Source: Liolophura sinensis | Taxonomy: Eukaryota; Mollusca; Polyplacophora; Chitonida; Chitonidae | Length of the DNA: 64,000 nt | Assembly (NCBI RefSeq): GCF_032854445.1 | Contig: NC_088301.1 | Coordinates: 20,145,808-20,209,807, forward strand | Direction: 5' to 3' | Shown here: piece after piece, positions 1-64,000 of the stretch | How the letters are laid out: every line of letters begins with the position of its first letter | How positions within the stretch are numbered: position 1 is the first letter of the stretch | Translations under genes and position numbers: made by a program | The notes under the pieces: model-generated | Seen by the model: only the letters and a program-made list of their open reading frames with translations | Told to the model about the DNA's origin: nothing | Database searches by the model: none

Positions 1-252
1 TGGCCACTGGCTTTGGAATAATTATGACGTGGGGTAAATTGGTTCTGGCCGTCGAAACCGATGTTATGGACTTTATTTTGTTTAAATGATTTCCCTCGTT
101 TTTTTCTGAAAACCTTAAAAACATGCAAACAACCACAAAGTGAGAACTGTAAACTTTGCAGTATTAAATGAAACAATATCTCATTAGCATAATACGAATT
201 AACACTTTGGTTTTTCAATCAGTTTCGTGAGGCCCCAATCGCTGTCACTAAC

Positions 253-390
253 CTATGTCACAAAATTTCCCGGCGTGCCCCGGTTGACATCCACCCTCAC
301 AGGCGCCGGTCTGAGCGTTACACGGCTGTTCCAAGCAATACTCGTTACACGTTCTGACACAGTTATCTCCCCATAATCCTGGTTGACAAG
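253..390 (-). CDS. Gene A exon 9: EGF-like repeat
   Basis: A 138-bp phase 1-1 exon, CQPGLWGDNC, then CNEYC, GACEGGC and PGHAGKFCD, with a TTACAG acceptor and GTTAGT donor. In gene B the matching unit survives only as the decayed array at 45945-46575. Confidence 0.8.
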   Translation of the reverse strand, partial: LVNQDYGEITVSERVTSIAWNSRVTLRPAPVRVDVNRGTPGNFVT

Positions 391-3300
391 CTGTAAGAAC
401 ACGAGTTCAGATAAAAGAGCAATGTATTGGTAACCAGTTATTTGGACAACGTGAATCTCTCCACAATGACGTCATGGTACCAACACGAGCCTTTAAATTG
501 AGTAAAATCCAAGCTTTAATCATATAGGTTTGTAAAGATAAACGTTTACACGGTAACCTCCCCATCACCCTGGTTATATTACCTGTGTCACAGAGTTCCC
601 TGTTTAAGCCTTTAAATAGATAAGTTCCAATTACAAAAGGGCGATAAAATAAGTTACCTGTACGTCATGGACAACGGGCTGGTATTTCAAAAGCCTTGTG
701 TCCTGTATGCAATCAAGAGAGACGGAAATGCGAATGTTGGTGTACCTACTTCGGCAGTACATACCGGCTTATTGTACAAAACATTGCGTGGTATCAGCTC
801 CCTATTTGCATTTATTACTCAAAACTCTGTCAGTCTTATAGTTTCATCAGCTGGGACATTTCCAAGAAAAAGGGCAAGAAAAAGACCGCCATTTCTGAGC
901 CAATGTCACATTCTAGACAAATCATACTTTCCCATTTTCTAATCTTCTGCACAAAGCCTGAATCCACTGTTTCCTGTTTTGAGGACATAAGCCGAACCCA
1001 TTTTCCTTTACCCACTGTGTTAGGAACGTGGGATCCATTGGTGATAATCCACTCACCAACTGTCACAAACGTATCGCCACATTGATGATTAAACCGCGCA
1101 ACTTTCCGAAAGAAATTTAACTTTCTCGAATTCACAGATCTCTACAATTCAAACGAATTGTAAACTATTATGGCATATACCTACCTTCTTTACAGAGGTC
1201 ACCCACCTGGGCAGTCTGGGGATGTACGACATAATGCAAAGTACACTAGCTGGATTAATATTACACGAAATGTAAACGTAAATGTGAACTAAATTATGTA
1301 CGCTTAGTTTGTCTGATAAATGGCAGACACAGGGCATTGTGTCTTTCTGTGTTGACGGGTTTCCCAGGGAAATTCTTTCTAAACCCCAAAATCACAAATA
1401 AAGAACACTGGACTTTAAGGACTAACTGTCAAATTCTAAAGATCATCCAAATTTTCTTAAAACTTAACCTTAAAACGCAATATTCTTCTCAATCTTACAC
1501 GCTTCACCTGAGAAAGATTAACACAGCTTCCTACGGGAGTAACACGAATAGACATTTCTTTACCCTAAATCATGGCTACCTCCATACCTAAATCGAGTTA
1601 GAACCAGTGATTTACGTTCACAACGAGGTCCTGTATATCCTATGGCACAGCGAGGATTCTCCAAGGGACAGTCTCCACTTACCCCGTCACAGACAGCTCT
1701 GCCATGACACTGACCACAGGTCTCCTTACAGTCAGGACCCCATGTATACGAGCTGCAGTCTGGTCGTGAGACGAATGTATAACACGTTCATCTTATACTT
1801 ATATTCAATCAAAAAGCAGCATTATATAATTGTACTGAATCTAAGTTATAAATTTTAGCGGAGAGTGTATAACAGTTATAGACCCACTATAAATCACTCC
1901 CGTCTGTCATGGGCTCGCAGTCACAGAAAGCGGACAATATGGAAAACGGGTACATCCGGGGCAAAGTAACCTCAGTATGTAAATTTAGGTTTCACTACAT
2001 ATACAGGTATCCACATCCCCTGTTACAGCTTTGTTATGGAGCCTCTCAAGCGAAAGCATGATGTGATGAGACGATGGCATTAAGTGATGGCACGATGGCA
2101 CGAAGTTATGACTAGCATAGTACCATCGCAGTCATCGCGTAATGCCGTTGTCTCATCGGCCTTAAGATAACGTTGTGCATTATGGTACATACATTTTATT
2201 ACTTTAGTTTATATATAGTCTAACTGAATTTTCCTTGCAATAATGTAAACGTGCAATATATATTATGGTGTTACAAAAAATTTACACTATCATCACTGCA
2301 ATATTTTTGTGCAATTCTGCATCAGTCACATCAATCAAGTGCACAAATCTGTAGACTAGTCATATCCCATTAATTTCTTATCTCTGCTACTCTTCAATTA
2401 AGACCTGAATAACCTGTGCATATTTTAAGTTTACCTGTTATTTGTATGTCTACCAATTGGTTTTATAGTGTTCCCACTCATGTTGTTGTTTTGTTTTAGT
2501 TTGATTCATTAAAATGAATGCAACACTAACAATTTTTTATCTGTCTGTTTGTGTTCGGTGAAGACAAAATATATTTTGTAAAATGGATGACATTTTGCAA
2601 AATGATTTGGTACGACAGGGACAGAATCTATTGTAAGGGTACTTGTATCGGAGAGCAAAGATGAGAAACAGCTGGCTTGTCAGTCTGGTACTTGGCAAGA
2701 GGACATATTTCACCTGTTACGTGTGACAATTTAGTAGCTACCACACTGTCGTCGCTGCCTTGGTTTTACCCTCTATGTTGCACTTCCTTAATTATATTGT
2801 ATTCCTGTATAAAGCAAGATTCTGCGTTTCCGCTAGGCGTGGTCCCTTTGCATTGTTTAAATGTTAGCGTGTGTTAAATTAGATGACAACACAGTACTTT
2901 GACTACCGGTAATTCTAAACCATGACGTCAATTTACACAATTGCATTGTTTTACTTAATTCTTTTAAGACATTGGGATTGCGGACCTGTAATGTGCTACT
3001 ATTTAAAAAAGAACCGCGATGCTCGGCTTTCCAAACTGCCTATAGATAGTTCAATGTCCCCAGAATCCGTTTCGATCGTTTAAACGTCGAAAATCGAAGA
3101 AAAACGGTAGATTTTGGTGATCAGACATCAGAAAATCTAACCCAACCACGGCTGAGCCACCTTTGTGATGTAGGCATCTTTTTGCGTACAACACAGACAA
3201 TCGCCATATTTTTACAGCTAATTTCGATATTATTCCATCCCAATGTATGAATTGTAAGTGGAGTAACACGCAGGATACTGTAAAGTTACATGCCACAGAA

Positions 3301-6300
3301 AATGCCACAGGGTGATCATCGTAAAAATCCTTTGATCACGGAGGACTCGATCGCTCGTAGTCGTACATGTATGTGACTTGCTAATTCTCCCATGCTATGC
3401 AAAAATAAAAGGCCGAAGGATGAGGCTTATATCGCCCTCCCCAAAAAACAAATGAAAAAGAAAAGAAAAGTCGGGATTATCACTCACGGAATGCAGTAGT
3501 TGTTTGGTTACTTGCTTGTTTGAAACAGCAGAAAGTGACCCGAACTGTAGGGTGACGCTGGAATTGCCACGAGGCTACAGGGGCGGCCCTCCTGTTCACA
3601 CCAGACATAGCGGGCGCGGGATACCTTACAGCATGCCGTATCTTGATGCCCGTAACGGGACTCAGATAAAGTTCAAATTGGCATTTTATCAATCACTGTT
3701 TCTGTTCAATATAATTCAAGCCTTTTTTTTTGATGGTAAATATTACAGGTAAGCTCTATTGTTACTTTCACCGCTGTTGAGCGACTTTTCCACCTCGTCA
3801 CTACAACTCACGATCCGCTGGCCCGATATCACAGATCCTCGCGTCGCAGCGGGTATCGCTCGACTTGGCCATAAAAATTTATAGTCTGTGGGCTGTGAAA
3901 CCATGCCCAATATTCCACGGGTACAACCATGTCCAATTCGTGGGTCACAAATCAGAGCGGAGCGCGTTTGCGTCATTTACGCATGTAAGCGAAAATCTCT
4001 CTATGTTATGCTGTACACGTTCTTCAAGGATCTAAAATAAACTCCGGTATCTTTCAAAATATTTGTTGCAATACTGTTTTACTTGTAGACTTTTCAGGGT
4101 GCCAGTAAGGAGGTGCACACGTAAGGTAATTATAGAGTAAGTCTATAATTACGATGACTAATCGTGGAAGAACACACGTTGGCCTAATGTATGGATTCGG
4201 CAATGCTTTGCAGGGCTATTCAATTCATAATCCTGTCTGGTGCTACTGGCATGACATCACCCGGCCAGGCCTTTGCGTCGAGAAGTCAGGTAGAGGGTCC
4301 AAGTTTAATGGAATTTTTTAGACTAGAAATAGCTAAGATAATATTTTTAAAATGCAGCTTACAGACTAACATAACATAAGTAGTGTGCCTTGAGAACATT
4401 TAGTGTGAAAATAAAGTAGTTGGGGATCGCCTTTAAGCATTTACATGAACAGTTAGAAAAAAAGTCCAACTGAAGTAAACTGACAAGTATTGAGGGTGTA
4501 ATTCACCGGTGACCATTTGCTAGCTATCACACTATTGTCGCTTCTCTGATTTTACTCTCTATTCTGTACGTCTTAAATTATATTGTTTCGCTGCATAAAC
4601 CAGGACTCTGCTGATGGACTAAGCATCGCCGGGGCCTTGCCCCTTTGCTTTGTTTTAAAATTTTGTGTGTTAAATGTAATTGCAATTCATCATTTTTAGT
4701 AATTCTAGGCCAGTCCAGTTAATTGCAATTCAAATCGCTTCATTTTTTTAAACCTATAATTCTGTTCAAGCCTGGGCGCTGGAGGGTGTGTAATTTGCTA
4801 CTATTTAAACATTTTAATGAACAATTAGAATAAAACCCCAACTGAAGTGAACTGACAAGCGGGCGTATTTCATCCCATACATGTGACTGTGTGTCAGCCA
4901 TCACACTGTCGTGGCTCTTCCGGTTTTGCTCTGTATGCTGTACGTCTTTGCTTATATTTTATATTTGAAAGAGCAGAGTCGTTATATGATGCATGAAGCA
5001 ACGGGTGATAACAAAATCAGGTCAACATTTACCTGCAAAAATAACCAAAGAATTGAGAAGATACAGGGTATATAAAGCGCGAAATTAGGACGGGATCATG
5101 CAAAGAGAAGAAGTTATCAGTTTTCAAACACTTACTTAATGTACAATTGTAACCCTGAAACCCACTCTCACACCTGGGTGATAAATTCGGACATTCACTG
5201 GTGTCCTTGTCACAAGCAGTATTAATCCAGCAATGTCCACATCCCTCATCACAGTCTGTACCCCATCGGCCATTCGCACACTCTGGTGAGTAAAAAACAC
5301 AATGATATTGTTAATTTCATATTTCTTAAAGTGAAAATCACATTCACGAATACAATCAAGCTAAAGGACACATTTTAAATATAGTGCATAAAAAATTTAG
5401 AGTGCAGGAAATCTTATATCTCAATCACTGAGATTAGCGTCGTATAGAAGACACATATGTCTTGAATATAATTATAATAATTAATACATCGTGTCAATAT
5501 TATATATAGTATTTCTCAACAATAGTAATTACAACATAATTTTCTCATAATAAATGAAAGTTTCAAGTAGAGTAAAAATATTGTTTACTTTGAAAAGAAG
5601 GTTTTATAAGGGTTTTACAGTTTTTCCTGGTATAAACACATACTGAATATGAACGGCGAAACATACGACATACACATAACTTAAGTCCAGACGAAAATAT
5701 AATTCAGCTAACCTATATCTGTCTACGTGTGACAGCAAATCTATCGTCCGACACAACATAGAGCACGATGGATGACAATCGTATGTTTTCACAGAAACTG
5801 TTCAGTAATTACGCTAAAACAAACTTTCTCGGCCTTTACAAGAGTAAGTACATCTACATTGTGAAGTTTGCAGATTTGAGTACTTGACTGCCGCTTACTT
5901 TCACACCGAAGTCCATGGTCATCACATTGAAAGCAGTGGGTGTCTGTCACACATTCCTTGTCACACATCACTCCATACCAGCCCTCGGAACAAACTGTAA
6001 CAGTGGAATAATAATAATAAACTATCGCAAGATAGTAAAAAGAATCGTATGATTATTAAAACCATCAAAACTACGTAAAGATCATCAGATATTGTAAAAA
6101 AACTGTTAAATAATCATGAGAATGATCAGAAAATGGAGTATGTGGATTTAAAGGTCTGGTGAAGAGTTCCAGCAAATCAAAGTTTGATGAGCGATTAGTC
6201 TTGCTTACCAAACAGACGTACTTCACAAAGTGTCAAAAATGACCCCAGCGGTAAACTTATCCGGACCGTGTTTCCTGTTCTCGGCTTACTGTCGTTACAT

Positions 6301-9300
6301 CTACCGTTGATGATGTTCCCAGGACCGTAGTCACTGTCTGTCGTGTCTGTATAACATGTACTGTAGCTCTGATTGTTGGTTCCCACACTCAGAGTAAAGC
6401 CGTTCAGTCGGCGACCGCCTGGAATGTATGTACAAGTAACATACATTACCGGACTGTGTTCGTGTGAGATAAATTCATTTAGCTGACAACATAAATAAGG
6501 ACGTCGAACTTCCGGTTAACCTAAAAGGTCTCATCTTGAGACTACTATGGCCAAAAAGTGTCAACTGCTCAAGATTCTAAAGTTTATCTGCAATGAACCC
6601 CATTGACTTCCTTTGCCTTATATGACGTACAGTCATCAGTACTGGCTTCTTTTCTTTGGAGTTTACCGCATACTTGATACAGGAGAGAGGAAACATCCTA
6701 TCAATAACGCATATACACGTATCAGCGATGTTCGGCTGTGTGCTTTCAGTTTCTCATGGCTTTTGTTGAAAGTAAATAGATGCTCGTTGAAGGGAAACGT
6801 TTCTTTGACACCTGTAAGATACTTTCCTCCACAATTATTAGTTACAAGCATTGCTATATTGTATTTTTATATTTTTTGTTGAAGTAACGCAAGGAAAAAT
6901 TTATCTCATGCATCGATTTATAATCAATTATAAATGTTATCGGTGAAAAAAACCTACCGGTACGTGTATCAAAACGTACCGGAACGTATATTGGTTTTTA
7001 TTAACTTCTACTACGAAGTCATAAGCTTCTTCGCATTGCATTAGCCACTATTTTCACATTATCACACTCGATATGAGAATAAGGAAACAGTTATTGTTTA
7101 AATTTATACTCATCTAGAAAACAAACATCCCGATGATCCACAATACTGTTCACAATAATTCATGTTACATATACACGTGTAAAACTGTAACTCGAAACCA
7201 ATCACATTCCATACCTGCAGGCCCGAAACATAATCAGGAACAACTTGTGATAGTCACGTGACATCTGTGATCAGACTTGGGGAATCTTCATTGCGTAAAA
7301 CCAATTGAGAATTGAATCACGTAACTGGATCACTTAACACAGACCCACAGGCCCTTGTATCAATTTAGATCACACCTAAGACACAGGTTTACTGCAAACA
7401 CTGTCGTGCCCCGGCTACAGCGGGTTTGCCATGCAACGAAAACAGTATCATACGTGACCCACATGTATCTTACGGGTCTGTCATTGCATATTAAAGTAGA
7501 GCATGATCATTTCGAATTTTATTACGAGCTCAATTGTAAGGAAAGCCCTATTTACGTCCAACACGTATTAGCAATATTCCAAATGGGTACAATCACTTAC
7601 ATGATTTGGGTCCGTTACCACAATCTCCGACCCTGTTGTAAATCTGAAATGTGTAAATACTGTACGTCCTGTTCAGTATTACCCCCCACGAGACTGGTGA
7701 AGCAAGCTTGGTGTGTGTACAAGGTGTGCTCTCCAGAGTATGACCCACTTTACCGTCCACGGCGAATTCCGATGTGTAGAACCGCTTAGTGTCATTATAG
7801 TCAGATGATTGGTACGTCATCTGGTGCAGCGCCACATTACCTACGAAGTCAAATTGGTGCATTTTCTGATTTAATATTGCACATCAACTCGTAGACTATA
7901 AACATCATGTACATGTAAGTAAGAATCACCAAATGTAAAAGGGATTATCGTGATCTGCTTTCATTGGATCTGTATTAAGGTATTTAATGGACATGTTCTG
8001 AAGAACACGTGGCGTTTTCTTCAGACCTGTCCACGAGATCACAGAATGACTCACTCACTACACCGATATAATATGGACAGATTGGGAATTTTTTTAGATA
8101 GAAACAATTGACAAATGTACAAGATCTGCCTTCTCAAAATAGGAATGAAAATCTAACACAAACTGTAAAACAGCAACTGTTTACCATATTTATAGACTGC
8201 TTTAGTTTTCACATAAACCTAAAATGGAGATTGAGCATTATGTCCAGGATTGAGAGAAGATAGCTCTTTCTGATCTCGTGCCCAGCAAAAGATCGATTTC
8301 GTAAAAACACTACATGGAGTTTGAACGAGTAAGAATGGGTTCTAAAGTTTTCTCGTATTTCCGTATATCATTCACCATATACATGGGCCTCTGTACAAAC
8401 CCACCTTCATGCATGCCAAGTGAGACCCAACTTTTACATCCAAATCTCACACAAAAATGACACTTGTCGTATACAAGAATATTTCACTTGTACGACGGCG
8501 GCCATCATTATGGCGGGAATAAAGGGGACAGAGCCTGGGGGAAACTCACCACATCCCCTGTTGCTGGCAGATCTTCCCACGTACAGCCGCATTCAATATA
8601 GAATGTTTTCAGTACATGTAGGAATGAATGAGTTCAGAAAACGGCCCTCTACTTCGCGCGAAAAACGTCTGTATCTCATCACAACCCTCCACAAATTTTG
8701 ATTGCAAAAAAGTTACTAGAGTGACTGTTAAATGGTTAACTTTTGAAAAAATAACTGTGTTGTGGCTGGCTTTTTGACATCTAAAGGGTAGGTATGACTT
8801 CATTTAAGTGAAACTTTCACACCCACGTCGAAAATTTCATCTTTATAATCAATAAGGTAACAAGTGATTCATAGAGAAATAGCCAAAATGACCACTGGTT
8901 GTTTGTTTTCCCTTGTTACACGTTACTGTTTGGCCTTAATTATTACTTTGAAACAATGGACTGATACTGGGGATAGTCTCCATGTGGCAAACAGAATTAT
9001 ATATTTGAAGAACAAGACTTTGTGAAATCTGAGAGTAGTCTTGCTTTCATTTACATAGTTCAAACTCGTACCTTTACTATTTATAGTGTTAGCATGCTTT
9101 TAAAATTATCTGGAACGATAAGGTGGAGAATCGGCACCAGAGATGTACGATCTCTGTGCAAATTTCTCAGTGCACTGGTATAAATAGCTGTTGGAAGCAC
9201 CCATTAATTGATTTTTTTTGATTGATTTTTTATTCACCTCGATGGAATAGATTACACTCATGAATAAATAAACGAATGGTGGGAATAAGCTTGTTTTATT

Positions 9301-12300
9301 CCGTAACAATGTAAACAGATGTACTTAAATAGGAAAACATAGTAGACGTGATATATAATAGTAGACATGTAGAGTATTAAATTATTTTAAAAGTATAATA
9401 ATGCGTCATGCTAATGTAATAACGTATGTGCAACATACCAAACAAGTAGAAACTAAATTTACAATAATTATTTTTTTGCCTCAGATTTACATAGAAAGGT
9501 TGGACGAACTAGCCGTAGGTTTGTTGGTAATTTGTTCCATTTCCGTGGGCATGATATATATATGGCATAATAAGATAAATTGCTCCGATATATCGGCCCA
9601 TAAAAATCCATAAAAGGTCGACCTCTGGTATTGTATTTATGGGTGTGGTCCATTTTGGTCAAATCAAATGAGTTTCTCTGTGGGATACATCCTTGATTAA
9701 AGAATTTATGTGACTGTAATAAAGTTGAATACAGTAAGTGATAGAATTTCAAAATGGCGGAAAAGAGGTGCGCTATGTTGAAGTCTTTTGGATAGAGTAA
9801 CGGTGCTTGATTTTGCAAACGCTGGATAGGCTAGAGATGAGAGATGTAAGTGTTACCCCATATGATATTTCCACAGGAAAAAGAAAGGTTGATGACTGAT
9901 TAATAGAGGATAAGGAGAGTTTTCGTATTGACGACATTTTTATATGGTTAAGTATCCCTATGTTACAGGATGCTTTTGTACAGAGAGAATCAATATGTGT
10001 TGTCCAACGCGGCTTATTGTTAAAAAAATGCCTAAGAATCTAAATTTCTGAGTTTTTCTAAATTATTATTCAAAATGGGTAAAAACTGGTAATGCATCTG
10101 TTTTTTTCTTAGTCAGGGGTAGAATAAAATGTATTTTGTTTTGTTAATGTTTAAAGACAGACGATTTGCACAAAAGCCAGGTATTGAGTTTCTCCTGTTT
10201 ATGAGACATTGCTTTTATAACGGTTGTAGTGTCTTTGGCAGAGAGGATCAGATGAAGAAGGTTAGTCGATTCTGAAATGTCATTTAAGTACAAAAGAAAG
10301 AGGAGATATCCAAGAATAGAACCCTGTTGTACACCAAATGTTAAATATTTTAGTTTAGAGAGTGTATTATGAAATTATACACGATGAAATCTGTTTGATA
10401 AATAACTCTTGGGCCAATCATTACAAACACTCTTAAAGCCGTAAAGTTCTGATTTCTTAAGTAAAATATCGTGATTAACGGTGTCAAAGTGTTAGGATAA
10501 ATCAAGAAAGGTGATAATAGAATACTTTTTATCTTCCCTGGCAGAATTAAGTTTATTGTAAAAGGAACAAGCCGTGGAATATTTTACTAAAGCCTGTAAG
10601 CACTGATATCGGCCTATAATGTACGAATTTGTCAGGTTTTCCAGTTTGGATATGGGCATATTTGGTATATTGAAATTTTCTCAGCCTTTAAGCAGTTTGG
10701 TATACACCCTGACGAGAAAGTTTATTATATGTGAAAAGGGAGTACTTATATTGTCGGAACTAGATTTTAAATTTTGACGGGAATTCCATCTGACGGGTTT
10801 TAAGACCTGCAATGACGATTTTTCGTCAGAGAACGCGATGATTGGAAAGGAAAAATTTCTGACTACAGGGCCTTCCAGACAGTCTTAAAAATTTTCTCGT
10901 TCTTGTGGAATTTAGAATCCAGTTTTAAATGACTAAAAATATTCATTAACTTTGTTGGCGATTACACTATTGTCGGTTATATCTGTATCATTTATTGATT
11001 AATTCATCTTTTGTTTTCCAGGTACTTTTTGTGTCATGATTATATTTCTTGAATTTCTTTTCTCTCTGAACCCTTACCGGCTTTGTAGTCTGTGGACTGA
11101 AAAATAATTAGATTTCATGACTTCAAAAAAAACACTTTAGATGGGCGGCGATGATTAAATTTGAAAAGATCTATATCGAAGTCACCCATAATATTTTTTT
11201 TGGTTTTCCTTTTGAAGAATGATTGGAATAGATAACATATGCTTATTGAACTCTTCCAAGTATTTGTCCGGTGGTCGACAGACAATGTTGGACAGATAAT
11301 TTTTATTGAGAATTTTTGCCTCTACAAAAAGAGATTCATAGCAGCCAGTGTTATCAAGAAAACACAGATCTTCCGTGAAGAAAGCAGATGCTATGTTAGA
11401 ATTAACATACAGCATAAGCTCTCCACCTTTACGATTTTTCCTTTGCACAGAAAAGCTTCTGTGTCCAGGAATATCGAATAGGGAACTAGATATAGAGGAC
11501 AACATTCAGAAAATCCCAGAACAGAGAAGAGATAATGTAAATTGTGAATAAAGCTCGATATCTCTTATCGTTAAGTTATATAATCATAGAAGAGATGGCT
11601 GCTTAGTAATAATAGCCCGCCAAAAATCTACTCTCGATCAAAGCCGCCAATTTCGGGGTCAAACGATGTTTTCAATTAAACGTATGAAGAAAGACGTTTA
11701 CCAAACAAAATATTTTTACTGAAATGCTCACGTATGAATTTGCACGTGCTGTCAAAGTCTCGTGTTGGTTAACCTTTGTCTTTACATGTAAAACATTAAC
11801 TTTATAAAGTAATCAGTTTTGTCATGTTTTTGGCAAATTGAAAATACTTGTTTTGTCGACGTCTGAAGTCTTCGTGGTACAGTGAACTAACGAAGTCACT
11901 TTGGAAACCACGTAGGACTTGAAAAACACTTCCAATCTTAGTGGCCCATTTCTCCTTTTTGACTAGAAGCATTTTTTGTGAGGCTAAAGATATAAGCCAA
12001 CTTGTATCAAGTACGCGTTTTTATGAATAATAAGCAGTAGTTGTTAAGGTATGCTAATACTTAACATGTGGTAACAAAACTGAAAAGGTATTTTAGTAAC
12101 TAGAGCATACAGACTACCATGTTTCGATTGTATGACCTAAACACGGATATATACTCGGTTCATTGCCAGGTTTACAAGGGTCATAAGTCGCACATTTGTC
12201 ATATAACAGGAAAAAAGGATCAATACAGAACTAAAAATAGAAGTGGCCTTATGAATGTGTCAACTGTGGTCAGTTTCTCCTTTTGAGGTGTAGAGTTCCT

Positions 12301-13007
12301 TGGACTGACTCCGATTCGACGCCTTAACATACCATAATATACAATGTGGTCTAACTATAAATTTTCATTAATTTAAGGAAATTTATTATCCATTATAAGC
12401 TGTAACACGTGTACTGAAGAGGCTGATATTTCGTGAAAGGTAGCTATTTAGGAAACTCCAAAATGATAGCAAACATTCTATTGGATTTGCGATGATCTAG
12501 TTTTACCAAAACTCTCCGGTACAGTCCCTTTAAGGTTCTTTTGTCTGTAGCAAGACCAACGTCTTATTCGAACCAGCCATCTTGAGCCCCTCAGCATTAT
12601 TAGTAGGCCATACTCACGTCTCTGACAGGTAGGTCCGTCCCAGCCAGCGGAACAGTTCCCGACACAGCCTTTCTGACTGTCACAGTTCTCGGCACAGTTA
12701 CAGTTATACCGACAGCCTGCTCCTGAACGCCCAAACCGACATGACTGTCCATCAGCTGAGAGGTAGGAAACAAAATAGGTGAATAGGACCAGGTTTTACA
12801 GCAAGGTAAACTGAATTAGCGGAAAGTATTGCAATGGTATAAAAGATATTTTCGCATTCATGCCATTTCCGAGTTACCATTTTATAACTAAACCACTTAT
12901 TGCTAATTACATGTGAATTCGATTGTTACATACATTAAATAAATCCACATACCTTTTACAGCAAGCAGCATCAAAATGGTGAAGATGAGAAACATTTGCG
13001 TCATCAT
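253..13007 (-). CDS. Gene A: paralogous lectin-EGF RPTP, 5' part only (runs off the left edge)
   Basis: Tandem paralogue of gene B, downstream of it in the direction of transcription. Exons (complement): 12953-13007 signal peptide, 12618-12755 Cys-rich, 7601-7840 and 6209-6418 lectin-like, 5899-5994, 5136-5282 and 1616-1759 EGF-like, a broken EGF exon 1185-1215, and 253-390 EGF-like. Lengths and phases match gene B exon by exon (lectin exons are 6 bp longer and 6 bp shorter). No transmembrane or phosphatase exons are inside the window. The frame is open in every exon except the 31-bp relic, which ends in a stop if spliced in; skipping it joins 1616-1759 to 253-390 in frame. Gene A may be functional with one fewer EGF unit, or be decaying. 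Confidence 0.8.
540..604 (-). pseudogene. EGF-unit stub in gene A intron
   Basis: A roughly 65-bp piece of the same EGF unit that makes the array in gene B: the end of one unit plus the start of the next, fused through GTAATAT. It is too short to code for an EGF repeat. It shows the array had begun before the two genes separated. Confidence 0.6.
1185..1215 (-). pseudogene. Gene A exon 8 relic: EGF exon with internal 107-bp deletion
   Basis: The splice acceptor, the first codons (CPGG), the last codons and the donor of the EGF exon are kept, but the middle is gone. The remnant is 31 bp against 138 bp in gene B. The deletion is not a multiple of three, so inclusion gives a stop (TGA) after four codons. 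The flanking intron aligns with that of gene B exon 8. Confidence 0.78.
1616..1759 (-). CDS. Gene A exon 7: EGF-like repeat
   Basis: A 144-bp phase 1-1 exon, YTWGPDCKETCGQCHGR to RCAIGYTGPRC, nearly identical to gene B 50658-50801. Confidence 0.83.
2041..2165. repeat. GATGGCACGAAGC palindromic repeat, gene A copy
   Basis: Repeats of ACGATGGCACGAAG-like words followed by complementary ACCATCGCAGTCATCGC words. Orthologous position to 51500-51630, but without the outer ends seen in gene B. Confidence 0.5.
2650..2960. repeat. Dispersed repeat of about 250 bp (reference copy)
   Basis: Marked by AACAGTTAGAATAAAAC-like start, CACACTGTCGTCGCT, TTAATTATATTGTATTCCTG, GGGCCTTGCCCC-like middle and TAATTCTAGGCCAGT-like end. 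At least eight copies occur: here, 4437-4745, 4800-4960, 26580-26845, 44050-44250, 52830-53190, 54482-54750 and 54925-55100. No coding capacity. Confidence 0.55.
5136..5282 (-). CDS. Gene A exon 6: EGF-like repeat
   Basis: A 147-bp phase 1-1 exon, CANGRWGTDCDEGCGHC to GFQGYNC, the counterpart of gene B 55261-55407. A GTAAGT donor follows. Confidence 0.82.
   Translation of the reverse strand, partial: SVRMADGVQTVMRDVDIAGLILLVTRTPVNVRIYHPGVRVGFRVTIVH
5899..5994 (-). CDS. Gene A exon 5: short EGF-like segment
   Basis: A 96-bp phase 1-1 exon, CSEGWYGVMCDKEC to RCE, with a GTAAGC donor. It matches gene B 55968-56063. A 1-bp difference between the copies further along falls in the intron. Confidence 0.74.
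6209..6418 (-). CDS. Gene A exon 4: F-type lectin-like domain, second half
   Basis: A 210-bp phase 1-1 exon with RLNGFTLSV, CYTDTTD and TLCEVRLF, two codons shorter than the B copy near SLP. The Cys codon split with exon 3 is conserved. Confidence 0.8.
7601..7840 (-). CDS. Gene A exon 3: F-type lectin-like domain, first half
   Basis: A 240-bp phase 1-1 exon with NVAL, QSS, AVDGK, CTHT and IYNRVGDC. Its loop after the NR motif (GDC) is closer to the classical F-type lectin sugar-binding loop than the B copy. One of the paired Trp residues seen in B (SWW) is Gly here (SWG). Confidence 0.8.
9105..12330. repeat. Interspersed repeat R, interrupted by the L2-like element
   Basis: 9105-9206 plus 11573-12330 together align with the uninterrupted copy at 39560-40228. 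Shared landmarks include GGAGAATC, a CGTGCTGTCAAAGT block, a TTTGTCTT-CAT/ACATGTAAAACAT block and a TTTTTGAGGTG end. The family is unknown to me and no coding capacity is visible. Possibly a non-autonomous DNA transposon. Confidence 0.65.
9207..11572 (-). mobile_element. Decayed L2/CR1-like non-LTR retrotransposon
   Basis: Pieces of one element in family order on the minus strand. Endonuclease is at 11182-11505 (GGELMLYVNSNIAS, ESLFVE, VCRPPDKYLEEF). Reverse transcriptase pieces are near 10440-10520 (FDTVNHDILLKKS) and 10230-10340 (GVQQGSILGYLLFLLYLNDI). The C-terminal tail is at 9468-9818 (YNTRG, PRKWNKLPTNLR). The catalytic FADD box is replaced by SAKDT and many frames are broken, so it is inactive. 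It is 5'-truncated inside the endonuclease and lies in gene A intron 2. Confidence 0.8.
12618..12755 (-). CDS. Gene A exon 2: Cys-rich module
   Basis: A 138-bp phase 1-1 exon, CRFGRSGAGCRYNCNC to GPTCQR, the counterpart of gene B 62355-62492. It is more EGF-like at its end (NCSAGWDGPTC) than the B copy, in which that Gly-Trp core has changed. Confidence 0.8.
12953..13007 (-). CDS. Gene A exon 1: signal peptide
   Basis: A 55-bp coding exon nearly identical to gene B exon 1 (MMTQMFLIFTIL then hydrophobic), with the same GTATGT donor. An in-frame stop lies just upstream, which fixes the double-Met start. Confidence 0.82.
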
Positions 13008-13623
13008 AAACGTACTCCGGATGATTCACAGAAGGAGAGATTCAGTCAAGTTGTTGTCACCGATCTGTCCAACACAGGCTGTGCTGTCTACACCAACCTT
13101 TATTAAGCCCAAATCCCTGCGTATTAAGATGGTTGGTTTTAATAAAACCCATTCAGGAAGTGATCATCTATACTCTTGGTAAACTAAAGCCAGATATTCA
13201 AACTGTGGGCTAGCTCACACCACACATTCTGTGCAGGTAAGTCTGGTTAGCCTCTAGTCTTTTGTGTTATATGTGTCACACCATTTGCTCTCTTTATGGG
13301 TGTCATGAATCGTTTTATTTGTGAGCCTGAATCTGCTTATATGTCTATACACAAAACATGTTATGAAATGTCTCAGCTATGCTTTGGTTCAGTGTTAGCT
13401 TTTATTTGTCGTCTACGTATCTGCACCCCAGGGAACATTTTGAAATCTCTATATTCTCAGCTTGAGATCTCTTGCTCAAAAATCGGACATTTTAAAACTG
13501 ATTTTCATTTAAAAAATAAATGGAGATGTATTTAAAGTACGTGGAACTATATTTTGGTATCATCACACAATCTCTATATGGATAATAACTTCTGATTTAT
13601 TTCATTGCAACGTTATATTTTGT

Positions 13624-13905
13624 ATACTCTGCCTGGCTTGGCACTCAGCACAGAGAGGCTAGAGCAAGAAAACAGGACTGGACCAGTGATAGTATAATGT
13701 GACTAGGTGGGGTGTCATGTCTGGTTTCCATGGGTATGATACTTAAGTGGCGGCAACGCTTTGGCGGCATGGATACAGTATTTCTACGTACACTTTAGAA
13801 CTCGTCGTCATTTGACTGAAAAATTGTTACGTATGACCTTAAACCCCAAGCATACATGTACGCACATACATACACGCATACATACATTTTATTCCAAACG
13901 TTTAA
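13624..13905 (+). mobile_element. SINE family 2-tailed copy
   Basis: A body with GGACTGGACC, AGTATAATGTGACTAGG and CTCGTCGTCATTTGACTG, then ACCTTAAACCCCAAGCATAC and a CATA-rich tail. Upstream of gene A. Gene B keeps only the tail at 63318-63375, joined by a short deletion. Confidence 0.75.
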
Positions 13906-15284
13906 TTCTATAAGGTACTATAAGGTACTACCTGTATATTCCTACCGGTACAGACAGCAAAGTAAAACGTCTTGTAGCTAACATGTCAAGATTACAAATC
14001 TTGAAAAAATTTGGAAACAACAGTCATGCTAGGCAGTAGTCTTTTTGATGATTTGATAATTAATGTTCTGATTTACTTTAACACTGTATCGAGATATGCC
14101 TTACTTATGTGTGGAGGAAATAGGTCATAGCCTGACAGAGAGACCCATGTGCATCGGTGAAATACCATCCCTTTAGTAGGACCTGCGACTTTACAAACCC
14201 ACTCACCCCACACGTTTAACCAGATCTCTCTGTTACAATTTTCTAGCTAAGAAATGTCAATTCTTTAGTGGGTCACCCTTTCCTCGTGGGTTATGAATTA
14301 TTATATGCTATTTTCTCTTCTCTACATAAGTTTGTCTTTATAATTCAGTGAAATATTCCTAAGTAGGACGTAAACACGTATGATACAAATAAATGTATAA
14401 ATTAATAAATAAAGAAAACTCTATTCATAACTATCCTGTTTGGATGAACGGAATTGTAACTCCTGTGACCCGAACACAAAGAAGTTAGTGCTCATAAGGT
14501 AGCGCAAGTTAGATAATTTAATTTCAGTGATCCACTTTATATCAAATGCCCCAGCCGTACGTGGGGAGGTCTGACAGCAACCTGCGGAAAACAATTAATG
14601 ATTTCTAGTCAGAATGAATGCAATCCGCTCCTATTATTAGTTGTATTTTTTTTTGCCGTTAGTGGTAGTCATTTTGTGTGGGCTGTTCCTTTTTTGTTTT
14701 GCTTGTTGGCTGGTATTATTTTGTAGCAAAGGATTTGGTTTCATTCGACTCTTTTACCAATTTTATTGTCAGACATGGGGTTTTCAGTATGGAGACTATT
14801 TATGGTGATGGGTGACGCCATGTATAGCTGAAGTATTTTTCATGTGCATTGTGAAGCTCAGTAGACGATGTGTGTAGGGTTTGTGAACATTATGAACTTC
14901 CATCTCCTCTTCTACTATTGGGTAATTATTTATGTACAGTCCACAAATTTTAAGACACACCAGTGGGCAATAGTCCTCCATGAATTGACAATTGCCGATT
15001 AACACCTCTTATTGCCTTAGTGCAAATCACTCCATGGAATGGAGTCGCCCTTTCATCTAATTTATATATGTATGTCTCGTCTTCGACCAATTTGTACTTG
15101 CCAGTTTGGTATTTTCCCCGTACCGAACGTTCATTGGCTAACACGGATGACGTCATTTTTCACATAAAAAAGCAGGTTATTTTTAATCGAGATGTTCGAA
15201 TGGTCTATCGTGTGAAGATAGTAACAAATATGTTTTCGAGTATTTCGCGTATAGGGCTTACTACAGGAATAAGTAAGGCAGATA

Positions 15285-15355
15285 TTTTTGTTCAATGACT
15301 GAAAAAGTGTTGAGTACGACGTTAAACCCCAAGCATACATAAACATACATTTTTG
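15285..15355 (+). mobile_element. SINE family 2 tail fragment
   Basis: TCAATGACTGAAAAAGTGTT, GAGTACGACGTTAAACCCCA and AGCATACATAAACATAC only. Confidence 0.65.
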
Positions 15356-15907
15356 CTGAGAACATGGTTGATTGAAATCTGCACTGTCAGTTTAGACCAA
15401 GAGGTTAGCACTATTGTTTGTGGCTTGTCAGCCAATCAGCTGAATACAGAGAAATTACCATTCAGATTATTATTCCAGAGACGTGCATCCCATAAAATAT
15501 ATATGACACATTAAAGAAACGAAATGAAGTTCATCTTCCGGGTCATTCTCGTTGTCACCAGCCATAACATACACGCTACTGACTGGAAAACTACATGTTG
15601 TTGTCAAAGTTGCCTTTAATCAGTGACACGTAACAACAAAAGCTCTGCACATAAACGTGTTGAAAGTCCATAATCTTGCACAGAGCACTATTTCTAATTC
15701 TTAACGTTAAACTGCATAAGACCCTTTTTCTATGGCGAGAAAACATTGTTTTGGGTGATATCATAATTATTTTTAAAAAGTGGCATGCTGGATCCATCTG
15801 TTATGACGGATTGTGGCACAAGATATCTAAACTGCTATGGACTTTAATCTAAACCCTGTTTCTGACACTGCCATATTTGATATTGTTGTCAAGTTTTAAT
15901 ATAACAT

Positions 15908-16078
15908 ATTTATTTATTTGATTGGTGTTTTACGACGTAATCAAGAATATTTCACTTATACGACGGCGGCCAGCATTATGGTGGGAGGAAACAGGGCAGA
16001 GCCCGGGGGAAACCCACGACCATCCGCAGGTTGCTGCCAAACCTTCCCAGGTACAGCCGGAGAGGAAGCCAGCATGTA
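15908..16078 (-). mobile_element. SINE family 1 fragment
   Basis: The tail and body (TTATTTGATTGGTGTTTTAC, CGACGGCGGCCAGCATTATG, CCACGACCATCCGCAGG) stop at CCAGCATG. The head is missing. Confidence 0.82.
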
Positions 16079-16175
16079 GTAAAATATAACCTTAATGAAT
16101 GAATGTTATTTTATCTCTTGTAGTATATGATTTCACGACAATATCGTTTTAGAGCAAGATGTTAGGAAATTTTGG

Positions 16176-16235
16176 ATTGACAATCCGCCCCCTTAAGCGG
16201 ACGCCCTACCAACTGAGCTATCGGGGCCGGTGGCC
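16176..16235 (-). mobile_element. SINE family 2 head fragment
   Basis: The minus strand reads GCCCCGATAGCTCAGTTGG and TAGGGCGTCCGCTTAAGGG, the tRNA-derived head. It cannot fold as a tRNA because the anticodon and T arms do not follow. Confidence 0.7.
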
Positions 16236-17311
16236 GAGGCAATGGGTTCTTGGTGTTGAAACCAATCTTGTGCAGTTTAACATTATGAATTAGAAAAATA
16301 AAGTATTCACACTGCATTTTACTCACAATAATATAAACGTACAACGTATCAATGTTTAGAGTTTTGGTTCAGAAAAAACTTGTATATAGCGTGACGCCAT
16401 AATGTATTCATATGTATACTGACACGCCACCTTATCCCCTCTGCCCTTAACCCCCCGATCAACTTCTTCTTTTCTTTGCTCTAAAATTGAAAAAAAATAC
16501 TTTAAATTTTATTTTTGCAAGCAATTTCAGCTATATCTCACACGGTTTTTTTTTGCCGGTGTTGATTTGTTTGACTGCACGTCTGTCTGCAACCCAGTGC
16601 AAACCGACCAACTGGGCCTATGTACAGAGTTTTGTCTCTTTGTATTGATTGATGGACTTTCTTCATATACAATGCACGTTTGCACTGTTGGGATCTACTT
16701 GTGAGGGGTTTTAGATATAGAGTATACATAAGTATGAAAGCTCATATAAAACGATTGTCCTATCGGTGTCTGAAGGGTGCTTGACAATTGGCCTAAGCTT
16801 GTTTAGAAAAATGCTTCTTTATCGAATCCATCATATTGATAATACATTGTAATTCTCTTTCATCGGCCAGCCATTTTCTGAAGAAAACACTAACCGTGCC
16901 AAAGGTATTTACTGACCTTCTGAGAATAATACTTATTCATTCCAGTGGACAAAGCTCTTGACAATATTATATATGCTGAACTGCTTTACACTTGGATAAT
17001 ATATACAGGAGGACGTCTTATACATTATTGTGCAATGAGAATGGTAATGAGAATGGTAATATTGAAACACGTCTTGATAGTAGATGCAAATGTAGATATA
17101 TTGTGAGGATAAGGTATTCATGCAGTCTAAGGCTCAGGGCGTTTTCGCTGATTTTCTATGTCTTTCTTTTCACGTGATGTTTATGCACTTCAACTCTATA
17201 GTGCATGAGATATCGAGAAAGAAGCCGTGTTTGGAAATTTGTGTATGCCATAAATAGTCATGATGCTTTGATGTACATCACAATTCGGTGTGTTTATATC
17301 GTTTGTATATA

Positions 17312-17325
17312 CGCTGCGTATGGAA
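17312..17325. repeat. 14-bp target-site duplication of the LINE (3' copy)
   Basis: CGCTGCGTATGGAA lies directly beside the TTCA-repeat tail. The identical sequence is at 22974-22987 beside the 5' end. The last GGAA overlaps the tail repeat, so the true duplication may be 10-14 bp. Confidence 0.88.
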
Positions 17326-17583
17326 TGAATGAATGAATGATTATGGCTTTACGCCACATCGGCAATATTTCAGCCATATCGTGGCGAGAACATGTTTAAA
17401 ACCAGGAATCAGTATATGGTTTTCAAGACTGAAGTATGAACATACAAAACAAATGAAAAATGACAGACATGTTTAAAACTAGGTAAAACAATCAAAGCTC
17501 TTTAAAAACTTGAAAACCACAAAGCTTTTGAAATTTTAATATGTATATATGAACTAGAAATATCTATGTGAAATAAAATGAAA

Positions 17584-18430
17584 TTATATCTTATGATATA
17601 ATCCAATATGTTTTAAGTAATTAATGACAGTATCGCCAGCGACACTGTCAAATAAATCAAATATAGAGCTGACTGTGTAGAATCTTTGCCTAATACGAGC
17701 AAAGTCCACACAGTCAACGAGAATATGTTTCATGCCGTACTGGGCATTACAACCAACACACTCAGGAGCACTGCTCCCATCTAGGATAAAATTGTGTGTT
17801 AGACGAGAATGCCCAATACGGCACCTTGTTAGAACTACTTGGTCCCTACGAGACCTATTAAGAGTATAAGAATTATTGCCAATGACAGGATGAATAGCAT
17901 GCAGTTTGTTGTGGATCTGCAAATCCCATTCATCCTGCCAAAGGCGACGAATATATTTAAGAATATGATATCTAAAATCAGTGTAACAAATTTTCATCTT
18001 CGATATGGGTTTATTAAGGGCAGCTTTCGCCTCCCTGTCCACGACTGTGTTTCCATGGATACCAATGTGACTTGGTATCCAACAGAATACAATATTTTTA
18101 CCTCTTTTAATTAGATTTTTATGTACGGCTAATATCTCAAGGATGGAAGGATTTTTAAATTTATTATTCTGAATTGCCAAAAGGCAAGAGAGCGAGTCCG
18201 TGCAGATCACAGCCCTCTGGGCATGCCCAGCAGAAACATATGACAAAGCCAGAAGTATAGCTCTGGCCTCTGCAGAAAAGATTGAAGATGAGGATGGAAG
18301 ACGAAGAGAAGTGACCCGCTGTTCTAAGACAGCCGCAGCCGCAACCTTCTCCCCATCCTTCGACCCGTCAGTATATATAAATTTATAATCTGGATAATTA
18401 GCCTTTATCTCAGAAAAACTTTGCTGAATT
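17584..18430 (-). CDS. LINE ORF2, RNase H domain
   Basis: Removes template RNA during second-strand synthesis. All four acidic sites of the family are visible: YTDGSKDG, SAEARA, ICTDS and a final Asp in VVDREAK, with WIPSHIGIHGN before it. It is offset from the RT frame by an indel near 18470. A Cys/His-containing tail (CVGCNAQYGMKHILVDC) follows before the stop at 17584. Confidence 0.88.
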
Positions 18431-18431
18431 A

Positions 18432-20270
18432 TTAGAGGATTCGTATTTCTTTTGTTATGTTTAGAGGGGACTCCGGAAAAGAAACCGGAGCTATATTCTC
18501 AAGCTTGATGCCAGCTCCCACAACGTGGTCCCGAACACGAAGACCAAACGAAGGGATCTTATTAGGACATTTGTTATATTTGTCTACATATAACGGATTG
18601 AAAACACAGTCGTAGGCAGGGTTTGTTGGGTGTGCTTTAAGCTTTGTAGTATATTTAAGGCATAGTTTTATACGCCTGAGATGTAAAGAAGGCTCATTAG
18701 CTTCGACGTATAAACTTTCTACTGGTGAAGTTCTAAATGCACCAAGGCTGAACCTCAAACCTTGGTGATGGACGGGATCCAACATTTTAAGATAGGATTT
18801 CCTTGCAGAACCATAAATGCTGGACCCATAGTCCAATTTAGACCTCACCAGAGAACGATATAAATTAAGTAAAACTGATCGGTCAGCACCCCAATCGGTG
18901 CTAGACACGACCTTAATTATATCCAGAGCCTTTGTACATTTAGCTTTAAGCATTTTTATATGAGGTATAAAGGATAATTTTTTATCAAATATAACCCCTA
19001 AAAATTTATTTTCCCCAACAATCTTCACTGGTTCTCCACAAAATTTAAGCTCAGGGTCTAGATGAAGTTTCCGTTTATTACAGAAATGCATACCGACGGT
19101 TTTAGATGTAGAAAATCTAAAACCGTTGGCAACTGCCCATTTCTCAATCTTGTTGAGACAAAGCTGCAGTTGCCGCTCGATGTTATTCATATTTTTAGCA
19201 CTGTAGCATATCAGGAAATCATCTACGTATAAAGAACCCTCAGTGCCAGATGTCAACGTTTTAGCTAAACTATTAATTTTTATGCTGAACAGTGTTGGCG
19301 AAAGAATACTGCCCTGGGGAACACCCATCTCCTGCTCATGCGAATCAGAAAGAGTGGGCCCCACCCGTACCTTAAACTGACGATCAGATAGAAATTCGGA
19401 TATAAATGATGGTACGCGGCCTTTAAGACCCATATCAGAAAGGTCCTTTAAAATATACCATATTTCCATGTGGTGTCGTAGGCCTTTTCAAGGTCAAAAA
19501 ATATCGACACCACATGTTCATTATTAATAAAACCGTCACGAATAAAAGTTTCGAAACGGACAAGGTGATCTAGTAGATCTAAGTAGATCGTCCTTGACGA
19601 AAACCACATTGTATATTAGATAGTAACTTGTTGGTTTCAAGAAACCAAACAAGCCTATCATTTACCATCCGTTCCATAGTCTTACAGACGCAGCTGGTAA
19701 GAGCTATGGGACGGTAATTATTTGGATCAGTATGATCCTTACCCGGTTAGGGACCGGGATAATACACGCCTCCCTCCAAGTCGGCGGAAAATTACCAGTT
19801 TGCCAAATGTCATTAAGTAAATCTAAGAGAGTCTCAAGTGGCTCAGATGGTAAATGATTCAGAAGCTTATAATATATATTATCAGGGCCACACGCAGTAT
19901 CGTGTGCCTTTTTAAGAGAAGTTTTAAGTTCCTCAATTGAAAAACGTCGATTATAATCTTCTAAATTCTTAGAAGAAAAGCCAATTTAATTTTCTCCTTA
20001 TGTATTTTAATACGTCGAAACTCAGAAGTGTAATTCTCAGAAGAAGATTTCTGAGATATTGTTTCAGCTAGTTTATTCGCTATTTCAGATGGCGATGTTA
20101 ATAGGGTATCGCCATCTTTTAAATGCTGAATTTTGGCTTTGTTGTTTTTGCCCTTAAGCTTCTGCACCATGTTCCAGACCTTACGCATGGGTGTTTTTGA
20201 CGTAATGCTGAAACAAAGTTCCGCCAACAAGAACGTCTCTTAGATTTAATTAATCGGCGAGCCTTAGCTC
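18432..20270 (-). pseudogene. LINE ORF2, reverse transcriptase domain, frameshifted
   Basis: The connector (RKVWNMVQKLKGKNN, 19961-20230) is followed by a degenerate stretch (19470-19960) whose fragments resemble RT motifs (ACGPDN, then FDLEKAYDTTW). An open block at 18432-19469 then carries GVPQGSILSPTLF and the catalytic YVDD box. At least two frame changes lie near 19455 and between 19470 and 19960. Confidence 0.85.
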
Positions 20271-20288
20271 CGAATATACGGACCTGGT

Positions 20289-21245
20289 TTAAATTATTAT
20301 TATCAGGACAATGATTAAATCTGTGCTCGGCCTTTTTGCGATCCTTATGGCTTTGCGACAGTCATCGTCGTACCAGGGTTTACTTTTGGATTTTGGATTT
20401 GTCGAGGTCTTAGGTATGGTTCTATCAGCTGCTGTTAATATAAGTTCATTAAATTTTAAAAGAGGATCTTCTGCAGCATTGAGATTCTCTGGAGTGATGT
20501 CAGCCTCACAGAACATCTCAAATGCGATCCAATCTGCTTTATCGAATTTCCACCTAGCTACACGTTCTAAAGAATTAGAAGTAATATGTTCTAGGATTAT
20601 AGGAAAATGGTCACTACCACAAAGATCGTCATGCACCTTCCAAGAAAAATCAAGAAGAAGTGATGGATCTGTGATAGTGAGATCGATAGCAGAATAAGTG
20701 CCATTACCCGGATGTAAATAGGTATTAGAACCATCATTGAAATAACACAGTTCTTCCTTACACAAGAAGTCTTCGACTATCTTGCCCTTATTATTTATGT
20801 TATTACTGCCCCATAGAGGGTTATGGGAATTAAAATCTCCCATAATAATAAACGGTTTAGGTAATTGTTCTGTAAGATTATGTAACTGAGAAGCTGACAG
20901 AGAAGTGTTTGGAGGTATATAAACGGAACATAATGTGATTGTTTCAGACAACGAAACACGGACGGCCACAGCCTGAAGCTCTGTATCCAGAGAAACAGGG
21001 CTGTGGATAATATTGTTATTTATGAATATTGAGGAGCCGCCTGCCGCTCGCTCTTCTTCATTTGAATAAGTAGTATATAAAGAATAATTTTTAAGATTTA
21101 TTTTATCTTTGTCAGATGTCTTCAGGTGAGTCTCCTGAAGACAAAGGGCAATAGGATTTAGTAATTGAACTAGCTGTGTTATTTCAATAAAATTTACTTT
21201 AAGACCTCGACAATTCCACTTTATAATTTTATCGTATATCGCCAT
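20289..21245 (-). CDS. LINE ORF2, AP-type endonuclease domain
   Basis: Nicks target DNA to prime reverse transcription. Motifs in order: KWNCRGL, LCLQETHLK (catalytic Glu), VYIPPN, IMGDFNSHNPLWG, IDLTITD and SDHFPI. Its start codon abuts the end of ORF1 at 21245. The frame breaks at about 20289, after which RT-linker sequence continues in other frames. Confidence 0.9.
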   Translation of the reverse strand: MAIYDKIIKWNCRGLKVNFIEITQLVQLLNPIALCLQETHLKTSDKDKINLKNYSLYTTYSNEEERAAGGSSIFINNNIIHSPVSLDTELQAVAVRVSLSETITLCSVYIPPNTSLSASQLHNLTEQLPKPFIIMGDFNSHNPLWGSNNINNKGKIVEDFLCKEELCYFNDGSNTYLHPGNGTYSAIDLTITDPSLLLDFSWKVHDDLCGSDHFPIILEHITSNSLERVARWKFDKADWIAFEMFCEADITPENLNAAEDPLLKFNELILTAADRTIPKTSTNPKSKSKPWYDDDCRKAIRIAKRPSTDLIIVLIIII

Positions 21246-22371
21246 TATGGAGGGAGACGTATCGGAGATTTCTCTTTGTGTTTGGACCGCGGGCGACCCT
21301 TTCGTGGAGATCGGCTGTTAGATCTCCCTTGTGCGGGTGATATATCCATCACCTCCGCATCTGATGTTGAAGGACCAACGTCCTCCAACGATCCAAACTT
21401 ATTAAAAGTTTGGATAGGATCCCTAGTGGCCTTAGAGGGACGCTCTGTTGGGCCACTAGGTTTATCAGTTGTTTGGTTATTATTATTTTGAGATTTGTTT
21501 TTGGATTTGTTTTTGTCATTATTTTTAGAGGAATTGGGCTCAGCTGGTTTACCAGGATGCTCTGTATTGTTTACTGTTTTTATTTGGTGTGTTGAAGTAG
21601 TCTGAGTTGAGGAAGAATTTAACGAGGGTTGAGACGAAATTTGCAAAGAAACATAACTAGGTTTGTCGTTTCCAATGGGCCAAGTCCAAGAGGTTTGAGT
21701 AGCAACAGTTGCTACTCGCTTGACCACATTGGCAAACGAAGTCCGTGGAGAAGTATTACTAAGTGAGGCTAATTTCCGGGCTTCCTGATAGGAGATATTG
21801 TTTTTAATTTTCAGGTTGATAATTTGTTTTTCCTTCACGAAAAGCGGACAATCCCTTGATGAAGCCATGTGATCACCACTGCAGTTGCAACACTTAACTG
21901 TGTTGCTGCAGCCGAAACCATCATGCCCTTCACTGCCGCATCTGAAGCAAATGAGTTTGTTCTTACATTGGCCCTTGCCATGACCAAATCGTTGGCAATT
22001 AAAACAACGTATAGGATTAGGGATATATAAATCCACATTAACCCTGTAGGGGCCAACGTAAATATGCGACGGAAGGGAGGTAGTGTTAAATGTTAGCAGA
22101 TAAGTATTAAGTTTAAGGATGTTACCAGATTTCTTCGTAATGAAGCGTTTTACTCTGATAACACCCTGTGAATTTAGTTCTTGGCAGATTTCTTCATCAG
22201 CTTTTGTTCACTCTTAGTTGAGAGAACAATGAAAGCCGGCCAACTGTTCTGTTCATTATCAAGCGAGTCTGATAACTTCCTCTTTTTATCAGCACTTAAA
22301 GACAAAGTCGGCTGAGAGGAAGACCGGTTACATACATTTGAAGCATTTAAAGAAAGTTTTGAAGTAGACAT
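21245..22371 (-). pseudogene. LINE ORF1 (gag-like, zinc knuckles), one frameshift
   Basis: RNA-binding nucleocapsid-like protein of the retrotransposon. After a Ser-rich N-terminus come three Cys knuckles (CFNCQRFGHGKGQC, CFRCGSEGHDGFGC and CCNCSGDHMASSRDC) and a basic Ser/Pro/Asn-rich tail. The N-terminal frame (22174-22371) and the main frame (21245-22036) are offset. The intervening codons read sensibly across a frame change near 22195, so this is one ORF with an indel. Confidence 0.85.
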
Positions 22372-22973
22372 GGCATATATTTGTAAATTTCACCCCATAT
22401 GTTCACCACCCATCACGGAGTGCCAACAAGGGCGATGCCTGAACCTGGGAATACCCAGCAGGAAAGACACCAAGGACTCCATATGAGGTATACTCGAACA
22501 GATTGATTTATACCAACAGGTTAAATTCAATCTACTCGATTGACCCATGAGCCACCGCCTCAAAACGTAGTCCCGCAAACGATATTTCAAAAATAACATT
22601 TGTTCTCTAAATGATGTGCTGATATAGAGGCAACTGGGATCACGCAGAGGCAAGACATGACCAAGCCGATTGATCGGACCGGGCCCATCCGACCTCCCGT
22701 CTCTCTCCAAGTAAGGGCCAAAGTGGCGTGTTGGGCGTGAGGATCTCGCAAGACCAACCCGCCCTCAGCCACCAGGATACCGTCCTCGTAGATTACGGGT
22801 TGCAACCCACGGCAAACAGGTTGCTCCCCGGTTGCCTCTCACACAACCGGGAATATGTGAGCCTATTATATTCACCGGGCTCAAACAGGAGAGCTCTAGG
22901 TTAGTCGACTTTTACGACAAGCTTGCCTAGAGGGCTGAGGTCCTATTCTTATCACCCCGGAAACCCCACGGGG
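22372..22973 (-). promoter_or_regulatory. LINE 5' leader with internal-promoter potential
   Basis: About 600 bp between the 5' target-site copy and ORF1. It contains the block GTCGACTTTTACGACAAGC (22906-22924, written on the plus strand) next to GAGGTCCTATTCTTA. I recall similar wording at the ends of retroelements in other invertebrate genomes, but from memory only. Full-length non-LTR elements usually carry an internal promoter here. Confidence 0.5.
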
Positions 22974-22987
22974 CGCTGCGTATGGAA

Positions 22988-23228
22988 CCTGGGTGCCCAA
23001 TGCATGGTCGAATAGTTAGCATACTAACGCAGCACAATAACCCAGGAACCTCTCATTAGTTCGGTCGCTGTGAGCTCAAGCCCAGCTCATGCCGGCTTCC
23101 TCTCGTGGGAAGGTCTGACACCTATCTTCGGCCCTCCCCAGTTTCCTCTCACAATAATGCTGGCCGCCGTCGTATAAGTGAAATATTATTGAAAACAGCG
23201 TAAAACACTCATAAAATAAATAAATATA
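22988..23228 (+). mobile_element. SINE family 1 copy, plus orientation
   Basis: A degraded head, the ACCCAGGA-CCTCTC region, the B box (GAGCTCAAGCCC), the GCTGGCCGCCGTCGTATAAG body and an AAATAAATAAATA tail. The LINE's 5' target copy directly precedes it. Confidence 0.75.
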
Positions 23229-23539
23229 TGGGAACTGAATGGTAATATAGATACGATATCCAGTCGGGAAGCTTGACGCAGTTAGCTTGTTGAGTGTTCC
23301 AAGGGGCTTTAATTAGAATTAAACACACTTATATTTTTGAGGTCAAAATATTAATACTGTTTACAGCTGTATAGTAATTAGAACTGCTTGATATGTTATC
23401 ATAGGCTTTTTGTGATAGTTGTGTAGAGAGGAACTGTTGCTAACAATGATAATTTGTAGCATTTAGTAGACCCATACATATCTTAGCTACAGGGCTTGAA
23501 ATGGAATTAGTTTTTGAAATCTTTATTGTTTTTATATTT

Positions 23540-23880
23540 TATTAATTGTTTTTAACGCCATACTCAATACTTTTTCACATGATGGCCGTTAGTTCTTTAG
23601 ATGGAGGGAACCGGAGTGCCTGGGCAAGGCCACGGGCCTTCGGCAAGCTCCTGACAAACTATATAAGATGGGACGTACAAGTATGCACTGTGACACCATA
23701 TTGGAGGAAGACAAGTGGTCCTCGATGAATGTCAGACAGGGCAAACCAACACACGTGCATAGTCGACTATTTACCGTCACCAAGGCCCTGCATGCATTGA
23801 GAGCTAGGAAATCTACAAATTCCCTGTCCAAGGTTGGTTTTGAGCCAGTAACCTAAGACCAAACCTGACACCCAACTTAA
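23540..23880 (-). mobile_element. SINE family 3 copy (putative)
   Basis: Shares AACGCCATACTCAA, GATGGCCGTTAGT, GGAGGAAGACAAGTGGTCCT and TCCCTGTCCAAGGTTGGTTT with pieces at 24270-24430, 24630-24800, 27976-28115, 30680-30790 and 36940-37190. The 3' body resembles SINE 1, with a different head. Boundaries are approximate and no target duplication was found. Confidence 0.5.
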
Positions 23881-24259
23881 CTACGGTATACTGACACGAC
23901 AGATCAGGAATTCAGCCTTGTTAATGTATACCGACACCGAACTTAACACCCAACTATATGCTATAACGCCAGAGTGTATTGACTCGGGAGCCTCTCATCA
24001 ATGCAGTCGCTGTCAGTTTAGGTTCAGCTCATGTTATTAACAATTAATAATAGTGACAGCATCTTAATAAAGCTTTAAATTTCTTTTGTGTTCTTTTATT
24101 CACGGGGAACACCGACCGGGGCTTCTCAATGCTGTGTAGCGGATAGATATGTGTAAAGGTGCATTTTCTCATTTGCTCAGCATTCTCAGACATGTGGATC
24201 AAAATGATCTGTTTCTGTCTGATCTGCCTTACTTTTTGATGAAACATGTGACCCAGCTT

Positions 24260-24830
24260 TGTTTATTTATTTATTGACTGATGTATTTATTTGATCGATG
24301 CTTAGCATCATACTCAAGAATTGTTCACTGATACGTTGCCGGCCATTTTTATGGGTGAAGGAATTAGCTGAGGACTCGACAAACCACCGACTATTGGCAA
24401 GTTACTAATTCTCCAGAAGCGAACGGTAACAATAAAGCAATATGGTTTTCTCTGGTTTAAACAGTATGACATCATGAATCAGAATTATTCTTAACATATG
24501 AAATCCACGTAAAAGTAATCCTTTTTCTCTCCTCGAATCAGAAGCTGTTTAAGGCTGTTTTAAATAGAACATGGAAGTTTGTCCATAATTATTTTCATTT
24601 AGCAAATTGCTACTTTATCCATGCTCAACAATTCTTCGATTGGCTGTTAGTTTTGTGGATGGAGGAAATCGTAAATTGTTCAACGAACTTAATTGTAAGA
24701 CTGTGCACACGGCCACACACCGCTTATAGTCTCCCATGCACACACAACAAACAAAAAGAGCGGACGAATCCTCAAATTCCGTGTCCAAGGCAGCAATTAA
24801 GTCGCAGTCAACAAAATTATAGCTCGCCAG
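24260..24830 (-). repeat. Two SINE family 3-like fragments
   Basis: 24270-24430 (ATACTCAAGAATTGTTCACT, GGCCATTTTTATGG) and 24630-24830 (GGCTGTTAGTTTTGTGGATG, then CAAATTCCGTGTCCAAGGCA) align with different parts of the copy at 23540-23880. Confidence 0.45.
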
Positions 24831-25148
24831 TGTCTAGCAGGCGTCGTAACTTGCCAGATATGGGCTTTGACAGGCAGGTAGTCTGTGAAACCGCTATTAT
24901 CCTTTAAAGCTATCGAGAACAGTCATAAAACTTGCAAAAACCACCAGTCGTTTCCGGAACACTTTTCGTGTCGTAGTTTAAAAAACCCAAAAATTGTTCC
25001 CCTTTTCCCAGTGCTTTATCCTTTCTTAGACCTGGTGCTATTTGTGTTATTTGTGTTATTTAGAAGCAGGTGTTCCTTATGGATATACAATTGCTAGGTT
25101 TCATCACACGGCGTTTGGATATAGATACTAACTGTATCAAGTGCTTAC

Positions 25149-25315
25149 TAGCTTCCTCTCCGAACGTGGGACGGTCTTCCAGCAACATGCGAATGGTCGT
25201 GGGCTTCACCCGGGTTCTGCCCGGTTTCCTCCCACCACATTGCTGGCCGCCGTCGCATAAGTGAAATATTCCTAAGTACGGTGTAAAACACCAATAAAAT
25301 AAGTAAGTAAATAGT
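25149..25315 (+). mobile_element. SINE family 1 fragment (body and tail)
   Basis: GGCTTC-CTCTCC and ATGGTCGTGGGC through GCTGGCCGCCGTCGCATAAG to a TAAGTAAGTAAATA tail. The tRNA-like head is missing. Confidence 0.8.
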
Positions 25316-25519
25316 TATCAAGTGATAACTTTTCATCACTTGATAACGATATTAGTATCTAAATCAAAACGTCGTTTGAATAAACCCAGAAGTTGTACAC
25401 CCGTAAGGAATATCTTGTTGCACAAAATAACTCGCTGATTTCATCCAGTATGGTTAAAACTGATAGCAGGATTTCTTGTCATTATATACATGTTATTATG
25501 TAAAATTGCACTTATGTAG

Positions 25520-25755
25520 GACGTGTCGCATAAGTGGTTCGCGTGCTAGAGCAGCATAATGGCGAAGCAGCCTCGCTCCAATGTAGTTGGTGTGAGTTCA
25601 AGTCCAGCTTATTTTGGCATTCATTCCAATCACACGTGGGGATGTGTGCCAGTAACCTGCTGATGGTCGTGGGTGTTTCCTACCATAATGCTGGCCGCCG
25701 TCGTACAGGTGAAATATTGTTGAATATGGCGTAAAAACTAACAACAAAACAATGA
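25520..25755 (+). mobile_element. SINE family 1 copy, diverged
   Basis: Contains GTGAGTTCAAGTCCAGC (B box), GATGGTCGTGGGTGTTTCC and GCTGGCCGCCGTCGTACAGG with GGCGTAAAA near the end. The A-box part is weak. Confidence 0.78.
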
Positions 25756-27049
25756 AATAAATTTACAGAATATGTCCACTTTTTGAGCGCAAGGTTGCTT
25801 AGGGCTAATTAACATTTCTATTTCTTTGCATCGTTTTTTTGATACTGTATACCCTTGTCTGACCCTGGTTGTAACACACCCGTTAGAATTTTAATTTCAC
25901 AGTGGTTTAAAATCAACGGAGTATTTTGGTTTTCACACTCTGTAAGATACGAAGTGGCAACCAAATTTACAGAGCTGTAATCCAACGAATTCAATACACT
26001 CGATCCCCATTCCTTGAGTTATTAAATGTGTAAGCATAACACAAATCAAGGAAATACACATGTAATGTCGTATACACATCACTAATGACTTCGGGTATTT
26101 TTTTTTATTTTACAGAAAGAAATATGATAATTTACAACCAAACAGAAACTATGTTCACCAGGACTTATTTCACTTTTTTGTTACACAGAAGTGTTTAAGT
26201 CCAGAGACACATTATCATGCCAGTAATAAGCATTTGTTAAAACTACTACACCTGAAACCTGTAGCTGAACAGGTTCTTTGAACAAAGCCCCACGTCTGCC
26301 TGCCATCTCTGCACTGATGCACAAGTATGAATTGTTTGTGGTAAAAAAAACGCGGTAATTAATAAGGTTACATGTCCACAAAAACAATTTTAGTATGATC
26401 GAAAGTATTAATAACCGAGATATAGCGGTTTGCGAGAGAGACAAGGTATCTTTTCTGTGACACAAACACACATGAGACAATGTTAAATCACTGTAACCAT
26501 CGACAGTCACGCACTCTTCGTTATTCACAATTCCGTACATTTTACGCGAGTCTTTGCTACACGTGAGATTTTGCTTTGTTTTGATGTTATTGTGTGTTAA
26601 ATGTGAAGATACCACGACATATTGAGTAATTCTTGACCAGTGACATCTGATAAATTGCAATTAACATCACTGCATTCTTTTAACCTAATTCTGCTTTAGC
26701 CACAGTGCTAGAGGTTTAAGATTTTCTACCATTTAAGCAATTCGGGGAACAGTTATAATAAAACCCTAACTGAAGTTAATTGACAAAAAGGCATATTTCA
26801 CCGGTTACCTGCTACTAATTGCCAGCTATCACACTATCGTCGCTATACTCGGCTATCAAAGAAGTGTCTAATGTTGTAGAATATGCAAAAATAGCCTTGT
26901 GCTTTTGTTCATCCCACGTATAACTCATCCTATGACATACTGCTCGCAACAGCTATCTGGCTTATTGGGCATCTGATCTACCTGCATACAAAACAAGCAT
27001 ACTGGAAGTATTGGGAAAGGTATACATGTCCCTTATCGGTCTGAGCCAT

Positions 27050-27345
27050 CAACATAACTGCCTTGCTAAAGTCAGAAACAAAACGTGCCATAATTTTGTT
27101 GAAAATAAACGAAATAACCCATCATTCAAACTTGATCTGTAACTTGTCATGTTAAAGCTATCTATGAAGTTTCAACTAAAACTCTAAAAATATCAAAAAA
27201 CACAACACAAACGGCCATAATTTTGCTTAAAATGAACGAAACAGCCCACAAATCGAATTTCACCTGAAAGTCATACTGAACAATTTGATTCAATTAACCA
27301 TTTTGAAAAAAAAGTCTTGAAAAGACCAAATTTTGAAAAAAAAGC
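27050..27345. repeat. GCCATAATTTTG-type repeat, two units
   Basis: GCCATAATTTTGTTGAAAAT and GCCATAATTTTGCTTAAAAT start two units about 140 bp apart, with TGATCTGTAACTTGTCATG in the first. Lies about 300 bp beyond the stop codon of gene B, possibly within its 3' flank. Confidence 0.55.
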
Positions 27346-27649
27346 TCTTTAAGTGGCTCCATCTGCCGGTCGGCCAGGTGTTTGACAGCTTATCTTTTAA
27401 CGTGGGCTATTCATGTTCAAAATGGTCCTGTGTGCAAGACGACATCAATGTTTATAGCATTATCCATTGTGATTATGTTCTTGTTGATAGTAACTAAATT
27501 TCTAATCTAAGTAATAATTTTATCATGTAAAACACAAGGCACAAGCGGAATAATAAAACTTATGCAAAAAAGGAATATCTAATAAATTTTGAAAGCACTG
27601 ACTTTCTATTGCTCTTATGATGGAGATGACACTGCAAACTTCCATAAAA

Positions 27650-30600
27650 TTATTTGAAGTTGGCATAGGTGTGGAAAGTTTCCAGATATGCCAGCGCCAC
27701 CTGGTGGAGGAACTGGAACTGATCCTGTAAGAGAAAACAAAGATATTTGTATCTCTGAAATCAAACTGTGTAAACATAATGCACATAATAATCGTCACAA
27801 TCCAAAAAGATCTTTAGGATGTTTTTATTCCCACGTGACGTACAGATATGTAAACTATATATGTATTTATTTCACTGATGTTTTACGCCGTACTAAAGAA
27901 TTTTTCACTCATACGAGGGGGTGGGGGGGGGGGGGCAGCATTATGGTGCTGCCCACGGCCATCTGTATGTTGGCGTACTGACCCCTTCGATCATGGAGGC
28001 CGCACCATGTTTGTAAAAGACAAGTGGTCCTCAACGAACTCAATAATTGGTTATAGACTGCGCAAGCAGTTAAATCTTTTACGGTCGTTAAACCCACACA
28101 AGGAGTAAACATACCAAGAAATTTAAAATAACGGTATACTCGGAAACTTGATTGGAAGATTATTAGCACATTCGTGACCTTTAAGTGGCCTTGACCCTTA
28201 ATCTCAGTATAACCAACATGAAACAAACGCCGAAGGACTAAATGCCACAAATATGAAATGTCATAATTACGTTTTAAATGTAGGCTGGTAATTCCAAAAT
28301 GCGGTTAAATCCTTACACTAGTTTTTCTGAAACTCTGCATCAAAACATCTGCATCAACTGAAAATTTGGAGTCTAGAAATGACCCGGCCTAGGAATTTAC
28401 AGCAGGGCTTTGTGAAGTTGTCGTAGTATAATAGCATATAGATGAAAACTGTTGTCATTGTGTTGTATGAGCAATTAGGGTTTTCGGTGGCACTAAGCTA
28501 GTCTTCTTACTCACATTTATTTTACATAACAGTAAAGGAATATAATATACGGAACTCTGCTAAAGTGACATCAAACAGGGGATGATACAGGGTGATAATG
28601 ATTTTCTCCAAATTGTTTAATATGATTTATCAATCAAGACCTGGATCCTAAATGACATCTGAATTTGCAAAGGCAGATGAACTGGCAAATGCGTAATCTA
28701 GAAAAACAAAAATAACCTCTTACCAAATCAGTGATCATCTGAGGCCTGGCCACCCGCATTTGTTTGACGGCTTGAGGAATGTTCACGTCTCGGTCAAGTT
28801 TCAGTCGCTCGAGTACAAATGAGGCCGCGCAGAATAGTCCACTGTTTGTTAGTCCGTCCCTGGAACATGTACAGAGCTGTCATAAAGCGTTTTATTATGG
28901 CAGTTATAATCATAGCTCTAGTTGTGTATTCTACACAATAACTACAGAGTCTACCGTTCCACAAAGCTGGTGAGCATAGAACTTCCGCTCACCGCGTCGT
29001 TGTGAGGTCAACATTGTAAAAATGCTGTTCGTTGCTTTGAAGAATGGAAAGTTAAAGCACTTGTCACGCCATTTTACGGAATAAGTTGAAATATATGTGG
29101 TAGTACTAAGGGTGGGGTGAACGTTTACCATCTCACTTTATGCGTAGGACTATATAGCTGCATATGTATATGTTGGTCTTTGCTTACTCAATGATTGGTT
29201 ATTCGTTTATTTTCCTATAATTTACCATCATTCATGAAGCTTAGTGACCTAAAATATTCTAAAGCAATTTCAATGTATCGTTTACCGTATATCGTCATCT
29301 AGGGACGAAGAAAACGCCACGGCAAATTAACCCCTCCCTGTGCCCCCTGTGAAGAACGTTGGGCAAGGTAACTAACTGACCTGCAGTGAACCAAGATAGG
29401 CTGGTTTCCGGACACCTTTTGCCAGCTTGTCACGCCATCTATGACGGCCAGCAGGGAAGGAATTGAATCACAAGAAGGCGCCCTCGACCAGAGCCCACAG
29501 CGGAACTGCTTGATTGGACACGACACTTTCTGGAAGCAGAATATACAAAAGGGGGCTGAGAATCTAAGAAAAACAAATATAGAGTGACATCTACCTTTGC
29601 CAATCTATGACCCTGAGGTTCTGTAGTTTGGTTTAGGAAAGTAATGCGTCCGTAGAGGGATCAACAGGCACTTCCTTGTGTGTGCGCACAGCGAAAGTGA
29701 CGCTTTAGCCCATGTGGCCACCTTCCAATGGATTAACAAATAAAGAAGATGTTTAATTTGTAATTTCAACAGCTGACAGATTTTTTATGTTTTTACAGGG
29801 CGGGTGTCGAAAGTACACATACCGTGTCCTTATAGGCCAGGTTGTACGTCCTTACTGTGAAGCCACTTTCCTCTTCCTTCTGCGTACATTTTACATCAAA
29901 AGGATCGAACGTTTTCCTTTTCTCCGCCCAGTATATACCCACGTTCTGAAGGCAATTAAACAAAACTTGTAGACAAATCTGAAGCAGTATGTACCATAGA
30001 ATGTACATAATTATAATATTCGACCTAAACCTACGTGTTAGAAGAAAAGCAAGACATGATGGTCGATGTGCGGATGAAAGAAGATAGAGAAACAGGTTAT
30101 TGCTCACCTCAGATTCGTTGTCCACATCGTCCAGCATAACGATGGTGGCTACACCGTGATCATAAACCAGACGCCAGAAATCCACCACAGTCTTCGGTAA
30201 TGGCGTGTGTGTGATGATGAAACCTCTCTTCAGCATATAGCTCTTCAGGCAACACAAAAACGCAGGCAAATGTAAGTATTCGGATATGTTATTTATATAA
30301 ATAAAGTGCTATGCAATTAATATATACTGTAGGGCGACAGGTCGTTATTTGCAACACCCGGCAGATGATGTACACCTGATATACACCAGAAAGACTATCA
30401 TTATTAGAATAATTTTGTATGCAAACTAATGACATTTCTTATATACTCCAGGGACCAGAATTACAAAGCTGTCGTAACACTGAGTGAAGGCACACTGTTA
30501 GATTGCTACGTAAGACAGACCCCAGTCAACAGGTACCGCAGGATTTTGGCAAAAATGTTGTAATACTCAACGAAAAACAATAAAAGTGTAGCGTCGTTTA

Positions 30601-32730
30601 ACATGGCACATCGCATTTGTGGCGCAGAAACTCTGGGTGTAACGAACCCAACTCTTGAACCCCAATGACATATTTATTGATGTCTTTGTTGCTTAACGAC
30701 ATACTCAAGAAGTTTGGTCTCACACGATGGTGGTCAGTTTGTGAATGGGGGAAACCGGGGTGCCCGGATGATGGAAAATCCCACTGAGAGAAGGATACAC
30801 GTATATCAGGTAAAATAAAGGTAATAACAAAACTTGCGACTATATACAAGAATACTTACGGGAAGGAAGACGGCGTTTATGTAGTTGTTTTTGCCAGCCA
30901 CCGGAGTGGATAAGTAAGGCCTGCAGTTGTCCGCTGAGACGAAAGGATCACGGAAGAAGTCTCAGTAAAGTATTAGCATATATACCCACTTGATTGAAGT
31001 GGACAAACTTTTCAGTCCTCCGATTTTGAGAGGCGTATGAACAGAAAAATAAAAGGAACCAGCCCCCATTTACCTTCACCATTAATTGCCTTATCCACTA
31101 TGAACATGAAATATACCCAGACTGAGGTGAAAAAGTGTCATTTGAATGCAATTACCTACCATGTAGATATAAAATGTCCATCCACCACACAGCCACCCTC
31201 TTAACAGTTAACGAGTACAAAATCACATCAAAAGTCTCTTTGAATGCTAATCTATACAATATTTAGGCCTGTTGAATTAAAGCATGGTAACTTTCTTTTA
31301 CTGCCTTATAAAATGACTATAAAATCTGACTATGCCTTTCATTCAGACTCATTATTGAAGTCACATTTTATGAAGGCATTCATAAAGGTGTGAGAGTAAT
31401 TTCATGTAAACTACTGACATTTGGCTCCTTATACCGACTGTCTGCATAAGTGGACTAAGAAAAAATCGCTCGGGAATGTCGGTCATGTGGCCGCACTTGG
31501 ACAGGAGTACATGAATTGTGACAAAGCTGCGTATTATGAAGACATCAGGCGATTTTGAAAGGAAAGTTTAACCTCAGACATCTCCTAAAGATACTGTGCA
31601 TCATCTATCACTAAGAAATCGAACCTTTATGAAATGAGTACGAAATAGTTTTGTAGTTCAGTGTTCATTGAAATTTCAAGTTGTCTGCTAACGAGTGTTG
31701 CTAAAATTAGAACTATCTCCATACTCAGAAGTTCTTCTGTATCAGAATTAAATATTGTGACACAGTTTCATCTTTTTTGCTCTTTTCTTGTCAGTCAAAT
31801 ATTAGTCTCTTTCTAAATGACTCTCCCAAGTATTTTATCGCCTTTGTTACATTTATCAACGATTTGTGTTCGCTTTGATGACGGGCTATAATTTCAAACA
31901 CATCCAAAATTGTCTGAAACAAGTCGTGCATTCAATAGCCAATTTCCGGGAAAGTTTCTTATCTACTCTGCCTTTTAAAAGTCTGCTTCACGTAAATAAG
32001 GGACCTATTTGAAAAAGTAGCTCGTTAGTACACAAAGAAATTTTTGAGGTGATTTTTTACTCGTTAACTGCTGAGAGGGTGGCTGTAGGGTGGCTGGTGA
32101 TTTTATACCCACGTGGTAGGTAATAACTTTCTACCGAATTCTATTCATCCCACTGTTGATATATTTCATGTTAATAGTGGATAAGGCAACTAGTGATATA
32201 GGTAAATGGCGGGGGTGGGGGTGGGGGGGGGGGGGGGGGATTTTTTTTTCTTTCCCTGTTCCTTTCAAATTCTGAGGGCTGGAATTTTGGTCCACTTTAT
32301 CATGACCGTATCGGGGTATATACCCATGCATGGACTATGTGTTGCCACAAATCTCATGAACACTATTCTTCTCTTGTGGTACATTGATGTTGATTGATTT
32401 GATTGGTGTTTTTACTCTGTACTCAAGAATAGTTCACTTATACGACGGCGGCTAGCATTATGCTGGCAGGTAACCAGCCAGTGTCCGGGGGAAACCCACG
32501 ACCATTGTGCACTTAAAGCCGACATTTCTCAACATCCATGAGAAAAGCAGGAAGGTACTTAGCCAAATTATGATGATTATTATTAATGCATATTGTTCAT
32601 ATTGTTTAAATGCTATGGTTTAGGTCTCACCAGCGACAATTTTGTCAGACCTATTCTTGTGCAGGTTGTCAGGATGTAAAGCTGTCACCAGAGTAGCCTT
32701 GTCCAGAGGAGGGGTTTTCTCATTCAGCCG
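27650..32730 (-). CDS. Gene B second PTP domain D2, predicted catalytically dead (7 exons)
   Basis: Exons 32631-32730, 30860-30933, 30108-30242, 29823-29945, 29381-29529, 28724-28859 and 27650-27724. The fold motifs remain: ADNCRPYLSTPVAGKNNYIN, FIITHTPLPKTVVDFWRLV and the C-terminal helix DQFQFLHQVALAYLETF, then TAA at 27650-27652. The active site is degraded. The WPD loop reads LWSR, so the Asp is Arg, and the signature loop reads HCRDGLTNSG: the Cys is kept but the Arg six residues later is Asn. In RPTPs with tandem domains, D2 is usually weakly active or inactive and regulates D1; the same role is inferred here. Confidence 0.9.
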
Positions 32731-35700
32731 CTGTGACGACGAGATGGAAGATTGACATACCATAAAGGTGATATATTTGCTGAGGTAGAAGTTTTTTGTC
32801 CACGGAAAGATTAAACCTTTTTATTTAAGCTGGATATATTAGTTTACCTCTTCCTGCATCCCACATAACATACTTAAGTGTTACGATGCTCTATTAAATG
32901 CGGCGCAGTCCCACCCCCCAAATACGATATAACTTTTTAACGCTTCTTTATGGGCTTATATATTGCATTTACTTCAAAACAAACGTATGCCGGAAAACAA
33001 ATGTAACACAATACAAACACTATCTGCCTCTATAAAACACTACAGGTACAGGGCCCAGTTTCACAAAGCGGTGTTCGACATTTTGTTATCGTAATTTTGT
33101 CGTACGATATTTTGTAGGTCACAATTACGGGACCATTGTCGTATATGTACGACTATCGTTCTAGTATGACATCTTTGTGAAGCTAGGGCCAGGGCTTTGC
33201 TTTACAGCAAAGACAATTGATTATGTGTGTAGTAGGATATTAACATTGACCAGAAACTGTTACCTGGAACTGTTCGGCTATCTTCAGTTGTCCAGTCTCT
33301 GGGTTAACAGTACAGAGATCAGCAAACACGCTGGAGAAATTCACACCTGGGATTGACCCTTCCTGAAGCTCCAGGGCTTCTGCCAGGGCCTCGTGCAGAA
33401 ATTCATACTGCTCCTGGAGCATTGATAACAGAAAAGAAGTCTTTGTATTTCTGGTACAAAAACGGGTGATGTCAGGTTATTTATAATTTATGTAGACTGA
33501 TAGGATCTGTGGAGCTAAAATTGTAGGAATGGCAGACTGGACTGGACTGGATACAGCATGTAACGACAGCATGTGCCTTTACAAAACCGTATAAAGCCGA
33601 CACTTTCTAAGAGTGGCGATAATCATTGCCCATAACGTTTCCTTATGGCTAACATGAACTGCGTTCTTTCCCTCTAAAGTCTTGTGGGAAACAATTAACG
33701 GAAGGTGAAAGTAGTGTTTATTTACCAAACTCTGGACCATGTTGACTCGCTGTTCCCTGAGCAGCCTGACACAGGCCGGCACATCCACCACACCTTCCTC
33801 TTTGGCCTGGTTTATCAGGTAGTCCAGAGCTATGAACGTTCCTGTACGGCCTATTCCAGCGCTGTAACGGGGACAGGAAGATGTGTAAGGAATATATACC
33901 TGACGTGTTATTAATAAGACATGTTCACACTGATATACAGGTAAGTACAGATCAAATTAGGTAGCAGGGACCGATACTACAAAGCCATTTCCGCCCATTT
34001 TCCGGTCACAAAAATTGGTTAGTGACAAACAGTAACCAAGGGCCCGGTTGTTCACACGTAGATCAGCTGATACACTTGGCATAAATCTAATATTAAATCT
34101 TAAAACAGTGTTGAACAACCGGCCACATGAATGTCAAAGTCTACAACACAACCAAAGCGGCCATAATTTTGTTGAAAATAGACGAAACGGTCAAAAATTC
34201 GATGTTATCTGTAACTTGTCTGTACAGTGACCTAGTCGAGTCCATAACAGGACAAAAACTGCCAAAATTTAATTGCAAATCAACGAAATAGCCCAAGACT
34301 TCAAGTGTCAGTGTTCATGGTGAAGACGCATACCTGGTTTCAATACGGTGAGATAAATGCGTTTTGGAAAGAGGGCCACGATTTCATAAAATACAGAAAA
34401 AAACGGTTCTAAACTCGAACCTGATCTGTAACTTGTCATCGTGAGGTATGTACTACGTTTCAATTCAACGTGTTGACTCATTTTGCACTCAAATAAGTCC
34501 GAAAATCTGTCGAAGGTCCAATACAGTTAAAACAAACCCCGACCATACGTTTGTAGAAAATGAATACAAAGGCTGAGACTTTAATTTTATTTTAAACCCA
34601 TTACGTGGATGACAGGCATCAAGCTACAATTCAAAGCGATGAGTCGTTATTGAAAGTCCGGAAAACTGTTCCCTAACGAACGGACAGGCTGACGGATAGA
34701 TGGACGAGAAGACGAGGCATAAACCTATATTCTCCTCCGGGATTGGCTAAATGCCATTCCGACCCGACATTTGGTTTACTTCTGTTTGAACACCTTTGTC
34801 TCCATCAGTTGTCAAGCTTTATACCTGCAGTGCACCACTATAGGCCCATTCAATGGTGATTTATGTCCCAGGACTTTTCTCTGAAAGTCCAATAAGCTAC
34901 TGGAGTTAGAGGGCGCACCATGATCTGGCCAAGCCGTGAAGTGAAATTGTTTGACGAGCTGGGTCTTGTTCTGCATCTAAAATCAAAGATTTAAATTAGA
35001 TAAATGATTACTTTATATCAATAATTTGAGTAACCACAGTTCTCCAAATGATCATTTACACGTTCGATGTCGAATACAACCATGAACAAACGCAACCACA
35101 ATCATAAACAACGCTGGTACTGCCGGTGAGAAGTCGAGGACACGTTCATCTTGGCACGGCGATCCATAAATAGGCCTACAATCAACTGTAGCGACAGTCT
35201 CTTTGTGCAATCAGGCCCTGACGATGTCGTGAAATACTGCCGATAATGATGTCGCGACATGGTGCCAATAATGATGCCGCGACATACTGCCGATAATGCT
35301 GCCGCGACATGGTGATGCTGGTGTCGTCAATGCTGAAAGTGTGATCTAGCAACAGGCCTGTAAGGCATGTTTGGCTTCCTTTCTGGCTGTACGTGGAAAG
35401 TTTTTTTAGCAACCTGCACATGATCGTGGGTTCCTCAAGGGCTCTGCGCGATGTCATTCCATCATAGTGTTGGCCAACGACATGTAAGTGGAAAGCACCA
35501 ATTATATAAATAAATAAGTAAAAAACTTACTCTGCTCGACATATCTGTATGTCACAAGAGGGACAGTTGGTTAGTAACTGGCAAAAAGTGGGTGGTTTAC
35601 CCTTTTGTCTTGTTGTGCAGTTATTGGATCAGTGCTTGCTGTTTATCTGAAAGTTGCTTCCCCATGTCGCATATGATAATATCCATCATTATATTCCCAC

Positions 35701-38700
35701 TCAAACATGATGATATAGAGGATGATATATACAAAGACACAAAAAACATTCACTGTATTTCCCACCTTCAAATGCTTCAGTTGCAGAGTTCTGATGGCGT
35801 AGTTAGAGAAGTTCTCTTCGTCCAGCATAGAGACGCCGATAGAACCAAACTGCTTGGGTTGTCCGTCTGGCCAGTACTGGACGCACTTAGTCTATGGAGT
35901 TAAGACGTTGATATCAGAGACAAATGTAGGTCAAATATTTGATTAAACAATTTACATTAAAGGTGGAGAAGACATTAAAATGACAAGAAGTTCAAGTGAA
36001 AGAGTGCAAAAAGTTATTCCTAAATGTGGTCTTCAATATTTTTTTCGTTAAGGAGAAAAAAGACACTTGAAAATAATTTTTGTATGGTGGGTATTTAGGA
36101 CCACCTTTTGGTATTTATAGTCTTTGTTTGATAATGTCATAAATGAGGATGTAATACAGGTTTAATAAATATTTTAGCACTAGAATTTGTTCTTTTCAGC
36201 TAACACATGTAATAATCTCAATTTATCATATTTATATTTTCATTATGATCATAAATATTATCATAATTTAGGTTAAATGCATATGTTTTGATATAAACAA
36301 CAATTTTACATTGAAATAAATTTATTACACAAGCATCACATCTTTATTTAGAACATTACTATGCAAAAATGATAAATACAAAAAATTGATCCCAAATACC
36401 ACCATACCAAATATTTGCAAACACCATTTTCTCGTGAAAAAAAAATCCAAATAAAATATTTCATTTTTTGCAAATAAGTTTTGTTGCTCTCTCATCTGAT
36501 TTTGGCATCCGTTTTATGTTTTCTTCTCCTTTCATTGTTAATGCTCTACAAGGGCTTAAATGTCAGAGTTCAAGAAATTGTTGCATTCCAGTAGATACTA
36601 TGTTCGCAGCACATTAGGAAGGAGAGAGAAGGAGGAATGGAGAGAACGACGATAAACTTTGACATGTCTGTCAGAGCGCAAAAAAACACACATCGTAAAA
36701 TCAGTAGTTTATCGAAACATGAAATCAACACAAATCCTCACCTTTGTCTTCTCCACCAAATTGGTCACCATGACAACTTTGCCGGTGTTTTGTTCCCAGA
36801 CCATGCGCATGAACTCATTGATGATCACATCAGTTGGACCTGTAAGAATTACAATTATTTATCTGACGCCATGCATGCTCAGGCTGTTTGCACTTAGAAG
36901 GTGGCCCTCAGTGAAAAAAAACTAGGGTGTCCGGGGGCATAAAACGGACATTTGGCATGTGACATCTAGTCAATGATGAGGGTATACATTGTACCATTGC
37001 AGGCCATATTTGGTGAAAGACAAGTGTTTTTCTGGGGTAGTAAGTGTGTGCCGTAAGTTTTTATGCATGAACTGCAACAGTCACCACAAACAACCTCGAC
37101 CGCTTATTGAAATCAGGCCTCATTGAGCCATCAGAGCGGATATGTCCAACACTTGCCTTTCTAACGCCGGCATACTGTATACATTAAGCTGAAAGGCATT
37201 AACATGTCTTAAGTGGCAAAGACCACATGATTACCAAATTTTGTGACAACTGAGAATGTTGACTAATATCATGAAACAAAACCCGCACGTAGTACTCAAA
37301 GCATGATGATAAAGGTTTAAATATAAAAAATGTGAAATCGAAAAAGACTTATAGCAATACTATCCTTTTAGACATTAAACAGCTATACCAGAATTGTCCA
37401 CTCTTCGGCATAATTTTTTCACCGTTCGATATTCCATATTCAAGAAAAGCAAAATGAGATAAACAGCTATCGTGTTACAAAGCGGTAATTTCGAAATTAT
37501 TTGTGTAGTGTTGTTCCGAAAAACAAAAGATTATTACGGTTTATTAATTTTATAATGGCTAGAAAGAATATTTGATTAATTTATTTGATTGGCATGACTA
37601 CGCCGTACTCAAAAATATTCCACTTATACGATGGTGGAAGGAAAACGGCGAAAGCCTTTGGGAAACCCACGATCATCCGCAGGTTGCTGGCAGACCTTCC
37701 CACCTACAGCCGGAGAGGAAGCCAGGATAAGCTGAACTAGAAATCACGGCGACCGCATTGTTGAGAGGCTCCAGGGTCATTGCAACCCGCTGGCACGCTA
37801 CTCACCTCGGCCACGCATTTCTTTTCAAAGACATGACACTATTATCGCGTTTACAAACATATATGGCTACATGACATATCACCTTTACAATAACAATGGT
37901 GCCTACCTTGAGACGCGATGTACTTTTTGGGTTCGTTGTAACCCTGTAAGAAAGGAAAGTTATTTTACTTATTCTTGATCAAACCCGGGTCGGGTCATAC
38001 CAAAGACTTTAAAAATGGTACTTATTGCTGCCTCGCCTGGTGTTCAGCACTGAGATGTTAGAGCAAGGAAACATGACTGGTTCGCCCGGTATCAGTATAA
38101 TGTGACTGTGTTGGGTGTCATGTCTGATGTCTTCGACATGGTCCTTCTGTGGCGGCACAAGAAGACACAGTATATGAACATACACCTAAAATTGTTAACT
38201 ACGACGTTAAACCCCAAGCATACATACATACTTGTTCTTTTACTAGATGTGTTACCCCACGCTCAAAGAATATTTCAGTTACGTAACGGTGATGAAGTTT
38301 ATGGTATCATATGATTCACAAACTCCGTTATCAATATCATCTGGGAGGTTTAATCAAAGTCAACTGTTTCATATAAAGTATTTATAAGTTTATAAATACT
38401 CACATCGATGTAGCAAGCGTTGATGTAATCAGTGTCATCATCACCAAACTGCTTCAGATGGACCCGTGAATGGTCGTCTGAAAAACGTATGGTTATGCCC
38501 GCACGACACATAAATCGGGCACGCTAACCTCGAATGTAAACTTAAGCACAACAGTATATTTTGATAAGTGCAGTCCGCTATGCATTTAGCTACTTCAGCA
38601 AAAAATATTGAATATACACCGTGTTATTGTTATATTTATTTGATTGGTGTTTTACGCCGTACTTTAGAATATTTTACTTATACGACGGCGGCCAGCATTA

Positions 38701-41700
38701 TAGTGGGAGGAAACCGGGCACAGCCCGGGGGAAACCCACGACCATCCGCAGGTTGCTAGCGGACCTTCCCACTTACGGCTGGAGAGGAAGCCAGCATGAG
38801 CTGGACTTGAACTCACAACGACAGCACTGGTGAGAGACTCCTGGGTCATTACGCTGCACTAGCGCGCTAACCGACTGAGCCACGGAGGCCCCAGTTATTG
38901 TTTTGAGAAAGTGCCTTAATTGTTTACAAAGGCGTCGCGTCACCTAGCGTCAAAAATTTCTTTAGTATATGCCTAAACTATGTATGGAATTCTGATAACA
39001 TTGCTTCATCAAACGATCATTTAACAAAAGAATCAGTGCAATTCTTTGCTAACATAGCCGGTATGTATGGAAGTCGGTTAAAGTCATCATCGCACCATCG
39101 TACCATCTTAGCATCGTCCGACGGTGGACGGTGCGATGGCGTGATCGTATGAAAGGATTGGGCCATGGTGCATGGCTATTGGCAATGACCAGAATCCATG
39201 GGACGAAGATACGAAGCCATGACGCTGTGGCTCGAGGGCATGGGACCATGAAACGATCACATCTTGTCATCGCCCTATCAAGTTGTTCCATAGCCGAGCG
39301 GTTGTAAAGTACAATGGTTGGATGAAGGCATTAACCGGTTTCCATAACTATGGAGTATAATGTGCTTACAAGCCACGAGATTCCGATAACGGCTTTTGTT
39401 CTTGTTCTCAGGTTTGTTAGCCACGTCATGCTTAGCGTGTAGTCCCACGGGAAATGTCTGCAGCAAACAATCGATTCTGTGGCTAACGGTTTACCTCAGG
39501 GGTAACGTTAAGTAGGTCAAAAAGAGAACGGATTAAGAGTAGTACATAGTTTAATTAAAAGGACTTGGTATGGTAAGTCGGAGAATCAGCCCCAGAGAGG
39601 TACGATAAGTACAAATTTCAAACTTCTAGTACAATTCTATAAATTTTCAAATCAGAAGTATAAAAGTTGGTCGAAGCAGCTATTTAAGTGTCATGGCCAT
39701 AAAAGAGAGGATTGCTCAGTAATAACACGTTAAAAATGCTCTCTCGGTCAAAAACACAAATTTTTCGAACAAACGGGGCACTGTGTTCCTAATTTACAGT
39801 ATTTCAAGAGAAATATATCTTTACTGAAACTTTCATGTGTATATTTCTACGTGCTGTCAAAGTTTCGTTTTAGTTAACGTTTGTCTTCATATGTAAAACA
39901 TAAACTTTATAATGTGATCAGTTTTGTCATATTTTAAGTGTTGCCTTGAGTTAGAATGGATAAGCTATGGTATTACGGTGTCTGTTGCAAAACAGATATT
40001 TCAGTGTGACTTTAGCAGCCTGCCATTTTTCGACTTGATCATGTTTTTTGGGGGAGTTTTATGAGTTACATGCTTTGCATGTAAGAGGAAAAGAAGAGTA
40101 AAACAGAACTGAAAAAAGAAGTAGGCCAAAGAGAGTGTCAACTGCTGTAATTCACAGCTATAGTTAAGTTCACTTTTTGAGGTGCACAGCTTCTTTTACT
40201 GGGGTCGATTCCTTACCATACCAGGTCCTTTGGAGAATAAACATATTTAGAATTCACACATATAAGTGCCATAATATCGGCGGTGACATCTTCTTTTCGG
40301 AGCAGCTAACCAGCCTCAAAGATCATCGCCCCACGTCAGAACAAAACCAACCCGTAACGGCTACCGTGGTTAGCGTAAGCAATGGCGCTCCCACTGAGGC
40401 CAGCGGTTTGTGGAAAGTTCCAATGGAAGCTGCATATCTTCAATTTCAACATAGGATAATTTGATGCCTACAGTTGTTACAATATTTCAGCGACTCTGCT
40501 GGACGTGACATTGTTTATAAACGGGACGAGGTCGCCATTTACAGGTTGGACTCGTTTTAATGATGGGAGCCAATCATCGAAGACGACAGATAGCTAAAGA
40601 ATAAAGGTGAATCCAAGCCTCAACACAGGCTTTCGCATTCGACCTGTCAACTATATTCCGGGTCAATAATCATAATACCAGTTTCTATCACAACGTTCAG
40701 CACAAACTACCAAATTTACTTAGGGAAGCACAAAAAATGAAGACATTTACACGGAATAATGCAGAGAGAAGCCGTCAACAGTTCTCAGCAATATCGCAAG
40801 TACGCAAGGAATGTTGCAGATGAAAAAATTAAAACCAAATCGTGTATGTACCATGCTTGCTCTTATTTTGTCGTTGATCAAAATATGTTTCTTAGTTGCG
40901 ATTTGGTTGCAATCATTCGTATGTTCAACCTGACTCTTATTCCTGGCTGTTATTCAATACGATAAATATCTTATTACATTTGAAGTGGAAATGGACAGAA
41001 TTATTAAGCAGAGTGTTGGATGTTCTAGACAAACCTGGTGTGGCAGTATTTGGTGGAATATCCTTTACATAGATGGGAAAAGAGGTTTTTGTGGTCATAA
41101 TTTGTGACGTTTATAAAAATTGCTATACAGTTACACAGGAGGTCTTACAAATGCTACATAACTGATATTAGTATATATATATATATATGCGTCTTTATCG
41201 TCACTAGCCGCCCAGTGGATAGACATTCTCAGGTACTGATTTATCTATTGTTCGCTACTTAACAGCTTTATACATGTACGACCTTGTTCCCAGCAACAAT
41301 TCATCCATGTATTATGCCATGTAACTAAACCACTGCCTGTTTTGACATGTACGTAACATGTTCCTTAGTTACTGGTAACACATATGCTATATAAAGACCT
41401 CTGTGGACATTCATATTCATACTCTATGAAAATAACATGAAGTTTGAAACTGCAGATGGAATATAACAGAATGTAGAAATTAAGAATGCATTGGTAGCAT
41501 GAACTAATAACATTTTAACCAGTCCATTTTATCTCTAGTGTCTTCGCTCAACTTGGATTTTCTCAGAAGCTTTTTCTCTACCTTAAACTCAGCCTTAAAT
41601 CCCACGGAAGTCTTTTTCCTGAGCATGTATCGTCGGAATTCCTCCACGGGAACACAAGTGCTCTCCTGAACTGCGACAGGGTTCACAAAGTCTGCCGAGG

Positions 41701-44700
41701 CTACATCAGCAGCAACGTCTTCGTCGTCCTCATCATCTTCATCGTATTCTGTATGTAGAACAAAAGGTGAGATATAAACAAAAAACCCTTACACGTATCA
41801 GTATGTATGTATACATTGGTTTTCAGGTCATATTTAAAGGCAAGGGCCAACCTAAGATGAGGTTTATATCAGATGAAAGACCATTAACAACCGTCCAGGA
41901 AAATAGCTGTATTTATTTATTTATTTACTTTTTTTTGGGGGGGGGGGGATTTCTAATCGAGTAAAACTGTGTTAAAAGATCAGATTCTATGTGTTGTGAC
42001 CAAAAAGGTATCATTAAAGTAACATCTATACTGTTTGCCTCGAGGTCAAATCGGCGGATGCATCCATAGATCTATATGTACATGTATATGCTTTTTGAAT
42101 GATGAAACGTAATGTGAGTCTAATGTGTGGTAAGCTACAAAAACCTTATATGACGTCACTGGTAGCATTGTGACCAGAAAAGGCCACCAAAGAATAAAAT
42201 ATTAACATCCATTTTTCTTGGTTAAATTGGGTTTTAAATAAGCAAGTCAAACTTTTTTCTTGAATTTTTTTAATGGTTTTTCATCTTGTACATCTTTCAT
42301 TTAAGTATTTTCTTGGCGTTTAGCAATTTTTCAGTATTTTAATGCCGACCAGGAGTCATTAGGTGTGTGTACATGTAGACAGACATATGCTGTCTCCTTG
42401 TGGCTGGGCGAGTCCATATCCTCAAGTGGTGCTGGTTCATTCCTCAATGAACTAGTCTGCCAATGACACTGACAATGACACATTCTATTATGTACTGATA
42501 TTAATCCATACAGTTCATATGTACAAGTGTCACATCTTTCAGTTCGTCAATCCACTGAGTTCATGTCTGCAAATATCACACCATTCAGATCATATCTAGT
42601 TATATCAAGGCGTCCAGATCAAATGTGTATGCTGCTAATATTACACCATTCAAATCATATCTGGTTATATCAAGGCGTCCATTTCACACATATATGTGCT
42701 AATATTACACCATTCAGATTATATGTAGTGATATTAAACCGTCCGGTTCATACATGTATGTGTTTGTATCTCACCATTCACATGACACGTGCATGTATAC
42801 ATGTTCTATTAAATCAAACAGTTCATGAATATATCAACCATCCATTTCATACGTATTATTTTCAAACTATCCACCAGTTGATGTGTAGTGATATGAAACG
42901 ATTAAGTTCGTATGTAATGATATCAAACCATCTATCAGTTCATGTAAAGTGATATCTGTGTATACTCTACATATGTAATGCAGTTTATACGTAGTGATAT
43001 CAAGCTATTAAGTTCACAGACATTACCACAAAAGCAACAAAGAATCACAACTAAACAAACAAATGACACACCGATGTTGTGTTGTGGTAGTGGATCATCC
43101 TGCTGAGGCCTCGCCACTAAATGACTCGGCTGAAGTTCTGCATCCGGGTCTTTCTGAGACAATCCACGACGCCGTCTGTCAAGTAAACCACGGTAACGCA
43201 ATCTTAAATAGATGATATCATTAAAATATATTCGACAAAAAATAAAAAAAAACATTTTTTATATTTTTGTGAACTGATGTATTGTTGCCACGAATATATA
43301 TTAAAAGTATATACGGAAGCAAAGAACCTTAAAATAAAGAAAAGACAACACTTGTCCAGAAGTATATATGCATCGATAAGATATCCCCCATGAAGTTCAT
43401 AAATATACCTTTTTATATTTCTGATGTTGCACAACAGAGATATCTAAGTTCCAAATAAGCAAAATGGTGCACATTTGTAAAAAATAGATAGGGTAGCGAT
43501 GTTAATATTACATGTTTGTAAATTTTAACCAATTAGGCTCGAGTTATTTCTATAAGTGACACGACCCCTGTTTCCGGTTGCTCTGACATGGTGCATCTAA
43601 TGAACTTGCAAAAATTCCACATTAAAAGTTGATTTTTGGAGTTACCAAGCACGTCAGGAAAAAACGGTTGTGTCCGTTTAGGTCTGTTTCCACACCTCCA
43701 AATAACTAAGGTTATGTTATTTGTTGCCTTTTCTTTTAACAAAAATCGAAAATATTAAGGCCAAAGACCAGCTATACGCATCAGTACCTGCGTATGATGA
43801 AGAAAACAACAACCACGACCAGCAGCAGAACAACGCCTCCTGAGACTCCACCAGCTATACCGCCGACTGACATCTCAATATTTGAGCCATCCAACAGTGT
43901 CGCTTCTGCATATAAAAAAAACATGATTAAATGAAAGCTGAGGCAAAATAGCATGCTGCCATTGGAACGGCAGAAGAGTTGATAGTATCACTATTACCAT
44001 TTTTCACACTGTTGTCTCTAACTTCATCAGTGCTAACTCTGTTGTAAATTGAAAAGAGGCTGTACTTCCTCGGGTACGTACGACCATTTATCATCGCTGT
44101 TCTGTTTTTTACTTTCTACTCCGTTCACTTTTGTGATGTATTCCAGCATAAAGCAGAATTCTGCTAGTGGATTAACCATTCCCAGAGGCATGATCTCTTG
44201 GCATTGTCACACTGTGCTCGCTGCTCCAGTTGTAATCTCTATGCTGTAGTCTTTAATATTGTACGCTACGCTCAAAACTTATCGGCCTTGCCCCAGATGT
44301 TCAGGCATGGCCATAGAAACTGCTTCACTGATCGAAGCGTAATGACCCAGCGATAATAATTTGCTTAACCTAAGTAACTGTCTCGAGACACTAAAGAACA
44401 AATGGGGGAGTCGTTATGAGATCTTGGAAGTCTCAACAATTTAGTCCATTATACCTTCTTTACAGAAGTCTCCCAGCCATCTATCTGCACAGCTGGTACA
44501 CGTGCCGTTCACGTGATCACACGTGTGGTTCCCGTCCTTACATTGTCCACACTCCTCCTGACACTGGTCACCGAATGTACCATTGGAGCAAGCTGGGGAT
44601 GTACGACATAATACAAAGTACACTAGATGAATATTACATAAAAAGTAAACATAAAGGTGAACCATGATATGTACACCTGGTTCGTCTAATAACTGGCGGA

Positions 44701-47700
44701 TAGAGAGGATTGTGTGTTTCTGTGTTCACGGGTTTAGTTGGAAAGCTCTCTGTGGATTCTAAAGTTTTCAGTGAAACACAGTGGCCGATGTTTTAGCTTT
44801 ACAGGCTTTGCACACGTAAAGGATTACTTATGCATGTGGCACGAAATGGATGGAGCGAGTGAGTGCTTGGGGTTTAACGTCGTGCTCAACAATTTTTCAG
44901 TCATATGACGACGAAGGAATCATTAGGGTGCATGTACGTGTAATGTGCCTCCTTGTTGCAGGACGGATTTCCACCGCTATTTTATTTAGTGCTGCTTCAC
45001 TGAGACGACTTACCGAAGGCAAGTAAGCCGCCCCGCCCGAGCCATTATACTGATACGGGTCAACCAGTCGTTGCACTATCCCCTTCATGCTGAACGCCAA
45101 GCGAGGAAGTTACAACTTCCTCTTTTAAAGTCTTAGGTGTGACTCGATCAAGGATTGATCCTGGATCTACCGGTCCCGAAGCGGACGCTCTACCAACTGT
45201 GCTATCCGGGCCGGTCGAAATGGATGGAAACTGGTATACCAGCCGTCAACAAAATCAACATCCCAGGTAAACAATCTGAAGTCCGATTCCCAAAACAACG
45301 TCGAACACAAACCCCTATAGAACTAAGAAAGTGAATTAAGTACGAAATTAAGAGAAGCAGTCAATCGTTTCAACAATGATGGAAAGACGCAAGAAATGTT
45401 GTAGGCAAGTGAGTAAAATCCACATTAAATTAAGTATCGTGCTAATATATATGTTGTCCACAATCAGAATATGTATCTCAGCTGCGCTTTGATCGTAAGT
45501 GCTGATATATCCAACTTAGCTGTCAAATTCAGCACGATGAATAGGCAGACAGTCCCTAGCCGCGGGTTAAGCGGAATTAGATCTTATCATAAAGCAGAGT
45601 GGCAGAAATTCTGGGTACTCTGTCCATACTGAAGGGAGGGATGGGATAAGGGCCGAACGGATAACGTACTGATCCTATGGAATTATTATACCTCTAGCAG
45701 GACCCGTTCTTATAAAGCTATTTCACTGCATCAAAATTGTTACAATACAACAAATGCGGTAATCCCAAATGAGGTTAAACCTTCACACGGTGGTCACTTC
45801 AAAGAATGCTGCCAAAGATCTCTACGAGAATGCCTCCTACCCGAATGTATGCATGCATGGTAATGCAAATTGTCGCTAAGTTCTAACGTGCGGTAGTTTG
45901 AACAGTGTCCTGATTGAAAAGATCGACAACCAGTCGTGACGTTACTCTCAACACAGATACAGTACTCACTAAAGGTGTTTACACGGTTAATTCCCATTGA
46001 CAATGGGTATATTATCTGTGTCACAACGTTTCCCTGTGTAGCCCGGATGACATCCTCCCTCACAGACACACCAGCCGTAATGTTACAGGCAGGACTGATA
46101 CAGTTCTCACTACAGGTGTTCGCACAGTTATTTCCCCATGACTCTGGGTATATTACCTGTGTCACAGCTTTTCCCTGTGTAACGCGGATATCATCCTCCC
46201 TCCCACACACCAGTCGTAACGTTACAGGTGGAACTGATACAGTTCTCACTACAGGTGTTTACATAGTTATCTCCCCATGACCCTGGGTATATTACCTGTG
46301 TCACAGCGTTCCCTAGGCTAACTCGGATGACATCCTCTTAAATAGACACCAGTCGTAACGTTACAGGCGGAACTAATACAGTTCTCTCTACAGGTGTTTA
46401 TACGGTTATCTCTTTATAACCCTCGGTAACACCTGTAGTGAGAACTGCACTAGTCTCGTCTCTAACGTTACGACTGGTACCTGTGAGGGACGATATCACC
46501 CTGGTTACACAGGGGAACGCTGTGACACAGGTAATATACCCAGTGTAATGGGGAGATAGCTGTGTAAACCAAATATACAAAGGGTTATGGAGAGATAATA
46601 ACAATTAATAATTACATATAATCTAGTTAAACACCGCCAGATCTGAAGCCTTCAAATAGATAAGTTCCAAATAAAAAATTGTGATTAAATACGTTAGCTC
46701 TACGTAATGGACTGTGGGTTGATATTTCAACAGCCTTGTGACCTGTATAAAATTAAGAATGTTGGTGTATTTCGGTAGTACTTACCGGCTTATTGTTCAA
46801 AACTTTGCGTTTTATAAGCTTCCTATTTGCATTTATTACTAAAAACTCTGTCAGTAGTTTCATCAGCTGGGACATTTTAGAGAAAAGGGCAAGTAAGAAG
46901 ACCGCCATTTTTGAGCCGATATCATATTCTAGGCCAATCATACTTTCCCATTTTCTAATCTTCTGCACAAAGCCTGAATCCACTGTTTCCTGTTTTGAGG
47001 ACATAGGCCGAACCCATTTCCATTTACCCACTGCTGTAGGAACATGGGATCCATTGGCGATAATGTAGAGATCTGTGAATTCGAGTAAGCTAAATCTCGT
47101 TCGGAAAGTTGCGCGGTTTAATCACCAATGTGGCGATAAGCTTGTAGCAGTTGGTGGGACCAACTGGTGATAATCCACACGTCTTGTATGACATCCTCCC
47201 TTACACACACCAGTATGACATCCTCCCTTACACACCAGTATGACATCCTCCCTCACACACACCAGTATGACATCCTCAATTACACACACACCAGTATGAC
47301 ATCCTCCCTCACACACACACCAGTATGACATCCTCCCTCACACACACCAGCTACTTTTCTAAAGAAATTTAACTTTTTCGAATTCAAAGATCTCTAAATT
47401 TCAAACAAATTGTAAATTATTATCGCCTAAGCGTACCTTCTTTACAGAGGTCACCCAGCCACCCGCCTGCACAGCTGGTACACGTGCCGTTCACATGATC
47501 ACACGTGTGTTTCCCGTCCTTACACTGTCCACACTCCTCCCGACACTGGTTACCGAATGTACCACCTGGGCAAGCTGGGCATGTGATATATCCCTCTAGA
47601 TCCCGTAGTTGCACCAGTGCAACAGTGCACAGCTTGTTCTATAAATAGCCCTTATAGTATCAGAGCTTTCCTTTACATCCCACTGTAGCTCACAAGCAAC

Positions 47701-50700
47701 AAATCTAGTTTCACTTTCAGAGGGTAGGTGGCAGTAGCGCATGTATTAGCCGATCACGTGACGTTTCCACATGGCGGTGCTGTTGTAAAGCGAGCAGCCG
47801 GTACTTGGAGGTAGGAATATAAGCTATTCTTCTGTTATATGTTTTAGTTTGATTTTCTTTCTATATTTGTAATGAAAGTATATCGCTTTGTGAATAAAAG
47901 GAGCCCAATAACAATTACAATAAGCTATGCGGTGTATGGCATACAAGCGTGTCTATCTCGTGTTGCACTCGTGCAACATTGGTAAATACTGTTACACAGA
48001 AGCTATTTGGCCAAATTATTTGACTATGATTGTTCGTACTTTTAGATGGCGCAACGCAAGTTCAAAGACTCGAATGATGTTTTGGACATAGTGACCGCAT
48101 CTGATAGTGAAGTTGATGGGTTTTCTGAAGAATCTGATGACGACAATGATGGCTGGGGAGATGATAAGAATGATCAAAGTTGGCAACCACCTGACAACGA
48201 TACACATGAAGAAAGTAGTAGTGATAGTACCAGCGACAGTGATGATGATCGCCCTTTAGCTCAACTAAATGCAGAGAGCCAGCGGAAGAAAATTGTTCGT
48301 TTGAAGACCAGTTATACCTTTTCAAAGGACAAATTTGTACCTGTTGATTCTGACTTTGTACCAGAACAAGTTACGCCAGACCCCTCTAGTGACCGCACAC
48401 CTTACGAATACCTAAAGCTGTTCATAACTGACAAGATGATTGAAGACTTGACTGTGGAAACAAATAAATATTCTCTAGAAAAGTTTGGGGAAGAATCTAA
48501 GTTTGCAACATCAGAGATTGAAAGTTTTATTGGGATATATTACAGTATGGGATTGGTGAAAATGCCCAAAATTGCAGATTACTGGAAAATTGGACTGAGA
48601 TACCCATCCATAGCAGATGCTATGAGCCGAAATCGCTTCCAAAAAATCCTGGCATCACTCCACTTTGTGGATAACAATACTGTCACAGAGGAATTAAAAG
48701 AAGACCGCGTTTGGAAAATAAGGCCGTGGATAGAGAGTCTGCGAGGAAATTTTGCACAAGTGAGTAATACAGAATTCCAGTGTGTGGACGAGATTATGAT
48801 CCCTTTCAAAGGAAGATCGCTTCTACGTCAATATTTGCCCAAGAAACCCAAGAAATGGGGGTTTAAGCTATGGGGCAGATGTGATGCAAGTGGTTTCTTA
48901 CACGATTTCAATGTGTATCAAGGAAAGGGTACCGGCATTGAAGCTGATGGTGCTGATGGCTGTGGGCTAGGCGGGAATGTTGTCTTGCAGTTGTGTAGCT
49001 CATTGGAGCGCGATCGCGGCTACAAAATATTTGCCGATAATTATTTCTCAAATTTCAACTTGGCTGTTGAAATGAAAAACAGGGGATTTCAGTACACAGG
49101 CACAGTCAACAAAAACCGCCTACATAATGCACCACTAGAATCTGATAAGGACCTTGCTAAAAGAGGGCGTGGGTCGTACGACACCGTTACTCTGGAGGAG
49201 GGGAATTTAGCCCTTCTGAAATGGCAGGACAATAAGACTGTTACAATGATGTCTACCTATCTAAGTGCAGAACCCCTTACTAAAGTGAAACGTTATGACC
49301 GGGCACAGAAAGCACGCATTGAAGTTGATCGACCAGCAGTAATAACTGTCTATAACAAAAATATGGGTGGGGTAGACCTGTTGGACATGATGTGTACTCT
49401 CTACAAACGCCAAATCAAAGGACGAAGATGGTACCTATACATTTTTTACCACACTTTGACCATCTGTGTGGTAAACAGCTGGTTCCTGTATGAACGGGAT
49501 TGCCAAATAAATGGAGTTGGGAAAGCCCTCCCACTAAAGGTTGTCCAATCCCAGATTGCTGAGGTTCTTACAAAGAAAGGAAAGCCTGCGCGGCCAGTAG
49601 GACGACCAAGCCTAAATTCCCCACCTCCGGCAAAACAGAGAGCTTACGCCGCAGCACCTCAACCTGATGTACGGTATGACAATTACGACCATTTTCCCAT
49701 GGCCCAGCCAAAGCGTAACCGTTGTCGGTATTGTCCCAATGGATACACCCAGTGGAAATGTGGCAAGTGCAATGTGTTCCTGTGCCTTTCTCCTGGAGCC
49801 GAGCCTCGAAACTGCTTCCTCGCATACCACAAAAAATAACTGTGTGGTAAAGCATGGTATTGTTCAGACATTTCTCATAAGGCAAATATGCTGAAACGCA
49901 CTGTTGCACTGAACATGTTTGGTGTATGTCTATTTTGTAATTTTATTGCTTTGACTAAGCCAGTCTGCCCTAGTATTTCTTGAATACAATGCCTAAACTG
50001 TGGTTTCTTTTCTAATTGTGACGATACCTTCATCAAATTGCATGAAATTGCAGTTGTCATGTTTACTATAATAAATCATAAAAAAAACAATCCTTCCGTA
50101 TTTCTTTTCATTGTATCCCAATGTTGCACGTGTGCAACATTTTTAAAAAGTAGGTCACGTGGGTCCGATGGCAAAACTGACAATGGATTTGTTTATTTTA
50201 CATGTCTGAGGTTATTTATTCTCAAGGAGAAATTTTTTGGCTGGTTTCTTAATGCCTTGGGATCTAGAGGGATATTATACAAAATAAGCCAGCTGGATTA
50301 TTATTACGTGAAAAGTAAACATAAATTTGAACTAATATATGTATGCTTAGTTTGTCTGATAAATGGCGGACACAGGGCATTGTGTGTTTTTGTGTTGACG
50401 GGTTTCCCAGGGAAGTTCTTTCTAAACCCCAAAGTCACCAATGAAACACACTGGACTTTAAGGACTGTCAAATTCTAAAGATCATAAAAAATTTTCTTAA
50501 AACTTAACCTTAAAACGCAATATTCCTCTCAATCTTACACGTTTCACCTAGGAAAGATTAACACAGCTTCCTAAGGGAGTAACACAAATAGACATTTCTT
50601 CACCCTAAATTATGGCTACCTCCATACCTAAATCGAGTTAGAACTTCAGTGACTTACGTTCACAACGAGGTCCTGTATATCCTATGGCACAGCGAGGTTT

Positions 50701-53700
50701 CTCCAAGGGACAGTCCCCACTTACCCCGTCACAGACAGCTCCGCCATGACACTGACCACAGGTCTCCTTACAGTCAGGACCCCATGTATATGAGCTGCAG
50801 TCTGGTCGTGAGATGAATGTATAACGCGTTCAGCTAATACTTATATTCAGTAAAAAACCAGCATTATATAGTTGTTTTCATTACATATACAGGTATCCAC
50901 ATCCCCTGTTAGAGCTTTGCTATGTGTAACTTCAAAGTTATCTAACCAGAATTAAAAGTCTCCGGCATTGTACACAGTGCAGGGAAGAAAATCTTGTACC
51001 GGCAAGTCATATGTAAAACAACAATGTGGGTTAGAACAGCAGTGTGACCCAGGAGCCTCTCACCAATGCAGTCGCTGGGAGTTCAAGTCCAGCTCATGTT
51101 GGCTTCCTCCCCGGCCATGCGTGGGAATGTCTGACAGTAACCTGCGGATGGTCGTGGGTTTCCCACGGGCTCTACGCGTTTTGCTCCAACCATAATGCTG
51201 CATGCTGTCGTAAAAGTGAAATATTCTTGGGTACGGCGTAAACCACCAAATATATATAAAAAAAAACAGTGACGAATTTTTCCATAATGTACATAGGAAA
51301 ATATTTTTCGGTTCCTAAATCAAAACGCGGAGAAAAGAGAGAATGGATTAGCTTTTCCTGCAAAATCCAGGAATAAACCTACATTTAAGCATCCTTAAAT
51401 ATGGAAGCCGGATAAGACGGAAGCCGGATAAGGCCATCTTCGCAGCATCATGCCATGGGCGAGAAGATAACACGATGGCACGAAACGATGATACGATGAC
51501 ACGAAGCGAAAGCATGATGTGATGAGACGATGGCACTAAGCGAAAGCACGATGGCACAATGGCACGAAGCGATTACTAGCATTGTACCATCGCATCGTGT
51601 CATGGGGTCATCGCTTCATGCCGTCGTGCCATCGGCCTTAAGAAAAGTAACGTTGTGCATTATGGTACATACATTTTATTACTATAGTTTATATACAGTC
51701 TAACTGAATTTTCCTTGCAATAATATAAACGTGCAATATATATTGTGGTGTTACCTGTTACTAACGAAAGGTAATTTTGGTACCGAGTTCGACCGATTTT
51801 ACAAATAGCTGAATATAGGCGACTGACTGAAGGAAAGAGACTTTTGTTTGGCTTCTTGTGTGTACACGCTTAGGGATAAACGCTCATCGCTAAACAAATC
51901 CTACCAGGATATATAAAAATATCAGTGGCACGAAATGATGCCCACAGGGCACTGCTCTGAGAGGGCGATGGCACGAAGCGCGAAGCGATGACACGAAGCC
52001 ATGACACGAAACGATGACACACTAGCATCATCGTGCCATCGCCTCGTGCCATCGCCTCGTGCCATCGCTCGAGATGGCATGAGGCGTCGGGTATATTATG
52101 ATGGTTTGTTGACGTCTTTATCCGACTTTCATACTTTAAGCCTAATCTCTTTTGCATTGTTTCAATGTCATTGCATATTAAATCTGGGACTAATGTACCA
52201 GGATAAATGTGACGACAACACTGCATGTTGAGTAATTCTAGAGTAGTGACGTCGAAAAATTTACACTATCATCACTGCGATATTTTGTAACTAATTCTCC
52301 ATCAGTCACATCAATTAAGTGCGGAAATACATAGGTCTATTTTGTCCAGAAAGTTTGAAGAACCACAAAATGCACCTGTGCCTCTACACTTATTCATTAC
52401 TTGTGCCTAATTATGTCCAACTATTATGTGTCCAATATTTTCTTCAAGTGCAGCTGACTTTGTACTTGATGCCTATGTACTACCATTCTAGTCAGGTCGA
52501 GCTGAAGTTATATTTTATAGGCTGTAGACTAGTCATATCCCATTAACTTCTTATCTATGCTACTGTTCATTTAAGAGTTGAATTAACCTCTGCATATTTT
52601 AAGTTTACCTGTTATTTGTATGTCTACTAATGGGTTTTATAGTGTTCTCACTCATGTTGTTGTTTTGTTTTGGCTTGAGTCATTAAAATGAATGCAATAT
52701 CAGCAATTTTTTACCTGTCTGTTTGTGCTCGGCGAGGACAAAATATATTTTGCAAAATGGATGACATTTTGAAAAATGATTTGGTACGACAAGGACAAAA
52801 TCTGTTGTGAGGGTACTTGTAGCGGAGAGTAAAGATAAGAAACAGCTGGCTTGTCAATCTTGTACTTGGCAAGAGGACATGTTTCACCTGTTACGTGTGA
52901 CAATTTAGTAGCTACCACACTGTCGTCGCTGTCTTGGATTTACTCTCTATGTGTACGTCTTTAATTATATTGTATTCCTGTATAAAGCAAAATCCTGCTG
53001 CTGGACTACGGCATCCGCGAGGCCTGGTCCCTTAGCATTGTTTAAATGTGAATGTGTGTTAAATGTGATGACAACACAGGATTTTGAGTAACGGTAATTC
53101 TAAACCATGACGTCAATTTACACCATTGCATTGCTTTACTTAATTCTGTTAAGATATTGTGATTGGGTACGTGTAATGTGCTACTATTTAACCCCGATGC
53201 TCGGCCTTCCAAACTGCATATAGATAGTTCAATGTTCCCGGAATCCGTTTCGATCTTTTAAAACCTCGAAAATGGAAAAAAAACGGTAGATTTTGGTGAT
53301 CGGACATCAGGAGATGTACCCCAACTACGACTGAGCCACCCTTGTGATGCAGGCATCTTTATGCGTACAACACAGACAATCGCCATATTTTTACAACTAA
53401 TTTCGATATTATTCCATCCCAATGTATGGATTGTAAGTGGAGTAACACGCAGGATACTGTAAAGTTACATGCCACAGAAAATGCCACAGGGTGATCATCG
53501 TAAACACCCTTTTATCACGGAGGACTCGCTCGTAGTCGTACATGTATGAGACTTGCTAATTCTACCATGCTATACAAAAAGGGAAGACCGAAGGATGAGG
53601 CTTATATCCCGCTCCCGAAAAACAAATAAAAAAGAAAAGAAAAGTCGGGATTATCACTCGCGGAATGCAGTAGTTGTTTGGTTACTTGCTTGTTTGAAAC

Positions 53701-56700
53701 AGCAGACAGTGACCCGAACTGTAGGGTGACGCTGGAATTGCCACGAGGCTGCAGGGCGGCCCTCCTGTTCACACCAGACATAGCGGGCGCGGGATACCTT
53801 ACAGCATGCCGTATCTTGATGCCCGTAACTGGACTCCCATAAAGTTCAAGTTGGCATTTTATCAATCACTGTTTCTGTTCAATATAATTCAAGCCTTTTT
53901 TATGGTAAATATTACAGGTAAGCTCTATTGTTACTTTCACCGCTGTTGAGCAAGAGACTTTTCTACCTCGTCACTACAACTCACGATCCGCTGGCCCGAT
54001 ATCACAGATCCTCGCGTCGCAGCGGGTATCGCTCGACTTGGCCATAGAAATTTATAGTCTGTGGGCTGTGAAACCATGCCAAATTTTTACGTGGCAATGT
54101 CCAATTCGTGGCAGAGAAACTAGAGGAGAACTCATTTGCGTCATAAACGCATGTGAGTGAAAATCGGTCAAAACTGTTTTACTTGTGAATTTTCAGGGTG
54201 CTAATTAAGAGTTGCACACGTAAGGTAATTATAGACTGAGTCGTACGATGACTAATGGTGGAAGAGCACACGAGCCTAATGCATGGATTTGGCAATGCTT
54301 TGCAGGGCTATTCAATTCATAATCCCGGCAGGTGTTACCGACATGACGTCACCCGGCTAGGCCTTTGCCAAGCCAAAGTTTAATGGAATTTTTTAGAGTA
54401 GAAATAGCTCAGATAATATTTTTAAATTTAAGTATTGTGTCTTGAGAACATTTAGTGTAAAAAAAGTCGTTGGGGATCTCCTTTAAGCATTTACATGAAC
54501 AGTTAGAATAAAACTCCAACTGAGGTAAACTGACATGTATTAAGGTCGTATTTCAAGGGTTACCATTTGCTATCTATCATACTATCATCGCTTCTCTGGT
54601 TTTACTCTCTGTGCTGTACGTCTTTAATTATATTGTATCGCTGCATAAACCAGGGCTCTGCTGATGGACTAAGCATCACCGGGGTCTTGCCCTTTTTGAA
54701 TTCTTTTAAAATTTTGTGTGATAAATGTAATTGCAATTCGGCATTTTTAGTAATTCTAGGCCAGTCCAGTCTAGTTAATTACAATTCAGTTTTTGTAGTA
54801 ATTCTAGGCCAGTCCAGTTAATTGCAATTGAGTTTTTGTCGTAATTCTAGGCCAGTCAAGTTAATTACAAGTCAGTTTTTGTAGTAATTCTAAGCCTGTC
54901 CAGTTAATTACAATTCAGTATTTAAACATTTTAATGAACAATTAGAATAAAACCCCAACTGAAGTGAACTAACAAGCCGTCGTATTTCACCCAATACATG
55001 TGACTGTGTGTCAGCCATCACACTGTCGTGGCTCCTCTGGTTTTGCTTTGTACGCTGTACGTCTTTGTTTATATTTTATATTTTAAAAAATGCGCAGTTG
55101 TTATACATGTATGATGCATGAAGCGTCAGGTGATAACAAAATCAGGTCAACATTTACCTGCAAAAATAACCAAAGTATTGAGAAGATACAGGGTATATAA
55201 AGCACGAAATTAGGACGGGATCATGCAAAGAGAAAAAGTTAACAGTTTTCAAACACTTACTTGTTGTACAATTGTAACCCTGAAACCCACTCTCACACCT
55301 GGGTGATAAATTCGGACATTCACTGGTGTCCTTGTCACAAGCAGTATTATTCCAGCAATGTCCACATTCCTCACCACAGTCTGTACCCCATCGGCCATTC
55401 ACACACTCTGGTGAGAAAAAACACAATGATATTGTTAATTTCATATTTCTTGAAGTGAAAATTACATTCACGAAGACAATCAACCTAAATTTCAGATTTT
55501 AAATATAGTGCATACAAAATTAAGAGTGCAGGAAATCTTATTTCTCAATCAATGAGATTAGCCTAGTATAGAAGACACATATATCTTGAATATATTTATT
55601 TAATTAATATATCTTACGTATATATATATATATATATATACGAAATGCGCATAACTGAAGTCCAGACGAAAATATAATTTAGCTAACCTACACTTGTCCA
55701 CGTGTGACAGCAAATCTGTGGTCCTTCACAACGTAGAGCACGATGGATGACAGTCGTATGTTCCCACAGAAACTGTCCAGTAATTACGCTAAAAGAAACT
55801 ATCTCGGCCTTTACAGAAGTAAGTCTCCCGTAGTCTTCGAATATTTGCTGCCGTGTAATAATACATACAAATGGTTTCATAAAATATCTTAGATCCAAAT
55901 ACCAAGAAGCCTTGTATACATCTACATAGTGAAGGTTTGCAGATCTGAGTACTTGACTGCCGCTTACTTTCACACCTAAGTCCATCGTCATCACATTGAT
56001 AGCAGCACGTGTCTGTCACACATTCCTTGTCACACATCTCTCCATACCAACCCTCGGAACAAACTGTAACAGTGGAATAATAATAATAATCATACTGTGA
56101 AAGCTTATGACACACAGTCAGCGTTATTACTTACATGAATATGGGAAGACTTGTAAACAACAATTTATAATTTATATAAAGGTGAATTGTCAGGATTTCC
56201 TTCACTAAGAAAAGTGATATCTCACTGGCTAGAGATAGATATTACTTTTGTTTTTACACACCCCGACGCCAAAACGTCACAAAGAAACATGGTGTTTTAT
56301 GAAGATCCAACCCGAGCTTAGCAGAATGACGTCATAATACAAGTTCAGTCAACTTTAACAACTTTAACATTTCTTACGCCTCACATCTCACTCGAAAAAT
56401 ATTTATGATATTCAGCCTTCAGTGTGCAATATCCTCTATTCATGATTTATATAAAAGTGAAATGTCAGGATTTCCGTCACTGATAAGAGTGATATCTCAC
56501 TAACTAAAGTTAGATATCACTTTTGTTATTACACTCCCCGACGCCATGACGTCACAAAGAAATATTTTGTTTTATGACGTTCCAATTCAAGCTTAGCAGA
56601 AAAACGTCATAATAGAAGTTCAGTAAACTTTAACATTTCTTAGTCACGCAAGAATACACGACGTCACACAAGGCGTCATGTGCGACGTCATGCTATATAC

Positions 56701-59700
56701 AAAAAGCCTGTGAAGGCCTACAGCTAAAAACATTGCTTAAACTTGTTCAAATACAAAAATCATGATATTGTCAAAATATAAATAATAAATAGAATATTGC
56801 ACAGTGACGGTTGAACATCATACATATTTTTCTCCTGAAAGATGGAAATGATAACCTACTTGTGGGTCATCATTTTCACATCTCCCTGGAACATGATATT
56901 CAACCTTCACTGTGCAATGTCTTCTCTATATTTCATTGCAGCATGTAATTTTTATAATCGTGTACATGGAAAGAGATAGTGATGATTATACGATGATCCA
57001 GGAGATCATTACAAGAATGTGAAGACGATTATAAGATCATGATGACAATTAGAAGAACGTGACAATCATTGGGAAATGGTGATCGTAAAGATCATAAGAA
57101 GATCTTGAAAACAATAGGAAGACCGTGATTACACTCGTATGATTATTAAAACCATCAAAACATCGTAAAGATCATCAGGTACAGTAATAAACATCAGATA
57201 ATCATGAGAACCATCAGAAAATGAAGTATGTGGATTTAAAAATCTGGTGAAGTGTTCCAGCCATTGATACTTGCTTCGTCGTTCGTCATATGACTGAAAC
57301 AATGTTAAGCACGACGAACGTGAGCACTCACTCACTTAATACATGCTGGCGTGTAATTTTGGGGTCTAACGCCCGGCAAATGTTCCAAGCAGGAACCGTG
57401 TATTTGAACAGTTAATTCTGTCAATTGATTGACTAGTAAGTTTATATTAATCTAACTGATCAGAAAAAAAAATCATTTCCTTGGAAAGCGATTGGTAAAG
57501 GGTTGGTATGGGGATTGGTATGGTGTTGGGATGGGGTTTTCTCGCTTAACGGTCTGATGGCTGCTAAGGTACACTGACACTAACCACAGCTTCGGATCCA
57601 TGTAGCTCCTGGTGTTTCGTACTAGGCTTTCAGTCAGGTGTTCTTTGTTTAAAGGAAATTGCGACGTTCTGTGCTTTCTTTGTGGTTTATCTGTTTTCTT
57701 CTAAGAAAACCGACAGACGTCGTAATAGTGAAACATTTTTTGAGTAGAGCACCAAATAACAATCAAATGAACACATCGGTCACTTTCCCTAAATCTATTG
57801 ATTGTGATGTAATGGAAACAGTAGTGTCTCAATCAAAATATTATAAGCAATTAATCTTGCTTACCAAACAGTCGTACTTCACAAAGTGTCAACGGTGTTG
57901 ATAAATTCGACGGTAAGCTTATCCGGACCGTGTTCCCTGTTCTCGGGTTACCATCGTTACAACTACCGTTGACGATATCCCCAGGACCGTAGTCATTGTC
58001 TGTCGTGTCTGTATAACATGTACTGTAGCTCTGATTTTTGGTCTCCACACTCAGAGTAAAGCCGTTCAGTCGTGAGCCACCTGGAATGTATGTACATGTA
58101 ACATACAATACCGGACTGTGTTCGTGTAAGTAAAATTCATTTACCTACATTTACGTAAATAAGGACGCTGAACTTCCGGTTAACCTGATAGGCCTCATCT
58201 CGAGAGCATTATGGCTAAAAAAAAATCCGCAAGAAGTGTCACCGCTCCAGATTCTAAGGTTTATTTGTAATGAACCCTTTTGGTTTCCACTGCCTTACAT
58301 GACGCACAATCATCATTACTGGCTTCTGTGGTTTGGGGTTCAAAGTTTACCGTATACTTAATGCAAGAGCGTAGAGATATCATAGTAATAACGCATAAAC
58401 ATTTATCAGCTATGTTCGGCTGTGTGCTTTCGGTTTCTCATGGCTTTTGTGGAAAGTAAATCGATGCTCGTTGAAAGGAAACGTTTCTTTGACACCTGTC
58501 AGATATTTAGCTCTGCGATTATTAGTTACAAGTATTACTATTTTTTATTTTATATCTTTGTTGAAGTAATGTAAAGATTTATCTCACGCATCGATTTGTA
58601 ACTGATTATAACTGTTATCGGTGAAAAAAACGTACCAGTACGTATATCGATTTTTATTACCTTCTTCTACGAAGTCATAAGCTTACTCGCATTGCATTAG
58701 CCAATTTTTTCGCCATAACACACTCTATCTGAGAATAAGGAAACAGTTATTGCTCAGATTTACACACATCTAGAAAACGAAGATCTCGATGATCCTAAAT
58801 ACTGGCCACAATAAGTCATGTTACATAGGCACGTGTAGAACTGTAACTCGAAACCAATTAAATCACATACCTGCAGGCCCGAAACATAATCAGGAACAAC
58901 TTGTGATAGTTAAGTGACCATTGTGATTAGACTTGGTGAGACTCTTCATTGCGTAAAACTGAATGACAATCGCATTACGCAACTGGATCACTTAACACAA
59001 ATCCACCTGCTCTTGTATCCGATTAGATCACACTCACTACTAACCCATCGTTGAACAACGTTCTCCTGTATCTCTTGGTTTTGACGTCAGGTTCCAGATA
59101 TGGTGTCGATGACATACTGTCCCGACGTGTTGAAGGGATACTAAGAGAGGGGAGAATATAAACCTTGACCGCCGATAACTTACTTCGGCTACAACGGTTT
59201 CGCCGTGCAACCAAAAAAAATTTATATTTATTTATTTATTTGGTTGGTGTTTTGCGCCGAACTCAAGAATATTTCATTTGTGCGACGGCGGCCAGCACTA
59301 CGGTGGACGGATGCCTGGGCAGAGCCCAGTTAAAACCCACGCCCGTCATTAGATTGCAGACAGACCTTCCCACGTACGGCCGGAGTAAGGAGCCAGCATG
59401 AGCTTTTTTTTTTTTTTTTTTTTTTGATTGTTGTTTTACGCCGTACTCAAGAATATTTCACTTATACGACGGCGGTCAGCATTATGGTGGGTGGAAACCG
59501 GGCAGAACCCGGGGGAAACCCACGACCATCCGCAGGTTGCTGGCAGACCTTCCCACGTACGGCCGGAGAGGAAGCCAGTATAGGCTGGTCTTGAACTCAC
59601 AGCGACCGCATTGGTGACAGGCTTCTGGGTCACTACGCTGCGCTAGCGCGCTAACCGACTGAGCCACGGAGGCCCCAGCTGGACTTGAGCTCACAGCGAC

Positions 59701-62700
59701 TGCATTGGTGTGAGGCTCCAGTGTCATCACGCTGTGCTGTCGTCCTAACCACCTCGGCCACGGATTTTTCCGCCCATGTAAACAAAACAGTTTCACAAGT
59801 ATCATACGTAATGTGCATGCACATGCGGGTCTGTCATTGCATATTAAAATAGGGCATGCACGTTTTGAATTACGAGCTCACTTGTCAGAAAAGTCGTATT
59901 TACTTCCTACACATGGTAGCATTCTTCTAACTGGTTATAATCACTTACATGTATCTTGTCTGTTATTACAATTTCCGACTCTGTTGTAAATCTGGAATCT
60001 GTAAATATTGTACGTCCTGTTCAGTGTTACCGACCACCAGCTTCGTAAATCACTCTTGGTGTGAGTACAAGGTGTTTCCTTCAGAACATGACCCGCTTTA
60101 CCATCCACGGCTACTCCAGATTTGTACTTGCCCTGTTCATAATCAGATGACTGGCTCGTCTGCTGATTCAGCGCCACATTACCTACGAAATCAAATTGAT
60201 GCATTTTCTAATTGAATATTACACATCAACCCGTAGACTATAAACACCATGTACATATAGGTAAGAATCACCAAATGTAAAAGATATTATTGTGATCTGC
60301 TTTTATTCCATCTTTCTACAGGAAATGAATAACAACAAGTTAACTATGGATGTAGTGAAATACATAATATCTTTTGGAGGCCTGCACACATTCAACGTTT
60401 GATGGGAATATGTGAATGAGATGTAGGAATATGTTACGGAAATGGGATCCAAGTTTTACCTCCAAATCTTCTACAAACTGACTTGCTGAGTGGGTGTGGT
60501 TTTACACCATGTTGAAGAATATTACACTTGTATCAAAGCTGTCTCCAGTTTGTTTTTCACAGATGTCACCATGTTGGGTCAAAAGCAGTTACTACGGTCA
60601 CCTACATAGACGTTTTCATTATATGTAGAAAAGGACGTTATGCCAGAGGACGTTACGACGTCACCGCAAAACGGCCTTCAGCGGGATGTTTATTAAAACC
60701 GTCCTTGACTTCGCGCGGAAAACGTTTATATCTCATCACACACTTCCACAGATTATAACCACAAGAAAATCTTACAGTAACAGTTAAATGGTTAACTTTT
60801 GAAAGCGTGGATATATGCCGGTTGGAGATATTTCCTCCACGTGGTAGGTATGATTGCATTCAAGTAAAACTTTTTCACATCAAACGTTGATAATTTCATG
60901 TCTATAGTGGATAAGAGTTAATACAGAAATGGGCAGGGCTTGTTCAATTTCCTTGTTACAGATAACTATTGCTGGAATTAAATCAGCTTGTGACACAGCT
61001 TGGTTTGCTTACTATATGACTGCATGAATTACTTCAAAACAATGGGCTAATACTGCTAATAACTAAAGTCTTCCACTTGCAAACAAAACAACAAAATATA
61101 TTTGATTGATGTTTCCACTTATACGACCGCGGTCAGCATTATTGTGAGAGGAAACAATTTATTTGATTTGCAGAAATGTCTTTGTGAAAACATTTATTTT
61201 CTCCAGTTTATGCGGTAGTCACTGTTCTTTGTTTTGCCAAAAATCTCCAGTACACAGCCATCTTGGGTTCGTCAACTATCGCCTGTTTCCTTTATTCAGT
61301 CGCCTATATTCAGCTGTCTGTAAATTCCGTCATATTAGCTACCAAAATTGCATTTAATCAGTCTCATGTGAAAACACAAGCTCTACACATTGATACGTTG
61401 GACCTCCATATTCTCGCTCACTAAATAAAGTTAGAGCACTTTTTCTAATTCATAATGTTAAACTGCATAATCTCGGTTTTGACGTGAAGAACTCATTGCT
61501 TCGTTATTAAAAAAGTGTCATGGTGGATATTGGACGGAGTTCAATATGTTAAACTGCTGTCGACTTTAATCTAAACCCTCTTTCCCACACTGCCATATTT
61601 GACATTGTTCGCATTTTTTAGTATAATATAACCTTCACAAATGAATTATGTTTCATCTCTTGTAGTATATGATGGCACGGCAGTGTCATTTTAGAGTTGG
61701 GTGTTATGAAATTCTGTTACAAAATTCCAGCTAGGGTATTCGCTGATATAGTAGTGTTGGTTGTATTACTAAGTGAAGTTTGTTCTAACCGCATGTTGGT
61801 GCAGCTATTGTATAACAAATTAGGAAAAGCATTCTAAGTTGCATTAATGTAGACGTACAACAGATCAATGGTAGAGCTTGTTATCTTAAATATCACGAAC
61901 GAAAGGCAATTTTTACATATAGGTGAATATAGGTTATACATGCAAAATCCTGGCTATTGGGTCAAAGATTAGCCTCGGAACTAAAGTGTGAAGGAGCACT
62001 GATTGGATAATAATGCCACACAGAGAGTATCTGCAGTGATATTTTGAACCTAGTTAAAATATATCAGAATTTTGTCTGTTTTTAATAGAACTGAAAATGT
62101 TTGCCCAATTATTACTGCTGAACTCCCTGCATCACTTCCAGCAACCAAAGTTTAAAAAACGTTGGTCACGCTAGGTTGATTTGTTGAGATAGAGAAGTGC
62201 TAGTATGGCATGGTACCAGGCGAAAATTAGCAGATATACATTTTTGAGATTCAAGTTGACAAATTTACTACATAAATAGTAAGGAAAATCAATAAACCTG
62301 TGGAAACTATAGCCGACTAGCTAAAAGAAATGGACTAAATTTGGGTCTACTCACGTCTCTGACAAGTAGGCCCGTCCAAGGCCGGTGCACAGTTGCTTTT
62401 AAGATCTGTCTCAGGGTGACAGTTCCCGTCACAGTTACAGTTATACCGACAATTTTGTCCTGCACTTCCAAACCGACACTGTTGTTCATTAGCTGACAGG
62501 TAGAAAACAACACACGAAAAAAGAACCAGGTTTTACAACATCGAAAACTGAATTAGCTGGTCAGTGGTAGAAACGTATGTACCAGTAAAGACAAAGGAAT
62601 CAGTTAATATAATGAAATATGTAATGAAAATAATGGTATTACTGCGTTTATGCCATTTCTTCTTCTAACCATTTCTTACTATACCACTTATTGATAATCA

Positions 62701-62798
62701 CATGTGCATTCCAGTGTTACATACATTAAATAAATCCACATACCCTTCACAGCAAGCAGCAGCAAAATGGTGAAGATGAGAAACATTTGCGTCATCAT
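27650..62798 (-). CDS. Gene B: lectin-EGF receptor-type tyrosine phosphatase, complete 27-exon model
   Basis: Predicted single-pass receptor tyrosine phosphatase; the extracellular part probably binds a glycan or protein ligand and the cytoplasmic part removes phosphate from phosphotyrosine. Exons (complement): 62744-62798, 62355-62492, 59949-60182, 57865-58080, 55968-56063, 55261-55407, 50658-50801, 47437-47574, 44455-44592, 43788-43905, 43072-43202, 41582-41748, 39370-39457, 38404-38477, 37907-37943, 36742-36839, 35766-35891, 34825-34976, 33726-33861, 33264-33413, 32631-32730, 30860-30933, 30108-30242, 29823-29945, 29381-29529, 28724-28859, 27650-27724. Each junction is GT-AG and the phases are compatible throughout; they sum to 3,375 nt (1,124 residues plus TAA). 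Approximate layout: signal 1-19, Cys-rich 20-64, lectin-like 65-214, EGF 215-435, TM 452-473, PTP D1 about 535-830, D2 about 860-1124. UTRs are not defined. An additional EGF exon may be missed or lost at 45.9-46.6 kb. Confidence 0.88.
27858..28115 (-). mobile_element. SINE family 1 tail fused to another SINE-like piece
   Basis: 27858-27975 carries the family 1 tail with an internal poly-G run of about 20. 27976-28115 (ATGGAGGCCGCACCATG, AAAGACAAGTGGTCCTCAA) belongs to the family seen at 23540-23870. Either a chimera or two adjacent insertions. Confidence 0.6.
30976..32320. repeat. Element with long (about 280 bp) inverted repeats
   Basis: 30976-31250 and 32040-32320 are inverted copies of each other. 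Shared marks on the right arm are ACTCGTTAACTGCTGAGAGG, GTGGCTGTAGGGTGGCTGG, ACGTGGTAGGTAAT, TTCATGTTAATAGTGGATAA and GGTATATACCC, all matched in complement on the left. The right arm contains a G/T homopolymer at 32208-32250. The 790-bp middle has no ORF of note. Probably a non-autonomous DNA element; a diverged half is also seen at 8790-8880 and 60840-60930. Confidence 0.6.
32208..32250. repeat. G-run followed by T-run
   Basis: GGGGGTGGGGGTGG extends into a run of about 17 G and then nine T. It has G-quadruplex potential on the plus strand and is likely to be of uncertain length in the assembly. Confidence 0.85.
32390..32515 (-). mobile_element. SINE family 1 fragment
   Basis: TTTGATTGGTGTTTT, CGACGGCGGCTAGCATTATG and GGGGGAAACCCACGACCAT are present; the copy ends before the tRNA-like half. 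Confidence 0.78.
33051..33193. mobile_element. Short MITE with 18-bp inverted ends
   Basis: GGGCCCAGTTTCACAAAG at the left and CTTTGTGAAGCTAGGGCC at the right are imperfect inverted repeats enclosing about 105 bp. A related left end (GGGACC-TACAAAG) occurs at 30450 and 33970. No coding capacity. Confidence 0.6.
33264..39457 (-). CDS. Gene B catalytic PTP domain D1 (8 exons)
   Basis: Exons 39370-39457, 38404-38477, 37907-37943, 36742-36839, 35766-35891, 34825-34976, 33726-33861 and 33264-33413 encode most of the classical PTP domain that hydrolyses phosphotyrosine. Motifs appear in the family order: KNKSRYRNLVAYDHSRV (phosphotyrosine-recognition loop), DYINACYID, KYIASQG, MVWEQNTGKVVMVTN, QFHFTAWPDHG (WPD loop) and IVVHCSAGIGRTG. 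By my count the catalytic residues are Asp733, Cys765 and Arg771 of the 1,124-residue protein. The signature loop is split between two exons inside its Ser codon. All active-site residues are present, so D1 should be active. Confidence 0.92.
34042..34123. mobile_element. Short MITE with GGCCCGGTTGTTCA ends
   Basis: GGGCCCGGTTGTTCA and TGTTGAACAACCGGCC form inverted ends around about 50 bp. Sits next to the related GGGACC-type piece at 33970. Confidence 0.6.
34130..34745. repeat. GCCATAATTTTG-type interspersed repeat
   Basis: Contains GGCCATAATTTTGTTGAAAA, ATCTGTAACTTGTC twice, then AACGGACAGGCTGACGGATA and CCTATATTCTCCTCCGG. A shorter, diverged pair of units is at 27050-27345. No ORF. In the intron upstream of the HCSAGIGRTG-encoding exon on the map. 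Confidence 0.55.
35224..35320. repeat. 25-bp tandem repeat
   Basis: About four copies of a unit like TGCCGCGACATACTGCCGAT plus AATGA, in the intron between D1 exons. Confidence 0.7.
35370..35520 (+). mobile_element. SINE family 1 fragment, diverged
   Basis: GCTGTACGTGG, AGCAACCTGCACATGATCGT, GTGGGTTCCTCAAGGGCTCT and an ATAAATAAATAAGTA tail. Poorly conserved. Confidence 0.6.
36935..37200 (-). repeat. SINE family 3-like fragment
   Basis: Contains GGTGAAAGACAAGTG and a CACC-rich stretch, then GAAATCAGGCC and GCATACTGTATAC like the copy at 23540-23880. Strongly diverged. In the gene B intron after exon 36742-36839 on the map. Confidence 0.4.
37575..37815 (-). mobile_element. SINE family 1 copy, nearly complete
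   Basis: Tail, body (ACCCACGATCATCCGCAGG), B-box region (AGAAATCACGGCGACCGCAT) and a degraded head (ACCTCGGCCACG). Lies just upstream of gene B exon 37907-37943 on the genomic map. Confidence 0.78.
38025..38235 (+). mobile_element. SINE family 2-tailed copy
   Basis: Related to 13624-13905: AGTATAATGTGACTGTGTTG, GTGTCATGTCTG, TGGCGGCA, then ACTACGACGTTAAACCCCAA and a CATACATACATAC tail. In gene B introns of D1. Confidence 0.75.
38632..38893 (-). mobile_element. SINE family 1, complete copy with 9-bp target duplication
   Basis: A tRNA-headed SINE. On the minus strand it begins with GGGGCCTCCGTGGCTCAGTC (A box), has a GAGTTCAAGTCC-type B box, then a conserved body and a TTTATT-like tail. The flanks carry GTTATTGTT at 38623-38631 and 38894-38902. 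This copy serves as the reference for the fragments listed separately. Confidence 0.9.
39060..39310. repeat. GATGGCACGAAGC palindromic repeat, third copy
   Basis: Starts TATGGAAGTCGGTTAAAGTC and contains CGCACCATCGTACCATC followed by GGTGCGATGGCGTGATCG. Lies about 60 bp from gene B exon 39370-39457, so it may be relevant to that exon's downstream intron. Confidence 0.5.
39560..40228. repeat. Interspersed repeat R, uninterrupted copy
   Basis: About 670 bp in the intron upstream of the first D1 exon of gene B, homologous to both sides of the split copy in gene A intron 2. It serves as the reference that dates the L2-like insertion as later than repeat R. Confidence 0.62.
41582..41748 (-). CDS. 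Gene B juxtamembrane exon 2: acidic stretch and start of PTP D1
   Basis: A 167-bp exon starting with a very acidic run (EYDEDDEDDED), then the conserved lead-in of RPTP D1 (VPVEEFRRYM, then GFKAEFK). The AAG/GTAGAG donor in phase 0 fits the next exon. Open frame continues to a TAG at 41504, so intron retention would truncate the protein before the phosphatase domain. Confidence 0.8.
42490..43018. repeat. Diverged minisatellite (about 31-38 bp unit)
   Basis: At least a dozen imperfect copies of a unit like ATATCAAACCATCCAGTTCA plus TATGTAGTG. Two neighbouring units share TAATATTACACCATTCA and ATATCAAGGCGTCCA. An open plus-strand frame of 141 codons runs through it only because the repeat lacks stops in that frame. 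In the gene B intron between the juxtamembrane exons. Confidence 0.7.
43072..43202 (-). CDS. Gene B cytoplasmic juxtamembrane exon 1
   Basis: A 131-bp exon that completes the membrane-flanking Arg cluster (LRYRGLLDRRRRGL), followed by a polar stretch ending QQDDPLPQHNI. Phases join the TM exon and the next exon. No recognised domain. Confidence 0.78.
43788..43905 (-). CDS. Gene B transmembrane exon
   Basis: A 118-bp exon (phase 1 in, phase 2 out). A short stalk is followed by a Gly-Gly and Val-rich hydrophobic run (core GGVVLLLVVVVVFFII) ending in Arg-Arg, the expected stop-transfer charge. Topology is therefore extracellular N-terminus and cytosolic phosphatase domains. Confidence 0.9.
44455..44592 (-). 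CDS. Gene B exon 9 (last EGF exon before TM): EGF-like repeat
   Basis: A 138-bp phase 1-1 exon very similar to the exon at 47437-47574 (SNGTFGDQCQEECGQC, TCDHVNGTC, GDFCKE). The similarity continues into the upstream intron (about 44593-44800 against 50290-50470), so these two EGF exons arose by duplication of exon plus intron. Confidence 0.85.
44855..45215 (-). mobile_element. SINE family 2, complete copy with 13-bp target duplication
   Basis: A 361-bp tRNA-headed SINE. The minus strand begins with CGGCCCGGATAGCACAGTTG (A box) and GGTAGAGCGTCC, and ends GTTGAGCACGACGTTAAACC with a short CACTCACT-type tail. CGAAATGGATGGA is repeated at 44842-44854 and 45216-45228. A family distinct from SINE 1. 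Confidence 0.9.
45945..46575 (-). pseudogene. Decayed tandem array of EGF-exon units with an inverted copy
   Basis: About 3.5 units of 139-141 bp (marker GGGTAT at 46005, 46146 and 46285) lie in the gene's sense direction. Each resembles an EGF exon (NTCSENC, NVTTG, GGCHPGYTG) joined to the next through a 13-bp GTAATATACCCAG remnant in place of an intron. Frameshifts and stops prevent reading through. At about 46428 the array folds back: 46428-46575 is the same unit on the plus strand and is open there (NTCSENCTS to PGYTGERCDTG). Interpreted as unequal exchange plus an inversion, non-coding in gene B. Confidence 0.7.
47184..47352. repeat. Minisatellite derived from EGF-coding sequence
   Basis: Six tandem copies of a 23-31 bp unit containing CAGTATGACATCCTCC and a variable run of CA/TA dinucleotides. 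The unit is the complement of the GVC-EGGC-H part of the EGF array, so it grew from a coding fragment. It interrupts an otherwise collinear stretch shared with gene A (605-1170). Confidence 0.8.
47437..47574 (-). CDS. Gene B exon 8: EGF-like repeat next to piggyBac insertion
   Basis: A 138-bp phase 1-1 exon with CPGGTFGNQCREECGQC, TCDHVNGTC and GDLCKE; the reading frame is intact. Its acceptor AG is at 47575-47576. The piggyBac element's ATAT target copy begins only 12 bp upstream of that AG (47588-47591), so the native branch point and most of the pyrimidine tract are now 2.7 kb away. If the exon is skipped, the phase 1-1 structure keeps the protein in frame. Confidence 0.82.
47588..47591. 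repeat. Target-site duplication ATAT of the piggyBac element (left copy)
   Basis: ATAT directly precedes the left TIR, and the same four bases follow the right TIR at 50272-50275. The family normally duplicates TTAA. The empty paralogous introns read ACAT at this place, consistent with an insertion into an ACAT/ATAT site rather than a mutated TTAA. Confidence 0.8.
47592..50271 (+). mobile_element. Complete piggyBac-family DNA transposon
   Basis: A 2,680-bp element with 13-bp perfect terminal inverted repeats (CCCTCTAGATCCC at 47592-47604 and its complement at 50259-50271), flanked by a 4-bp direct repeat ATAT (47588-47591, 50272-50275). It carries one intact transposase gene with an AATAAA at 50070. 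Three TTGCAC-NN-GTGCAA palindromes lie inside (47609, 47963, 50124). It is inserted antisense in the intron upstream of an EGF exon of gene B. The homologous introns at 1215 and 44592 lack it and give the empty-site sequence. Confidence 0.93.
48046..49839 (+). CDS. piggyBac-type transposase, intact, 597 aa
   Basis: Catalyses cut-and-paste transposition by the DDE/RNase H-like mechanism. The N-terminus (1-70) is acidic and Ser/Asp rich, as in many piggyBac proteins. The catalytic aspartates fall where the family has them: Asp248 (VDEIMIPFKGR), Asp331 (IFADNYFSN) and Asp444/Asp447 (GGVDLLD). A C-terminal Cys-rich domain (RCRYCPNGYTQWKCGKC, then FLCLSPGAEPRNC) matches the family's DNA-binding zinc domain. 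There are no stops or frameshifts and the length is normal, so the element could be active. The start is the first Met of a frame with a strongly acidic N-terminus. Confidence 0.95.
   Translation: MAQRKFKDSNDVLDIVTASDSEVDGFSEESDDDNDGWGDDKNDQSWQPPDNDTHEESSSDSTSDSDDDRPLAQLNAESQRKKIVRLKTSYTFSKDKFVPVDSDFVPEQVTPDPSSDRTPYEYLKLFITDKMIEDLTVETNKYSLEKFGEESKFATSEIESFIGIYYSMGLVKMPKIADYWKIGLRYPSIADAMSRNRFQKILASLHFVDNNTVTEELKEDRVWKIRPWIESLRGNFAQVSNTEFQCVDEIMIPFKGRSLLRQYLPKKPKKWGFKLWGRCDASGFLHDFNVYQGKGTGIEADGADGCGLGGNVVLQLCSSLERDRGYKIFADNYFSNFNLAVEMKNRGFQYTGTVNKNRLHNAPLESDKDLAKRGRGSYDTVTLEEGNLALLKWQDNKTVTMMSTYLSAEPLTKVKRYDRAQKARIEVDRPAVITVYNKNMGGVDLLDMMCTLYKRQIKGRRWYLYIFYHTLTICVVNSWFLYERDCQINGVGKALPLKVVQSQIAEVLTKKGKPARPVGRPSLNSPPPAKQRAYAAAPQPDVRYDNYDHFPMAQPKRNRCRYCPNGYTQWKCGKCNVFLCLSPGAEPRNCFLAYHKK
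50658..50801 (-). CDS. Gene B exon 7: EGF-like repeat
   Basis: A 144-bp phase 1-1 exon with YTWGPDCKETCGQCHGG and RCAIGYTGPRC. The last intact EGF exon before the intron that took the piggyBac insertion. Gene A exon 1616-1759 is the same length and nearly identical. Confidence 0.86.
51040..51258 (+). mobile_element. SINE family 1 copy, head truncated
   Basis: TGACCCAGGAGCCTCTCACC, GGGAGTTCAAGTCCAGC (B box), GGATGGTCGTGGGTTTCCC and GAAATATTCTTGGGTACGGC are present. Lies in gene B intron 6. Confidence 0.82.
51399..52134. repeat. Palindromic GATGGCACGAAGC-repeat element
   Basis: The left end TATGGAAGCCGGATAAGAC and right end GTCTTTATCCGACTTTCATA are imperfect inverted repeats. Between them are arrays of a 12-14 bp word (GATGGCACGAAGC) in one orientation followed by its complement (51430-51630, 51930-52080), giving strong hairpins. 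A short relative is at 2041-2165 in gene A and a third at 39060-39310. Confidence 0.55.
54752..54928. repeat. 43-bp tandem repeat, expanded in gene B
   Basis: Four copies of a unit containing AATTCTAGGCCAGTCCAGTT and AATTACAATTCAGTTTTTG, starting at 54752, 54800, 54843 and 54886. Gene A has a single copy near 4699-4740, so the expansion followed the duplication. Confidence 0.8.
55261..55407 (-). CDS. Gene B exon 6: EGF-like repeat
   Basis: A 147-bp phase 1-1 exon encoding CVNGRWGTDCGEECGHC at its start and RCESGFQGYNC near its end, typical of MEGF/scavenger-receptor-type EGF repeats with eight cysteines. The gene A copy at 5136-5282 has the same length and nearly the same sequence. Confidence 0.85.
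55617..55641. repeat. TA dinucleotide microsatellite
   Basis: About eleven TA units in gene B intron 5. Not present at the matching place of gene A (near 5500). Confidence 0.85.
55968..56063 (-). CDS. Gene B exon 5: short EGF-like segment
   Basis: A 96-bp phase 1-1 exon with CSEGWYGEMCDKEC and paired cysteines, ending RCE before a strong GTAAGC donor. The frame stays open past this donor, but reading on to a later phase-1 GT would create a stop at the junction with exon 6, so this donor is preferred. The gene A equivalent (5899-5994) has the same length and donor. Confidence 0.75.
56155..56645. repeat. Tandem pair of about 200-bp units with internal hairpins and TGACGTCA-like sites
   Basis: 56155-56400 and 56447-56645 are direct copies. 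Each contains a hairpin around AAGTGATATCTCAC, then CCCCGACGCCA, a GACGTCAC/ACGTCAC site and CTTAGCAGAA-AACGTCATAAT. The pair lies in gene B intron 4 and is absent from gene A at the same place. Confidence 0.65.
56785..56925. repeat. MITE-like inverted repeat
   Basis: GAATATTGCACAGTGACGGT TGAA at 56791-56815 is the inverse of TTCAACCTTCACTGTGCAAT at 56899-56918. A further related piece is at 56411-56440 (TTCAGCCTTCAGTGTGCAAT), suggesting a partial copy. Confidence 0.6.
57268..57342 (+). mobile_element. SINE family 2 tail fragment
   Basis: CGTCGTTCGTCATATGACTG, then GTTAAGCACGACGAACG and a CACTCACTCACTT tail, in gene B intron 4. Confidence 0.62.
57865..58080 (-). CDS. Gene B exon 4: F-type lectin-like domain, second half
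   Basis: A 216-bp phase 1-1 exon. It starts with RLNGFTLSV, contains a Cys-rich loop (CYTDTTD and GSCND) and ends with TLCEVRLF, the usual last strand of F-type lectin domains. The acceptor chosen (pyrimidine-containing ...CATTCCAG at 58081-58083) keeps phase with exon 3. An AG farther upstream, at 58116-58117, would extend the open frame but breaks phase. Confidence 0.82.
59221..59770 (-). mobile_element. SINE family 1: one copy inserted inside another
   Basis: The outer copy is split into 59221-59403 and about 59677-59765; the inner copy (59405-59676) has a poly-T end (complement of its A tail) and a complete GGCCTCCGTGG head. A short AGCT is repeated at both junctions (59401-59404, 59677-59680). 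It lies in gene B intron 3; gene A intron 3 lacks it, so both insertions came after the duplication, or A lost the site. Confidence 0.85.
59949..60182 (-). CDS. Gene B exon 3: F-type lectin-like domain, first half
   Basis: A 234-bp phase 1-1 exon. Hallmarks of the F-type lectin / F5-8C fold are visible: NVAL near the start, QSS, AVDGK, CTHT, a WW-V-L strand and the IYNR motif followed by Cys. The domain continues in exon 4 through a Cys codon split across the junction. In classical fucose-binding lectins the CTHT His and an Arg-x-Asp loop after the NR motif contact sugar. Here the loop is altered (RVGNCNNR), so fucose binding is not assured. Confidence 0.82.
61090..61156 (-). mobile_element. 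SINE family 1 tail fragment
   Basis: A short piece with TTTGATTGATGTTT, CACTTATACGACCGCGGTCA and GCATTATTGTGAGAGG, in gene B intron 2. Confidence 0.65.
62355..62492 (-). CDS. Gene B exon 2: Cys-rich (EGF/laminin-like) module
   Basis: A 138-bp phase 1-1 exon between a CAG acceptor and a GTGAGT donor. It begins ANEQQCRFGSAGQNCRYNC and ends GPTCQR, with eight cysteines spaced roughly as in EGF/laminin-type modules. Gene A carries the same-sized exon at 12618-12755. The domain class is inferred from cysteine spacing only. Confidence 0.8.
62744..62798 (-). CDS. Gene B exon 1: start codon and signal peptide
   Basis: Encodes two Met residues followed by a short hydrophobic run (core FLIFTILLLLAVK) and then a GTATGT donor in phase 1, so the protein is directed to the secretory pathway. 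An upstream in-frame Met exists in B, but the paralogous exon of gene A has a stop codon between that position and the double Met. The start at 62798 is therefore preferred. Confidence 0.85.
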
Positions 62799-64000
62799 GA
62801 ATGTATTCCTGATGATTCGTAGAAGGAGAGATTCAGTCAGGTTGTTGTCACCGATCTGTCCAACACAGACTGTGCTGTCTACACCAACCTTTACTAAGCC
62901 CAAATTCCTGCGTATTAACATGGTTGGTTTTAATAAAACCCATTCAGGAAGTGATCATCTATACTCTTGGTAAACTAAAGCCAGACGTTCAAATTGTGGG
63001 GTGGCTCACACCACACATTCTGTGCAGGTAAGTCTGGTTAGCCTCTAGTCTTTTGTGTTATATGTCACACTATTTGCTCTCTTTGTGAGTGTCATGAATC
63101 GTTTTATTTGTGAGCCTGAATCTACTGATACGTCTATACACAAAACATGTTATGAAATGTCTCAGCTATGCTTCGGTTCAGTGTTAGCTTTCATTTGTCC
63201 TCTACGTATCTGTACAGCAGGGAACATTTTGAAATCTCCATATTCTCAGCTTGAGATCTCTTGTTAAAAAATCGGACATTTTAAACTGATTTTTATTTAA
63301 AAAATAAATGCAGATGTATGACGTTAAGCCCCAAACATACATGTACTCACATACATACACGCATACATACATTTCATTCCAAAACGTTCGATATACATTC
63401 CAACACCGTTCTCAAGCATATTAAGGTACAACCAAAAACACTGAGCCAAATTTATCTTAACTGGTATGATTGACAACGATGTTAGAATATACATGGAAAC
63501 GTACAATTAAATAAATCAGAATTTGTTATTCGTGTAGAAACCGTGATGCCATTGTGTCAACTTCTCAAGGAATTTATATTTTTTATCGTGAAAAACACCA
63601 AGGCTTTTAAAGATCACTTTGCCATGCGTTTCACCTCTTTCATTCTATAAGCCCACAGGTACAGACAGCATGGTTAAACGTATTGTAGCTAACATGTCAG
63701 GATTACAAATCTTGAAAAAAGATAGAAACAACAGTCATGCTGGGCAGTTGACTTTTTGATTACTTTATAATTAATGTTCTGATTTACTTGTAACACTGTA
63801 TCGAGATATGCCTTACTTATGTGTGGAGTAAATAGGTCATAGCCTGACAAAGAGACACAGGTGCATCGGTGAAATACCATCCCTTCAGTATGACATACGT
63901 CTTTACAAACCCACTTACCCCACACGTTTAACCAGATCTGTCTGTTACAATTGAAAGGGTTACATGTAACGATTTAGCTTGTGTTATTCCCCTGTAGCTA
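62799..64000. other. Upstream flank of gene B
   Basis: Collinear with 13008-14240, differing mainly by loss of about 300 bp of SINE at 63320. Similarity stops at TGTTACAATT (63943-63952 against 14231-14240), which marks the upstream edge of the duplication. Likely promoter and 5' UTR; no specific elements are claimed. Confidence 0.6.

Follow-up and report, generated by a model that had tools for sequence, protein, structure and literature searches.

Does the stretch of DNA analysed here (C7:20145808-20209807, 64,000 nucleotides, hereafter the window) encode two head-to-tail lectin-EGF receptor phosphatases, as an initial annotation proposed, and to what kind of receptor system might such genes belong? 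The searches covered the window and a genome of 609 Mb in 632 contigs; all results were computed from DNA, and the gene models and proteins are predicted. Neither Rfam families nor tRNAs were found in the window.

Anatomy and predicted catalysis of gene B

Gene B occupies 62798-27650 on the minus strand and comprises 27 exons, running from an ATG at 62798 to a stop at 27650 and encoding 1,113 amino acids (Table 1). All of its internal borders are AG/GT and its phases agree from Met to stop, bearing out an earlier reading of 27 exons that had given a protein of 1,124 amino acids. The transmembrane (TM) and tyrosine phosphatase (PTP) exons were first laid out using tblastn with an intronless two-domain PTP from C13, which placed them on the minus strand from 43.9 down to 28.7 kb. 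The gene model itself derives from an exon-chaining script that yielded 36 exons, nine of which, lying in repeats or lacking homology, were dropped; junctions were set by hand to those common to gene A or in phase.

The predicted protein consists of a signal peptide, an EGF-like module, an F-type-lectin-like (FTP) domain on two exons, five EGF-like modules, a TM segment, three juxtamembrane exons and two PTP domains, D1 and D2. This is the layout of receptor PTPs (signal peptide, one TM, intracellular PTP), with the signal peptide and TM judged from sequence. Homologues of exon 10 occur at other PTP loci, for example at C7:20367741 and C7:20275579. In this model gene B looks like an intact type I receptor PTP with an F-type-lectin-like and EGF-like ectodomain, and the earlier assignment of lectin-like domain, EGF-like exons and tandem PTP domains to a single predicted gene is upheld.

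Table 1. Positions of the exons of genes A and B (window coordinates unless prefixed C7).
Feature	Position	Strand	Remarks
Gene B exon 1: start codon, signal peptide (by eye)	62744..62798	-	open from ATG, donor GTATGT, phase 1
Gene B exon 2: N-terminal EGF-like module	62355..62492	-	
Gene B exon 3: first half of FTP domain	59949..60182	-	H-X26-R kept
Gene B exon 4: second half of FTP domain	57865..58080	-	
Gene B exon 5: EGF-like	55968..56063	-	
Gene B exon 6: EGF-like	55261..55407	-	
Gene B exon 7: EGF-like	50658..50801	-	
Gene B exon 8: EGF-like	47437..47574	-	
Gene B exon 9: EGF-like	44455..44592	-	weak donor GTATAA
Gene B exon 10: TM segment	43788..43905	-	
Gene B exons 11-13: juxtamembrane, start of D1	43175-43072, 41748-41582, 39457-39370	-	
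Gene B exons 14-20: PTP domain 1 (D1)	33264..38477	-	
Gene B D1 motifs	34970-34825, 33861-33726	-	WPDHG in exon 18 (34970-34825); HC-SAGIGRTG across exons 18/19 (33861-33726)
Gene B exons 21-27: degenerate PTP domain 2 (D2) to stop codon	27650..32730	-	HCRDGLTNSG, no WPD
Gene A exons 1-2: signal peptide, EGF-like module	13007-12953, 12755-12618	-	13007-12953 is the counterpart of gene B exon 1
Gene A exons 3-4: FTP domain	7840-7601, 6418-6209	-	
Gene A exons 5-8: EGF-like	5994-5899, 5282-5136, 1759-1616, 390-253	-	
Tyrosine-motif tail exon after gene A, outside the window	C7:20143352-20143104		ends in stop

A Pfam search of the gene B protein, as the initial annotation had advised, recovered Y_phosphatase in two stretches (2.6e-133) and F5_F8_type_C_2 above cut-off (6.5e-11), but the expected EGF family did not appear: for the EGF-like exons of genes A and B none exceeded the Pfam cut-off. 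When searched together, gene B exons 5-9 did match the EGF repeats of Tie2 (2.3e-7) and SCARF1 (1e-4), so that 'EGF-like, divergent' seems a fair wording, the label being based on exon phase, cysteine pattern and these matches. Comparison with known structures matched the FTP domain of gene B to FBP32 (3cqo, 2.6e-15) and Anguilla agglutinin (1k12, 6.8e-5), while the closest solved structures by sequence to its PTP part were PTPRA (6uzt), PTPRS (4bpc) and LAR (1lar).

The fucose motif of F-type lectins is given as HX24RXDX4(R/K) (PMC5712786; here and below, PMC numbers refer to excerpts of the published reports). The corresponding motif in gene B is HX26RXGX4R, in which the His and both Arg residues are kept, the Asp of RXD is lost and the spacing is 26 rather than 24. 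The His and first Arg are present in each of the 11 FTP domains aligned, two of which (those of gene A and its copy A', described below) are identical; the last basic residue of the motif is absent from the FTP domain of gene A.

The D1 P-loop exon was found at all 14 loci considered (B and 13 others), invariably as AG[IV]GRTG, and the D1 WPD exon at 13 of them, each time as WPDHG, with none found at C15:36 kb. D2 reads HC-x-DGLTNSG, and both the P-loop Arg and the WPD Asp are missing at all seven loci read; x, read in B, is Arg there. Since D1 keeps its catalytic motifs and D2 has lost these residues, D1 should be active and D2 is predicted to be inactive. The tandem PTP domains of the initial annotation are therefore both present, but the second is without catalytic residues.

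Intron 8 of gene B contains a 139-bp tandem array of 3.2 copies (45956..46409, minus strand) composed of degenerate EGF-exon repeats whose frames are broken and from which changes in EGF number might arise, and a 27-29-bp tandem array lies at 47186-47350, also within an intron of the gene. An open frame of 597 amino acids in intron 7 (48046-49839, plus strand) matches DDE_Tnp_1_7, which we take to be of piggyBac type. On the 3' side of gene B, endonuclease, reverse transcriptase and RNase H frames at 17584-22207 (minus strand) mark a non-LTR retrotransposon.

Gene A and the tail-type sisters

The second gene was expected to be a further phosphatase. Within the window gene A consists of eight exons at 13007-253 of the minus strand, in phase, encoding 389 residues without a stop: a signal peptide, an EGF-like module, an FTP domain on two exons and four EGF-like modules. 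Fourteen blocks of DNA align between A and B over 63.95-50.26 kb, at 65-90% identity (78-90% in the long blocks), as expected from the local duplication suggested earlier; beyond these blocks, scattered reading-frame matches between the two extend down to around 46 kb.

Downstream of the last EGF-like exon, a tblastn search with gene B (rows at E < 1) gave no PTP match in C7:20136000-20145900. The adjoining C7:20126100-20136000 gave one weak PTP-like match (27 amino acids, 37%, E 0.14) on the plus strand, which we take as chance. What follows gene A is instead a tyrosine-motif tail exon, entered in phase 2 like gene B exon 11 and carrying the motifs YYNM, YETV and YDKI-x12-YTTL; its only Pfam hit was a below-cut-off DNA_pol_alpha_N (16.6 of 26 bits). 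Beyond the tail another FTP gene opens with a signal-peptide exon at C7:20132.0 kb, followed by FTP-domain exons (20125.4 and 20123.7 kb); a PTP is reached only at 20097 kb. On this evidence a phosphatase identity for gene A was rejected, no convincing PTP lying between its last exon and the signal-peptide exon of the next receptor, though a gene A transcript may read on past that receptor. A downstream hydrophobic frame was also considered as the terminal exon of gene A and discarded when a three-copy alignment placed the conserved open frame, the tyrosine tail, just upstream.

Over the stretch matching 20146260-20143050, a copy lying 84 kb away, A', agrees with gene A at 99.6-100% identity, two differences aside. 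The parts of A' that were read, namely its FTP exons, final EGF-like exon, TM and tail, look intact. Compared with it, gene A lacks some 483 bp, which in A' hold the TM exon, and contains a tandem duplication of 752 bp. Gene A, without the TM-bearing segment, is thus probably a tail-type receptor copy that is either secreted or broken, though the missing DNA may be an assembly fault. The proposal of two head-to-tail lectin-EGF phosphatases thus stands in part: a second copy with a like ectodomain is present, but one for which no PTP could be identified, with a tail exon downstream and its TM exon missing.

In single-protein searches of the genome, 11 loci were listed for this tail (type 1) and 29 for a shorter one (type 2). 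Type-1 tails have the motifs YxN[MT] and YE[TA]V, to which most copies add an ITAM-like YDKI-x12-YTxL; the one type-2 copy read has YDAW and YEAI. In an alignment of ten type-1 tails, the Tyr residues of [TS]Y.N, YE[TA]V and YDK[IVM] are present in all ten and that of YT.[LF] in nine. The C14 tail, which was left out of this alignment, lies in an open frame and keeps the corresponding tyrosines. The tyrosines do not rise strongly above background, since nine tails agree throughout in 26 of 82 columns. An ITAM is defined as YxxI/L-x6-12-YxxI/L: its spacing is strictly observed in seven of the ten type-1 tails (A and A' being identical), in nine if other hydrophobic residues are admitted, and not in the type-2 tail read. 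From these motifs we infer that the type-1 tails may contain ITAMs.

A tail-type TM exon lies near tails A', 20400, 18255 and 18597, near four of the five at C7:30 Mb and near that on C14; there is also one, more distant, at 5873. In the 9.9-kb piece read following the FTP unit at C7:17247 kb no tail was found. The TM exon is itself repeated in tandem, with a step of about 108 bp, at C7:18596237-18597280 (plus strand; L056; ten listed matches) and at C7:18255023-18255415 (plus strand; L045; four listed matches). Five type-1 tail exons stand in a row at C7:29998-30183 kb (minus strand) with no FTP unit listed upstream, and EGF-like exons occur near the one that was read (L047).

Shared arrays, divergence and alternative explanations

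FTP units, PTP catalytic exons and tails were ordered separately for each strand, so that neighbours are on the same strand by construction; as the FTP and PTP searches score the best candidates, the counts are lower bounds. At least 76 FTP units were listed, followed next by a PTP in 29 cases, by a type-2 tail in 21, by a type-1 tail in five, by another FTP unit in 15 and by nothing within 110 kb in six, leaving 21 of the 76 without an assigned module. Conversely, 29 of the 43 PTP loci kept follow an FTP unit, four another PTP and ten nothing. An FTP unit lies directly upstream of 26 of the 40 tail matches: five of the 11 type-1 tails follow an FTP unit, four a tail and two nothing, the corresponding figures for the 29 type-2 tails being 21, five and two, with one after a PTP. 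Elsewhere, in the single stretch G000:C12:21312-21371 kb, the STING ligand-binding domain (PF15009) was matched five times, and an intronless receptor PTP with two PTP domains and an open frame of 891 amino acids lies at G000:C13:7958970-7960595 (L001).

Dozens of predicted receptors of both the PTP type and the tail type share tandem arrays. A common ectodomain, neighbouring genes and different cytoplasmic halves, the marks of paired receptors, are all found here. We give about even chances to the proposal that these genes form an expanded set of paired lectin receptors, in which a receptor with an ITAM-like tail would be opposed by a phosphatase receptor beneath a shared ectodomain.

A competing account, which we consider unlikely though the strongest of the alternatives, is that of an ordinary expanded receptor-PTP family, with the tail genes a separate expansion that shares its ectodomain through duplication and without functional pairing. 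Duplication alone would suffice for a common ectodomain; numerous receptor PTPs are transcribed in oyster hemocytes (PMC13070813), and a clam has an expanded PTP-like family with 13 genes (PMC8905726). The modules are, moreover, unevenly mixed: tails occur in runs at C7:17.27-17.37 Mb, and no tail match is listed on C15 in spite of its PTP genes. Against this account stands the order of the arrays. When copies in the flanking contig were counted, as had been suggested, C7:20.10-20.45 Mb proved to hold nine ectodomains with one module each, six PTP and three tails, and the same ectodomain-module order, with one exception and again with both kinds of module, is seen at 5.84-6.35 Mb. Selective constraint on the type-1 tail and the conservation of its tyrosine motifs between C7 and C14 also argue against it. 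That constraint was assessed through pairwise Nei-Gojobori dN/dS, the median for the ten type-1 tails being 0.27, with values above 1 in none of the 43 usable pairs out of 45.

The lectin heads behave differently from the phosphatase domains. Among seven PTP genes, the FTP domain has a median dN/dS of 0.70, exceeding 1 in three of 21 pairs, as against a median of 0.14 for D1 (three exons) and a value of 0.33 for D2 (four exons), neither of which exceeds 1 in any of the 21 pairs; the recognition role suggested by the initial annotation is plausible in view of the gap between FTP and D1. For all 11 FTP domains the median is 0.60, with values above 1 in ten of 54 usable pairs. A test for general positive selection on the lectin nevertheless did not show it. 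In ten genes (A' dropped) FTP coding divergence is below that of the flanking non-coding DNA (0.245 versus 0.371 and 0.162 versus 0.366) and each FTP exon exceeds its flanks in only seven of 45 pairs, so that the lectin, although fast, does not support such selection. Flanking DNA has itself diverged further around FTP exons than around PTP exons. In the comparison of A with B, the divergence of exon 2 is 0.275 against 0.123 for its flanks (p 8e-5), the sole significant excess and from a single pair; exon 3 gives 0.226 against 0.174 (p 0.15), exon 4 shows no excess (0.129 against 0.149), and in EGF-like exons 5-7 divergence is far below that of the flanks.

A further alternative is recognition at the egg or sperm surface rather than immunity, with the F-type lectin heads reading fucosylated gamete glycans. 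In oyster sperm bindins, which are F-type lectins, the fucose pocket is indeed under positive selection, but the bindins are described as acrosomal proteins with between one and five F-lectin domains (PMC5712786), and broad receptor-PTP and draper-like families are expressed in eastern oyster hemocytes (PMC13070813); we regard a gamete role as improbable. Finally, introns of several kb in a gene model made from DNA alone might suggest that the lectin/EGF exons and PTP exons belong to separate neighbouring genes wrongly chained, but this is very improbable because exon 9 of gene B is 549 bp from the TM exon with matching phase, because a same-strand FTP exon is the nearest upstream neighbour of 29 of 31 PTP loci in FTP clusters (a strand-blind list read by eye, spanning several strand switches; exceptions C15:219.7 kb and C23:338.2 kb), and because the signal-peptide/exon-2-type matches listed in the window lie only at the starts of A and B.

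A candidate system of paired lectin receptors

Returning to the proposal of paired receptors, gene B resembles known receptor PTPs (PTPRA, PTPRS and LAR) in its single TM, tandem PTP domains, D1 motifs and weakened D2, and differs from them in its F-type-lectin-like and EGF-like ectodomain, large tandem expansion and PTP-less sisters. Vertebrate receptor PTPs have Ig/FN3, MAM or carbonic-anhydrase ectodomains. With F-type lectins (FBP32, Anguilla agglutinin, oyster sperm bindin) the genes share a fold family by sequence, the His and first Arg and fast divergence, but here the domain sits on a predicted transmembrane signalling receptor, in addition to the motif differences described above. Titles and abstract openings searched revealed no F-type-lectin/PTP receptor, although subscription journals and named mollusc protein annotation may hold one.

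The tail-type sisters are like Draper, Megf10 and CED-1 in their EGF-like repeats, single TM and tyrosine tail with ITAM-like spacing. They differ in their F-type-lectin-like head; of the two features characteristic of Draper and Megf10, Pfam matched no EMI domain in genes A and B, and by eye there is no NPxY in the ten type-1 tails. ITAMs are reported in Draper and Megf10, and the phosphatase opposing Draper in the fly is the cytosolic Corkscrew (PMC8092387), whereas here a receptor PTP is proposed for that part. The FF/FcoR genes of Botryllus likewise form neighbouring receptor pairs, with co-receptors bearing ITIM or hemITAM motifs (PMC12065747), and like vertebrate NK receptors have opposite-looking cytoplasmic halves. 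The chiton genes are arranged in a similar way, with a shared ectodomain, but their inhibitory candidate has its own PTP domains in place of an ITIM.

The anatomy and catalytic motifs of gene B, the tail exons of its sisters, the arrays that they share and the selective constraint are computed; transcription, a ligand, kinase docking, opposition in one cell and immune use are inferred, most likely along the following lines. The lectin heads would bind the same or related glycan ligands. Src-family kinases would phosphorylate the tail receptors, on which SH2 proteins would dock, leading to activation; ligand would also co-recruit the PTP receptors, which would dephosphorylate the tail receptors and so set a threshold. 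The inhibitory partner would in this way bring its own phosphatase into paired activating/inhibitory recognition. We advance only tentatively, at somewhat less than even chances, the specific form in which an activating member with an ITAM-like tail faces an inhibitory member with a built-in PTP, both under fast lectin heads, and in which one receptor dephosphorylates the other directly without ITIM/SHP adaptors.

Rapidly evolving paired activating and inhibitory receptors are a hallmark of vertebrate NK biology. Such receptors have also been described from tunicate histocompatibility (PMC12065747). If the proposal is true, these genes would represent a second solution, with the eraser enzyme inside the inhibitory receptor and combined with a lectin head, and the balance of recognition in animals without antibodies would become directly testable. 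In circulating agranulocytes of the eastern oyster, Draper-family receptors are reported by the dozen, along with more than 40 receptor PTPs, and the proposal might give a function to the many receptor PTPs and draper-like genes of oyster hemocytes (PMC13070813).
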